64,000 bases of DNA from Mesostigma viride (lineage: Eukaryota > Streptophyta > Mesostigmatophyceae > Mesostigmatales > Mesostigmataceae). Position numbers and translations under genes: made by a program. Position 1 is the first letter of the stretch. Each line of letters opens with the position of its first letter. The stretch is taken from contig RPFO01000448.1 of the NCBI GenBank assembly GCA_009746045.1, forward strand, positions 4,849,521-4,913,520, read 5' to 3'. This document shows, piece by piece, positions 1-64,000 of the stretch. The notes under the pieces were generated by a model. That model saw only the letters and a list, made by a program, of their open reading frames with translations, ran no database searches and was not told where the DNA came from.

Positions 1-294
1 AGTAAGGTACGCGCTGGCATGCATGGCGGATGGGGCGTGGAAGCCACGACCCACGTTTTTGTGTGTGCACGGGGGGCTAGGGGGCAAGTCGTTGTGTTGC
101 TGCCATCCATATGGCCATGGATATGCGGGAAGCTTTCCCTGTACCCATACTTAATGATGCATGGACTGGTTGTGACAGCCAAGGGTTTAGCTGTCGTGGG
201 TTTGCTGAGTGATCATGGCAGTCTGCTAGGCTGGTGCTAGAACAGCCATAGCGCGGTTACTGCTATGTCTTGCCCGTGCTAACTGATGCTGCAG
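1..294. other. No gene recognised at left edge
   Basis: Mixed-composition sequence with short open frames only and no recognisable protein. It ends at a plausible splice acceptor (tgatgctgcag, AG at 293-294), so it may be intronic. Confidence 0.4.
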
Positions 295-423
295 CCATGC
301 GTGGAGCGCGAATCGTCCCGTGAGGAGAAGGAGGAGGCGGGGCCGGTGCACCCATGGGCAGGGCCGGAGAAGAAGGACGCGGAGCACCCAGTGTGGGAGA
401 AGGAGAAGGCGGGGAAGCACTGA
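295..423 (+). CDS. Candidate terminal exon, charged hypothetical
   Basis: Open frame of 42 codons that follows an acceptor-like tgatgctgcag and ends in TGA at 421-423. The product is rich in Glu, Lys and Arg (it contains SSREEKEEAGP and WEKEKAGKH) and has no domain I recognise. There is no start codon of its own, so if real it would be the last exon of a gene whose earlier exons lie left of the window. The support is only the acceptor and the skewed, charged composition. It could equally be chance reading through a purine-rich tract. Confidence 0.22.
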   Translation, partial: PCVERESSREEKEEAGPVHPWAGPEKKDAEHPVWEKEKAGKH

Positions 424-705
424 AGCTCCACCCCATGTCAGGCCTCTAGTATAGGTGCCAGTTAACTAAACCCATGCACGTGCAGGTTGTAGCTCAGAAT
501 GTATTTAAAATCATATGCCCCTTTTCAGGTATATGTGTAACAGTGACTCCCAACGGATATATGTTCCTAATTTATTAAATTCTTACTGAATAATTGTTGT
601 CTTTATGAACCCATGAAGAGCAAAGCCCGGTGGGGAGTACATGTAACGCATTACCACGAGAAGGGGTCCCCACACCGCATTTCTTCGCTCTCTGTTCCTA
701 TGCAG

Positions 706-825
706 AACAAGAAGAGGTGGAAGACCAATGTCCCGGCTCACACGCCAGCCCATGTGGGTAAGCCCCCTCCCCCAAAGCGGAAGGGGCGCTTTGGGGAGAA
801 GTGTAGTGAGGATTTTGTAGACTAG
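706..825 (+). CDS. Candidate terminal exon, basic hypothetical
   Basis: Begins after a good acceptor (pyrimidine-rich ttcttcgctctctgttcc followed by tatgcag, AG ending at 705) and runs 39 codons in phase 0 to TAG at 823-825. The peptide is basic and proline-rich (NKKRWKTNVPAHTPAHVG, then KPPPPKRKGRFGEKC), reminiscent of a nuclear-localisation tail, but no family is recognisable. The same frame is also open upstream to an ATG at 613, so a short unspliced ORF is an alternative. No partner exon could be assigned. Confidence 0.25.
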   Translation, partial: NKKRWKTNVPAHTPAHVGKPPPPKRKGRFGEKCSEDFVD

Positions 826-1284
826 ATAGCTTAGAGTTAGCTTATTTCGATGTTGCGGCTTGACCCACCTCTACCCATTCAGCAAGGAATATGCATGTGC
901 TGCATGATCTCCCAACGGAGGCATGTTATAATTTTATTTGATTCTTTAATGTAGTGTCTTGGGGCATGATGCAGATGAGATTTGTAACTTCCGTGTAATT
1001 ATGTTTCTAAAGAGATTAGCATAGTACTCTAAACATGCCCATGCGCATGACACGCAAGTACTAACTTACTTACACCAGACCTGGCAATAAACAAGCATTG
1101 ATGGGATGGACCCAGCGATACATAATGGGCGTGCATGCGTAAAAAATATACACTATGCATGGCCCAATGGGCATGCATTCAAATAATTACAAATGAAGGC
1201 CGCCATGAGAGCACTGAAGCTAAACCAGACCGGGCCACAATTAACCCTCCAGCACCAAAGTTCCACTGCATCATGTAAGACAAG
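826..1284. other. Non-coding stretch
   Basis: AT-richer sequence with no open frame of note and no recognisable RNA gene or element. It leads into the tetranucleotide microsatellite. Confidence 0.5.
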
Positions 1285-1573
1285 CCATCCATCCATCCAT
1301 CCATCCATCCATCCATCCATCCATCCATCCATCCATCCATCCATCCATCCATCCATCCATCCATCCATCCATCCATCCATCCATCCATCCATCCATCCAT
1401 CCATCCATCCATCCATCCATCCATCCATCCATCCATCCATCCATCCATCCATCCATCCATCCATCCATCCATCCATCCATCCATCCATCCATCCATCCAT
1501 CCATCCATCCATCCATCCATCCATCCATCCATCCATCCATCCATCCATCCATCCATCCATCCATCCATCCATC
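1285..1573. repeat. (CCAT)n microsatellite, about 72 units
   Basis: Uninterrupted CCAT/ATCC tetranucleotide array of about 289 bp. It is open in several frames on both strands (giving MDGW or HPSI peptides), which reflects the repeat and not genes. The same tetranucleotide recurs in the opposite orientation near 41278. Confidence 0.97.
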
Positions 1574-3000
1574 GGGGTATAGTCCTAGTACAGCCATGCT
1601 ACGTCCTGGCTATGATGAGATTACTTGCCCACGCTCCTAGTGTTATGCCATGCTCACATGAGTCTTATTGCACCCACAGATTGCCGGATCGTTAGCGTGT
1701 CCGTTTAGCTAGCGTTCCCGAATGCAGCTGTGGCATGCCTTAGGCATGAAGGAGAGTGGGGGTCTCTGCCCTTTCTCCTGTTGTGCACACACAGGCATTA
1801 AAAGCACTTCGGTGCTCCGTGACTCCCCAACGGGAGCACGTGTTTAAATAATTAATTAATGAATGAATCGGGGTTAACTAATGCTCCTTGACTCCCTAAT
1901 GGGGGCATGAGTTTAATAAATGAATTAAGTAGTTAGTTAATAAATCAGGTTGATTCAGATGAGGTCCCTGCTGGTTCCTTGTGGACTGGCCAGCCAGGGA
2001 GATATCTTCTTACATGGTCAGGCCCTTGCCGACCATGTAACAACCTGTTAGGCGACGCAGTGGCCAACATTGGACATACCGCCATATGTTTGTCTCCGCG
2101 ATATGATTTTAGCTGACATGCAGAGCACAGACACTGTTGGCGTCATCCGCTCAACCCCTCTTATTCATACATGGGACCTCGGATATGTAGGATTAGTAGC
2201 GTTGCCCAGGCGGACATTGTCAAAGACTACGACCCCCCAGTTGTGGGTCCTAGGAAATTTAACAAGCATGATTGTCTCCTTGTTGATAGGCATTAATTCA
2301 TCCTTGATGATAGGCATTGCTTGCGTGCAAGATTAGCTCGAGGCCCATATTTTAGACTACTAGCTGAGCTGTGGACATACATGTAGTTATTGACGTCTTG
2401 ACGGATATTGACGTCTTGGGGGACTTCCACTATATCTTCTTTGGGGAATTCAGAGATCCCGGTCCCCCAACATGGACATGAGACTAATTAAAATCAATTA
2501 ATCAATGTCATGAATAGAGCGCGTTCATGACGTTCAGTCATGAACAGAGCCCTAACCTTAAACACATAAGAAAACAATTATGGCGGGCCATGTGACCAAT
2601 GTAAGAAGCTTAGCCCCCAAACATATTGTTGTCTCACGTAATGAATCACTTGCTGATCAACAAATCGATGGTTATCTCATAGGCACAATGTACCTCTGAC
2701 CATCATTGCTGGCCCATGCATGCATGCACCAATGGCAGCCTACATGACACATACATCGCTTATTTGCCATGTAAAAAATGCGACAAAGTGTCCATATAGG
2801 TACTCATAGATTAGCACAAATTCCTTAGCACGATGTGGACAACTTTACTTAACGGTGAAAGCCTGTCTCGCCCTTATTGCCTTGAGGGTTCCCGGCGATA
2901 GGTCCTGTCTGTTGGTCGACATTTTTCTTTTGCAGCTGGCCATCGTCGGTAGGTATGAATGATCTCGATGCTAGCAATTACGATGATGATACCCGAGGTA
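1574..3000. other. Non-coding stretch with short duplicated phrases
   Basis: No supportable gene. Short phrases recur (gctccgtgactccccaacgg near 1813 and gctccttgactccctaatgg near 1882; gacgtcttgacggatattgacgtcttgg near 2392). An 88-codon frame at 2070-2336 has no recognisable features. Confidence 0.45.
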
Positions 3001-3057
3001 GTCTATACCTAGGATCGAGAGCTTCTTCTTGTATGGCAATGCCGGCAGTTAACTATT

Positions 3058-3750
3058 ACTCCGAATAAAGAGTTAAGAGGTTGGCCCTCGGCAGTCGGCA
3101 TGGCGATCACGGAGCGATGACGGGGCGATGACGGGGCGATGACGGGGCGTTGACGCGCGTGATGAATAGGATCTGTTTGACAGGCGGCGGCTATTGGTAA
3201 TATAGATTGTTGATTAAGAGAAGAGTTTAGATGTTGGCCCGTGGGCGATGACGGTGACGGCGTCACCGTCATCGCCCTCGACGGGCGTCATGAATACGAC
3301 CTTTTTGATATGCGGCGGCTATTGGTAATATAGGTCGTTGACTACTACTCCGAATACAAATGTAAAGAGTTAAGAGGTTGGCCCTCGGCTGGCTCGGCAT
3401 GGCGATCACGGGGCGATGACGGGGCGATGACGGGGCGTTGACGCGCGTGATGAATAGGATCTGTTTGATAGGCGGCGGCTATTGGTAATATAGATTGTTG
3501 ATTAAGAGAAGAGTTTAGATGTTGGCCCGTCGAGGGCGATGACGGTGACGACCGTCACCGTCATCGCCCTCGACGGGCCCGATGAAAAACCGATGTTTGA
3601 TATGCGGCAGCTATTGGTAGTATAGGTCGTTGACTATCACTCCGAATAAACAGTTAACAGGTTAAGGCCCTCGGCCGGGCGATGACGGGGCGATGACGGG
3701 GCGTTGACGCTCGTGATGAATAGGACCTGTTTAATAGGCGGCGGCTATCG
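3058..3750. repeat. Degenerate tandem block with palindromes
   Basis: Three to four diverged copies of a unit of roughly 300 bp. Each contains aagagttaagaggttggccctcgg-like text, runs of gatgacggggc, and gcggcggctattggtaatata. Units are joined by palindromes built from gagggcgatgacggtgacg and its complement. A rearranged minisatellite or a remnant of an inverted-repeat element are both possible. Confidence 0.7.
3524..3579. repeat. Near-perfect palindrome, 27-bp arms, 2-bp spacer
   Basis: Arms 3524-3550 and 3553-3579 are exact reverse complements separated by AC. A shorter relative with 17-bp arms lies at about 3243-3278. Such a sequence could extrude a cruciform, or be a folded terminus of a small transposon. 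Confidence 0.9.
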
Positions 3751-3774
3751 CTAATATATAGGTCGGATATTTGT

Positions 3775-4215
3775 GTAGCACCCCCCTCCTTCCCACGGCA
3801 GGTACGCAGCGACTCGCTGTTGTGCTGGCTGCAGTTGTGTACCACCTGTACGGTTTTTGTGTACCACCTCCCTCCTTCCCACGGCAGGTACGCAGCGACT
3901 CGCTGTTGTGCTGGCTGCAGTTGTGTACCACCTGTACGGTATTTGTGTACCACCCCCTCCTTCCCACGGCAGGTACGCAGCGACTCGCTGTTGTGCTGGC
4001 TGCAGTTGTGTACCACCTGTACGGTTTTTGTGTACCACCTCCCTCCTTCCCACGGCAGGTACGCAGCGACTCGCTGTTGTGCTGGCTGCAGTTGTGTACC
4101 ACCTGTACGGTATTTGTGTACCACCCCCTCCTTCCCACGGCAGGTACGCAGCGCCCGGCTGTTGTCCTGGCTGCAGTTGTGTATGGTACCACCTGTACGG
4201 TATTTGTGTACCACC
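3775..4215. repeat. 85/86-bp tandem repeat, five units
   Basis: The phrase tcccacggca recurs at 3791, 3877, 3962, 4048 and 4133, giving alternating spacings of 86, 85, 86 and 85 bp. Two unit types alternate (cggtttttgtgtaccacctccc versus cggtatttgtgtaccacccc), so the true period is a 171-bp dimer. The last unit is diverged (cgcccggctgttgtcc). Because 85 and 86 are not multiples of three, the frames across it on both strands change register and are not convincing genes. Confidence 0.9.
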
Positions 4216-5441
<1,226 letters not shown>

Positions 5442-5596
5442 TCCCACCCCCGCTCTCTTGTCCCTCCCGCACCCCTCCTCTCTCTTTCCCTTTTCCTTGG
5501 CTGTTGAGAAGGACTGGGGTGAAAACTCCAGACCGTTGGTGGCTGCCTTCAAGCAGGAAGTTTCAAGGATCAACAAGTTTTTGTGAGCTGTCTGAT

Positions 5597-6048
5597 ATGG
5601 TCACTGCTGCGACAAAGGTGAGTTATCTTGTTTTTCATGTAATTTTTTTGCTGTAGCTAGGTAAGCCGGCCATTTTGTACTCCCCTTTCTTTTGCTCTCA
5701 CGATTTATTCTTGTTGTGGTTTATATGGTCCCGTTAAGTGGCATGCATTATCATTATCCACATTAGTGTGAGAAACCATCCGCAGTGTTGTAGCTTGCAT
5801 CTATAACAACAGTTTTTGCTGCCGCCGCCACTGCTATTACCAACATTAAGTCATTCTTGCTTTCTAAGCACTCTTTTTCCTCTTAGGCTGTTGGTTGGGA
5901 TACCAGCCACCCTTGCACGCATAAATTCAAGCACCGGGTGCATGTGAAAACACAACCAAGGCAAGAATGTCCCCCTCTCGCAATATCCCACCCACGCAAC
6001 GCACCCAATGCAGCAAGAATGGGACCACCTTGTTGCCATGAGCTCTAG
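5597..6048 (+). CDS. Candidate two-exon small gene downstream of CT tract
   Basis: A possible first coding exon starts at ATG 5597 and gives MVTAATK before a strong donor (AAG, then GTGAGT at 5618). A good acceptor (tctttttcctcttag, AG at 5885-5886) begins an in-phase second exon, open for 53 codons to TAG at 6046-6048 and starting AVGWDTSHPCTHKF. The predicted product is about 60 residues, Cys/His/Pro-rich, with no family I recognise. The strong splice signals and matching phase are the only support. The upstream pyrimidine tract could be a plant-like promoter or 5'-UTR feature. A longer gene with other exons, or chance, remains possible. Confidence 0.28.
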
Positions 6049-6163
6049 CACCGTTGCCACCCCTAGCTTTCTACTGTTCCCGTCCATCCTTATTTACACT
6101 GGCTGCTTTGCTTGCATTTCTGGCTCAGTGCCAGTTTGCACTTGCTAGCTTGCTAAGACAATA

Positions 6164-6560
6164 ATGCAGCTTGCAAACGGCAAGGGCAAGCACCCGGGTA
6201 AGAGCAAAGGCAACCGCACGAGCAAAGGAAAGGGAAACTGGAAGAGCAAGCACAAGGCCAAGGAAAGGACAAAGGCACTTGTGCTTGCCAAAAGGGCAGG
6301 CTCAAGGGAAATGACAAGGGCAAGGGCAGGGGCAGGCACAAGGGAAGCGGATAAGGGCAAGGGCAGGCGCAAGGGAAAGAGATTAGGACAAGTCAAGCAC
6401 GAGGGAACGGACAAGGGCAAGGGCAGGCACAAGGGAAAAGATGAAGACAAGGGCAGGCACTAGGGAAAGGATGAGGGCAACGGCAAACACTGGGGATCAA
6501 AGGATAGGGGCAAGGGCAGATGCTAGGGTAACAGTTAGGGCAAAGGCAGGCACAAGAGAA
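6164..6560. repeat. Degenerate aagggcaagggcaggcac repeat
   Basis: Purine-rich imperfect tandem array built on aagggcaagggcaggcacaa-like units of about 18-30 bp. It is open in several frames (Lys/Gly/Arg-rich on the plus strand), as expected from composition. I do not call a gene here. Confidence 0.75.
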
Positions 6561-6789
6561 GAATAAGGGGCCGTGAAGTATAAGTGGAAATGCGGGTGGC
6601 GACATGGGGTTCGATCGGGCCTGCTGATGCAAATGCAGATTTCAACTGCAGTGACAAACACAAGCGTAGACATAGGCAACGACAAATTCCTTGCATGCGT
6701 GCCTTGCTCTTCACCGGCTGGCTCGTTTGCTAGTTGTCTAACAGTTTCTACCGATAAACATCACTTGCCATTGTAAGGTCTGCCTTGCT

Positions 6790-7040
6790 GCCGTGCTAGT
6801 GGGTAGCTGGGTGATCGTGCTTGTTCCTTGTCAAGGGAGGGATGCATGTGGAGTAGGTGGGTGGGTGTGCTTGTTCCTTGCCAAGGAAGGGATGCACAAA
6901 GGTTAGATAGGTGCACGTGCTTGTTTCTTGTCAAGGGAGGGACGCACAAAGGGTAGGTGGGGGCACATGGTTGTGCCTCGTCAAGGGCGGGATGCACGAA
7001 GGGTAGGTGGGGGCATGTGGTTGGTCCTTGTCTTTTCACC
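6790..7040. repeat. Short minisatellite, about 60-bp units
   Basis: Four to five imperfect units containing ttccttgtcaagggaggga, tgcacaaaggg, and taggtgggtg or taggtgggggca. Apparent minus-strand frames across it are repeat-driven. Confidence 0.75.
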
Positions 7041-7183
7041 GCCCAAGCGATGGCGATGTAGCATGCATTATACATTTATTCGTGCATTAAAAATCACTTT
7101 CCTTACAAGCGGCCTTAGCCGACTCCATCTGCCGTTGCCATTTCTCCGTATTGCATTGTCCGGACACGGTTTTTGTGTCGCAG

Positions 7184-7459
7184 GTCTTCCCCCGTAAAGG
7201 CACAAGCTGCCTGCGCGCGGAATTATGTGCAGACACCTCGGTTTCCAACACGACGGCTTCCCGCACATATCGAGCTCTGGATGTACAACATCTTCCCCCG
7301 GCGCACTTGCTCCCGGATGGAGCTTCTGTGCGGTGCCGACATCCCCGGAGCTGTCCTAAGCACCGCATGGAAACAGTATTTCAAGCCACGAAGAGAAGCC
7401 ACGAATTTGATATTGACTTGATATTGTCGTCAGAAGACTTGATATGCTATTTTCTGTGA
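7184..7459 (+). CDS. Candidate terminal exon, hypothetical
   Basis: Follows an acceptor-like ggtttttgtgtcgcag ending at 7183. Two overlapping plus frames are open: one of about 91 codons to TGA at 7459, and one to 7421 that contains IELWMYNIFPRR and STAWKQYFKPRR. Neither resembles a family I know. Because both frames are open, the choice is ambiguous and the call is weak. Downstream AT-rich text (aataatgaaattttttatg) could hold a poly(A) signal. Confidence 0.22.
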   Translation, partial: VFPRKGTSCLRAELCADTSVSNTTASRTYRALDVQHLPPAHLLPDGASVRCRHPRSCPKHRMETVFQATKRSHEFDIDLILSSEDLICYFL

Positions 7460-7732
7460 AGGCGTTGGATTTTTGTGCATGACATGTAATCCTGCATTTA
7501 ATAATGAAATTTTTTATGAAATAGGAACTCGTCTTGCATGAGCCTTGCTGCAAATGCCATTCATTTTTTTCCCCCGGGTAAATGGGTGTTAGGGGTTAGG
7601 TTGACCGAAATGATAAGTGAAATCAAAGTGACATGCGTACTGCAATTCAGAACGACATAGCGACATGATTGTAGTACCGGTAGTGTACGCGAGAAGCATA
7701 CGACGTCGTAACCTACGGGACCGAGTACCGGG
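7460..7732. other. No gene seen
   Basis: AT-rich sequence leading into the 15-bp tandem repeat. Confidence 0.4.
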
Positions 7733-7957
7733 ATCGTAAATTACCAACTCGTAAATTACTACCTCGCAAATTACTACCTCGTACCTTACTACCTCGTAAA
7801 TTACTACCTCGTACATTACTACCTCGTAAATTACTACCTCGTAAATTACTACCTCGTACATTACTACCTCGTAAATTACTACCTCGTAAATTACTACCTC
7901 GTAAATTACTACCTCGTAAATTACTACCTCGTAAATTACTACCTCGTAAATTACTAC
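7733..7957. repeat. 15-bp tandem repeat, about 15 units
   Basis: Units of gtaaattactacctc with occasional variants (gtacattactacctc, gcaaattactacctc). Because the unit is a multiple of three it gives an open VVIYE-type frame on the minus strand, which I treat as an artefact. Related phrases (taaattaccacctcgtaatttac) extend to about 8065 at the 3' end of the minus-strand retroelement remnant. Confidence 0.95.
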
Positions 7958-8065
7958 GTCGGATCTCACCTCGGATCTAGTTCGTAACTTACGACACAGA
8001 CTACGACGTAGTATCTAAACTGTAAGAGTAGTCTTGACGGTAAATTACCACCTCGTAATTTACGC

Positions 8066-8745
8066 CTCGGATGCTTTTTACCACCCTCGGACGAAAAGTA
8101 TAGTGGAGATGAGGGAGGAGCGACCTGCTGCTCATCCAGTGCACGTTCCTCCTGCCCAGATGGACCATTGGGCTGTGGTGGGGCTGCACCACTGAGGAAC
8201 ACAGGAGCTTCTATGGTTGTGTTGCTTGCATCAGCTATGTCCCTGGCCAGTTCACTGGGTGAGACCAACCCACCAGACTGAGGCTCTGAATCCATGTCCA
8301 AGAATTCTACCCCTGACACGTCTGCCAAAGGAGGGTAATAAAGCTTCAGTCTATGCTTGCCAACCATTCGCTCTCTGTGATGCTGAATAGTCACCGTGTC
8401 ACCTGTTTCTGACAACCTGATGATTTCAGCTGGACCATGCCATCTACCAGAGTGGGCTTTGTTCCCTTCCCCCTCCCTATAGTAGAGTACCTGATCCCCC
8501 ACTTCAAACACAGGCCTGGCATTACTTTTATCCTTTTTTGCCAGCAACTTGGCCAAGTGTTGCCTTTGCGTGTTGTAGTGGTCTAGTACCTCCTGAGAGT
8601 AGCTACCTGATTGCAGGCCAATTGGTGTGATTTCACCAAAAGGAGAAGACATGAGTGGTTTGGTGTTCAGAGTTCTGCACACCTCAGCTGCCCACGCTGT
8701 CCTATCAGCATAGCTCCCAGACTCTGCTGTCCTGGACTCATTTTT
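8066..8745 (-). pseudogene. Integrase C-terminal region of minus-strand gag-integrase element
   Basis: Read downward, this continues an integrase. AWAAEVCRTLNTKPLMSSPF resembles the stretch after the catalytic Glu in copia-type integrases. It is followed by GDQVLYYREGEGNKAHSG and RWHGPAEIIRL, the beta-rich C-terminal DNA-binding pattern, and by an acidic, Pro/Ser-rich tail (SGVEFLDMDSEPQSG). A one-base frameshift near 8750 separates it from the catalytic-Glu segment. It runs into a 15-bp tandem repeat with no reverse transcriptase downstream. Since RT follows integrase in Ty1/copia order, the element is probably truncated here. Confidence 0.75.
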
Positions 8746-8999
8746 CTTTATGAGGTCCCCGGCCTGATAGCACGCATGGTACGTTCAATCATCCCCTGGC
8801 GTTCATGATCTTGAGCCCCAGCAATGTCTATCTTGGGCAGATCAGGATAATCTTGTATCCACGTGAACTGCTGATCCAGCATTAGTTTTTCCTGAGGATG
8901 ATACCTGTCACGGACGCGCGCTATGTCATCCGGGCGCCCACTATGCACAAGACCGGTGACGTGCGCAAGGAATTTGTCTTCTACGCATTTTCGACAAAG
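8746..8999 (-). pseudogene. Integrase catalytic core, second half (same element)
   Basis: The minus strand reads KFLAHVTGLVHSGRPDDI, later DYPDLPKIDIAGAQ and DHERQGMIERTMRAI. The last phrase matches the conserved HxxxG...ER box that carries the catalytic Glu of the DDE integrase core. The frame breaks near 8750 (TAA after PGTS) and again close to the insertion point, so the copy is inactive. The first half of the core lies 7 kb away at 16117 and beyond, because the plus-strand retroelement sits between. Confidence 0.75.
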
Positions 9000-9004
9000 G
9001 CTAG
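9000..9004. other. Left junction of nested retroelement
   Basis: The 7-bp word GCTAGTG occurs at 9000-9006 and again at 16117-16123, exactly where the minus-strand integrase is broken. GCTAG could be a 5-bp target duplication, with the inserted element beginning TG at 9005. Microhomology at a deletion junction is the alternative, because the element's 3' end lacks an LTR. Confidence 0.5.
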
Positions 9005-10338
9005 TGACCGGGGGGGGACACTAGCACTTGCAGCATAAGAGCGGACGAAAGTGTACGTGCACGCGCGCCGGGCCAGGCACAGCTGGGCGCGCAGCACTGA
9101 CTTGAGCGGACGGCAGCACAAGTGTGCAGCGTCGAGAGGATCATACGCGTGTTAGTGGACAGCTGGAGCTGAAGCTGGACTGCTGGACTTCAACAGCGCC
9201 GAGGCTATTGACAGGCCAGGTGTCTTTGTGGTGTAGAATAGCGGGTCAACGTTATGAGGACTGGACAGAAAATGGAAAAGGACAATTTGCGGTGCGGAGC
9301 CAGATCGCTGGAATGAATGCGAAATCGCTGGCAGCCCTAAAAAGGGATTTCTTCTAGAAAGGAACGATTAGACGCAATGTTTGCTGGGCCACTCACACGC
9401 AAGGTGTGAGCGTGCAGATTGTCTGAAGGATATTATGCTTCGACCTTGCTGGACGTGACTCAATGTCGGACATTCCCAGGGACAGAAATGCCGGAGCCTC
9501 TAGGAGATGAGATCGGCAACAGGGTAGCAATTTAGATTTGTCGGGATGCCTTCCTGCTTTTGTTGGCATGTGTGGTAGAAAGCCAGGACGGCAACTGGAA
9601 TGCGGTTTCTATTCGCATGGTTCAGGCAGCAAGATAGTTTTGGCATTCCTGGCTGGACTGACAAGTGTGGCGTGTGTCATGCGTGTGGCATGACGAATGG
9701 TTTGGTTCATAGTCGAAGAGGACTCTCACGCAGCGTGTAGTCTCTTCGAGTCTCTCGTTAGTGGCCTTCGTGTTTCTCCCTTTCCTTGGGAGCAAGGCCG
9801 GTAGCATGTCATGGAGCGCTGCCTAACTGCGGGCTCGTGAGCATGGAGTGCATCGATATTGAGACTATCAACGTGTTGTAATTGTATTAACTTTCTCAAT
9901 AAACTCCGCATGTGCGGCTTCATCATCAGACTGTGCAAAGTATGTGTTTTGAAAGCATTATTCTATAGCAGGGGAGGCAATAAGGTGGTTATCAGGCACG
10001 AGGGACAGTTCCTTGTCCTCGGCTGAGAGCCCTCCTTTCTTTACTCGAAGAGACTACCCGGTAGTCTGCTTCCTTCTGTTCGAAGCCAAGACGTTGGCTT
10101 TAGTGTTTAGCAACCATCAGCAGTACAGGGAACGGCCTGGCTGACAGTTTGTAAAGGAAGTGTCTTGAGACAGATTTTAAGAAAATAGAACTAGCCAGAA
10201 TTTGCTGGCTCTTGTCTTTTTCTGGCAGGCTAGTCGAGTCGTTATCCTTGACACCTGTTATAAAGCCTTTGGTTGTTGCTTCTTCTCAGCGAAACCTAGG
10301 CTTGTTGGTTCTTGTTTTGCCCATCGGTCAGCTGGTGC
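9005..10338 (+). other. 5' region of the methyltransferase retroelement; LTR likely but unproven
   Basis: The 1.33 kb between the left junction and the gag ATG has no convincing ORF. It begins TGACCGG after the possible duplication and contains AATAAA at about 9897-9902, as expected within an LTR R region. With no second copy in the window, the LTR boundary and primer-binding site cannot be defined. Confidence 0.45.
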
Positions 10339-12147
10339 ATGCCACTGACGCGAGCGCAGACTCGAGCCATGGCAGATGCAAATAGAGCAGATGCCGACAC
10401 GTCCGCTCCGGGGTCGAATGGCGGGATTCCTCCCGCCGTACCCGCAGTGGGTGAGAGTCGCGACCAAGAAGCGCCGCTGAGTATGGTGGCGCTGTTCGCG
10501 CAGATGCAAGCGCAGATGCAGCAACAGTCGCAACAGTTGCAGCAGCAATTGGCGCTGCAGATGCGGGAAGTGACCGACAGATTGGTGGCCGTAGAGGGTC
10601 GTCATCTGCAGTCCACACCATGGGACGGGCAGGCATCGATGCCGGGCCCCAGTGGTGTTGCCGCGGAGCCGAGGGAGCGGGACCAGCCGCCAACCTCAGG
10701 TAATGCGGCGGGAAGGGCTTCGATGGAACCGGGGGTTTTGGCTGGGTCGCTAACCCAACACGACTTGCTTGGTGAGGCGGATGGTCAGCCACGGGGCGAG
10801 TATACGCTGGCGCCCAGGCGCCTGCCTTTCGATCAAGCGCGAGACGGATTGCACGAGGAGAACGGGGCAGGGCTGGCGCGCGCGATGGACCCACACAGGG
10901 GTGCACCAGGACGCATGCTGCCAGGCGGGGCCTCAATTCCGTTTGGGCGAGGCGGTGGGGCGCTGACCGGCGGGTCGACTGCACGGTGGTCAAGTGTGCC
11001 AATCGGGCGCATTCCGCCCATGGAGGACATAACCACGCCGCTGGCTTTCCGAGTACGGGAGGCAGCACGACCAAGCACGCTGGCGCAGGGACGCGCAGCT
11101 CAGCGACCGCCGGAGGATGCCGATGGGGTGCAGTACCCGCAAAGGGTGCGCCTCATACCGGAAGGCGCGAAGATGCCCACCCTACCACGGGTGGACATGC
11201 GCGAGAAGTTCTCCACAACCGGCAATCTGGCCACGCTGGCGCAGGCCTACAACGCGTACAAGTCATGGATTGATCTGCAATACATGACTACGCAAGGCGC
11301 TGTAATGCATGAGTTTGTGATGAACAACATGCATTTTTTCTTTCACGGCCTTACGCTGAGGCGAGTGGCTAGGCTGGTGGAGCAGTGGAGAGAGGTCTCG
11401 CTGTACACGCGTCACACGGACGTGTGGTTCGGCTTCGACGGGCGTGGCCAGCCCGACTATGACAACATCATGTATGGTGTCGACCCTGCCGAGGAACTGT
11501 GGGGCCTCCTTCGCCAGGAATACCCGGTGGAGACCATCAAGGCAGAGCGTGAGTGGCGCAGTTTCAAGATAGCCGAGGGTGAAACCCCGGAGCAATCTTA
11601 CGAGCGCCTCATGGAGTTCGCCGGCGAAGTGGAGGACTGGTCCGAAAAGCTGGCGTGTCAGAAATGGCTGCAAGCGCTAGGCTCCAAGGAGATGGAGCTG
11701 CCCACGCCGCCCAACGGCCAGCCGTGGCGATTGCGGTCACTGTGCATTGAGGTCAGGGCCATGATGCGACGACACGCGCAAGGCCGGATCTCGGTAAGCA
11801 CGGTGGTGGCCGAGCTGCAGGCCAAGGTCGACGCGCTGACCAAGGCCAAGTCGGGTGAGTCGTCTGCCACAAGACAAGCGCGCCCGCAAGGCGGCCACGG
11901 TGCTAGCAGGAACCAAGGGGGGTCTCGCAACGCCTCATCGCATGATGCAACCCAGGGTAACGCCGCTGGCGGCAACAAAGACGCTGCCGCCCCGACGCGA
12001 GCTGGGGGGGCACGTCCTCACAGACGGGTACTAGGACGGATGCGCGCAAATCGGGCTGCTTCCTTTGCGACAAGGATGGGCACCTTAGTCGCGAGTGTCC
12101 AAGCCGCTGCACGAAGCCGCATGGGGCAGACACGAAGTGGCACCTGA
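10339..12147 (+). CDS. gag: Gag polyprotein of the methyltransferase retroelement
   Basis: ORF of about 600 residues from ATG 10339 to TGA 12145-12147. The N-terminus is polar with a Gln-rich coiled-coil stretch (MQAQMQQQSQQLQQQLALQM), followed by a Pro/Gly/Arg-rich linker. A retrotransposon capsid-like region occupies roughly nt 11190-11790, with LVEQWREVSLY, ELWGLLRQEYP, EREWRSFKIAEGETPEQSYE and LACQKWLQALG. Gag packages the RNA in virus-like particles. The expected CCHC knuckle is absent from this frame and lies in the -1 frame after a G7 run at 12004-12010, so the last 45 or so residues here are probably an alternative or shifted tail. The frame is intact over 1.8 kb, suggesting a fairly young insertion. 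Confidence 0.88.
   Translation: MPLTRAQTRAMADANRADADTSAPGSNGGIPPAVPAVGESRDQEAPLSMVALFAQMQAQMQQQSQQLQQQLALQMREVTDRLVAVEGRHLQSTPWDGQASMPGPSGVAAEPRERDQPPTSGNAAGRASMEPGVLAGSLTQHDLLGEADGQPRGEYTLAPRRLPFDQARDGLHEENGAGLARAMDPHRGAPGRMLPGGASIPFGRGGGALTGGSTARWSSVPIGRIPPMEDITTPLAFRVREAARPSTLAQGRAAQRPPEDADGVQYPQRVRLIPEGAKMPTLPRVDMREKFSTTGNLATLAQAYNAYKSWIDLQYMTTQGAVMHEFVMNNMHFFFHGLTLRRVARLVEQWREVSLYTRHTDVWFGFDGRGQPDYDNIMYGVDPAEELWGLLRQEYPVETIKAEREWRSFKIAEGETPEQSYERLMEFAGEVEDWSEKLACQKWLQALGSKEMELPTPPNGQPWRLRSLCIEVRAMMRRHAQGRISVSTVVAELQAKVDALTKAKSGESSATRQARPQGGHGASRNQGGSRNASSHDATQGNAAGGNKDAAAPTRAGGARPHRRVLGRMRANRAASFATRMGTLVASVQAAARSRMGQTRSGT
12004..12010 (+). promoter_or_regulatory. Candidate -1 frameshift site (G7 run)
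   Basis: GCT followed by seven G. Before the run the gag frame reads on. A -1 slip at this run enters the frame holding the CCHC knuckle and then all of pol without a stop. It is either a programmed slippery heptamer or a one-base indel in a homopolymer. The sequence alone cannot distinguish them. Confidence 0.5.
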
Positions 12148-15100
12148 TGAACAAGTGTCCAGCCGCGGGCATCAAGACGGTCCACTTCGCCGAGATGGCG
12201 GGCAAGACCGACTCGATGGAAGCCCAGGTGGCTGCCATCAAGCATGGTGAGGAGGCGACGGCGCCCCCCAACCAATTCGAGACGGTGTACCGGGAGGACC
12301 CATTCTGGGCGCCCATGCCGGGTGACGTCGAGATCAACGCTGCGGAGGCTACCAAAGGCAAGCAGGCACGCAGCCCGCTTTCTTTTCAGCAGGCACCCAT
12401 GTTGCCTGCCGGGCAGTTGCCCGCGTCCTTTTCCATGCCGCTGGCTGGGGTGCAATCTGCTTTTGAGCATGCGAACCCTGCTGGGCTGGAGCAGCGTAGG
12501 CGATTGGCGCCTGTGTACCCAATGCCGTTCATTGTGGACGTACCCATGTTTTCAGCACGGCAGGTGGTCGACACCTTCGGGCAGAAGGGGGTTGAGTGGC
12601 TGGGGTCGGTTGTGTCCGAGATCCAGTTGTTCGCAGATGGGCATGATGTGCGCACCTTGCGCAATTCTGAGTCCGTCACCTACGGGCGCCAGCCGGTAGA
12701 AGCCGCAGTGCCCGTGGTGCAAGCGGGAGTGGTCAGCACAAGTAGCCAGCAGCGCACTAGTGCAGTCCCCCAGGTTCCCACGGTGGTTCCATACCCCAAT
12801 GGTGAGCCGTCCATGGCGTTCCAAGCAGTTGGAGCCTGTGGAGATGTATGGAGCGACATGGTGACATGTCCGTTGGTTGGCGCAGTCAAGCTTGATAGCG
12901 GTGCTCAGCCGCTAGTCATCAGCACGGACTTGGCCACCATGCTGAACCTGACCTACGAGAACGGTGGCTTAGTGGAAAGCCCCGTGTCTGTGTCAGGTTG
13001 GCAGGGTCCGGCTAGTAAGCCGTACGCTATGACGGCGGTTAAAGTCAACGTGATTTTCAATCCGTTGCGCGCCTCTAGCATGACCACCGTGTCCGCGTAT
13101 GCGCTGGTGGTCAACAAGTGTGGATATTCCGCACTACTCGGGGTGGATGTCCTTGCTCGCGCCATGGTTCAGGTGGACTATAGGGCGGAGGAGGCATCTT
13201 ACATCCCTGATTGGGATGGGGCTGGCCTGAAGCGGGCCAGCGTGCCGGTCTCATGCTTCAGTTCTTCAGCCGGGGCTGCACGCCTCAACCCTTCCGCGGC
13301 TGCGGGCGTGGTGGAGGTCAGCATGGTGGAGGTACGGGCGGCGGGCTCATCGGCGTGGGACAAGCATCGGACGGTGCTGCCCCAGCCAACGGCGAGCATT
13401 GCCAAGATGCGCACGCAGTGGTCGCTGGATGCTGTGACGTCCACGCGGCAGCTGGCTATGCGCAAGCGGGTAACTGAAGCCGTCATCACCATTCCTCAGA
13501 TGGCCAGCCATGGCCTCACTTTGCTGCAACCGGGTGTCTCGGAGGCCCAAGGTAATTTTTCTGCTGCAATCTTACCGCAGGCCCCTGATTTTGCCAAGGG
13601 TGCGGTAGTGTTGGAACTGTTTGCGGGGATCGGAGGGGGCATTGCAGGCTTTTTGGCCGCAGGCGGCGTGTGCCGTAAACTCATCGCGGTAGAGCCATCG
13701 CACAAGGCGCGTCAGGTGTACTTCAGTCACTGTGGCGTGTTGTCGCGAGAGTATCCCGCGCAGTTTCCGCCATCAGCATGGCGTGACCCGTTTGGGGAAT
13801 GTCCTCAAGATATCCGAGCCATCGGTGAGGTGCAGGTGCAGCAGTTGTTGCGCAGGCATCATGCCATCGACTTGGTAATTGCGGGTTGGGAGTGCCAGGG
13901 CCTGAGCCAGGCAGGGCAAGGGCGGGGGCTAGCCGATCCGCGTAGCGCGCTGTTCTGGGAACTGTTGCGTGTGGTGGGACTGTTGCAGTCGCGTCAGCCC
14001 CATCCGCCTGCGTATCTGTTTGAGAACGTTGTGGCGGGTGACAGCCCACATCAGGCGGTGCGGGAGGACTGGGCTACAATCGTGGCACTCCTGGGGGAGC
14101 CCATCGTGTGTGACAACGCAGGGCTGGGTGGGCTCACGCATCGTTTGCGTGCCTATTGGACCAACGTGGCGTGTGCGACCGATGTGCAGGCGGTCTTGGG
14201 GGCCGTAGCAAGGCAGCATCCGAGTGTGTCTGCGGAGGTAGCATTGCCTTCCCACCTAGTCACGCAGAAGGTGGATAGCGAGGATCGCCCACCGTATGCA
14301 CGCGTCAACCGGGTCGGGAGCCCCATGTGTGCACTGCCGACCCTGGTCAGTTACCAAGGGTCGACAGCATACCGTGATCGGGGTAAGGGTCTCGTTTGGG
14401 ACACTACCACCGGTCTGTTGGTGCAGCCACCCGCAGAATTTCGTGAGGCCAGCATGGGTTTTCATGTCGGGGCCTCGGCGCTGCCGGGCGTGCTCGAGAG
14501 TGAGCGCTGGTCTTTGATAGGCCAGGCTATGTCGGTGTTGCAGGTCGGGTATGTGCTGCTTGCATCGGTTGCCGTGCGCCAGTCTGGGGGGGCGTCCCCA
14601 GCCAATCCGCCTCAGCAGGTTGAGGCGCGCGCAGCCAAACTGAAGCGCCCTGCAGCGACGGGGACTTCATCAGCATGGGGGTGGCGTCTGCGACAGGTGT
14701 GGACTATCATTCTCATGACCGCCCTGCTGACCAGCACCGTGCTGGCCGGCGAGCCCACGCTGCATCGGGTAATACACCGTGCGGCACGCGAGGCTCCGGC
14801 GGTGGGTGTCACACCAGGCGTGGCAGCCTTTTCCTTGTTCCACGACGATGCGGCTAGGGCGCCGCATCTTGAGGCACATGCGGTAGCTGTGGGTGATCCC
14901 GCGGATACGCACCCCTGGGCTATTGGCGAACACCTTTCTGATGCGCAGCGCTCAGCCATGCTAAAGTGGCTAGGCACTGCAAGGGGGGCCTTCGCTTTCA
15001 CAAGTGATGAACTGGGGTGTTTCAATGGTGGGACCATGCGTGTTCCATTGGACACTGACACCCCTTTGTTCCGACGCCAGCATCGCCTGAGTCAGGCCGA

Positions 15101-16116
15101 GTTGGATTTTGTAGCCGAGCAATGCAAGGAGTTAGAGGATGCCGGTATCATCAGGCAATCTTCCTCCAGCTATGCCGCTGCCGTTGTCGTTGCGCCCAAG
15201 AAGGACGCTATCACCGGGGCATGGACGGGTATGCGCATGGCCACCGATCTGCGGTTGCTGAATGCACACACACCCGTGGACCGTTACCCCATGCCACGTG
15301 TGGATGATGTCCTGGATAAGATATCTCCTCATGTGAAGTTTGTGTCCTCGCTGGACCTGCGTAGCGGCTTTCATCAGATCGCAGTTGCGCCGGAGGATCA
15401 GCGGAAGCTTGCATTCTGGGGGGGCGGCAATTTGTATGAGTGGGTGCGCATGCCCTTTGGGCACCGCAACGCTAGTGCTGTTTTCCAACGAGCTATGGAC
15501 AAAGTGCTTGCAGGTCTTCCTTTCGCCGCTTGTTACATTGATGATGTAATCGTCTTTAGCGCGACATTTGAGGAGCACCTGGCGCACTTGGAGCAGGTTC
15601 GCTTGGCTCTCGAGGAGCATAATATGCGGCTGCACCCTGAGAAGTGCAAGTTCGCCCAGCGGACCCTCTCATTCCTTGGTCATCAGATTGTGCCGGGTGG
15701 CCGGACGCCTGATGCCGCCAAGGTCGAATCCATTGTGCAGGCCGCCGTACCCACGGATGTCTCAGGGGTGCGGGCGTATTTGGGTTTGGCTGGCTATTAC
15801 CGAGGTTACATTGAGAACTTCAGCAGCAAGGTGAAGCCCTTGACCGAGTTACTCAAGAAGGGGTGCGTGTGGGCGTGGGGTCCCGCACAGCAACGCGCCA
15901 TCGAGACAATCAAGCAGGAGCTCACGTCGGCCCCGATTCTGCGCGCCCCTGACTATGCTTTGCCGTTTGTGTTATATACCGACTGGTCCAAGGTAGGACT
16001 GGGTGCGGTCTTGGCGCAAAAGGATGGTGATGGGCGCGAGCACGTTATTGCTTATGCTAGTCGCAGCAACAACCCAGCGGAGAGCCGGTATTCTTTCACG
16101 CAGACGCGACATACCG
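12011..16116 (+). CDS. pol: Pol polyprotein: CCHC - aspartic protease - C5 DNA methyltransferase - RT - RNase H (truncated)
   Basis: The frame is open from the G7 run, and its first ATG (12147) overlaps the gag stop as TGATG. Residues are numbered from that ATG. The CX2CX4HX4C knuckle lies upstream at nt 12057-12098. Protease: LDSGAQ, Asp250. Methyltransferase: motif I FAGIGGG (492-498), motif IV WECQGLSQAG with nucleophile Cys583 (usually PCQ, here ECQ), motif VI FENV (Glu626), motif VIII-like HRLRAYW, and motif X-like IGQAMSV. RT: ATDLRLLN, SSLDLRSGFHQI, MPFGHRNAS, YIDD (1130-1133) and FLGHQIVPGG. RNase H: LYTDWSKVGLGAVL, with Asp1279. It stops after RYSFTQ at the junction, and the frame continues 26 codons into foreign sequence. 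Integrase is missing. The methyltransferase might alter methylation of the element or host, but this is inference. Confidence 0.93.
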
Positions 16117-19100
16117 TGCTAGTGCAATCAGCAGGGCTCTGTGCAGTTGTTCATTGGCCATGCCTGGCAAGGGTTCTATCACAACAAACCTAGACCAGGC
16201 ATCTTTTAGGACCAAGTAATACACCGTGTCCTTCACCAGGTGTATCACATCCCCTACTAGCTTTCCTCTAGCCAGTGGCGGGGTGGCCACATGCCATCTC
16301 TTGGGTTTAGGTGCATGCAGTTGGCACGCTTCACAGTGCTTCCTGACATGCCTGCACATCTGTTCCAGGTCACGGCCATCAATTTTATTGGCCAGCCTTT
16401 CTGCCACTGCCTCATGCCCCATTGCCTTGTGTAGCTGCTGGGCTAACCTGGCATAGGATATAACCTTATCTGCTGCTGCATCTAAGGAGGCTATAGTGGG
16501 ATCTTGGGCCACCTGTGCTAACGTCATGTCATAAGCCAGGTCCCAGTCCACGTCCTCACTGTCAGGCAATACAGAGCAAATAGAGGGTACACGGCCATTA
16601 AGAAACCAGGGTACAGGAGACTTACAGTCGTCCTGAGTGCTGGCTTGTTTTGGGGTGCGCCCCGTCGAGGCTCCCTTCCTGGGCTTGTTGCAGCGTCCCC
16701 CTGCAGGTAACGGGTGGCGGGGCTCCCAGCAACCTGGGCACACATCCACATCAGATCCAAGTTCGGGTTTGCCCTTCCAGCAATCATCCCTCTCATGCCC
16801 CTTGCATGAGCACCTGGTGCAGTACAGGGTGGAGTCGTGAGGTTTACCTTTTTGACTAGGCCCCTGAGAGGGCCCTGCCTTACTGCCTGTGTTCCCCTTT
16901 CCCCCCTTGTCTGATTTTCCCTGCTGTTTGGATGACCCCCCTGCCTTCTTACCTTGCTGGGGACCCTTGAACACCGCCTTGACCTGAGCTACCACCTCCT
17001 TGATGAGCTTCTTCCTGCTAGGCCCTGCACCGTCCTGACTACCCCTCCCTTGGACTTTGTTAACCTTGGGTTCCTTGACAGTGGAGAAGGGTTCTAGGCT
17101 CTGCTGAATGAACAACATGGCCCCCCTAAAATCATCCCACTTGTCTTTAAGGCCAGCCAGCAGAACTGCGTTGGTGTTCTTGTCTAACTCGGCTTTGGTG
17201 AGCCACTGATGGATCAGGTACTTAGAGTTGAGCTTCTTCAACTCTTCGTCCCTGTCTATGTACAGGACATACTGTTTGTTGTCCCGTACGTAGTCAGACT
17301 TGTTGACTTTGTATGAAGCCAACCATGTGAACCCCTTGAGAGCCTGCAGGTGTTCCCCCTTGGTCAAGAGCCCTTTTAGGTCTGCTATGAATTCTGTGAA
17401 GATTTGCACCTCATCTGCCCCAGGCGTGCTTGCCCTCCTCTCATACATCTGCACCATTTGTTTTATGCTAGGTGCAGATTGGTGGATCGTGTTAGACACC
17501 CTAAGAGCAGGAAACCAATCACGGATATTATCATGGGACCATGAGTGTTCTATCTTGAAAAGAAACTCAAGTGCATCCTCCTGCACAAATCCCTCAGCTA
17601 GACCTGGGAAGGTAATCCTATCTTCCCTACGGGATGCATCAAACCTGGGTCGCTGTGGTACAGCGACAGTCGCTTGTGGTTGAGGTTGCTGCTGCTGCTG
17701 CTGCTGCTGCGGTTGCTGTTGCTGCTGCTGCTGTTGCTGATGCTGTGGCTGCTGCTGCTGCTGCTGGGTTGTCGCTCCAGCGCTGCTGCCGCCCGCCATA
17801 CCCCCGGTGCTTGCTGGTGCCCCTCCCCCTGGTGCTCCCCCGTCCTTCCCCTCGTCACCATCCTCCTCTGGATGCGACCGCTGGGGCGTAGACGATGGTC
17901 CACACCCCTCCTGCCACTTTCCTTGGCGGACCCGCTTGGCGGCCCTCAGCAGTTGCTCGATTGCCTCTGCTGCCCGCGCCCGCTTGGTCGGGTTGGCCTC
18001 CGCTGCGTCCAGCTCCTGGTGGAGTAGTGCAGCGATGCGGTCCAGCTCCAGGTCCGTGTCGGTCTGCATGGTGTGTTTGGGTGTGGGGGGTGGGGGGTGG
18101 GGTGTGTCTGCGCCAGTACGAACACGCTCACGTGCGCTCAACAATGCCGTTCCTCGCTGGGCCCTTGCTGGCTGTGGGGTACGCATAAAGTCCATGACCG
18201 CGTCCTCCGGCAGCGGCTCATGTGGCGCCAGACCACGCTCAAACCGGATTGCATCTCCGAATTCTCCCTGCAGAGCCCATGTCCTGGCCGCCTCCTGATA
18301 CCTGCGCAGAGCCCGCTCCTCCTTGCGCATGCGCCTGTCTAAGGCACGAGCATTCCTCCTGCTCTTCCTTGCCAACCGAGCCTCCTGCTCCCTCCGCGCC
18401 GGGCCCACCATCGTTGCCAGTGTCGCCTCTGACCTCTTCATGGCTGCGTCCAGCCTCGCCTGGTGACGCCGGGTCTTCTCTGCTGCGTCGTGCGCCTTCG
18501 CACGGAGTCGCTTCATCTCCCGATGCTGCGCCTCCCGTGCTGCGCGCTCCCTGGCCAGACTGTTCTCCGCCATGGACCGCACCATTGCCCTCTTGGCCTT
18601 CCGCTGGCAATGCCTGGCGTACTCTATCTTGGCCAGACGCTCTGCCTCCACCATGGCCGGGTCCATCAAAACAAGCTCCTCTCCACGCGCTCCGGGCTGC
18701 ATTTCCACCGACGAGTCGGTCTCCTGCAGCACATCTCCAGCCATGCGCCTGAAGGAGCGCGCTGTGCGCCTGTGCGCAAAGGTGTACAGCTCGTTCTTCT
18801 TGCGGAGAACGTATGGGGGCGCCTCTCGCGCGCCTGTCGGCCCCGCGCGCAGCCCCGCCCTCGCCACTCGATCCCTCTCCAGCTGCCGCTCCGCGAGCTC
18901 CCGGGCTATTCTGTCAATCTCAGTCTCCGCCCGCAGCTGAGCCTCGCGCTGAGCCTCCAGCTCGCGCTGCTGCTCCAGCTCCTTGCGAAGCTGGGCCTCC
19001 TGCCGGATGCGCTCTGCCTCTCGGCGGAGCAGCTCCTCGCGTTTCGCCTTGTCCTCCGGCAGCTCGAGGTCCACGAGGTCCTCGTCCTCGTCGTAGCCGT

Positions 19101-19404
19101 CTGACGGGATGTCCCCCACTAACGGCACCACCCTCCCCGGCCCCGTAACCAGCTCGGGTGCCGTGGGCTGCCCCTCCGCCGGTGGTGCGTTGGGACGCCA
19201 TACATTGTACAACAGCGGCCTTGCCGCCAACTGATCCAGGAACCGCGGGTCCTCGTCCGAAGACGAGCGACCACTGCCGGCATCGCTGCCAGCGTGATCA
19301 TCCCTCCCCTGCCGGCCCCGCACTGCCGCCCGGTAGTCCAAATCCTCGGACGATGGGGACAGACTTGACTCCGAAGAGCCCTCACGATCAGAAACGTTCG
19401 ACAT
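16117..19404 (-). pseudogene. Gag-integrase polyprotein of the older minus-strand retroelement, 5' part
   Basis: Starts at ATG 19404, and the frame extends to a TGA at 16096 inside the inserted element. Residues 1-130 are acidic/polar. Residues 130-400 are Glu/Arg-rich probable coiled coil, followed by a Gln tract (about 545-585) and a gag-like helical region (about 610-780, with WFPALRVSNTIHQ and HQWLTKAELDKNT). A CCHC knuckle, CTRCSCKGHERDDC, is near 860. The integrase zinc finger lies near 990-1030 (HKAMGH, then CRHVRKHCEACQ). The core begins GDVIHLV, then LVLKDAWSRFVVIEPLPG, and is cut at ALLIALA. The core resumes at 8999 downward. No aspartic protease motif was found between gag and integrase, which is unusual. 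Ty1/copia-like order is inferred, because RT would follow integrase and is lost. Confidence 0.8.
17684..17766. repeat. CAG/CTG trinucleotide tract within gag
   Basis: Interrupted CTG/TTG repeats on the plus strand encode the Gln-rich stretch of the minus-strand gag ORF. The Leu and Ala frames on the plus strand are shadows. Confidence 0.9.
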
Positions 19405-19971
19405 TTTGGAATGATAAAGATGAAAACTGTGAGAGTTTTATAAATGCAAGTTAATGCACTCGTGCAAATGGATGCGAACGTGTGTTGGATTATGCAATGG
19501 CTGGCATAATATCAACCCATGCAAGCTTGCCAAGCTGGATTGCATGGGCACGTAGGTTAGGGTAACCTAGCTATCCTGCACTAGTGCTAACCAATGAGGT
19601 GCTGGCTCCGTCCAGCTAGATCTACTCCAGCTAGGACTGATACGATGCCCGCAGGCAACGACTGCCTAACAGCACTACGTGGACAGTCCTGGACCTCCCC
19701 TAGGACCTCCGTACAGGACTAGCACTGCAACCACCTTGTGGTCTGCATCACAGCTCATAAACCCTACCACGTGAATACCCACGTGCGTGTGCACTGCATA
19801 TCTCAGTGCTAATATCTAGCACCCACGTGCCCATCATGGCACGTGCGGATCTAAATCCTAGTAGAGATATGTCCAGTGTACTACACTCCCGTCCATGTCC
19901 GTATCCCACTTGGGAGACGGGGACAACGCCACGTGTACTGATAGTCTAGGCCTGAAGCCCTAGAATAACTA
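19405..19971. other. 5' flank of the minus-strand gag-integrase element
   Basis: About 570 bp between the gag start and the satellite array. It has no ORF of note but contains many short motifs, including several ACGTG words (19769-19853) and an inverted repeat ggttagggtaacc near 19555. A 5' LTR would be expected here, but no second copy is available to define it. Confidence 0.4.
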
Positions 19972-21623
19972 TGGGAGCCTAAATCCCTCCTCATTAATTA
20001 CATACATGCCATCCATGTACGTAGACAGGCCATGATGACACCATGGGAGCCTGAATCCTCATCATTTACTATTCCTTGACATCCATGTACGTAGGCCAGC
20101 CATGGAGACACCATGGGAGCCTGAATCCTCCTCATTAATTACATAAATGCCAACCATGTACGTAGACAAGCCATGATGACCCCATGGGAGCCTGAATCCT
20201 CATCATTTACTATTCCTTGACATCCATGTACGTAGGCCAGCCATGATGACACCAATGGAGCCTGAATCCTCCTCGTTAATTACATAAATGCCAACCATGT
20301 ACGTAGACAAGCCATGATGACACCATGGGAGCCTGAATCCTCCTCATTAATTACATAAATGCCAACCATGTACGTAGACAAGCCATGATGACACCATGGG
20401 AGCCTGAATCCTCATCATTAATTACATACATGCCATCCATGTACGTAGACAGGCCATGATGACACCATGGGAGCCTGAATCCTCATCATTTACTATTCCT
20501 TGACATCCATGTACGTAGGCCAGCCATGGAGACACCATGGGAGCCTGAATCCTCCTCATTAATTACATAAATGCCAACCATGTACGTAGACAAGCCATGA
20601 TGACCCCATGGGAGCCTGAATCCTCATCATTAATTACATAAATGCCATCCATGTACGTAGACGGGCCATGATGACACCATGGGAGCCTGAATCCTCATCA
20701 TTAATTACATAAATGCCATTCATGTACGTAGGCCAGCCATGGAGACACCATGGGAGCCTGAATCCTCATCATTAATTACATACATGCCAACAATGTAGGT
20801 AGACAAGCCATGATGACACCATGGGAGCCTGAATCCTCATCATTTATTTTATGAGACATCCATGTACGTAGGCCAGCCATGATGACACCATGGGAGCCTG
20901 AATCCTCATCATTTCTTTTTCTTTGACATCCATGTACGTAGGCCAGCCATGATGACACCATGGGAGCCTGAATCCTCCTCATTAATTACATACATGCCAT
21001 CCATGTACGTACACGGGCCATGATGACACCATGGGAGCCTGAATCCTCATCATTTACTATTCCTTGACATCCATGTACGTAGGCCAGCCATGGAGACACC
21101 ATGGGAGCCTGAATCCTCATCATTAATTACATAAATGCCAACCATGTACGTAGACAAGCCATGATGACCCCATGGGAGCCTGAATCCTCCTCATTAATTA
21201 CATAAATGCCAACCATGTACGTAGGCCAGCCATGATGACACCAATGGAGCCTGAATCCTCATCATTAATTACATACATGCCATCCATGTACGTAGACAGG
21301 CCATGATGACACCATGGGAGCCTGAATCCTCATCATTTACTATTCCTTGACATCCATGTACGTAGGCCAGCCATGGAGACACCATGGGAGCCTGAATCCT
21401 CCTCATTAATTACATAAATGCCAACCATGTACGTAGACAAGCCATGATGACCCCATGGGAGCCTGAATCCTCATCATTAATTACATAAATGCCATCCATG
21501 TACGTAGACGGGCCATGATGACACCATGGGAGCCTGAATCCTCATCATTTACTATTCCTTGACATCCATGTACGTAGGCCAGCCATGGAGACACCATGGG
21601 AGCCTGAATCCTCCTCATTAATT
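19972..21623 (+). repeat. 70-71-bp satellite array, left block
   Basis: Head-to-tail monomers share accatgggagcctgaatcct and ccatgtacgtag. Two main monomer types alternate irregularly: one with cattaattacataaatgcc (71 bp) and one with tttactattccttgacatcc (70 bp). It ends inside a monomer at the left end of a DNA transposon, and the same monomer resumes at 32653. A block of about 207 bp here (20776-20982) recurs at 44111, 44958, 47285 and 48132. Confidence 0.97.
21621..21623. other. Target-site duplication ATT (left)
   Basis: ATT precedes the left terminus and is repeated at 32653-32655 after the right terminus. An uninterrupted satellite monomer has a single ATT in the same context (cattaattacataaat). 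Confidence 0.85.
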
Positions 21624-21671
21624 GGGTGGTTTTACCGGATTAGGATACATTTTTTTGTTTAGGATACATTT
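21624..21671 (+). repeat. Left terminal inverted repeat and subterminal motif, transposon A
   Basis: The 29-bp TIR ends in TTAGGATACATTT. A second copy of that 13-mer follows directly at 21659-21671. At the right end the same 13-mer occurs once in each orientation, so repeated subterminal copies may be transposase-binding sites. Confidence 0.9.
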
Positions 21672-22013
21672 GATGCACTGTGCAGTTTTCAGATGTGTTT
21701 GAGGGGGTTGATTGCGCCTAACATGCATTTTATTGAAGCAATGAGTTTCCCAAGATATACATGATATAAACTAAGACAATTGACCCATTAAGGCAATGAG
21801 ACAACATCAATAAGACAACTTATGCCAATTGAATAAGACAACTCAACCTTACAGGACGTTGGGCCATCATACGTCCGGAATAATTGTCTCACTTATTACA
21901 TAACCAAACTTTTTGAGGGATCGCCATGGTTGCATGGTTTCAACACATGCGCCCTGCACTCATGTGCATCAAAGGTGTTGCGTCTAGTGCCAACTCAGTG
22001 TCAAAGAACTGAT
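21672..22013. other. Left subterminal region of transposon A
   Basis: AT-rich, with repeated gacaac/aagacaac words (21770-21845). No coding sequence is seen. It probably includes the 3' UTR of the minus-strand gene. Confidence 0.5.
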
Positions 22014-23229
22014 TCAATCATATTTCCCCCGTGGCCATGAAGGCCCACATGAGTTAAACATGGCCGAGAGTGATTGCATCATCCTTCTTGGCGACATCGG
22101 TCTTGACGACGTCGATGGGGAAGACGGCAGCACCTGCATGTGAACAAAAGAATCCATGAATTGTGGCATCCAAAGGCAACAACATATTAGCATCCCATTG
22201 AACACGCAGCCACGCTGACCCGGCCATCCAGCCGCCCACGCAGCCACAAAGCCAGCCAGCCACGCAGTGACGCACCCACCCAGCCACACATCCACGCATC
22301 CACGCACCCGGCACCCCCCCCAGCCAGCCAGCCAGCCAGCCACGCAGCCACGCAGCAGCGCAGCCACGCAGCCACGCAGCCACACAGCCACGCACCCTCC
22401 TTTCCAGCCAAGCAGCCACGCAGTCACACAGTCAACCCCCCCATCCCCCCCCCCCCCCACCCCCCCCACCCACCCACCCACCCCCACCCCACCCACCCAC
22501 CCACCCACCCACCCCACCCCCCACCCCACCCACTCAACACTACACGAATGACTCACAAAGAACTGCTGCACCACCGATGATCCCTGCGGGAACTGCTCTG
22601 CTGCCGACGGTCCCTGCGAAAACTGCTGCAGTGCCGACCATGCCTGTGGAATCTGCCACATTGCCGACGCTGCCTGCGGGAACTGAAGCGCTGCTGGTGA
22701 CGCCAGCTGTAACTGAAGTGCTCCCGACGATGCCTGCGGGAACTGCTGTGTTGCCGGTGACGCCAGCTGTAGATGAAGCACTGCCGACGATGCCTGCGGG
22801 AACTGCTGCTGCTGCTGCTGCGGGAACTGCTGCTGCTGCTGCGGGAACTGCTGCTGCTGCTGCGGGAACTGCTGCTGCTGCTGCGGGAACTGCTGCTGCT
22901 GCTGCGGGAACTGCTGCTGCTGCTGCGGGAACTGCTGCTGCTGCTGCGGGAACTGCTGCTGCTGCTGCGGGAACTGCTGCTGCTGCTGCGGGAACTGCTG
23001 CTGCTGCTGCGGGAACTGCTGCTGCTGCTGCGGGAACTGCTGCTGCTGCTGCGGGAACTGCTGCTGCTGCTGCGGGAACTGCTGCTGCTGCTGCGGGAAC
23101 TGCTGCTGCTGCTGCGGGAACTGCTGCTGCTGCTGCGGGAACTGCTGGTGCTGCTGCTGCTGCTGCGGCGGCGGCTGCGGGAACTGCTGCTGCTGTTGCT
23201 GTAGCTGTTGCTGTAGCTGTTGCTGTTGC

Positions 23230-23325
<96 letters not shown>

Positions 23326-24794
23326 AGTTGCTGCTGCAGTTGCTGCTGCTGCTGCTGCAGTTGCTGCTCCAGCTGGACCACTTGTTTCTGCACCTCTTTG
23401 TACAGCTGCAAACCAAGCTGTTCAACCTTCTTGCTTTGGTTCTCCATAGCTCGTTGCATCTCTCTCATCGTCTGTTCCACGCCCACCAGTACGGGGGTCG
23501 GCGGCGGCAGCGGCTGGGTACGCTCTGGCTGGGTGCGCTCTGGCTGCCGGCGTTTCTCTGCCGGCTGGGAGGACTTGGCTTTGCTGTTCCGCTTGGGTCG
23601 CTGTTGTGCGTTGGTGACGTCCACCAAAGGCGTGGCTGCCTCTGGGGGCTTCACTATGGGCGGGAGGGCACGCACTCGCATCCCCCGGCTAGGCGCCGGA
23701 GGCCACGCCGCTGCAGCAGGACCTGAATACAAGGCAAGGGCGGGGTCCCTAGGAAATCCTGTTGTCAAGATGCATGGGACCTCAGCGAGGAAGTCCCATG
23801 TCATCTGGGACACCAGCTCACCTTGGTGCGACTGGGCCCAGGCGAGAGTGCGCTCAATACGCTCGTTTCGCGCACTCTCCGGAAATGTGTCAACTACCTT
23901 GAATCCGGGGATGTGCCCAGTGGCAGGGTCACGATCGACGACCATGCACACCACATCTGTCATCTTGATGGTAGAGGATCTCCCCCGTGCCGCATTTGTG
24001 TATGCCGATTTTAATGTTTTCTTTGTTGTGTAGGTCGTTTGGGCGACCAGCACCGCTTGCAGCTGTTTGTCGATGGTGAGGCCCCCCACCACCACCCCGA
24101 GGGTATCCCAGCCAGAAATTTCCACGACAGACAGTGCCATCGGTCCACTGCGGCTAAAAGACCTTGCAGTAGGGACCGGCGTGCCATCGTCCCGCTTTTC
24201 AGGAACGCCGGCCTCAGGTAGAGGGGAAGAGAACAGAGCCTCCTTAGTGGCGTCCAGCCCCGAACCCGGGTTTGAATGACCATGCTCGTCGGCAGGACGC
24301 TGAGGAGACATCGGGGAATCTTTCTCGTTTGTCGCATTTGCAGCCCCATCATGATGGAAGTCATCCTCTGCCATTGCAGCTTCATCATCACAACCGACAT
24401 CATCATCGAAATTCAGGTCATCCTCGGTGACGGGCGGGCGAAACGAATTATCCGGGCACTCTGGGCTGATAGTGGAAGGCTCCGTGGGCTTAATGTTGCT
24501 AGTGTGCCCTGGCTGCTCGAGCGTGGCGCACGGCTGGCATCGTGGAGGGCCGCCGCAGTCAGAGCATTGCCATTCCGTGCCGTCACCGTCGTCTGCGTGC
24601 CTGAAAATATGCGTACAGATGCCGTGCAGGACCTTGCCACATCGGCCGGCGCATTGGTGGTTTGCACCGGCCAAAAAATCTACTTTCATGGCACCAGGTT
24701 TCTTTCCTAGCACCCATTTTCTACAATCGTCCCCGGCATAACACAAATCACTCAATTCGTCCATGTCATCGCTTCGGCTATCAGCATCGGGCAT
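22014..24794 (-). CDS. PHD-like zinc finger, Gln-rich accessory protein of transposon A
   Basis: ATG at 24794. The unspliced frame is 926 codons. Residues 18-82 form a PHD-like C4HC3 array (C18, C23, then CAGRCGKVLHGIC and WQCSDC), a fold that often reads chromatin. An acidic Ser/Pro region follows, then a compact domain near 220-330 (VVVGGLTIDKQLQAVLVAQ, TWDFLAEVPCIL), a basic linker and a coiled coil. Then come a long poly-Gln tract, about 17 QQQQFP units and degenerate FPQASSA repeats. The tail after QQFF (22551) is probably intronic: a perfect donor GTGAGT begins there on the minus strand, and an acceptor ttcttttgttcacatgcag ends at about 22134. The Trp/Gly/Cys-rich tail would then be absent and the gene would end in a short second exon. 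It is divergent from the transposase gene. Confidence 0.8.
22135..22550 (-). other. Probable intron in the transposon A accessory gene
   Basis: Starts GTGAGT right after the QQFF codons and ends ttgttcacatgcag on the minus strand. It is filled by low-complexity C-rich DNA (cccaccca and agccacgc repeats on the plus strand), which would explain the non-protein-like tail of the unspliced frame. The phase-0 second exon ends at TGA 22014. Another frame of that exon (AAVFPIDVVKTDVAKKDD) looks more protein-like, so the exact junction is uncertain. Confidence 0.55.
22798..23360. repeat. CTG-rich coding minisatellite (18-bp units and CAG tract)
   Basis: About 17 units of ctgctgctgctgcgggaa (18 bp), encoding QQQQFP on the minus strand. 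They are followed by a long interrupted CTG/TTG tract encoding poly-Gln. Plus-strand Leu/Ala and minus-strand Ser frames are shadows. Confidence 0.95.
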
Positions 24795-24881
24795 AGTTCC
24801 CGTGGCTAGTGCCCATCACCTTCCACCTTGAGCGGGGCGAAGTCACGAATTCAAGCGCGAAGTGCATTTGAATCAAGCGGG

Positions 24882-25978
24882 AACTGGGTGACACTGCTTG
24901 AAGACAGGTGAAGACGCGGTGAAGACGTGAAGACGTGAAGACGTGAAGACGTGAAGACGTGAAGACGTTCAGACACGATACGGCAAGTTCAGGTGAAGTT
25001 CAGGTGTTCAGGTGAAGCCGTGAAGACGTGAAGCCGTGAAGCCGTGAAGACGTGGTGAAGACAGGTGAAGACGCGGTGAAGACGTGAAGACGTGAAGACG
25101 TGAAGACGTTCAGACACGATACGGCAAGTTCAGGTGAAGTTCAGGTGTTCAGGTGAAGCCGTGAAGACGTGAAGCCGTGAAGCCGTGAAGACGTGGTGAA
25201 GACAGGTGAAGACGCGGTGAAGACGTGAAGACGTGAAGACGTGAAGACGTGAAGACGTTCAGACACGATACGGCAAGTTCAGGTGAAGTTCAGGTGTTCA
25301 GGTGAAGCCGTGAAGACGTGAAGCCGTGAAGCCGTGAAGACGTGGTGAAGACAGGTGAAGACGCGGTGAAGACGTGAAGACGTGAAGACGTGAAGACGTT
25401 CAGACACGATACGGCAAGTTCAGGTGAAGTTCAGGTGTTCAGGTGAAGCCGTGAAGACGTGAAGCCGTGAAGCCGTGAAGACGTGGTGAAGACAGGTGAA
25501 GACGCGGTGAAGACGTGAAGACGTGAAGACGTGAAGACGTGAAGACGTTCAGACACGATACGGCAAGTTCAGGTGAAGTTCAGGTGTTCAGGTGAAGCCG
25601 TGAAGACGTGAAGCCGTGAAGCCGTGAAGACGTGGTGAAGACAGGTGAAGACGCGGTGAAGACGTGAAGACGTGAAGACGTGAAGACGTTCAGACACGAT
25701 ACGGCAAGTTCAGGTGAAGTTCAGGTGTTCAGGTGAAGCCGTGAAGACGTGAAGCCGTGAAGCCGTGAAGACGTGGTGAAGACAGGTGAAGACGCGGTGA
25801 AGACGTGAAGACGTGAAGACGTGAAGACGTGAAGACGTTCAGACACGATACGGCAAGTTCAGGTGAAGTTCAGGTGTTCAGGTGAAGTCGTGAAGACGTG
25901 AAGACGTGGTGAAGACAGGTGAAGACGCGGTGAAGACGTGAAGACGGGAAGACGTGAAGACGTGAAGACAAGTTCAAT
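24882..25978. repeat. VNTR between the divergent genes of transposon A
   Basis: Built from gtgaagac octamers. The marker ttcagacacgatacggcaag recurs at 24968, 25109, 25258, 25399, 25548, 25689 and 25838, so spacings alternate 141 and 149 bp. The difference is one 8-bp sub-unit, giving a 290-bp higher-order repeat. It has no coding role and occupies the presumed bidirectional promoter region. Confidence 0.95.
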
Positions 25979-26029
25979 GCAGCACTCAGCCGCAGCAGTC
26001 GCACGCAGGTAGAAACGAGTATTGCTGCT

Positions 26030-26486
26030 TGAATCTTATAATTCCTATCGAATGTAAAACAGGCTTTTCGTAAAGAAATCCGATGTGTGGGCGGGCTTTA
26101 CATAGTTGCGATTTCTGGCCTGCGATTTCTGGCCTGCGCTGGTTGTCTCTTTGATAGTGCTTCTGCCCAAGCACTACCGGCTGTAAAACAGTATACTTCT
26201 TGAAGAAATCAGTTGGGGCTTTGTTGGGCGTCACATTTGACCGGTGGGCGGAGTTTCCTGCTTCTGTGAAGGCGCCATCGAATGTAGATCAGTAGATTTT
26301 CTAAAGAAATCTGAGGTGTGGGCAGGGCCTTTATTGCTTGTGTCCATCCACCACCGGATGTAGAACAGTAGACTTATTGAAGAAATCAGTTTAGGGTTTT
26401 GTTGGGCGCCACATTTGAGCGGTGGGCGGGGTTTCTTGCTTCTGTCCAAGCACCACCGGGTGTAATACAGTAGATTTCCTATTAAC
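26030..26486. repeat. Diverged ~110-120-bp repeats upstream of the transposase gene
   Basis: About four imperfect copies of a unit containing aacagtagacttnttgaagaaatc, ttgttgggcgccacatttga, ggtgggcggggtttc and ttctgtccaagcaccaccgg. The last copy ends at the start codon. They probably hold promoter or transposase-binding sequence. Confidence 0.7.
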
Positions 26487-29400
26487 ATGGATGAAGAATG
26501 GGATGTGCCAGACCTGGTGGATTCGGATGCGAGTTCTGAAGCTAGTTGGGGCGGGGATTCTGACGGCTCTGACGACGACCTGCTTCACACGGAAATGGGG
26601 CCCGGCACGTCTTCCTCTCGAGCGAACCGCAGTGGGAAGAAAGATGGCGCCCGGCTTCTCGCCTCCAAATTGAAGTCCGTTGACAAGGACATCGCCAAGG
26701 CCAGGAAGTGCGGTCCGACTTGTGGGGAGCATTGCCTCGAGAAGGTGGGCACCTTACTTACCGATACCAGGTCGTGGACTGCCTTTCGAGAGTACCTGTA
26801 CAACCAAACGGACCAGCAGCGCATGGCCTCCCTTTGCGACGTGATCCGGTCGGCCGGCGTGGGCAACATCGAGGTAGAATCCCCTGCCGACGGTGGCCGT
26901 TACAAGAAGTACATCATTACCGGCCCTTTACACGTGGACGTGGTGATTGCGGGGTGCATGTACACCGTCACCGGTTGTGCATCTGCCATCCGGAAGATGG
27001 CCGGCGTTACCCGGGCGACTTGGAACAATCTGGTGGCGTCGGTCGTGTCGGCGAAAGAGTATTTCCTGACTGTGCATCCCAACGACCTAGCGACTTTCGG
27101 TGTTGGTCTGGAGCACGCACCACCTGAGCGTGATGCTCGGGGGCGTTCGGAGGTTGGCGAACACGCAGCAATGTGGATGCACGAGTTGGTGCAGCAGATC
27201 GCAGACCATGACCCGACTCATGCTGGCGTTGTCTTCATGGACGTCATGTCCATCAAGGAGATGCACGCCATGTACGTTGAAGACGTGGTGGCAGAAGCGG
27301 GGGAAGGGGCCAAGGTGCTAGGCTACAACGCATTCTACCGCATCTGGCGCACCTACTGCAAAGGCGACTACTTCCCAGGGCAGAGGAGCCCGAAGGTGGT
27401 GGTATGCCCGCACAACAAGAGCACCGGTCACTGCGCGGACTGCGTGGAACTGCGCATGCGGCGCCGCGGTGCTTCAACTGAGGCACAACGGCAGTACGTC
27501 GACAACCAAATCAAGCAACATGTCGCTCTGGCCTGGTTTACCCGCCAGAACTATTGGTTGAGGCGCGAGCTTGCCTGCGCGATGGTGGCCGCTATGTTGA
27601 CGGCCATTTTGTCGATCAACCTCGACAAGCTGGATCACGCCAAGACATACTGGCCGAAGCTGGTGGGGGGGCCCGACTCATGGGGCAGCTATGCAGGTGG
27701 CATGATGCCGTTCTCGCTCTTCTGTGCGGCCGTCCATGGGTACAAGGCGATGTGGTTCATCGTTCTCGCATGGGTCCTCATGACCGACAACCTCTCCGGC
27801 AGTGTCACCGTCACGATGCTGATGCACATCCTGGCGCAGTTGATGAGGGACCAGCCATGGAGGAGGGCGGGGCTGCCGCACATGCCCAGGTGTTTGTGCC
27901 TGCAACTGGACGGTGGGAGTGAAAACCGGAATCACACCGTCTTACTGTTTGCATGGTGGCTCGTACACGTTGGCTTCTTCGACGTCGTCGAAATGCACCG
28001 CATGCTCGTGGGCCACACGCACGCCGACCCAGATCAGAAATTCGGCGTGCTTGTGGCCTACATGAGACACGCTGTGGCGGGGGGGCCTAGCTTCGTGCAC
28101 AAGTACCCAACTTTGGAGAGCTGGGTGGCGGCCATAGAAGAGGCATTCAGTCAGCCTAGTGGTGCAGCTGCGAACTGCAACTCGACCGTCCCCGCTGGCA
28201 CGGAGGTCAAGGTATTGGGGTGCGCTTACGATGTCAGGAACTTTCTCACTCCGTTGCAGCGCGAGTCGTTTGCCGGTTGGTGCAGCACGGTAGATTGGAT
28301 GACCGGTAGGGAGGATCAGGTTATCAAGGTCACCAGGGTGCGTGGTGATGTCGTGCAGCCTGCGTGCAGCGAGGCGCAGCCGGCGCACGGAGGGGCGGCG
28401 CCATCGGTGCGCGGCGGGGCGGCAGCGGCGGCGCAGCCGGCACGCGGCGGGGCGGGGCAGTCAGCGGGCAGCGGGGCGGCGCTGCCGGTGCGCGGCGGGG
28501 CGGGGCAGTCGACGGGCGGCGGGGCAGGGCCGTCGACGGGCGGCGGGCCAGCGGTGCTGCCGGCGCGCGCGGGCGGCGGGGCGGGGCTGTCGACGGGCGG
28601 CGGGGCGGGGCAGTCGACGGGCGGCGGGGCAGGGCCGTCGGCGTGCGGGGGGCCAGCGGTGCTGCCGGCGCGCGTGGGCGGCGGGGCGGGGCAGTCGACG
28701 GGCGGCGGGGCGGGGCAGTCGGCGCGCGGGGGGCCAGCGGCGCTGCCGGCGCGCGCGGGCGGCGGGGCGGGGCTGTCGACGGGCGGCGGGGCGGGGCAGT
28801 CGGCGCGCGGGGGCCAGCGGCGCTGCCGGCGCGCGCGGGCGGCGGGGCGGGGCTGTCGACGGGCGGCGGGGCGGGGCAGTCAGCGGGCAGCGGGGCGGCG
28901 CTGCCGGTGCGCGGCGGGGCGGGGCAGTCGACGGGCGGCGGGGCAGGGCCGTCGACGGGCGGCGGGCCAGCGGTGCTGCCGGCGCGCGCGGGCGGCGGGG
29001 CGGGGCTGTCGACGGGCGGCGGGGCGGGGCAGTCGACGGGCGGCGGGACAGGGCCGTCGGCGTGCGGGGGGCCAGCGGTGCTGCCGGCGCGCGTGGGCGG
29101 CGGGGCGGGGCAGTCGACGGGCGGCGGGGCGGGGCAGTCGGCGCGCGGGGGCCAGCGGCGCTGCCGGTGCGCGCGGGCGGCGGGGCGGGGCTGTCGACGG
29201 GCGGCGGGGCGGGGCAGCCGGCGCGCGGGGGCCAGCGGCGCTGCCGGCGCGCGCGGGCGGCGGGGCGGGGCTGTCGACGGGCGGCGGGGCGGGGCAGTCG
29301 ACGGGCGGCGGGGCAGGGCGTCGGCGTGCGGGGGGCCAGCGGCGCTGCCGGCGCGCGTGGGCGGCGGGCGGGGCTGTCGACGGGCGGCGGGGCGGGGCAG

Positions 29401-31475
29401 TCGGCGCGCGGGGGGCCAGCGGCGCTGCCGGCGCGCGTGGGCGGCGGGGCGGGGCAGTCGACGGGCGGCGGGGCGGGGCTGTCGACGGGCGGCGGGGCGG
29501 GGCAGTCGACGGGCGGCGGGGCAGGGCCGTCGGCGTGCGGGGGGCCAGCGGCGCTGCCGGCGCGCGTGGGCGGCGGGCGGCGCAGCTGGCATGCGGCGGG
29601 GCGGGGCTGTCGACGGGCGGCGGGGCGGGGCAGTCGACGGGCGGCGGGGCAGGGCGGTCGGCGTGCGGGGGGCCAGCGGCGCTGCCGGCGCGCGTGGGCG
29701 GCGGGCCGGCGCAGCTGGCATGCGGCGGGGCGGGGCTGTCGACGGGCGGCGGGGCGGGGCAGTCGACGGGCGGCGGGGCAGGGCGGTCGGCGTGCGGGGG
29801 GCCAGCGGCGCTGCCGGCGCGCGTGGGCGGCGGGGCGGGGCTGTCGACGGGCGGCGGGGCGGGGCAGCCGGCGCGCGGCGGGCCGGCGGCGCAGCCGGCG
29901 GGCGGCGGAGCGGCACAGCCGGTGCCTGAAAAACGCGGTCGCTCAATGAAGGTGCACCACGCGGTCTTCTTCCAGGTACAGGGCAACGCAGAGACCTGGT
30001 TGTCCTACCGGACCACGGAGTCCCAAAAGACGCCGTGGCAGCCCGCGGGGACTCGACAGGAAGGCGCGCCACGGTGCGGGAAGGCGATGACACAGCCTTA
30101 CAAGTTTGATGCGGAGGGGCGGCCGCTGTTTGGCGTCCGACTTGTGGATCCAGACCGCATTCCGATGTTGCAGGACACCCCAGCCTTCGCACCATTGAAC
30201 ATGGAGTTTCTGGGGAAGGAGCTGGAGTCGATCAAAACAAGGGTCCAGAAGTTGCCCCATGGCATCTGGCAGTGGTACTTTCCGCCCGACACCATCAAGC
30301 CAAACGAGGCCTTTTTCGCAAAAGTCCCACATGCCCCTGAGGAGGTGCCTGAGGAGTGGCGCCCTTTGCCGTGGCCATCTCGCGCGGACATCTCCGCCCT
30401 GCGTGAGCACGATGCAGCGCCTGAACCACCACCGACGCAAGAAGAGCACTTCATGGCGTTGGTCGACGCAGAGGCGGTGCGCGTCACCCCGCTGGTAGAC
30501 CGAGTTCTTCATGATGGCCACACACAGCAGGAATGGGCGGCAGAAGACAGGGCCATGACAGCCAAGGTCGCTTACTTGAAGCGCATGCAAGGCGTTGAGA
30601 AAGGCTCCGCTGTTCTATACTGGCACCCTTCAGCTGGTATTCTCTGCAACTCGAAGCTCACGTGGACTCCAGTCCTCTTTGGCATCATCAAGGAGGTGGT
30701 TGCGAAGGAGGATGGCGGCCAACCTTCTATTGAGCTCTTTGTATACCGCGCTAAGCATTTGCGTGACACGTGGCACCCGTGGAACCCAGACATTGCGCAA
30801 TGGCCCCATCCGCCAACCACTGCGGCGCACACGGTGATCATCACCGCGTCAGACCTCGTCTTGACACAAGTGGTGGGCAAGCGAGGTCAGCCGCCCCATG
30901 CAGTCTCCTTGGGTGCGAACAAAAAGCTCACCAAGGAGTGCCTAAAGGCGCTGAAGGAGGTGCCCTGTGACGCGGAACACCCGGTCGTGAAGTGGCAAGA
31001 TGCTGAATGCTCGAAGGGCATCGTCGGCATGGCGAAGGCATGCTGGGAAGGCATAACGCTGCAGGTCAAGAGTGGCAGCCGCAACCTCGTAGGGCAAGTC
31101 GTGTGTCATTGGGCGTCGGAGCGTGTGACATCCGCGGACGGTCGCACCGAAAGCCGGGACGGCAGGTACCATGGTCGTGTCGCTGTTGTCGACACGCAAA
31201 ACGACATGGTAGCCATGTACTGGGGTGCCCGTTGGGAGGAGGACGCGGTTTCTTGCGTGCCTCTCCACGAGCTGGAGGCACAGATCTGCGGGTGCCCCGG
31301 TGTGGTCGTCCCTGCGTTGCAAGCGCCGGATATCACCCTGGCCGAGGCTCGATTGCGCGAGATGGTTCCACCCAGCGACGATGTGGCGGAGAACAACAAC
31401 GCAGGCGCCTCCCGGCGTCGGAAGCGAGCGCTCATCCTTGCCGATGACGATGACGACGACGACGACGACTGCTGA
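26487..31475 (+). CDS. Transposase-like protein A (DUF7869-like core, repeat linker, acidic tail)
   Basis: Single 1662-codon frame. The acidic N-terminus is followed by a Cys cluster (KCGPTCGEHC), then VVFMDVMSIKE (Asp252) and a zinc-like cluster C307-H309-H315-C316-C319. Next come LQLDGGSENRN (Asp475) and GHTHADPDQKFG (509-520, Asp514/516). The order and spacing suggest an RNase H-like DD39D catalytic triad. The LDGGSENRN and GHTHxDxDQ boxes resemble proteins that I recall as DUF7869, which is not verified here. Residues about 620-1146 are a Gly/Ala/Arg-rich tandem-repeat linker. Residues 1150-1640 form a conserved C-terminal region (WTPVLFGII, GRVAVVD, CGCPGVVVPA) shared with transposon B. 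The last nine residues are Asp8-Cys. TIRs and a target duplication support a transposase role; catalysis is inferred. Confidence 0.85.
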   Translation: MDEEWDVPDLVDSDASSEASWGGDSDGSDDDLLHTEMGPGTSSSRANRSGKKDGARLLASKLKSVDKDIAKARKCGPTCGEHCLEKVGTLLTDTRSWTAFREYLYNQTDQQRMASLCDVIRSAGVGNIEVESPADGGRYKKYIITGPLHVDVVIAGCMYTVTGCASAIRKMAGVTRATWNNLVASVVSAKEYFLTVHPNDLATFGVGLEHAPPERDARGRSEVGEHAAMWMHELVQQIADHDPTHAGVVFMDVMSIKEMHAMYVEDVVAEAGEGAKVLGYNAFYRIWRTYCKGDYFPGQRSPKVVVCPHNKSTGHCADCVELRMRRRGASTEAQRQYVDNQIKQHVALAWFTRQNYWLRRELACAMVAAMLTAILSINLDKLDHAKTYWPKLVGGPDSWGSYAGGMMPFSLFCAAVHGYKAMWFIVLAWVLMTDNLSGSVTVTMLMHILAQLMRDQPWRRAGLPHMPRCLCLQLDGGSENRNHTVLLFAWWLVHVGFFDVVEMHRMLVGHTHADPDQKFGVLVAYMRHAVAGGPSFVHKYPTLESWVAAIEEAFSQPSGAAANCNSTVPAGTEVKVLGCAYDVRNFLTPLQRESFAGWCSTVDWMTGREDQVIKVTRVRGDVVQPACSEAQPAHGGAAPSVRGGAAAAAQPARGGAGQSAGSGAALPVRGGAGQSTGGGAGPSTGGGPAVLPARAGGGAGLSTGGGAGQSTGGGAGPSACGGPAVLPARVGGGAGQSTGGGAGQSARGGPAALPARAGGGAGLSTGGGAGQSARGGQRRCRRARAAGRGCRRAAGRGSQRAAGRRCRCAAGRGSRRAAGQGRRRAAGQRCCRRARAAGRGCRRAAGRGSRRAAGQGRRRAGGQRCCRRAWAAGRGSRRAAGRGSRRAGASGAAGARGRRGGAVDGRRGGAAGARGPAALPARAGGGAGLSTGGGAGQSTGGGAGRRRAGGQRRCRRAWAAGGAVDGRRGGAVGARGASGAAGARGRRGGAVDGRRGGAVDGRRGGAVDGRRGRAVGVRGASGAAGARGRRAAQLACGGAGLSTGGGAGQSTGGGAGRSACGGPAALPARVGGGPAQLACGGAGLSTGGGAGQSTGGGAGRSACGGPAALPARVGGGAGLSTGGGAGQPARGGPAAQPAGGGAAQPVPEKRGRSMKVHHAVFFQVQGNAETWLSYRTTESQKTPWQPAGTRQEGAPRCGKAMTQPYKFDAEGRPLFGVRLVDPDRIPMLQDTPAFAPLNMEFLGKELESIKTRVQKLPHGIWQWYFPPDTIKPNEAFFAKVPHAPEEVPEEWRPLPWPSRADISALREHDAAPEPPPTQEEHFMALVDAEAVRVTPLVDRVLHDGHTQQEWAAEDRAMTAKVAYLKRMQGVEKGSAVLYWHPSAGILCNSKLTWTPVLFGIIKEVVAKEDGGQPSIELFVYRAKHLRDTWHPWNPDIAQWPHPPTTAAHTVIITASDLVLTQVVGKRGQPPHAVSLGANKKLTKECLKALKEVPCDAEHPVVKWQDAECSKGIVGMAKACWEGITLQVKSGSRNLVGQVVCHWASERVTSADGRTESRDGRYHGRVAVVDTQNDMVAMYWGARWEEDAVSCVPLHELEAQICGCPGVVVPALQAPDITLAEARLREMVPPSDDVAENNNAGASRRRKRALILADDDDDDDDDC
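28350..29925. repeat. GC-rich tandem repeat inside transposase A
   Basis: About 1.58 kb of nested repeats of ggcggggcggggcagtcgac, ggcgcgcgggggccagcggc and similar, in higher-order blocks. It is free of stops in all three plus frames and in at least two minus frames. Unit-length changes swap the translated frame (GGGAGQS to RRAAGRG and back) without ending the ORF. Confidence 0.95.
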
Positions 31476-32600
31476 AGCGCGAGCAGCGGTTGTTGTCATT
31501 GAGCTGCTCATGTGCTGCTGCTGCTGCTGTGCTGCCATGCTACTGTTGCTGCATTGCTGCCGTGCTGCTGTTGTGCTGTTGTGCTGATGTGTTGCTGCAT
31601 TGCTGCCGTGCCGCTGATGTATTGCTGTCGTGCTGCTGTGTTGATGCACTGCTGCATTGCGGCCGTGCTGCTGAGCTACAGTTGTGCTGCTGCTGTGCTA
31701 CGGTCATGCTGCTGCTGTGTTGCTGGGCTGATGTGTTGTTGCATTGATGTAGTGGCTATTGTTCCGCTACTACAATTTGCTACTGATGCCGCTGCTGGTG
31801 CTTTTTTGCATGGCAGTGCCCGCTATGTTCACACCACTGTTGCCGCGGTTGGTATCGCGTGATTTCCACCGGTTGTGCGTTGACATGTGTTACTCATGCA
31901 TTTCCCGCTATATTTGGTAGCACGCGGTTTCACGTTAGTTAGGTGCAGACAGCTGCATGTAGACAAACATCTTGTTTAAGTCGGTCAATTGACGGTTCTT
32001 GACGCATCATGGTCCAAGTCGACCGACCTGTAGGGACCAGTAGAGCAATTGTCTAGGAGAAAGAGCGTGATCGCTGCAGAAGCCGCGTGGCAGCCGTGGC
32101 TGTACCTGTAGTACGACCTGCATATATATGGATACTGTATTTGGATACTGGGTTGTTTATCAATTCTGGTTTTAATTTATTTAGTGTACCTGGTGTTGGC
32201 ATGCCAACTCAGTGCTAAACTACTTTATGCACAATGATGCAACTTGATGCTATAGTGACGTGCCACGATGTAACTTTATTAACTTCACCATTAGTCATGG
32301 GGTCAATAGGATTGCTCATTATGCCATGTTAACATGAACCATGGGTTACGTAATAGTGAAAACAGTAATCATGATGCTCCACTTGAAGTCTCCAACATGG
32401 TCATGTTTGGAATTTTATTGATCATATTTACAATATATGAAAAGAGACAACAAACGTGGAAGCATGGCACGCCGAGGCCGATAATATATGTGTGAAATAT
32501 GAAAAGAGACAACATCTTTGGCAAGCATGATCATATCATGCTTGCCAAACATATGAATGATATCGACCATGTCCAGAAACCATGTTTGCCAATGGTGCAT
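31476..32600. other. 3' flank and right subterminal region of transposon A
   Basis: It begins with imperfect tgctgctgtgctg repeats (31500-31750), probably 3' UTR, and then becomes AT-rich non-coding sequence. Toward the end gaaaagagacaac occurs twice (32439 and 32500). Confidence 0.6.
32517..32549. repeat. 14-bp-arm hairpin near the right end of transposon A
   Basis: Arms 32517-32530 (tttggcaagcatga) and 32536-32549 are exact reverse complements around TCATA. Possibly a terminator or binding site. Confidence 0.8.
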
Positions 32601-32652
32601 TTAGGATACATTTGAAGCCGTGCAAATGTATCCTAATCCGGTAAAACCACCC
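32601..32652 (-). repeat. Right terminal inverted repeat and subterminal hairpin, transposon A
   Basis: The 29-bp TIR (32624-32652) is the reverse complement of 21624-21652. Its inner 13-mer pairs with an inverted copy at 32601-32613 across a 10-nt loop. Confidence 0.92.
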
Positions 32653-33255
32653 ATTACATAAATGCCAACCATGTACGTAGACAAGCCATGATGACCCCAT
32701 GGGAGCCTGAATCCTCATCATTAATTACATAAATGCCATCCATGTAAGTAGACGGGCCATGATGACACCATGGGAGCCTGAATCCTCCTCATTAATTACA
32801 TAAATGCCAACCATGTACGTAGACAAGCCATGATGACACCATGGGAGCCTGAATCCTCATCATTTACTATTCCTTGACATCCATGTACGTAGGCCAGCCA
32901 TGATGACACCAATGGAGCCTGAATCCTCCTCGTTAATTACATAAATGCCAACCATGTACGTAGACAAGCCATGATGACCCCATGGGAGCCTGAATCCTCA
33001 TCATTTACTATTCCTTGACATCCATGTACGTAGACGGGCCATGATGACACCATGGGAGCCTGAATCCTCATCATTTACTATTCCTTGACATCCATGTACG
33101 TAGGCCAGCCATGATGACACCAATGGAGCCTGAATCCTCTTCATTTTCTTAATGAGTGGATTCAGGTTACATAAATGCCAACCATGTAGGTAGACAAGCC
33201 ATGATGACACCATGGGAGCCTGAATCCTCATCATTAAATACATAAATGCCATCCA
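32653..33255 (+). repeat. Satellite array between transposons A and B
   Basis: About 8-9 monomers in the same orientation and phase as the left block. It starts with the duplicated ATT and ends in ccatcca at transposon B. It includes one hairpin-type monomer near 33127-33166. Confidence 0.95.
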
Positions 33256-33285
33256 GGGCTGATTTTTTTAAGTATATTAGAATTT
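33256..33285 (+). repeat. Left TIR, transposon B
   Basis: Exact 29-bp match (from 33257) to the reverse complement of the right end. The neighbouring satellite monomer is broken at gccatcca. Confidence 0.9.
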
Positions 33286-34277
33286 CTCCCTTTGAATTTT
33301 AATAAACCCTTTTCCCCTTATTTTACCATGGTTTCAAGCCCCCCTGACCGTATTCATCACGCAGCCTAAGGGAGAAGTGATGTTGGCACGCTATCCCATG
33401 GTTTCCCATACCTAGCCACCGTGCCTTCTCCCGTGTGCCCTTGCTATGTAGGTTTGGACAACTCAAACAGGAGTCAACACATGGGCTACATTCCGTCTTG
33501 GCATTAATTTCAAGTTTCCATGTCAGTTTTTATCATGGTGGCCAAGGGGGAAGTTATGTTGGAACAGTATCCCATTGTTTCCCATGCCTAACCGTTATGT
33601 CCTCTGCCATGTGCCCTTGCTATGCATGCGCTTCGACAAACTCACAACAGGGTCAACACAGGAGTTATCGTCCATAAATGATGAACGCCATGCAAAAAAT
33701 GCTTGCATTCCATGCTGTACGCACTAATTGGATGACACTTGTGTATAATGCATGATCGAAAGGCCTTGCTAAATTACAGCCTCTTACTAAAAGCACTTTG
33801 ACATGGTGCACACACATCAATTGCTACGCAACGCATTCAAGCTATGAGTGACTAAACATATTTTTATTATCAGTTTGGCATCATAAAAAGTTACGTATTG
33901 GCAATAAAGCATGTGTCAACGGTGTCATGGTAATAAATCATCAAGAATGCTCAACGGGCAAGACACAATGACATGTACACGCAATCAATCTACTTGCAAG
34001 CAAGAGTCACCAAGCGTTGATGCACAACATGAAGCGGACCAGCAATGTTCAATACTGTTCCCAACTTTTACACCGTGGATCTACATCCATCTAATTAAAT
34101 GAATGTGTTCATGCTGGCAAAAAACATGTACCAGCGAGCAACAGCCAACCAAGTGCTCATGGAACGCGTATCAAGTGGGGATACTATATAGGCCGGTGCG
34201 TTCCAGCATTTCTCAACGCCGCATCTGTATGCTCACATGCTTGAGCACACGCGACGAAAACCGCAGTATGTGACCGC
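33286..34277. other. Left subterminal region of transposon B
   Basis: AT-rich with one diverged direct repeat: two copies of a segment containing atcccatgtttcccatacctagcc and tgcccttgctatg (near 33392 and 33570). There is no supportable gene. A TATA-like ctatatagg lies near 34184. Confidence 0.5.
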
Positions 34278-34359
34278 CTAGTCATTGCGATCAGAGCTGT
34301 CCTCCTCTACTTCGCTCGGTTCCTCGTCATCCTCCTCCCCCTCGTCGTCGTCATCCTCC

Positions 34360-34402
34360 TCCTCCTCCTCCTCCTCCTCCTCCTCCTCCTCCTCCTCCTC
34401 AA
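34360..34402. repeat. (CCT)n tract encoding the acidic tail of protein B
   Basis: CTC/CCT repeats on the plus strand encode a poly-Glu run on the minus strand, parallel to the poly-Asp tail of protein A. Confidence 0.9.
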
Positions 34403-35954
34403 CATGCTTCGACCGTTTCCGTCGCTTGCCCCCAGCGGCTGCCCGGCTCCTTGTAGCTTGGCTCGTTGTAGCCCGTCCCCGCTGCGTGCGCGCCCCAGCG
34501 TCACGGCGAGCGCCGCCGCCGCCACCAGCACCAGCCGCCCGCGTCGTGGCCGTGCTTGGCACCGTGGCGCTGTGTTGCAGCTGCACGCTTGCAGCAACAC
34601 GGATGTCCTCTGGCAGTGGCGCCACCACAATCCCGGGGCACGAGCACACCCACGCTTGCAGTTGGTCATACCCGCACACCGACCAGTACGTGGCATCCGG
34701 CCACACATGGTTGGGGTCATCTTCCCAGCGTATGCACACTCTTTTCTGCGCAGCGTCCACAGCAGCGACCTGGCCGTGCTCACGCTTGTTGCTGAACCTC
34801 GTGCACACGCGCATGCCGACAGGGATTCCCGCGGCAGCCAGGTCACGAAAGGCCGTTGCTGCGGTTGCTGCGGCGGCTGATGGCGTGCAATACCCGTCCC
34901 ACTGCATCTCACTCTTCAGCGGCTCGGAGAGAGCAATGGCGTCCCTGGTAGGTTTTAGGAGCTGGCCGTCTACGCCACACGTCACCGTGTACTCCTTCCT
35001 TCCTTTCTTCCACTTTGAGAGCAGAATGGAGGAAGCCGGCACGGTGAAGGTGTGACGCTGCATCCTTGCAGGCGGCGGGACTATGGCACACCGCGGATGC
35101 CACAGCTGCCATTTTCCCGTGTAGCACGGCGCGCAGTAGCCCTCTAGCTCGTACCGCTGGCCATCCGCAGACGATTGCGCTTCCGGAACTGACGCCACGA
35201 TGGCATAGATGACAGGCGTCCAGCTCGGGTTGGCAGGCACATGGTCCGGCAGCTTGGCCAACACCGCGTCGCCCGGCTTCAGGTCATCACATGCCGTGAG
35301 TGCTGCCACACGCATCTCGATGCGACGCTCATCCGCTGCATGCTGAGCCTCGGTGTATCCTGCATGCCGCACAGGAGGGATCAGGGGACGTAGGGCCTCT
35401 TCGTTCTCTGTCGCCAGCTGCAGCAGCCGTTGCGCTTGCGTCAGCTCCGGCGTTGCACCCACCGTGGGCACACGGTTGCGCCATGCCGCAAACTGTGCGG
35501 GAGTCCCCCACCGCGTCTGCCACTCCTGTGGCGCATCGCGGGGTTCCCTTGGCAGTGCTTTGAGCCAATCAGGCCATGATTTCAGCTTTTCCTGCAGTGT
35601 GCGCGTGCTGAAGAACGCGGAGACCTTGGAGTTGGTTTGCAAGCGTTTGAATTTGGCCACTAGCTCGGGCAGCCCTTTCGAGAACCAGTTTGGATCATAT
35701 GGACACAGTGGTGGTGGCTCCTGCAAAAGATGCGGCGGCGTGTCCGGGCGAAGAGTCCGGACGCCGTAAACAATGCTGCCATCCGGAAGGCGCTGGGCAA
35801 CCATGGGTGCTGCATCATCTTCGCTCCACCCAGATGGCTCCCATCGCGATGGTGTCAGGAACTTGTACCCAAAATACGGCTGGCCGTCTGGACCCCGCTT
35901 AAACAGCGTGTGGTGGGGTTTGCTCGATAAGGGCCCCTTCTCAGGCCGCCGCTC

Positions 35955-36160
35955 CTTGGGGGGCTGGCCGCCGCTGGGGGCTGGACGCCGCTGGGGGCTG
36001 GCCGCCGCTGGGGGCTGGCCGCCGCTGGGGGCTGGCCGCCGCTGGGGGGCTGGCCGCCGCTGGGGGGCTGGCCGCCGCTGGGGGGCTGGCCGCCGCTGGG
36101 GGGCTGGCCGCCGCTGGGGGGCTGGCCGCCGCTGGGGGGCTGGCCGCCGCTGGGGGGCAC
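35955..36160. repeat. 17/18-bp minisatellite in the transposase B linker
   Basis: Units of tggggggctggccgccgc (18 bp, G6) and tgggggctggccgccgc (17 bp, G5). At least seven 18-bp and four 17-bp units are present. All three minus frames stay open through it. Confidence 0.9.
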
Positions 36161-38320
36161 GCGCGGCACCAGTGGCCCGCTGAACCAATCTGCGCTGCCT
36201 GCCCAGTTGCTCAGATCTGGATCAAGGTACACTTCAAGCGTAGAGTGGACGTCGCGGTGCGACGCGACGGTGCACATCATTACCCCCTCTGGAATGTGCT
36301 TCAGCTTGCCCGTGTCGAAAGCCGACTTCTTGAAGGCATCCGCCCACGCCCCCTGCCAATCTTCTAGGGTAACGTAGGTAATGCTCTTCATGCCTGACCG
36401 GCCCACTTGCAGGTAGCCTTGGCCCACCCCGAAGAGTTGGTCCGGATCGCTATGGGAGTGTCCCCTTAGCAGCCGGTGGAAATAGACCTTCTTAAAAATT
36501 CCCTCCTTCACCAGCCACGCCCCAAAACAAAGCACAGTATAATTTCTGTTCTCGGAGCCCCCATCAAGCCAAATGTGCAGGTCATCCGGCATGGGACACC
36601 CGTCCTTGGCCCATGGCTCCGCCTCGCAAAGCCGTACGAGAGCATCCATGAGAAGGCACACCACACGGGAGCCCATTTGGTGCTTGGTTTGTAGCATAGG
36701 GAGCTCCGAGTAGAAAATGGCTTTCCACCCATGTATGACGCACGCGTAGAACTTGAACTGGAACAGCCCCCCCTCGATGGCATCCCATTCCTCGGAAGCA
36801 TGAGCCACATGGGTGACAATGCTCTTCTTGCTGTCCATGGCATCCATAACAATCTGGATTAACTTCCATCGGCGGTTGCAGGCCTCATCTCGGCGGTCGT
36901 AAAAGATATGGCGTTCCAACGTATGCGCAGCTTTGTGTAGCTTGTGCGCACGTTTACACTCGTCGTGCCTCTGCATGTTGTTACCGCAGCCCGTTCGCCA
37001 CTGTCGAATCGCAACGCAATCCGAGCAGAGGCCTGCATTGCGCTTAAACTTGCGCATGACTACCTTGGGCCAGCCCGGACACCACGTCCCATCCTCCACC
37101 TGACTCCACACCTTACGAAACGCGCCATATGACAGCCACTTTCCCCCAAGCTGACCCTGTTGCCTAGCCATCATTTCTTCACAATACTCATGTTGCCAAA
37201 TATCCTTCAAGCAATCCAAATCAATCTGAAGCACGTCTCCCCCAGCGCCGGAAGGGTCGTAATCCGCCATATCTCTCGCATGCTGAAGAATCCACTGAGC
37301 CGCCTCCTCCTTCAAAATGCCCAGTCGCCCATTCCGTGGCATTGCGTCAGAGGTACTCAGGGGAGAATCTTCCGACACCCCCAGCTTGTCGAGTTCGATG
37401 TCATCGTAATGGAGAAGAACATCGTCCATCTGTGCAGCCATCTTTGCGGCCTTCACCGCGGCGTACCAAGTCGGATCGGCAACCGCCAGGACGTGCTTTA
37501 CAACTTTATGGCATGCCTGGATGACCTGCATGCCACCGGACGGCATTTTCACCTTCAACGACATTAAGCCTTTGATGTCATACTTTGTGTAGAAGCGATG
37601 CTGGTCATTCGGCTCCTCCACCACAAGATTGTCAAGGCCATGCTCCTGCATCATCGTCACAAGACGGTGGCTCCGCTCCTTTTGCGTGGGTAGCCCGAGG
37701 TAACTCTGTCGAGCCAGCTCCCAGACTTCCACATCACGCTGGGGCGTGTTCATCTTTTCCATGCACTTCTCAACGCAACAACCCCTTGGAGCATTTTGCA
37801 ACGTCTTCATGTCCTCAGCGATACTAGCACGGTTTAACTTTCGCACTTTAACGCTGTCATTACTACATTTCCCCGAATAAGTTCTAGTCTTACTAGGAGG
37901 GTCGTCATCCCCTGCAGCTGGCACCTCCCCGTGGACTACATCATGTCCGAGTGTGGAAGACGCCATCATCCCCTTAATTTAATTATCGTTATATGGAAAT
38001 AATCTAACACCCATTTCACCGGAATATTTAATTATCGTAGCTACAGGTCTGGTCGCTGGTTACTCCCCGCGAGTAACCAGCGACCATGGTACGATTGTGA
38101 GTGAACGTCGACTTTATTCACATTGTGCGGCTCGTGTGTGTTGCATCGTGACTCAGGTGCCAGGCTGTCATTTCCCTACCACGCCAACTGCGAACGTGCG
38201 CACCTGTCCAGCCTACTTCACATAAACAGCTGTAGGAGGTCATGCAGCAAGTAGAACAGCTGCTGCGTAGTTGGACATTCGGGCATTCTCGATTGTTGTC
38301 GGGGTTTCAATTGCCGAACA

Positions 38321-38920
38321 ACTGCGCAAGGATGCAGGTGCTGTCCTACTACCCGGCGTTCTTGCGGCAGCAGCTGCTGCTCAAGTTGGACAGTCGGACA
38401 GTCACGTTGCCGAACTGCGCAAGGATGCAGGTGCTGTCCTACTACCAGGCGTTCTTGCGGCAGCAGCTGCTGCTCAAGTTGGACAGTCGGACAGTCACGT
38501 TGCCGAACTGCGCAAGGATGCAGGTGCTGTCCTACTACCAGGCGTTCTTGCGGCAGCAGCTGCTGCTCAAGTTGGACAGTCGGACAGTCAGGTTGCCGAA
38601 CTGCGCAAGGATGCAGGTGCTGTCCTACTACCAGGCGTTCTTGCGGCAGCAGCTGCTGCTCAAGTTGGACAGTCGGACAGTTAGGTTGCCGAACTGCGCA
38701 AGGATGCAGGTGCTGTCCTACTACCAGGCGTTCTTGCGGCAGCAGCTGCTGCTCAAGTTGGACAGTCGGACAGTCAGGTTGCCGAACTGCGCAAGGATGC
38801 AGGTGCTGTCCTACTACCAGGCGTTCTTGCGGCAGCAGCTGCTGCTCAAGTTGGACAGTCGGACAGTTAGGTTGCCGAACTGCGCAAGGATGCAGGTGCT
38901 GTCCTACTACCAGGCGGCAT
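38321..38920. repeat. 93-bp VNTR between the divergent genes of transposon B
   Basis: aactgcgcaaggatgcaggt recurs at 38321, 38414, 38507, 38600, 38693, 38786 and 38879, exactly 93 bp apart. The unit is a multiple of three, so long frames exist on both strands (about 240 codons each), which I treat as repeat artefacts. It sits between start codons 37969 and 39139, like the VNTR of transposon A. Confidence 0.95.
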
Positions 38921-39138
38921 ATTGTGTGTTGAAATTTCAAATGCAGGTTTCAAATTGAAAGGGTTTGACGACGTCGGGACAGGCTCCGCAGGCAAGCGAT
39001 GGCGGTGAAGGCACCCTGTTTCTAGGGTAAACGTCGAAAGCAGTCTAAGTTTGATTTTGCCAGCTAATAGCCGGCAATGTGAAGTATATTGTTACTAGCA
39101 ATCTTGGAGTGCGGAGCTGTGGTGGGTTTGTTTGACGG

Positions 39139-41213
39139 ATGGCTGGTTTGGAGGAAGCCGGCATAGTGGCCGAGCAAGACGGTCACGCTGGACAGAAAGC
39201 TGCACCCGATAGGGCGAATGTTTCCAAGCCGACCGTCCTCAATGATGACACGTCCAATGCTGAGAATGGAGTAGAAAAGGAAGGGGTTCGCATGGCAGAC
39301 ATTGACGCCATGAAAAAGCTGCTGGAATCAACTGATTGCAGTGGCGACGTCGCCATGCGGGACTTCTCAGCTCGATATGTGCGCGTAGATGAGGTCGGTT
39401 CTGAGAAGGCTTCAGAGGGCTCCGCCTCTGGCATAGCTACCGCAGGGTCTGGCTCTAATCCTGCGTACAACGCCTCGGCAGGAGATGTGCAGGTGGAGCA
39501 CGATCCTTCCCATCCAATCCTGGAGGGCGACAAGGAGGGCAGTCTGCCGATGGGCCTTCCAGTCGTCGATGCGGCGGCGGCCTCCACGGTCGACGACTTC
39601 GCTCCTGGTGGGAGGCTTTATCAGGTTGGTTTAAACGCAAATATCACTCCTTGTCTTCATCTGCATTGGCTTGTTATTACTGGGCTTTAGTTGCATGCTT
39701 GTTTATCCACATGTTCACTTGTGCTGTGCTTGTTTTCTTGTCGTGGACTAGTTAGGCTGAAATAGTTGTACATGCATGTGCAGCCACCTTGTCATGGGCA
39801 TTGTTTGGCAGTATTCTTGCCTTGTGAATGAATGCATGAACCGTAAATTGTGAATGACGGAAGCAAGTCGCGTTCCCATGTTTGATGCTATATGGATGTA
39901 AACTTCGTGCAGGGAATGGCCAAGTGGACAGACAAGCAGGGCGAACATTGTGTGCGCGTCGGGGACATCGTGACGGTGCCAAAGCCTCTGCCTGACCCAG
40001 TATGCGTCGTTGTGATGGTGCTTGAAGGCCACGGTTTCATGCTGGCCGCCATCAATAATGGAGCTGCAAGCAGGGTGGCTGGCATGTGTGCCGCCAACAA
40101 GCTCAAACTTCAGCACCGCTACGTCTGGATGCGATGTCACCAAGGAGACACAGTTCCGTGTGTGCCGTACGTTCGGAAATACGAAAAAGTAGTCGACCAT
40201 GTGTACGGCAGTCTGGCAGTGTCTTCCATCTCCAATGCCGCTCGGAATTGGCAAATTTTACTGCTGCTGACGGTGCAAAGAATGCTGTGAGCATAGTAGT
40301 TGCGCGTCTGGGGCAACCCCTGGGCATCAACAAGGTTCATGAAGATGACGCGGTCACGAAAGTTGATGCAGGTGTGCTGACCTCAGCGAAGAAGGCTGCG
40401 CCGCCATCGAAGCAAAAGTCATCCTCCGCTGACCCAAAGCCGGGCACGGCATCCAAGGGGAAGGAGAACGTAGCACCAGCTAAGCGCCAGAAGACCGGGA
40501 TGGCTGCAGGGCAGGCAGCGCCCCTGGCTCCGGCAAAGAAGGCTGCATCTGCTCCAAAGGAACCTGCCTGTGGGGCCTTGGCCCGCTCCGGAAAGGGAGA
40601 TGGTGTTTCGATGGCTGACCTCAAGGCCTTGTTGGCGGAGCAGGTCGTCAAGAGCCAGGAGGCCATGGAGGCCATGCAACGTGCACACAAAGCAGAAGTT
40701 CAGGCATTGGAGGCCAAGTGCATTGCTGCTGCGCAAGATGCGCTTCTGCGCAACCAGGAGCTGGCATCCAGCCGCCAGCCGCTTCCGCCGCCGCCGCCAC
40801 CGCTGCGGCTGCCGCCGCCTCCGTCGCCTATGCCATTGCTGCCGCTGCCGCAGCAGCAAGCGCTGGCACCAGTGTGCCAGCCGCTGGTGCCACCGCCGCC
40901 CGAGGTACCACATTTGCAGGTGCTTTGTCAGCAGGTGCTGCAGCTGCAGGAGAAAGTGCAGCAGCTGAGTGACTCGCAACCAACAAAACAGCCATGCAAG
41001 AGCACTGGGCAAGGCTCTTCATGTCATGCCGACCATGCTGGTCGTTTCGCAGAATTGCTAGACATGTTTGAAGAGAGAGTGCTCAGCATGCCCAATAGCA
41101 GAGTGAGAGCACCCCTCATGCTGTCCCATGGTTGCCCTGTGCACTCGCACCGCAGCTGCACGTGTGAACGCGATGCATGCCATGGTGGATGGGCATATCC
41201 GCAATGGCATTAG
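39139..41213 (+). CDS. Three-exon accessory gene of transposon B
   Basis: The model is exon 1 39139-39624, exon 2 39913-40200 and exon 3 40281-41213. Both introns are GT-AG and phase 0 (donors cag then gttggt, and cat then gtgtac; acceptors cgtgcag and gcaaag). Splicing joins three frames that no single ORF covers. The product is about 568 residues. Exon 1 is acidic and polar (MADIDAMKKLLESTDCSGDV). Exon 2 encodes a compact domain (GEHCVRVGDIVTVPKPLPD, CVVVMVLEGHGFML) that could be a BAH- or Tudor-like fold, unproven. Exon 3 has a Lys/Ala/Pro-rich linker, a coiled coil (AEQVVKSQEAMEAMQRAHKA), a poly-Pro stretch, Q-rich helices and a Cys/His-rich end (CPVHSHRSCTCERDAC). The divergent position matches the PHD-like gene of transposon A. 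Confidence 0.7.
39625..39912 (+). other. Predicted intron 1 of transposon B accessory gene
   Basis: 288 bp, GTTGGT...GTGCAG, AT-richer than the flanking exons, phase 0 on both sides. Confidence 0.65.
40201..40280 (+). other. Predicted intron 2 of transposon B accessory gene
   Basis: 80 bp, GTGTAC...CAAAG, phase 0, resolving the frame change between exons 2 and 3. A one-base frameshift near 40245 is the alternative. Confidence 0.5.
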
Positions 41214-41242
41214 TTAATTAATTAATTAATTAATTAATTAGA
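41211..41242. repeat. (TTAA)n microsatellite
   Basis: ttaattaattaatta run just after the stop codon of the accessory gene. Confidence 0.9.
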
Positions 41243-41277
41243 CGCGCGCTCGGGCCGTTGGGGAGTCACGGCGCCCC

Positions 41278-41453
41278 GATGGATGGATGGATGGATGGAT
41301 GGATGGATGGATGGATGGATGGATGGATGGATGGATGGATGGATGGATGGATGGATGGATGGATGGATGGATGGATGGATGGATGGATGGATGGATGGAT
41401 GGATGGATGGATGGATGGATGGATGGATGGATGGATGGATGGATGGATGGATG
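41278..41453. repeat. (GATG)n microsatellite, about 44 units
   Basis: Pure GGAT/ATGG tetranucleotide array of about 176 bp, the reverse complement family of the array at 1285. Confidence 0.97.
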
Positions 41454-42047
41454 CAAACAGTCCTACCGGTCTAGTTGTTTATTGTGACAGGAGCATGACA
41501 GTTGCATTGTGAAATGTATGTGGGATGGCACCATATATGGTTGTCTTCTTGACGTGTATCATGGACATTATATAATAAACACTGGGCATATGTATTACGC
41601 TACCTAATAAACTTGTCCAACGGTCCCATGCTAGCTGCCAAGCAGCATGACCTCCGCATGTCGATGGTGTCCATGGTATTTTCAGATAGTTGTTCGATGT
41701 GCCCTCTGGCTTGTAAGGAAATCTAGATACTTATCACAGCACTTGTCTAGCACATGACCCGGTCTTGCACGTTGGCTTAGCACACCTCCCCCGGCCATGC
41801 ATTCAGTGAACTTGAATTCCTTGAAAGAGGCTGTGCGCCATGATGGACGGCTGTCACCGTCACTGCTCGACCTGTTACGCACACACGCGATGCATGCATG
41901 GGGCAACGGGCGTTAGCCGAACTGGGGGGATAAGGCTTGAGAGGGTAAGAGAGGAGTGATCGTGTAGTTCTAGCGACTATATACACAGTATCTGAGCATC
42001 CAAACAAGGTCTAGCTGCATCCCTGGTCAAAATTTAATAAACCAAAA
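41454..42047. other. Right subterminal region of transposon B
   Basis: No gene supported. Short frames on the minus strand lack recognisable features. A palindromic gcatgcatgc-like word occurs near 41890. Confidence 0.5.
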
Positions 42048-42077
42048 AAATTCTAATATACTTAAAAAAATCAGCCA
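42048..42077 (-). repeat. Right TIR, transposon B
   Basis: 29-bp inverted match to the left end, followed by CCA and intact satellite sequence. Confidence 0.9.
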
Positions 42078-45000
42078 CCATGTACGTAGGCCAGCCATGG
42101 AGACACCATGGGAGCCTGAATCCTCCTCATTAATTACATAAATGCCAACCATGTACGTAGACAAGCCATGATGACACCATGGGAGCCTGAATCCTCATCA
42201 TTTACTATTCCTTGACATCCATGTACGTAGGCCAGCCATGATGACACCAATGGAGCCTGAATCCTCCTCGTTAATTACATAAATGCCAACCATGTACGTA
42301 GACAAGCCATGATGACCCCATGGGAGCCTGAATCCTCATCATTTACTATTCCTTGACATCCATGTACGTAGACGGGCCATGATGACACCATGGGAGCCTG
42401 AATCCTCTTCATTAATTACATAAATGCCAACCATGTACGTAGACGGGCCATGATGACACCATGGGAGCCTGAATCCTCATCATTTTTTTTATGAAACATC
42501 CATGTACGTAGGCCAGCCATGATGACACCATGGGAGCCTGAATCCTCATCATTTTTTTTTCTTTGACATCCATGTACGTAGACGGGCCATGATGACACCA
42601 TGGGAGCCTGAATCCTCATCATTAATTAAATACATGCCATCCATGTACGTACACGGGCCATGATGACACCATGGGAGCCTGAATCCTCATCATTTACTAT
42701 TCCTTGACATCCATGTACGTAGGCCAGCCATGGAGACACCATGGGAGCCTGAATCCTCCTCGTTAATTACATAAATGCCAACCATGTACGTAGACAAGCC
42801 ATGATGACACCATGGGAGCCTGAATCCTCATCATTTACTATTCCTTGACATCCATGTACGTAGACGGGCCATGATGACACCATTGGAGCCTGAATCCTCA
42901 TCATTAATTACATATATGCCAACCATGTACGTAGACGGGCATTGATGACACCATGGGAGCCTAAATCCCTCCTCATTAATTACATACATGCCATCCATGT
43001 ACGTAGACAGGCCATGATGACACCATGGGAGCCTGAATCCTCATCATTTACTATTCCTTGACATCCATGTACGTAGGCCAGCCATGGAGACACCATGGGA
43101 GCCTGAATCCTCCTCATTAATTACATAAATGCCAACCATGTACGTAGACAAGCCATGATGACCCCATGGGAGCCTGAATCCTCATCATTTACTATTCCTT
43201 GACATCCATGTACGTAGGCCAGCCATGATGACACCATGGGAGCCTGAATCCTCCTCGTTAATTACATAAATGCCAACCATGTACGTAGACAAGCCATGAT
43301 GACACCATGGGAGCCTGAATCCTCCTCATTAATTACATAAATGCCAACCATGTACGTAGACAAGCCATGATGACACCATGGGAGCCTGAATCCTCATCAT
43401 TTCTTTTTCTTTGACATCCATGTACGTAGGCCAGCCATGATGACACCATGGGAGCCTGAATCCTCCTTATTAATTACATACATGCCATCCATGTACGTAC
43501 ACGGGCCATGATGACACCATGGGAGCCTGAATCCTCATCATTTACTATTCCTTGACATCCATGTACGTAGGCCAGCCATGGAGACACCATGGGAGCCTGA
43601 ATCCTCATCATTAATTACATAAATGCCAACCATGTACGTAGACAAGCCATGATGACACCATGGGAGCCTGAATCCTCCTCATTAATTACATAAATGCCAA
43701 CCATGTACGTAGACAAGCCATGATGACACCATGGGAGCCTGAATCCTCATCATTAATTACATACATGCCATCCATGTACGTAGACAGGCCATGATGACAC
43801 CATGGGAGCCTGAATCCTCATCATTTACTATTCCTTGACATCCATGTACGTAGGCCAGCCATGGAGACACCATGGGAGCCTGAATCCTCCTCATTAATTA
43901 CATAAATGCCAACCATGTACGTAGACAAGCCATGATGACCCCATGGGAGCCTGAATCCTCATCATTAATTACATAAATGCCATCCATGTACGTAGACGGG
44001 CCATGATGACACCATGGGAGCCTGAATCCTCATCATTAATTACATAAATGCCATTCATGTACGTAGGCCAGCCATGGAGACACCATGGGAGCCTGAATCC
44101 TCATCATTAATTACATACATGCCAACAATGTAGGTAGACAAGCCATGATGACACCATGGGAGCCTGAATCCTCATCATTTATTTTATGAGACATCCATGT
44201 ACGTAGGCCAGCCATGATGACACCATGGGAGCCTGAATCCTCATCATTTCTTTTTCTTTGACATCCATGTACGTAGGCCAGCCATGATGACACCATGGGA
44301 GCCTGAATCCTCCTCATTAATTACATACATGCCATCCATGTACGTACACGGGCCATGATGACACCATGGGAGCCTGAATCCTCATCATTTACTATTCCTT
44401 GACATCCATGTACGTAGGCCAGCCATGGAGACACCATGGGAGCCTGAATCCTCATCATTAATTACATAAATGCCAACCATGTACGTAGACAAGCCATGAT
44501 GACACCATGGGAGCCTGAATCCTCCTCATTAATTACATAAATGCCAACCATGTACGTAGACAAGCCATGATGACACCATGGGAGCCTGAATCCTCATCAT
44601 TAATTACATACATGCCATCCATGTACGTAGACAGGCCATGATGACACCATGGGAGCCTGAATCCTCATCATTTACTATTCCTTGACATCCATGTACGTAG
44701 GCCAGCCATGGAGACACCATGGGAGCCTGAATCCTCCTCATTAATTACATAAATGCCAACCATGTACGTAGACAAGCCATGATGACCCCATGGGAGCCTG
44801 AATCCTCATCATTAATTACATAAATGCCATCCATGTACGTAGACGGGCCATGATGACACCATGGGAGCCTGAATCCTCATCATTAATTACATAAATGCCA
44901 TTCATGTACGTAGGCCAGCCATGGAGACACCATGGGAGCCTGAATCCTCATCATTAATTACATACATGCCAACAATGTAGGTAGACAAGCCATGATGACA

Positions 45001-48000
45001 CCATGGGAGCCTGAATCCTCATCATTTATTTTATGAGACATCCATGTACGTAGGCCAGCCATGATGACACCATGGGAGCCTGAATCCTCATCATTTCTTT
45101 TTCTTTGACATCCATGTACGTAGGCCAGCCATGATGACACCATGGGAGCCTGAATCCTCCTCATTAATTACATACATGCCATCCATGTACGTACACGGGC
45201 CATGATGACACCATGGGAGCCTGAATCCTCATCATTTACTATTCCTTGACATCCATGTACGTAGGCCAGCCATGGAGACACCATGGGAGCCTGAATCCTC
45301 CTCATTAATTACATAAATGCCAACCATGTACGTAGACAAGCCATGATGACACCATGGGAGCCTGAATCCTCATCATTTACTATTCCTTGACATCCATGTA
45401 CGTAGGCCAGCCATGATGACACCAATGGAGCCTGAATCCTCCTCGTTAATTACATAAATGCCAACCATGTACGTAGACAAGCCATGATGACCCCATGGGA
45501 GCCTGAATCCTCATCATTTACTATTCCTTGACATCCATGTACGTAGACGGGCCATGATGACACCATGGGAGCCTGAATCCTCTTCATTAATTACATAAAT
45601 GCCAACCATGTACGTAGACGGGCCATGATGACACCATGGGAGCCTGAATCCTCATCATTTTTTTATGAAACATCCATGTACGTAGGCCAGCCATGATGAC
45701 ACCATGGGAGCCTGAATCCTCATCATTTTTTTTTCTTTGACATCCATGTACGTAGACGGGCCATGATGACACCATGGGAGCCTGAATCCTCATCATTAAT
45801 TAAATACATGCCATCCATGTACGTACACGGGCCATGATGACACCATGGGAGCCTGAATCCTCATCATTTACTATTCCTTGACATCCATGTACGTAGGCCA
45901 GCCATGGAGACACCATGGGAGCCTGAATCCTCCTCGTTAATTACATAAATGCCAACCATGTACGTAGACAAGCCATGATGACACCATGGGAGCCTGAATC
46001 CTCATCATTTACTATTCCTTGACATCCATGTACGTAGACGGGCCATGATGACACCATTGGAGCCTGAATCCTCATCATTAATTACATATATGCCAACCAT
46101 GTACGTAGACGGGCATTGATGACACCATGGGAGCCTAAATCCCTCCTCATTAATTACATACATGCCATCCATGTACGTAGACAGGCCATGATGACACCAT
46201 GGGAGCCTGAATCCTCATCATTTACTATTCCTTGACATCCATGTACGTAGGCCAGCCATGGAGACACCATGGGAGCCTGAATCCTCCTCATTAATTACAT
46301 AAATGCCAACCATGTACGTAGACAAGCCATGATGACCCCATGGGAGCCTGAATCCTCATCATTTACTATTCCTTGACATCCATGTACGTAGGCCAGCCAT
46401 GATGACACCATGGGAGCCTGAATCCTCCTCGTTAATTACATAAATGCCAACCATGTACGTAGACAAGCCATGATGACACCATGGGAGCCTGAATCCTCAT
46501 CATTAATTACATAAATGCCAACCATGTACGTAGACAAGCCATGATGACACCATGGGAGCCTGAATCCTCATCATTTCTTTTTCTTTGACATCCATGTACG
46601 TAGGCCAGCCATGATGACACCATGGGAGCCTGAATCCTCCTTATTAATTACATACATGCCATCCATGTACGTACACGGGCCATGATGACACCATGGGAGC
46701 CTGAATCCTCATCATTTACTATTCCTTGACATCCATGTACGTAGGCCAGCCATGGAGACACCATGGGAGCCTGAATCCTCATCATTAATTACATAAATGC
46801 CAACCATGTACGTAGACAAGCCATGATGACACCATGGGAGCCTGAATCCTCCTCATTAATTACATAAATGCCAACCATGTACGTAGACAAGCCATGATGA
46901 CACCATGGGAGCCTGAATCCTCATCATTAATTACATACATGCCATCCATGTACGTAGACAGGCCATGATGACACCATGGGAGCCTGAATCCTCATCATTT
47001 ACTATTCCTTGACATCCATGTACGTAGGCCAGCCATGGAGACACCATGGGAGCCTGAATCCTCCTCATTAATTACATAAATGCCAACCATGTACGTAGAC
47101 AAGCCATGATGACCCCATGGGAGCCTGAATCCTCATCATTAATTACATAAATGCCATCCATGTACGTAGACGGGCCATGATGACACCATGGGAGCCTGAA
47201 TCCTCATCATTAATTACATAAATGCCATTCATGTACGTAGGCCAGCCATGGAGACACCATGGGAGCCTGAATCCTCATCATTAATTACATACATGCCAAC
47301 AATGTAGGTAGACAAGCCATGATGACACCATGGGAGCCTGAATCCTCATCATTTATTTTATGAGACATCCATGTACGTAGGCCAGCCATGATGACACCAT
47401 GGGAGCCTGAATCCTCATCATTTCTTTTTCTTTGACATCCATGTACGTAGGCCAGCCATGATGACACCATGGGAGCCTGAATCCTCCTCATTAATTACAT
47501 ACATGCCATCCATGTACGTACACGGGCCATGATGACACCATGGGAGCCTGAATCCTCATCATTTACTATTCCTTGACATCCATGTACGTAGGCCAGCCAT
47601 GGAGACACCATGGGAGCCTGAATCCTCATCATTAATTACATAAATGCCAACCATGTACGTAGACAAGCCATGATGACACCATGGGAGCCTGAATCCTCCT
47701 CATTAATTACATAAATGCCAACCATGTACGTAGACAAGCCATGATGACACCATGGGAGCCTGAATCCTCATCATTAATTACATACATGCCATCCATGTAC
47801 GTAGACAGGCCATGATGACACCATGGGAGCCTGAATCCTCATCATTTACTATTCCTTGACATCCATGTACGTAGGCCAGCCATGGAGACACCATGGGAGC
47901 CTGAATCCTCCTCATTAATTACATAAATGCCAACCATGTACGTAGACAAGCCATGATGACCCCATGGGAGCCTGAATCCTCATCATTAATTACATAAATG

Positions 48001-49817
48001 CCATCCATGTACGTAGACGGGCCATGATGACACCATGGGAGCCTGAATCCTCATCATTAATTACATAAATGCCATTCATGTACGTAGGCCAGCCATGGAG
48101 ACACCATGGGAGCCTGAATCCTCATCATTAATTACATACATGCCAACAATGTAGGTAGACAAGCCATGATGACACCATGGGAGCCTGAATCCTCATCATT
48201 TATTTTATGAGACATCCATGTACGTAGGCCAGCCATGATGACACCATGGGAGCCTGAATCCTCATCATTTCTTTTTCTTTGACATCCATGTACGTAGGCC
48301 AGCCATGATGACACCATGGGAGCCTGAATCCTCCTCATTAATTACATACATGCCATCCATGTACGTACACGGGCCATGATGACACCATGGGAGCCTGAAT
48401 CCTCATCATTTACTATTCCTTGACATCCATGTACGTAGGCCAGCCATGGAGACACCATGGGAGCCTGAATCCTCATCATTAATTACATAAATGCCAACCA
48501 TGTACGTAGACAAGCCATGATGACCCCATGGGAGCCTGAATCCTCCTCATTAATTACATAAATGCCAACCATGTACGTAGGCCAGCCATGATGACACCAA
48601 TGGAGCCTGAATCCTCATCATTAATTACATACATGCCATCCATGTACGTAGACAGGCCATGATGACACCATGGGAGCCTGAATCCTCATCATTTACTATT
48701 CCTTGACATCCATGTACGTAGGCCAGCCATGGAGACACCATGGGAGCCTGAATCCTCCTCATTAATTACATAAATGCCAACCATGTACGTAGACAAGCCA
48801 TGATGACCCCATGGGAGCCTGAATCCTCATCATTAATTACATAAATGCCATCCATGTACGTAGACGGGCCATGATGACACCATGGGAGCCTGAATCCTCA
48901 TCATTTACTATTCCTTGACATCCATGTACGTAGGCCAGCCATGGAGACACCATGGGAGCCTGAATCCTCCTCATTAATTACATAAATGCCAACCATGTAC
49001 GTAGACAAGCCATGATGACCCCATGGGAGCCTGAATCCTCATCATTAATTACATAAATGCCATCCATGTAAGTAGACGGGCCATGATGACACCATGGGAG
49101 CCTGAATCCTCCTCATTAATTACATAAATGCCAACCATGTAGGTAGACAAGCCATGATGACACCATGGGAGCCTGAATCCTCATCATTTACTATTCCTTG
49201 ACATCCATGTACGTAGGCCAGCCATGATGACACCAATGGAGCCTGAATCCTCCTCGTTAATTACATAAATGCCAACCATGTACGTAGACAAGCCATGATG
49301 ACCCCATGGGAGCCTGAATCCTCATCATTTACTATTCCTTGACATCCATGTACGTAGACGGGCCATGATGACACCATGGGAGCCTGAATCCTCATCATTT
49401 ACTATTCCTTGACATCCATGTACGTAGGCCAGCCATGATGACACCAATGGAGCCTGAATCCTCTTCATTTTCTTAATGAGAGGATTCAGGTTACATAAAT
49501 GCCAACCATGTAGGTAGACAAGCCATGATGACACCATGGGAGCCTGAATCCTCATCATTAAATACATAAATGCCATCCATGTACGTAGGCCAGCCATGGA
49601 GACACCATGGGAGCCTGAATCCTCCTCATTAATTACATAAATGCCAACCATGTACGTAGACAAGCCATGATGACACCATGGGAGCCTGAATCCTCATCAT
49701 TTACTATTCCTTGACATCCATGTACGTAGGCCAGCCATGATGACACCAATGGAGCCTGAATCCTCCTCGTTAATTACATAAATGCCAACCATGTACGTAG
49801 ACAAGCCATGATGACCC
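42078..49817 (+). repeat. Satellite array, main block with higher-order repeats
   Basis: About 110 monomers of 70-71 bp. Higher-order structure is evident: blocks starting 44111 and 44958, and 47285 and 48132, are 847 bp apart (12 monomers). Whole segments are repeated at an offset of about 3174 bp (44111 to 47285, 44958 to 48132; 42416 to 45587 is 3171). Recent tandem segmental amplification is the likely cause. Small frames here are satellite shadows. Confidence 0.97.
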
Positions 49818-50489
49818 TGTCAGCCGTAGTGGGCCAAGGCAGTCCCGGCACTAGTTTTTTTTTTTGGCTGTCAGTTAGCCGAATTAGTGGGATGACAATA
49901 ATGGACTTTATCCATGTGATGCCAAAAGGAATTCGCGCTTCGCGCACGACTTGGACGTTCCGGCGCTGCCTAGGAGGCACTGTGGCTTTGTCCCAGTACG
50001 CCCACGTTGCGTCACTTGTAGCTTGTCATGATAGCGCCGCGCCATTTATTTGTTGGGCGCCGACACTTGTGTCTCAATGCCTGTATGTGCAAGCACATGT
50101 GGACTTGTCTTATGGAATTCTATGCTAGTGCCATAAGTTTGTATGGCGCATGAGAATGATGTCATGCACCGAGCAAGATCAGAGCCCATGTATGGGTGGT
50201 CAGATGTGGACTCTATGGTGACCACAGTTAGTGCCATAAACTGGTAGGAATCTTGTGGTCAATGGGTAGAGCTTTATGTCACATAAGCGCCGCCACACCT
50301 AGATCGTCAGATCTTGATCTAACGGTTAAAGTTGCAGGCGCTTGCATGCTGAATGAAGTGAAAAGTGTTGTCCATACACTTTCTCTCTCTCTCTTCTTGT
50401 CTTTTGACTTGGCTATGGAATATTGATAATGAAAATGTAATCAAGCAATATTGATCGGAACTTTCCTCCGACTACCTGTATTTGTAACA
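49818..50489 (+). repeat. 5' LTR
   Basis: Begins TGTCAGCC and ends TTTGTAACA (TG...CA ends). It differs from the 3' LTR only in the poly-T run near 49855 and one G/A near 50337. Confidence 0.93.
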
Positions 50490-50503
50490 TGGTATCGACA
50501 AGG
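50490..50503 (+). other. Primer-binding site
   Basis: TGGTATCGACAAGG starts right after the 5' LTR and shares TGGTATC with the usual initiator-methionine tRNA primer site of plant and algal elements. Confidence 0.7.
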
Positions 50504-51871
50504 ATCGTGAGGAATCTTTGGGCTCGAAGTCATGCTTTGGCTCGAGCATATTCCCTTCTTTTTCGCGAGCTCACGGCTCGGAGTATAAGCGCCTGATTTC
50601 TCGAGATGGACGTAACTTTCTTGTTTGACGTCCGTTTGGGGCGTTCTTGGGTTCGTTGAAACCAGTTTTTTATGGCGATTTCAACGACGTCAAGCTTGTG
50701 GAGAATGGAGCTTTTTCCTGTCCGTTCTTGTTGTAAACGTCTCTCTCACGGAGCGGGTTTGCTGGCGCAGATTGGTTTGCGCGTTTTGCTGTGGTCGTCG
50801 CGTTTCTACACGAAATCTGGCGTTCAAGGCGTCGTTGGAAAGCCCAAGATTTGACGGTTCTTATGAGCTATCGCACTTTGCTGGTTTTTGAGTATTGTTG
50901 AAAATCTGCTCGATCGCAGTCGAGGGGGTCTGTACAGCCGCGATGCGGCGTGTTCTTCAATTTGCTGAGTCTTTGAAGGTTGGGGCACTCGAGACTTTTT
51001 TGTGGCGAGATCCTGTTTTGCCAGTCTAGCTACCTGGCTAAATAGGGGATCACTTATGGGTGCTGGCCCTGTGTTGTTCAAGGGCAAATGTGCAGACTTG
51101 ATATGATTTACCTTTTTGGAACTGTAAAGCGGTGGTCAGCAAAGGGGGACGCCCTGATTACGACCAGCTTTGTTTTGTATTCGTGAACGGGGCGAGCCTT
51201 TCAATTGGCAAAAGGCGCCTTCATTGATGGCTTGGAGAAAGGGCTGATTTATATTTCGCGAAGACTTGGGGGCCCTGCAAGCAAATATGTTTTTGAGGCA
51301 CGAGGCGCTAGCTCTACGTTTGTGTAGGGAGCGAGACCTATCGTGCAAGGAGGCCCGTCGGGGGATTCACTGGCGTTGGGTGGATCCTGCTTGTTCTTTT
51401 TGTGAGCAAGGGGCGCTATTTGTCACTATTTGTACCTGTTTGAAGCTGACTCGGGGTGTCAGTGTTTAAAGCTAATCAAACGTATTAGTGATTTTTAAAG
51501 CTGGTCTTGTGTACCAGTACTTCCTTGCCCCTGTATTCTTTAAGGGGGGGTAGGTGGTTGATGGCCATGTCTTTCTGTGACTATCAGGAGCAAGGGGGGA
51601 GGGGTGCGTGTTTCCAGGCTCTTTCCTAGCTAGCCACCCTCATGCCCGACGGTTGTCTTTCCTGTGGTTCAGCACCCAAGCCCAAGGGGGTGATGACGGG
51701 AAGGCTCACGCCACACGAGAGGAGACGTTATTGCTCCTCTACCTGGTTTTTGTGTTCTACACTGTGGGAAATGTTAGTGGCGACTAGCCCTATTGTCCTT
51801 GTGTGTGGTGCGTTGCTCCAGGGTCACCTGGCCACCATGTTTGTGTGAGACATTGTTTCCAGCTTGTCCCA
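50504..51871 (+). other. Internal non-coding region of the LTR element
   Basis: The longest open frames are under 90 codons and show no retroviral-type motif. The origin of this 1.4 kb (deleted gag-pol or captured DNA) cannot be told. Confidence 0.7.
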
Positions 51872-51881
51872 CTAAGGGGGG
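51872..51881 (+). other. Polypurine tract
   Basis: Purine run (cta)agggggg directly before the 3' LTR, the expected plus-strand primer. Confidence 0.7.
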
Positions 51882-52554
51882 TGTCAGCCGTAGTGGGCCA
51901 AGGCAGTCCCGGCACTAGTTTTTTTTTTCTGGCTGTCAGTTAGCCGAATTAGTGGGATGACAATAATGGACTTTATCCATGTGATGCCAAAAGGAATTCG
52001 CGCTTCGCGCACGACTTGGACGTTCCGGCGCTGCCTAGGAGGCACTGTGGCTTTGTCCCAGTACGCCCACGTTGCGTCACTTGTAGCTTGTCATGATAGC
52101 GCCGCGCCATTTATTTGTTGGGCGCCGACACTTGTGTCTCAATGCCTGTATGTGCAAGCACATGTGGACTTGTCTTATGGAATTCTATGCTAGTGCCATA
52201 AGTTTGTATGGCGCATGAGAATGATGTCATGCACCGAGCAAGATCAGAGCCCATGTATGGGTGGTCAGATGTGGACTCTATGGTGACCACAGTTAGTGCC
52301 ATAAACTGGTAGGAATCTTGTGGTCAATGGGTAGAGCTTTATGTCACATAAGCGCCGCCACACCTAGATCGTCAGATCTTGATCTAACGGTTAAAGTTGC
52401 AAGCGCTTGCATGCTGAATGAAGTGAAAAGTGTTGTCCATACACTTTCTCTCTCTCTCTTCTTGTCTTTTGACTTGGCTATGGAATATTGATAATGAAAA
52501 TGTAATCAAGCAATATTGATCGGAACTTTCCTCCGACTACCTGTATTTGTAACA
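51882..52554 (+). repeat. 3' LTR
   Basis: Near-identical direct copy of 49818-50489. It ends TAACA at satellite text tgggagcctg. Confidence 0.93.
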
Positions 52555-55500
52555 TGGGAGCCTGAATCCTCATCATTTACTATTCCTTGACATCCATGTA
52601 CGTAGACGGGCCATGATGACACCATGGGAGCCTGAATCCTCTTCATTAATTACATAAATGCCAACCATGTACGTAGACGGGCCATGATGACACCATTGGA
52701 GCCTGAATCCTCATCATTAATTACATATATGCCAACCATGTACGTAGACGGGCATTGATGACACCATGGGAGCCTAAATCCTCCTCATTAATTACATAAA
52801 TGCCATCCATGTACGTAGGCCAGCCATGGAGACACCATGGGAGCCTGAATCCTCATCATTAAATACATACATGCCATCCATGTACGTAGACAGGCCATGA
52901 TGACACCATGGGAGCCTGAATCCTCATCATTAATTACATACTTGCCATTCATGTACGTAGACGGGCCATGATGACACCATGGGAGCCTGAATCCTCATCA
53001 TTTACTATTCCTTGACATCCATGTACGTAGACGGGCCATGATGACACCATGGGAGCCTGAATCCTCATCATTAATTACATAAATGCCATCCATGTACGTA
53101 GGCCAGCCATGGAGACACCATGGGAGCCTGAATCCTCCTCATTAATTACATAAATGCCAACCATGTACGTAGGCCAGCCATGGAGACACCATGGGAGCCT
53201 GAATCCTCCTCATTAATTACATAAATGCCAACCATGTACGTAGACAAGCCATGATGACCCCATGGGAGCCTGAATCCTCATCATTTACTATTCCTTGACA
53301 TCCATGTACGTAGGCCAGCCATGGAGACACCATGGGAGCCTGAATCCTCATCATTAATTACATAAATGCCAACCATGTACGTAGACAAGCCATGATGACA
53401 CCATGGGAGCCTAGATCCTCCTCATGAATTACATAAATGCCAACCATGTACGTAGGCCAGCCATGGAGACAACATGGGAGCCTGAATCCTCATCATTAAT
53501 TACATAAATGACATCCATGTACGTAGACGGGCCATGATGACACCATGGGAGCCTGAATCCTCATCATTAATTACATACTTGCCATTCATGTACGTAGACG
53601 GGCCATGGAGACACCATGGGAGCCTGAATCCTCATCATTTACTATTCCTTGACATCCATGTACGTAGACGGGCCATGATGACACCATGGGAGCCTGAATC
53701 CTCATCATTAATTACATAAATGCCATCCATGTACGTAGACGGGCGATGATGACACCATGGGAGCCTAAATCCTCCTCATTAATTACATAAATGCCATCCA
53801 TGTACGTAGGCCAGCCATGGAGACACCATGGGAGCCTGAATCCTCCTCATTAATTACATAAATGCCAACCATGTACGTAGACAAGCCATGATGACACCAT
53901 GGGAGCCTGAATCCTCATCATTTACTATTCCTTGACATCCATGTACGTAGGCCAGCCATGATGACACCAATGGAGCCTGAATCCTCTTCATTTTTTTAAT
54001 GAGAGGATTCAGGTTACATAAATGCCAACCATGTAGGTAGACAAGCCATGATGACACCATGGGAGCCTGAATCCTCATCATTAAATACATAAATGCCATC
54101 CATGTACGTAGGCCAGCCATGGAGACACCATGGGAGCCTGAATCCTCCTCATTAATTACATAAATGCCAACCATGTACGTAGACAAGCCATGATGACACC
54201 ATGGGAGCCTGAATCCTCATCATTTACTATTCCTTGACATCCATGTACGTAGGCCAGCCATGATGACACCAATGGAGCCTGAATCCTCCTCGTTAATTAC
54301 ATAAATGCCAACCATGTACGTAGACAAGCCATGATGACACCATGGGAGCCTGAATCCTCATCATTTACTATTCCTTGACATCCATGTACGTAGACGGGCC
54401 ATGATGACACCATGGGAGCCTGAATCCTCATCATTAATTACAAAAATGCCAACCATGTACGTAGACGGGCATTGATGACACCATGGGAGCCTAAATCCTC
54501 CTCATTAATTACATAAATGCCATCCATGTACGTAGGCCAGCCATGGAGACACCATGGGAGCCTGAATCCTCATCATTAAATACATACATGCCATCCATGT
54601 ACGTAGACAGGCCATGATGACACCATGGGAGCCTGAATCCTCATCATTAATTACATACTTGCCATTCATGTACGTAGACGGGCCATGGAGACACCATGGG
54701 AGCCTGAATCCTCATCATTTACTATTCCTTGACATCCATGTACGTAGACGGGCCATGATGACACCATGGGAGCCTGAATCCTCATCATTAATTACATAAA
54801 TGCCATCCATGTACGTAGACGGGCCATGATGACACCATGGGAGCCTGAATCCTCATCATTAATTACATACTTGCCATTCATGTACGTAGACGGGCCATGG
54901 AGACACCATGGGAGCCTGAATCCTCATCATTTACTATTCCTTGACATCCATGTACGTAGACGGGCCATGATGACACCATGGGAGCCTGAATCCTCATCAT
55001 TAATTACATAAATGCCATCCATGTACGTAGACGGGCGATGATGACACCATGGGAGCCTAAATCCTCCTCATTAATTACATAAATGCCATCCATGTACGTA
55101 GGCCAGCCATGGAGACACCATGGGAGCCTGAATCCTCCTCATTAATTACATAAATGCCAACCATGTACGTAGACAAGCCATGATGACACCATGGGAGCCT
55201 GAATCCTCATCATTTACTATTCCTTGACATCCATGTACGTAGGCCAGCCATGATGACACCAATGGAGCCTGAATCCTCTTCATTTTCTTAATGAGAGGAT
55301 TCAGGTTACATAAATGCCAACCATGTAGGTAGACAAGCCATGATGACACCATGGGAGCCTGAATCCTCATCATTAAATACATAAATGCCATCCATGTACG
55401 TAGGCCAGCCATGGAGACACCATGGGAGCCTGAATCCTCCTCGTTAATTACATAAATGCCAACCATGTACGTAGACAAGCCATGATGACCCCATGGGAGC

Positions 55501-58117
55501 CTGAATCCTCATCATTTACTATTCCTTGACATCCATGTACGTAGACGGGCCATGATGACACCATGGGAGCCTGAATCCTCTTCATTAATTACATAAATGC
55601 CAACCATGTACGTAGACGGGCCATGATGACACCATGGGAGCCTGAATCCTCATCATTTTTTTTATGAAACATCCATGTACGTAGGCCAGCCATGATGACA
55701 CCATGGGAGCCTGAATCCTCATCATTAATTACAAAAATGCCAACCATGTACGTAGACGGGCCATGATGACACCATGGGAGCCTGAATCCTCATCATTTTT
55801 TTTATGAGACATCCATGTACGTAGGCCAGCCATGATGACACCATGGGAGCCTGAATCCTCATCATTTTTTTTTCTTTGACATCCATGTACGTAGACGGGC
55901 CATGATGACACCATGGGAGCCTGAATCCTCATCATTAATTGCATACATGCCATCCATGTACGTACACGGGCCATGATGACACCATGGGAGCCTGAATCCT
56001 CATCATTTACTATTCCTTGACATCCATGTACGTAGGCCAGCCATGGAGACACCATGGGAGCCTGAATCCTCCTCGTTAATTACATAAATGCCAACCATGT
56101 ACGTAGACAAGCCATGATGACACCATGGGAGCCTGAATCCTCATCATTTACTATTCCTTGACATCCATGTACGTAGACGGGCCATGATGACACCATTGGA
56201 GCCTGAATCCTCATCATTAATTACATATATGCCAACCATGTACGTAGACGGGCATTGATGACACCATGGGAGCCTAAATCCTCCTCATTAATTACATAAA
56301 TGCCATCCATGTACGTAGGCCAGCCATGGAGACACCATGGGAGCCTGAATCCTCATCATTAAATACATACATGCCATCCATGTACGTAGACAGGCCATGA
56401 TGACACCATGGGAGCCTGAATCCTCATCATTAATTACATACTTGCCATTCATGTACGTAGACGGGCCATGGAGACACCATGGGAGCCTGAATCCTCATCA
56501 TTTACTATTCCTTGACATCCATGTACGTAGACGGGCCATGATGACACCATGGGAGCCTGAATCCTCATCATTAATTACATAAATGCCATCCATGTACGTA
56601 GACGGGCCATGATGACACCATGGGAGCCTGAATCCTCATCATTAATTACATACTTGCCATTCATGTACGTAGACGGGCCATGGAGACACCATGGGAGCCT
56701 GAATCCTCTTCATTTTCTTAATGAGAGGATTCAGGTTACATAAATGCCAACCATGTAGGTAGACAAGCCATGATGACACCATGGGAGCCTGAATCCTCAT
56801 CATTAAATACATAAATGCCATCCATGTACGTAGGCCAGCCATGGAGACACCATGGGAGCCTGAATCCTCCTCATTAATTACATAAATGCCAACCATGTAC
56901 GTAGACAAGCCATGATGACACCATGGGAGCCTGAATCCTCATCATTTACTATTCCTTGACATCCATGTACGTAGGCCAGCCATGATGACACCAATGGAGC
57001 CTGAATCCTCCTCGTTAATTACATAAATGCCAACCATGTACGTAGACAAGCCATGATGACCCCATGGGAGCCTGAATCCTCATCATTAACTATTCCTTGA
57101 CATCCATGTACGTAGACGGGCCATGATGACACCATGGGAGCCTGAATCCTCTTCATTAATTACATAAATGCCAACCATGTACGTAGACGGGCCATGATGA
57201 CACCATGGGAGCCTGAATCCTCATCATTTTTTTTATGAAACATCCATGTACGTAGGCCAGCCATGATGACACCATGGGAGCCTGAATCCTCATCATTTTT
57301 TTTTCTTTGACATCCATGTACGTAGACGGGCCATGATGACACCATGGGAGCCTGAATCCTCATCATTAATTACATACATGCCATCCATGTACGTACACGG
57401 GCCATGATGACACCATGGGAGCCTGAATCCTCATCATTTACTATTCCTTGACATCCATGTACGTAGGCCAGCCATGGAGACACCATGGGAGCCTGAATCC
57501 TCCTCGTTAATTACATAAATGCCAACCATGTACGTAGACAAGCCATGATGACACCATGGGAGCCTGAATCCTCATCATTAATTACATACTTGCCATTCAT
57601 GTACGTAGACGGGCCATGGAGACACCATGGGAGCCTGAATCCTCATCATTTACTATTCCTTGACATCCATGTACGTAGACGGGCCATGATGACACCATGG
57701 GAGCCTGAATCCTCCTCGTTAATTACATAAATGCCATCCATGTACGTAGACGGGCGATGATGACACCATGGGAGCCTAAATCCTCCTCATTAATTACATA
57801 AATGCCATCCATGTACGTAGGCCAGCCATGGAGACACCATGGGAGCCTGAATCCTCCTCATTAATTACATAAATGCCAACCATGTACGTAGACAAGCCAT
57901 GATGACACCATGGGAGCCTGAATCCTCATCATTTACTATTCCTTGACATCCATGTACGTAGGCCAGCCATGATGACACCAATGGAGCCTGAATCCTCTTC
58001 ATTTTTTTAATGAGAGGATTCAGGTTACATAAATGCCAACCATGTAGGTAGACAAGCCATGATGACACCATGGGAGCCTGAATCCTCATCATTAAATACA
58101 TAAATGCCATCCATGTA
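52555..58117 (+). repeat. Satellite array, right block
   Basis: About 79 monomers in plus orientation with further higher-order repeats: identical 333-bp segments at 53854 and 55146 (1292 bp apart), and a three-monomer duplication at 54614 and 54826 (212 bp). Several hairpin-type monomers are present (near 53980, 55270, 56700 and 57995). Confidence 0.97.
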
Positions 58118-59428
58118 ATTAATGATGAGGATTCAGGCTCCCATGGTGTCATCATGGCCCGTCTACGTACATGGATGTCAAGGAATAGTAAATGATGAGG
58201 ATTCAGGCTCCCATGGTGTCATCATGGCTTGTCTACGTACATGGTTGGCATTTATGTAATTAACGAGGAGGATTCAGGCTCCCATGGTGTCTCCATGGCT
58301 GGCCTACGTACATGGATGTCAAGGAATAGTAAATGATGAGGATTCAGGCTCCCATGGTGTCATCATGGCCCGTCTACGTACATGGATGGCATGTATGTAA
58401 TTAATGATGAGGATTCAGGCTCCCATGGTGTCATCATGGCCCGTCTACGTACATGGATGGCAAAGAAAAAAAAATGATGAGGATTCAGGCTCCCATGGTG
58501 TCATCATGGCCCGTCTACGTACATGGATGTCTCATAAAAAAAATGATGAGGATTCAGGCTCCCATGGTGTCATCATGGCCCGTCTACGTACATGGTTGGC
58601 ATTTATGTAATTAATGATGAGGATTCAGGCTCCCATGGTGTCATCATGGCCCGTCTACGTACATGGATGTCAAGGAATAGTAAATGATGAGGATTCAGGC
58701 TCCCATGGTGTCATCATGGCCCGTCTACGTACATGGATGGCAAATGTAAAACGAGGAGGATTCAGGCTCCCATGGTGTCATCATGGCTGGCCTACGTACA
58801 TGGATGTCAAAAAAAATGATGAGGATTCAGGCTCCCATGGTGTCATCATGGCCCGTCTACGTACATGGTTGGCATTTATGTAATTAATGATGAGGATTCA
58901 GGCTCCCATGGTGTCATCATGGCCTGTCTACGTACATGGATGTCATGAAAAAAAAATGATGAGGATTCAGGCTCCCATGGTGTCATCATGGCTGGCCTAC
59001 GTACATGGATGTCTCATAAAAAAAATGTGAGGATTCAGGCTCCCATGGTGTCATCATGGCTGGCCTACGTACATGGATGTCTCATAAAATAAATGATGAG
59101 GATTCAGGCTCCCGTGGTGTCATTATGGCCCGTCTACGTGTTGTTGGCATGTATGAAATTAATGATGAGGATTCAGGCTCCCATAGTGTCATCATGGCTG
59201 GCCTACGTACATGGTTGGCATTTATGTATTTAATGATGAGGATTCAGGCTCCCATGGTGTCATCATGGCTTGTGTATGTACATGGTTGGCATTTATGTAA
59301 TTAATGATGAGGATTCAGGCTCCATTGGTGTCATCATGGCCCGTCTACGTACATGGGTGGCATTTATGTATTTAATGATGAGGATTTAGGCTCCCATGGG
59401 GTCATCATGGCTTGTCTACGTACATGGA
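58118..59428 (-). repeat. Satellite array in inverted orientation
   Basis: From the junction ccatgta/attaatgatgagg at 58117-58118 the same monomers run as reverse complement for about 1.3 kb (18 monomers), with more divergence and short A-rich spacers (aaaaaaaatgatgagg). The array ends at 59428. Confidence 0.95.
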
Positions 59429-59699
59429 GTCATATTGATTCATGGAACAATGAGATACCATTCTTAATTGAAAATTGTTCTTGATACTTTCACATGCATG
59501 CCCGGAATCGTGAATTTGTGCGGGTTTCCATGATGACAATCCTCATTGAATTCTTGAGCACACAATATTGAGCAATTTAGGGGCACTTCGGCAATGTTGA
59601 CCATTTTCATTCATGATCAAAAAATTAACATTTAATGCAATAAATACATATTCCACTCATTTTAATAAACCATGCAAAAACTTTACAAGCACGCTCAAG
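59429..59699. other. AT-rich non-coding spacer
   Basis: Nothing recognisable between the satellite and the minisatellite. Confidence 0.5.
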
Positions 59700-60473
59700 C
59701 TAGGGGTGGGCTGGCATGCACGCGTGGGTGTGGGGGTGGGCTGGCATGCATGCGTGGGTGTGGGGGTGGGCTGGCATGCACGTGTGGGTGTGGGGGTGGG
59801 CTGGCATGCATGCGTGGGTGTGGGGTTGGGCTAGCCTGCATGCGTGGGTGTGGGGGGGGCTGGCATGCATGCGTGGGTGTGTGTGGGGGGCTAGCATGCA
59901 TGCGTAAGTGTGGGGGGGGCTGGCATGCATGCGTGGGTGTGGGGGGGGCTGGCATGCATGCGTGGGTGTGTGTGGGGGGCTAGCATGCATGCGTAAGTGT
60001 GGGGGGGGGCTGGCATGCATGCGTGGGTGTGTATGGGGGCTGGCATGCATGCGTGGGTGTGTGTGGGGGGCTAGCATGCATGCGTGGGTGTGTGGGGGGG
60101 CTGTCATGCATGCGTGGGTGTGTGTGGGGGCTGGCATCCATGCGTGGGTGTGTGGGGGGGCTAGCATGCATGCGTGGGTGTGGGGGTGGGCTAGCATGCA
60201 TGCGTGGGTGTGGGGGGGGCGGTCATGCATGCGTGGGTGTGTGGGGGGGCTGGCATGCATGCGTGGGTGTGTGGGGGGGCTAGCATGCATGCGTGGGTGT
60301 GGGGGTGGGCTAGCATGCATGCGTGGGTGTGAGTGTGGGCTAGCATGCATGCGTGGGTGTGGGGGGGGCTAGCATGCATGCGTGGGTGTGGGGGGGCCGG
60401 GGCCGGGGCTAGCATGCATGCGTGGGTGTGGGGGTGGGCTAGCATGCATGCGTGGGTGTGGGGGGGGCTAGCA
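59700..60473. repeat. 30-32-bp minisatellite, about 25 units
   Basis: Units of gggctagcatgcatgcgtgg followed by gtgtgggg variants, and each holds the palindrome GCATGCATGC or close. Varying G and GT runs change unit length, so long Cys/His-type frames on both strands are artefacts. Confidence 0.97.
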
Positions 60474-61006
60474 CGCCCCACCCCTCCATCGGCACAGCCA
60501 GCCTTGTGAGTCTACCCTTAACAACAAGGCTGGTAGGACGACACGCCTGAGCAGCATATGTCATGCCTATCTCAGGCTAATAATGTGTGATTTTGTGCCA
60601 ACAACCAAGTTGTTCCACCCAACAACACATTATAAACCCTCTTCCAAAATGCCCAACAAGCCGGACACGTGGAGGACCACACACGCAGTATATAAAGAGA
60701 AAATAAGCTGACTTTTTATCCAGCCAACCTGTGGCTAGCTGCTCTGGTTAGCATGACAAATGCTAACATTTACTCAGTGGGAAAGGTGAAGAGACCATTG
60801 GAACAGCCTACCTGACGCATGTGCCACCAAAGCATTGTGTCCCGCAAAATGCACACTGCCTCCTTTCTAACAAGCACGAGCCGCTCTCTTTAGGAGACAG
60901 GTGCCAGCTCGTCAGTGTCTGGGGAAAATGATGCCGCTGCTTAGGAAGACCGCGTGAATTTCCTCGAACACAACTGTCTATAAAGCAAAAGAAATTTCAG
61001 AGAAGC
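60474..61006. other. Non-coding stretch with promoter-like elements
   Basis: No ORF of note. It contains an inverted pair near 60500-60535 (agccttgtgag and acaaggct) and the G-box/TATA pair listed separately. Confidence 0.5.
60666..60697 (+). promoter_or_regulatory. Candidate G-box and TATA box
   Basis: CACGTG at 60666-60671 and TATATAAAG at 60689-60697, about 18 bp apart, resembling a plant-type core promoter on the plus strand. No transcript start is visible. The nearest plus-strand candidate exon begins at 61007. Confidence 0.35.
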
Positions 61007-61185
61007 ATGGAAATAAAAGCATTACACCTTCCCGACAGGTTGTGGGCCACGCGCTGCAGCAAGCCAGCCACGTCACAGACGAACTTGCTTAAAAACATCC
61101 AGGAATCCAGCGATGCAGCGCCAGGACCCGCAACTTCATGGCTGCATCTGGCCGGAAAGAAGGCAAAAAGCTTACGCTCAACGAG
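61007..61185 (+). CDS. Candidate first exon, hypothetical
   Basis: ATG at 61007 opens a frame of about 60 codons (MEIKALHLPDRLWATRC, then SQTNLLKNIQESSDAAPG). A donor-like GAG then GTAAGA occurs at 61186, just before the frame would stop. It lies about 310 bp downstream of a G-box/TATA pair. No domain is recognised and no matching downstream exon could be fixed. Another frame across the donor (61138-61512) is also open, so the call is weak. Confidence 0.22.
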
Positions 61186-62527
61186 GTAAGAAAGCAGGAA
61201 AGCGCTATCTTAGGACGTTTAATACAAGAACGTACCATAACGGGCATTTATTCGTGCCCAGGCGCACAAGAAAGGCCACCCTTTCATGGAGAGGTCGGGC
61301 GCGCATGGCGCAGGCCTAATGTTATCTTACCGCAAAATGACGGGAAAGGTAAAGATAGCAGCGGGAATTTTTACGGCTTTAGAAACATCATTAAACTAGC
61401 TTCCATTAGGACCATCAAAACTGGCAACAATCGACAATCACACCTGCAGGCATCAATTATACTTTATTCATCCCGACAGAAATTCAGGCCGGACCCCCCC
61501 TGCCGATGGTAAAGAAAAAGAGCCCGCGACATTATAGATCGCAACTATCCCACCATAAATTAGAATCAGTAACTAATTTTCTCCAAGAATCGAGCATTTT
61601 TTCTGCTTTCCGCGAGCCAGATTTGTCACGTTTCGTCTAAAAGCAGTCGCCATGGCCACTTCCGCAAGGGGTGCGCGCACCGTGCACCCACTTTTCACGG
61701 TACGGAGGGTACCGCGGAATTTTTTTGGCGCGGAAAATATTCGCCGCCAAAAATTAACCATGCATGCATGCCCGTCGTCTCCAAACATTGCATTACATGC
61801 ACGTGACGGCGTGTTCCCTCGGTCATGGTGCGCGGCGGTGCCAGCTGGACTGATGTCATGCCCTCCACGTAGGCTCGTTCTACATTTCAGAACTGATCCA
61901 TGGCGCATAATTAGAATTTTGGAAGGTAGAATCAGGTTCTGAAGGTTCTACATAGTAGCCTAGTAAGGGTACACTAACATGTAGCCCAGTAGTTACTAAT
62001 CCTGCGATCATGACGGAATATACATGTAGTGATACTAATCGATACATGTAGTACACATGGTTGGCGCACAGAATGTTGTACAACCTGCCCTACATGTCGG
62101 AAAAACGCACACTCTCATACCAACGGATTCGCCGTGAAAAGGTGCGTCTAACGATACCCATATAAGCAACTTTCATTTGGTCCTTGAGCCGCCACGCTAT
62201 CTGTGATGTCGGCTGGCAAGGCGTACAGGAAGTACGGCTGATGCCTAGAGGCATACAGAATAGCGTGACGGCTCACTACAAATGGACCTGGAATAGTGGT
62301 AGAACAGCTCAGGAAGCTGGACGCTTCCTGGTAGTGCTGTTTCTACTCACCCTTTACACCTTTAACCATGCGATCCTGCTGAGGAACAGGCTCTCGCATA
62401 ACTCGGTGACCGGAAGTCACCATGACACCCGATACAGACCCAACCTGACATTGCAGTCACGGATGGTGCAATGCAGGCTTTCCCCCAGCATAACCCCTGG
62501 AATGGGACACCTTTTTTCGCTATCTAA
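61186..62527. other. No confirmed gene
   Basis: Mixed sequence. Frames at 61652-61942 (plus) and 61573-61908 (minus) overlap antiparallel and lack any recognisable motif. A 141-codon plus frame at 62184-62609 may be degraded sequence upstream of the LINE. Confidence 0.4.
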
Positions 62528-62737
62528 CTCTTTATTGCTCCTGTTGTCCTCGTTGTCATACCTGCTCCGGCGGCACGGCTGCCGGTCATACCCCATGATC
62601 TCGACATGATGCCCTCCTCAACTGGCTCTCTCGAGGAAGCGACAGCGCAGGACGACCCCTCGGCCAAACGGGCGCAGCCAACGGTCACCACAGCCGACGC
62701 AACCAAGCGGGCGCGTGCGTCGTCTTCCAAGGCATGA
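62528..62737 (+). pseudogene. Possible tail of LINE ORF1
   Basis: A 69-codon frame ends in TGA 52 bp before ORF2. It is bounded upstream by an in-frame TAA at 62525-62527. Its C-terminal part is hydrophilic and basic (DDPSAKRAQPTV, ATKRARASSSKA), as expected of an ORF1 end. No RNA-binding or zinc-knuckle motif remains, so ORF1 appears 5'-truncated or frame-shifted. It could also be unrelated. Confidence 0.35.
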
Positions 62738-62789
62738 GAGGTACGCCAACGCTCGCATCCTTCTGCATTCTCTCCCCTTCTACTAACTT

Positions 62790-64000
62790 ATGAGTCAACT
62801 TACTATAATATCTTGGAACGTTCAGGGTTTAAATACTTATGGTGTTCGCACCCAGGGACAGTCTAAAATATCTGCGCTCCAGGCACAACTAGCCAGTATC
62901 ACCCAACCCTATGTCGGCCCATCTCATGAAATCTGGGTAGGCCTACAAGAACATAAATTTCCTGGAATAGACGCCAAAGCGCTACAATCCTTTACAAGAC
63001 GCACCCCAGACATGGAACGCAGATGGGCATGGGCACGGGGGACTAGTGGAGGCACTGCATTGCTACAATATCGACGTCCGCCACACCCTCATGTTCAACT
63101 GCACCCATGGGCCCAGCACACAGATACTGCTCCCAACACATGGCAGGGTCGCTGGACCCGGCAATGCATCTCCTGGGGCGGTAAGACTGGCTATATTATA
63201 TCGGTATATGCCCCCAACGAACACTCTGACCGTATAAAATTTTTTGATGATTTGTTTGCTATGGTTGCCCCCCTCCTGGACCAATCTCATGAGGTCATAC
63301 TAATGGGTGACTTTAATGTTGACCTAGACCATGGCCTTGGGCTTGAGACGACCTCGTTAGCCAACCACCTCACACGCCTCTCACTACAGGATGTTATCAA
63401 ACCTCGCGACCATCTGCATACTCGAGAGTCCACTCGTCAGGGCACCCGCATCACTAGCCGTCTAGACTACATATTTATGTCACCTTTTTGGGCATCCCTC
63501 ATTTGTCACGCAGAGGTCATACGCTCCACAGTTTTTTCTGATCACTACCCCTGCCTTCTCACCATGGTGTATCACTCCAGCCCCCCCAGAGGACCAGGCG
63601 TCCCTCGCCTCAATAAAAAGCTGCTGGCTGACCCCGCCTTTCGCTCCCTAGTCCGAGAACAATGGCGGGACTGGAAAACCAAGCAAGTAGAATACCCAAG
63701 CACTACTCTCTGGATGCAAGCATGCCTCTCGCACATCCTTGACTCCTCTAAGGCCTACGATCTAGAACAACGCCGCATAAAAGGCAAAGACTACAATTAC
63801 TACAAACGAGTTATTACTATGTTGCAATCCAAACCCCGCCTAGCCCCGCACGAGTTAACACGACTGCAACTGTGCCAGACTGAGATGGATAAGCTACGCC
63901 TTGAACGCCACGCAGAAGCCCTAGATGTGGAAAATACATGGTGGCATGTCAAGGGTGAACGAATGAATAAGGAATTCTTTGCATTTATCCCACCCCCGCG
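62790..64000 (+). CDS. LINE (non-LTR retrotransposon) ORF2, endonuclease domain, partial at window edge
   Basis: ATG at 62790, open for 403 codons to the end of the window. The N-terminus is an apurinic-endonuclease-like (EEP) domain. Catalytic motifs in order are SWNVQGL (Asn), LQEHKFPG (Glu), ISVYAPNEHSD (Tyr), LMGDFNVDLD (Asp and Asn), SRLDYIFMS (Asp) and FSDHYPCL (His), all intact. It is followed by a helical linker (KGKDYNYYKRVITML, EFFAFIPP) typical of the segment before the reverse transcriptase, which would lie beyond the window. The enzyme nicks target DNA to prime reverse transcription. Motif set and order point to an L1-like clade. No break was found in the visible part, so the copy may be recent. 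Confidence 0.93.
   Translation, partial: MSQLTIISWNVQGLNTYGVRTQGQSKISALQAQLASITQPYVGPSHEIWVGLQEHKFPGIDAKALQSFTRRTPDMERRWAWARGTSGGTALLQYRRPPHPHVQLHPWAQHTDTAPNTWQGRWTRQCISWGGKTGYIISVYAPNEHSDRIKFFDDLFAMVAPLLDQSHEVILMGDFNVDLDHGLGLETTSLANHLTRLSLQDVIKPRDHLHTRESTRQGTRITSRLDYIFMSPFWASLICHAEVIRSTVFSDHYPCLLTMVYHSSPPRGPGVPRLNKKLLADPAFRSLVREQWRDWKTKQVEYPSTTLWMQACLSHILDSSKAYDLEQRRIKGKDYNYYKRVITMLQSKPRLAPHELTRLQLCQTEMDKLRLERHAEALDVENTWWHVKGERMNKEFFAFIPPP

Follow-up and report, generated by a model that had tools for sequence, protein, structure and literature searches.

Elements 1 and 2, which lie in a 64,000-bp stretch of the Mesostigma viride genome (contig RPFO01000448.1; the whole stretch is referred to here as the window), are very probably DNA transposons of the autonomous type, in a superfamily whose defining feature is a DUF7869 transposase. 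In Pfam, the domain (PF25273) is annotated as DUF7869, function unknown; it was read as a DNA transposase because of the intact ends, the many copies, and the bacterial relatives. With less confidence, we think it probable that DUF7869 is the transposase of an unnamed DDE/D superfamily found across bacteria, as single-gene insertion sequences, and eukaryotes, represented in Mesostigma by two-gene elements of 8-11 kb that have 3-bp target-site duplications (TSDs) and have spread very recently. If so, a family labelled only DUF7869 would acquire a function along with defined ends and a rule for its target sites, and the many DUF7869 "uncharacterised proteins" of bryozoans, molluscs, annelids, and metagenomes would turn out to be unrecognised transposases or transposase-derived genes. 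Eukaryotic copies would likewise be tied to bacterial insertion sequences, and annotators could classify the proteins and locate the elements.

Structure and insertion sites of the two elements

The coordinates of both elements are listed in Table 1. The original prediction had described 29-bp terminal inverted repeats (TIRs), 3-bp duplications, and a clean empty site, all of which were borne out by a listing of inverted repeats and by 32-mer counts. Among the 25 longest inverted repeats listed for positions 20000-44000, the only pairs with 100% identity were the TIR pairs of the two elements. For element 1, the repeat (21623-21652/32624-32653) is 30 nt long, or 29 nt without the TSD base; for element 2 it is 29 nt long, with the outermost base being G on the left and A on the right. 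Both elements were inserted in a 71-bp satellite. When the flanks of each element were joined as an empty site, the exact satellite was restored, and the window contains 31 and 11 occurrences, respectively, of the 32-mers across the join; with the duplication retained, the joined flanks have no occurrence for either element.

Table 1. Positions of features of elements 1 and 2 in the window
Feature	Position	Strand	Remarks
Element 1	21624..32652		11,029 bp; family C; TIR-bounded DNA transposon (probable)
Element 1 left TIR	21624..21652	+	29 bp; starts GGGTGGTTTTACC
Element 1 right TIR	32624..32652	-	29 bp
Element 1 TSD	21621..21623 (left), 32653..32655 (right)		ATT
Element 1 second gene	22014..24794	-	926 aa; N-terminal Cys/His-rich, weakly PHD-like part; C-terminal Q-rich region
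Element 1 tandem repeat	24899..25969		141-bp unit, 7.4 copies; between divergent genes
Element 1 putative transposase ORF	26487..31475	+	1662 aa; with DUF7869
Element 1 proposed catalytic triad span	27624..28034	+	D380, D475, D516 (RNase H core)
GC-rich tandem repeats in element 1 putative transposase ORF	28366..29922	+	
Element 2	33256..42077		8,822 bp; family A; TIR-bounded DNA transposon (probable)
Element 2 left TIR	33257..33285	+	29 bp; outermost G 33256 unpaired
Element 2 right TIR	42048..42076	-	Outermost A 42077 unpaired
Element 2 TSD	33253..33255 (left), 42078..42080 (right)		CCA
Element 2 putative transposase ORF	35855..37969	-	704 aa; with DUF7869; D376, D469, D510
Element 2 putative transposase, C-terminal part	34278..36188	-	Other frame; frames overlap inside 18-bp tandem repeat
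Element 2 tandem repeat	38320..38916		93-bp unit, 6.4 copies; between divergent genes
Element 2 second gene	39139..41213	+	In pieces, different frames; exon limits as read here

A divergent second gene, set apart from the putative transposase gene by a VNTR, had also been predicted, and was recovered in both elements from the ORFs and the tandem-repeat coordinates. Taken with the ends, this layout supports a reading of elements 1 and 2 as two-gene DNA transposons that make 3-bp TSDs.

Further copies in the assembly

The element 1 TIR was used as a pattern, with up to 1 mismatch allowed, to search the M. viride assembly; 254 forward and 267 reverse matches were found, against 0 and 0 for the reversed control. 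The TIRs of families A and B gave 37 + 48 matches, again with 0 for the control. Exact 3-bp TSDs were present in 17 of the 20 TIR pairs read, compared with 11 of 380 swapped pairings. When the six two-ended gene-bearing copies (6/6) and the two window elements (2/2) are included, 25 of 28 two-ended copies have exact 3-bp TSDs, with 19 different words among the 25. Such TIR-bounded copies had been sought by the original prediction.

Both TIRs were found within 20 kb in 6 of the 10 further gene-bearing copies and one TIR in the other 4. For one of these four (C1713), a matching opposite end lies 24.9 kb from the first; the stretch examined for another (C1106) includes 4339 N; and C667 (1258325) and C1912 showed a single end each. 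Genes lying outside any TIR pair, which had been named beforehand as evidence against a mobile element, were thus not clearly seen.

Over 11.28 kb, a single mismatch and 9 gap openings separate two copies that lie on different contigs and have different TSDs (GGT and CAT), and 1844 bp of the putative transposase coding DNA of element 1 is 99.5% identical to that of each of three other TIR-bounded copies; the length of its open frame differs from copy to copy. An active transposon system of this early-diverging streptophyte alga might be sought among these near-identical recent copies.

The DUF7869 protein

Both window proteins exceeded the curated Pfam cut-off for PF25273 (26 bits), in agreement with the predicted assignment: the element 1 protein matched over residues 437-590 (59 bits, E 6.3e-16) and the element 2 protein with 41.6 bits (E 1.3e-10). 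The DUF7869 gene is common to all three Mesostigma TIR families (A, B, and C), and all 52 aligned members match PF25273. When the 4 Mesostigma rows were compared by hhalign with 59 other DUF7869 rows, a score of 98.3% (E 1.8e-14) was obtained. A CxxC-H motif and three Asp residues (DDD) occupy the same positions in the Mesostigma proteins and other members. The Mesostigma proteins differ in carrying long C-terminal extensions and in having DGGSENRN where the consensus of other members is DNCxGQNKN; in a tree, the four Mesostigma rows are long-branched and are split from the others by a branch with support 100/99.

The predicted boxes DGGSENRN and GH(T/S)HxDPDQ, with a 39-residue Asp-Asp spacing, were present as claimed in both proteins. 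The triad proposed with them (D252, D475, and D514 or D516 in element 1) held in part. D475 and D516 were retained, but D252 was rejected as the first catalytic Asp because alignment columns 250 and 252 are variable, and D514 (D508 in element 2), although Asp in all four Mesostigma rows, is conserved in just 2 rows of the wider, 52-row alignment. The third Asp is placed at D516 (D510 in element 2), with a D2-D3 spacing of 41, and as the first we propose D380 (or D383) for element 1, its counterpart in element 2 being D376 (or D379). Residues equivalent to D376, D469, and D510 of element 2 are Asp in 65, 64, and 61 of 65 alignment rows.

An RNase H-like core, the fold anticipated from the prediction, was modelled on element 2, with the strand and helix order of RNase H in two structure models. 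All 50 structural matches listed for the first model were retroviral integrases, Mos1, or Metnase. A search of a viral fold library returned nothing at E 0.001, and a PDB sequence search with the element 2 protein gave 0 matches. These data support DUF7869 as the transposase-like core of both elements.

Comparison with named superfamilies

Two features of DDE/D transposons were found here: TIRs with fixed-length TSDs in many copies (25/28) and a predicted transposase of RNase H fold in which three acids are conserved. Across the 52 rows, 15 Pfam families were matched at E 0.05 or better, and the sole transposase model among them was DDE_Tnp_ISAZ013, matched weakly by one row (0.0071). No NCBIfam model was above cut-off for the 6 proteins scanned. 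The term DUF7869 was not found in the literature searched, nor did any title or abstract opening describe such a superfamily.

It is possible, though doubtful, that the family is real but already belongs to a named superfamily (Zator/ISAzo13, Academ, or a divergent Harbinger), in which case the one new point is its link to DUF7869. PIF/Harbinger transposons have GG-rich ends, as do the elements here. They are also described as encoding two proteins (PMC12730594, PMC2836001), and the PHIS group (PIF/Harbinger-ISL2EU-Spy) as having TSDs of 0-4 bp, with the 3 bp of canonical Harbinger matching those seen here (PMC12730594). However, a PHIS/IS5-type DDE transposase model is absent among the 15 Pfam families, IS5 InsH gave hhalign probabilities of only 0.34, 0.44, and 1.34% against the DUF7869 profiles, the Myb/SANT model of the canonical second protein was not matched by the Mesostigma second-gene pieces, and the variety of TSD words contrasts with PIF/Harbinger.

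TSDs of 3 bp are likewise reported for Zator/ISAzo13 (PMC10045372), and of 3-4 bp for AcademX (PMC10045372, PMC12730594). The full 63-row DUF7869 profile aligned in register with six ISAzo13 proteins in the D2-D3 region (28%, E 6e-4; at most 0.45% for 20 column-shuffled versions), but this score is sub-threshold and near that of an integrase-like control of five sequences (16%). With the 59-row profile, which lacks the four Mesostigma rows, ISAzo13 fell to 5.8% (control 0.7%), and with the four rows alone both gave 0.1%; single ISAzo13 proteins scored 0.1-4.2% against 0.04-1.9% for single controls. No clear TSD was seen in the flanks of the 4 ISAzo13 copies read. Academ, compared by partner type only, is described as pairing its transposase with a helicase (AcademH) or a nuclease (AcademX) (PMC10045372), and neither model was above cut-off in the scanned element proteins.

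The remaining groups were separated by motif. CMCT (including Plavaka and Lanisha) is described as having C(2)C and H(3-4)H between the second D and the last acid (PMC12730594), whereas CxxC was found in 0 of 63 DUF7869 rows in the D2-D3 region and Hx3-4H in 1 of 63; CMCT ends are mostly 5'-CA..TG-3', in contrast to GGG..CCC in element 1 and GGG..CCA in element 2. The C/DxxH described between the second D and the last E of hAT, P, MuDR, Kolobok, and Dada (PMC9587614, PMC10045372) was present as [CD]xxH in 3 of 63 rows, and all four Mesostigma stretches lacked it. Retroviral integrase, IS21 IstA, and mariner cores are 7-14% identical to DUF7869 in the rows compared; DUF7869 differs from them in having D as the third acid, a D2-D3 spacing of 41, and CxxC-H before D1. 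As judged by models, profile alignments, and described motifs, the elements fit none of the named superfamilies tested clearly, lacking key features of PHIS, CMCT, and the hAT/P/MuDR/Kolobok/Dada group; ISAzo13/Zator may be kin, and the undescribed superfamily suggested at the outset is plausible.

The second gene

In our reading of element 2, the first exon of the second gene spans 39139-~39625 and the second starts at ~39922, with another frame change at ~40250. Within a six-sequence set, the Cys/His part of the element 1 second gene matched that of family B over 48 residues (E 4.5e-6), the second-exon piece of element 2 matched family B with 39% identity over 110 aa (E 1.8e-19), and its first piece gave a match at E 1.4e-5. 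By these sequence comparisons, the second gene is related among the three Mesostigma families. No Pfam model was above cut-off in the second-gene pieces, PHD reaching 0.064 in element 1, and a threshold as loose as E 1 yielded no Myb/SANT model for the pieces of either element or of family B.

Bacterial relatives and mode of transposition

Four two-ended bacterial elements of 2.07-2.7 kb, one of them from the isolate Desulfocicer vacuolatum, contain DUF7869 as their one large gene between TIRs of 35-59 bp beginning GG. Single-gene bacterial DUF7869 elements with TIRs are new here. Their simple content argues against a reading in which DUF7869 is a passenger or accessory nuclease and the transposase is encoded by the second gene or lies in the long C-terminal region. 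The second gene is likewise common to the three families, and the C-terminal region matches no known domain; the DDD/RNase H signature is nevertheless in DUF7869, and such a role for it seems very improbable.

With DUF7869 as the transposase, a DDD core on an RNase H fold, preceded by the metal-binding-like CxxC...H motif, would bind the ~29-bp TIRs (5'-GGG...), free the element ends, and join them to the target at nicks spaced by 3 bp, and gap repair would then leave the 3-bp duplications. The divergent second gene would supply a Cys/His-rich, Q-rich accessory protein that probably aids end recognition or chromatin targeting. Replicative or copy-out transposition would have the same TIR/TSD outcome, the geometry being compatible with either mode, and the IS-like bacterial relatives and high copy number would suit it; no resolvase model, however, was matched in the scanned element proteins, which counts against it indirectly, and we consider it unlikely and favour cut-and-paste.

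A protein search with the element 2 sequence alone gave 0 matches, and one with the four Mesostigma rows returned nothing beyond the product of the window itself and a Mesostigma record. No relative was present among 27 and 24 pattern stretches from viral contigs, and plasmids and phages searched with the Desulfocicer protein gave no match. In the phylum around Desulfocicer, 1 of 395 genomes matched, namely Desulfocicer itself. One further bacterial candidate (L087) was not counted because its outer repeats also enclose a second, ISL3-type transposase. At the bacterial flanks, 4-bp matches were seen as AAAT (L083) and AATT (L084), with 2 of 4 bases matching in L082 and 3 of 4 in L088.

Structure of the two elements and their empty sites

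Of the inverted repeats listed, the 25 longest include only two fully complementary pairs, the terminal inverted repeats (TIRs) of element 1 (family C) and element 2 (family A). These comprise 29 identical bases on each side of element 1 and 29 of 30 in element 2, where the outermost base is mismatched. Direct 3-bp repeats (ATT and CCA, respectively) flank the elements, and in each element a tandem repeat separates a divergently oriented gene pair; in family B, a third Mesostigma family, a repeat-bearing stretch likewise separates the two genes. In element 1, the TIR-internal motif TTAGGATACATTTG recurs subterminally (element positions 36 and 10978), and these copies might serve as extra transposase binding sites.

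Because a 71-bp satellite surrounds both elements, the empty site could be tested inside the window. When the flanks of elements 1 and 2 were joined with one copy of the target site duplication (TSD) removed, the exact 32-mers were present 31 and 11 times in the window, versus no exact occurrence there with the duplication retained, reproducing the clean empty-site reconstruction of the original prediction.

Coordinates of the elements and associated features (window positions unless another sequence is named)
Feature	Position	Size	Remarks
Putative retroelement ORF carrying a methyltransferase	12147-16190 (+)	1348 aa	Reverse transcriptase, RNase H, and C-5 cytosine DNA methylase domain (E 4.1e-11)
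Element 1	21624-32652	11,029 bp	Nested in satellite DNA
Subterminal motif, left	21659-21672		Element 1
Subterminal motif, right	32601-32614		Element 1
Element 2	33256-42077	8,822 bp	Nested in satellite DNA
Satellite (~71-bp repeat, GCCATCCATGTACGTAGAC...)	42074-58003, plus flanking arrays	About 16 kb	Orientation reversed after 58113; elements 1 and 2 both lie within such satellite
Further DUF7869 family (L041)	G000:C1:13654500-13657500	753-aa frame	Mesostigma assembly
Bacterial element (L088)	205-2919		Bacterial locus

Pfam gave only a weak PHD match (0.064) for the second gene of element 1 and nothing above cut-off for the remaining second-gene pieces; the role of this gene is one that we infer. 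With E-values computed for a set of six sequences, the family B second gene matched the second exon of element 2 (39% over 110 aa, E 1.8e-19), and its first exon matched the Cys/His part of element 1 (E 4.5e-6) and the first exon of element 2 (E 1.4e-5).

Copies and target site duplications in the assembly

Copies were sought across the 440-Mb Mesostigma assembly. Allowing at most one mismatch, the element 1 TIR was found 254 times forward and 267 times reverse (reversed control, 0), and a pattern for the family A and B TIRs gave 37 and 48 matches (control, 0). At least 65 matches were returned by protein search, counting fragments and the window itself. EukProt Mesvir1 records were 97% identical to the query protein across 31-39% of its length, so the assembly belongs to Mesostigma viride or a very close relative. 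For DUF7869 (PF25273), all 150 scored candidates, of 275, matched and were spread over several families.

TSDs were sampled in 20 plus/minus TIR pairs 8.9-11.3 kb apart, taken in order among the element 1 TIR matches listed, leaving out four longer pairs (13-16 kb) encountered en route. An exact 3-bp duplication was present in 17 pairs, none of them with a longer one, and absent from 3; when left and right ends from different copies were swapped as a control, 11 of 380 combinations matched at 3 bp. Six of ten gene-bearing copies fetched had both ends within 20 kb, two of their TIRs with one mismatch each, and all six had 3-bp duplications (TAT, AGA, TTG, GGT, CAT, and CAT). Pooling all pairs, window elements included, 25 of 28 had a 3-bp TSD; these comprised 19 different words, and the target is therefore not fixed. 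The proposal that the DUF7869 family belongs to a mobile element was borne out by TIRs, TSDs, and empty sites, and a mobile element with a DUF7869 transposase is well supported.

Across 11.28 kb, copies C1579 and C1868 show a single mismatch and nine gap openings relative to each other yet occupy different targets, a sign of recent movement. A/B-type TIR pairs recur, among the matches listed, at exactly 6,323 bp (six pairs) and 7,110 bp (six pairs); the 150 listed DUF7869 matches all lie outside them, and they are probably two non-autonomous derivatives. The L041 family has more than 10 domain matches of equal score and retains DGGSENRN and the DDD positions.

Comparison with known superfamilies

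The defining features of PHIS, CMCT, and hAT/P/MuDR/Kolobok/Dada were taken from PMC12730594, PMC10045372, and PMC9587614. As described there, those of PHIS were not found in the DUF7869 elements except for TSD length, which is common to both, nor were those of CMCT or of hAT/P/MuDR/Kolobok/Dada. The superfamily to which the DUF7869 elements belong is likely undescribed. ISAzo13/Zator, a possible relative, shares the 3-bp duplication; against the combined DUF7869 profile, six ISAzo13 proteins gave an in-register alignment with a probability of 28%, compared with 16% for five aligned integrase-like controls and at most 0.45% for 20 shuffles. No NCBIfam model was above cut-off for six proteins.

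Bacterial relatives

Bacterial and archaeal species genomes were scanned with a profile of ten DUF7869 proteins. Relatives proved to be encoded in 7 of the 46 pattern stretches obtained, one from an isolate, Desulfocicer vacuolatum DSM 3385, and six from metagenome-assembled genomes, for some of which misbinning is possible. Plasmids and phages contained none, and among 395 genomes of its phylum only Desulfocicer itself was positive; bacterial copies thus seem rare. In a midpoint-rooted tree, in which long-branch joins are unsure, the seven bacterial rows fell at three places among other, mostly metagenomic, proteins, and four Mesostigma rows formed one side of a branch (support 100/99).

At four of the seven loci both ends were visible, delimiting elements of 2116, 2067, 2108, and 2715 bp in which DUF7869 is the one large gene. 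Their inverted ends, about 35-59 bp with a few mismatches, start with GGGG, GG[CG]GG, GGGG, and GGGGG, in order. Between two further loci, L085 and L086, sequence similarity ends within about a base of the right TIR end. An AAAC(C)GTACCTATC motif recurs within the 59-bp ends of L088.
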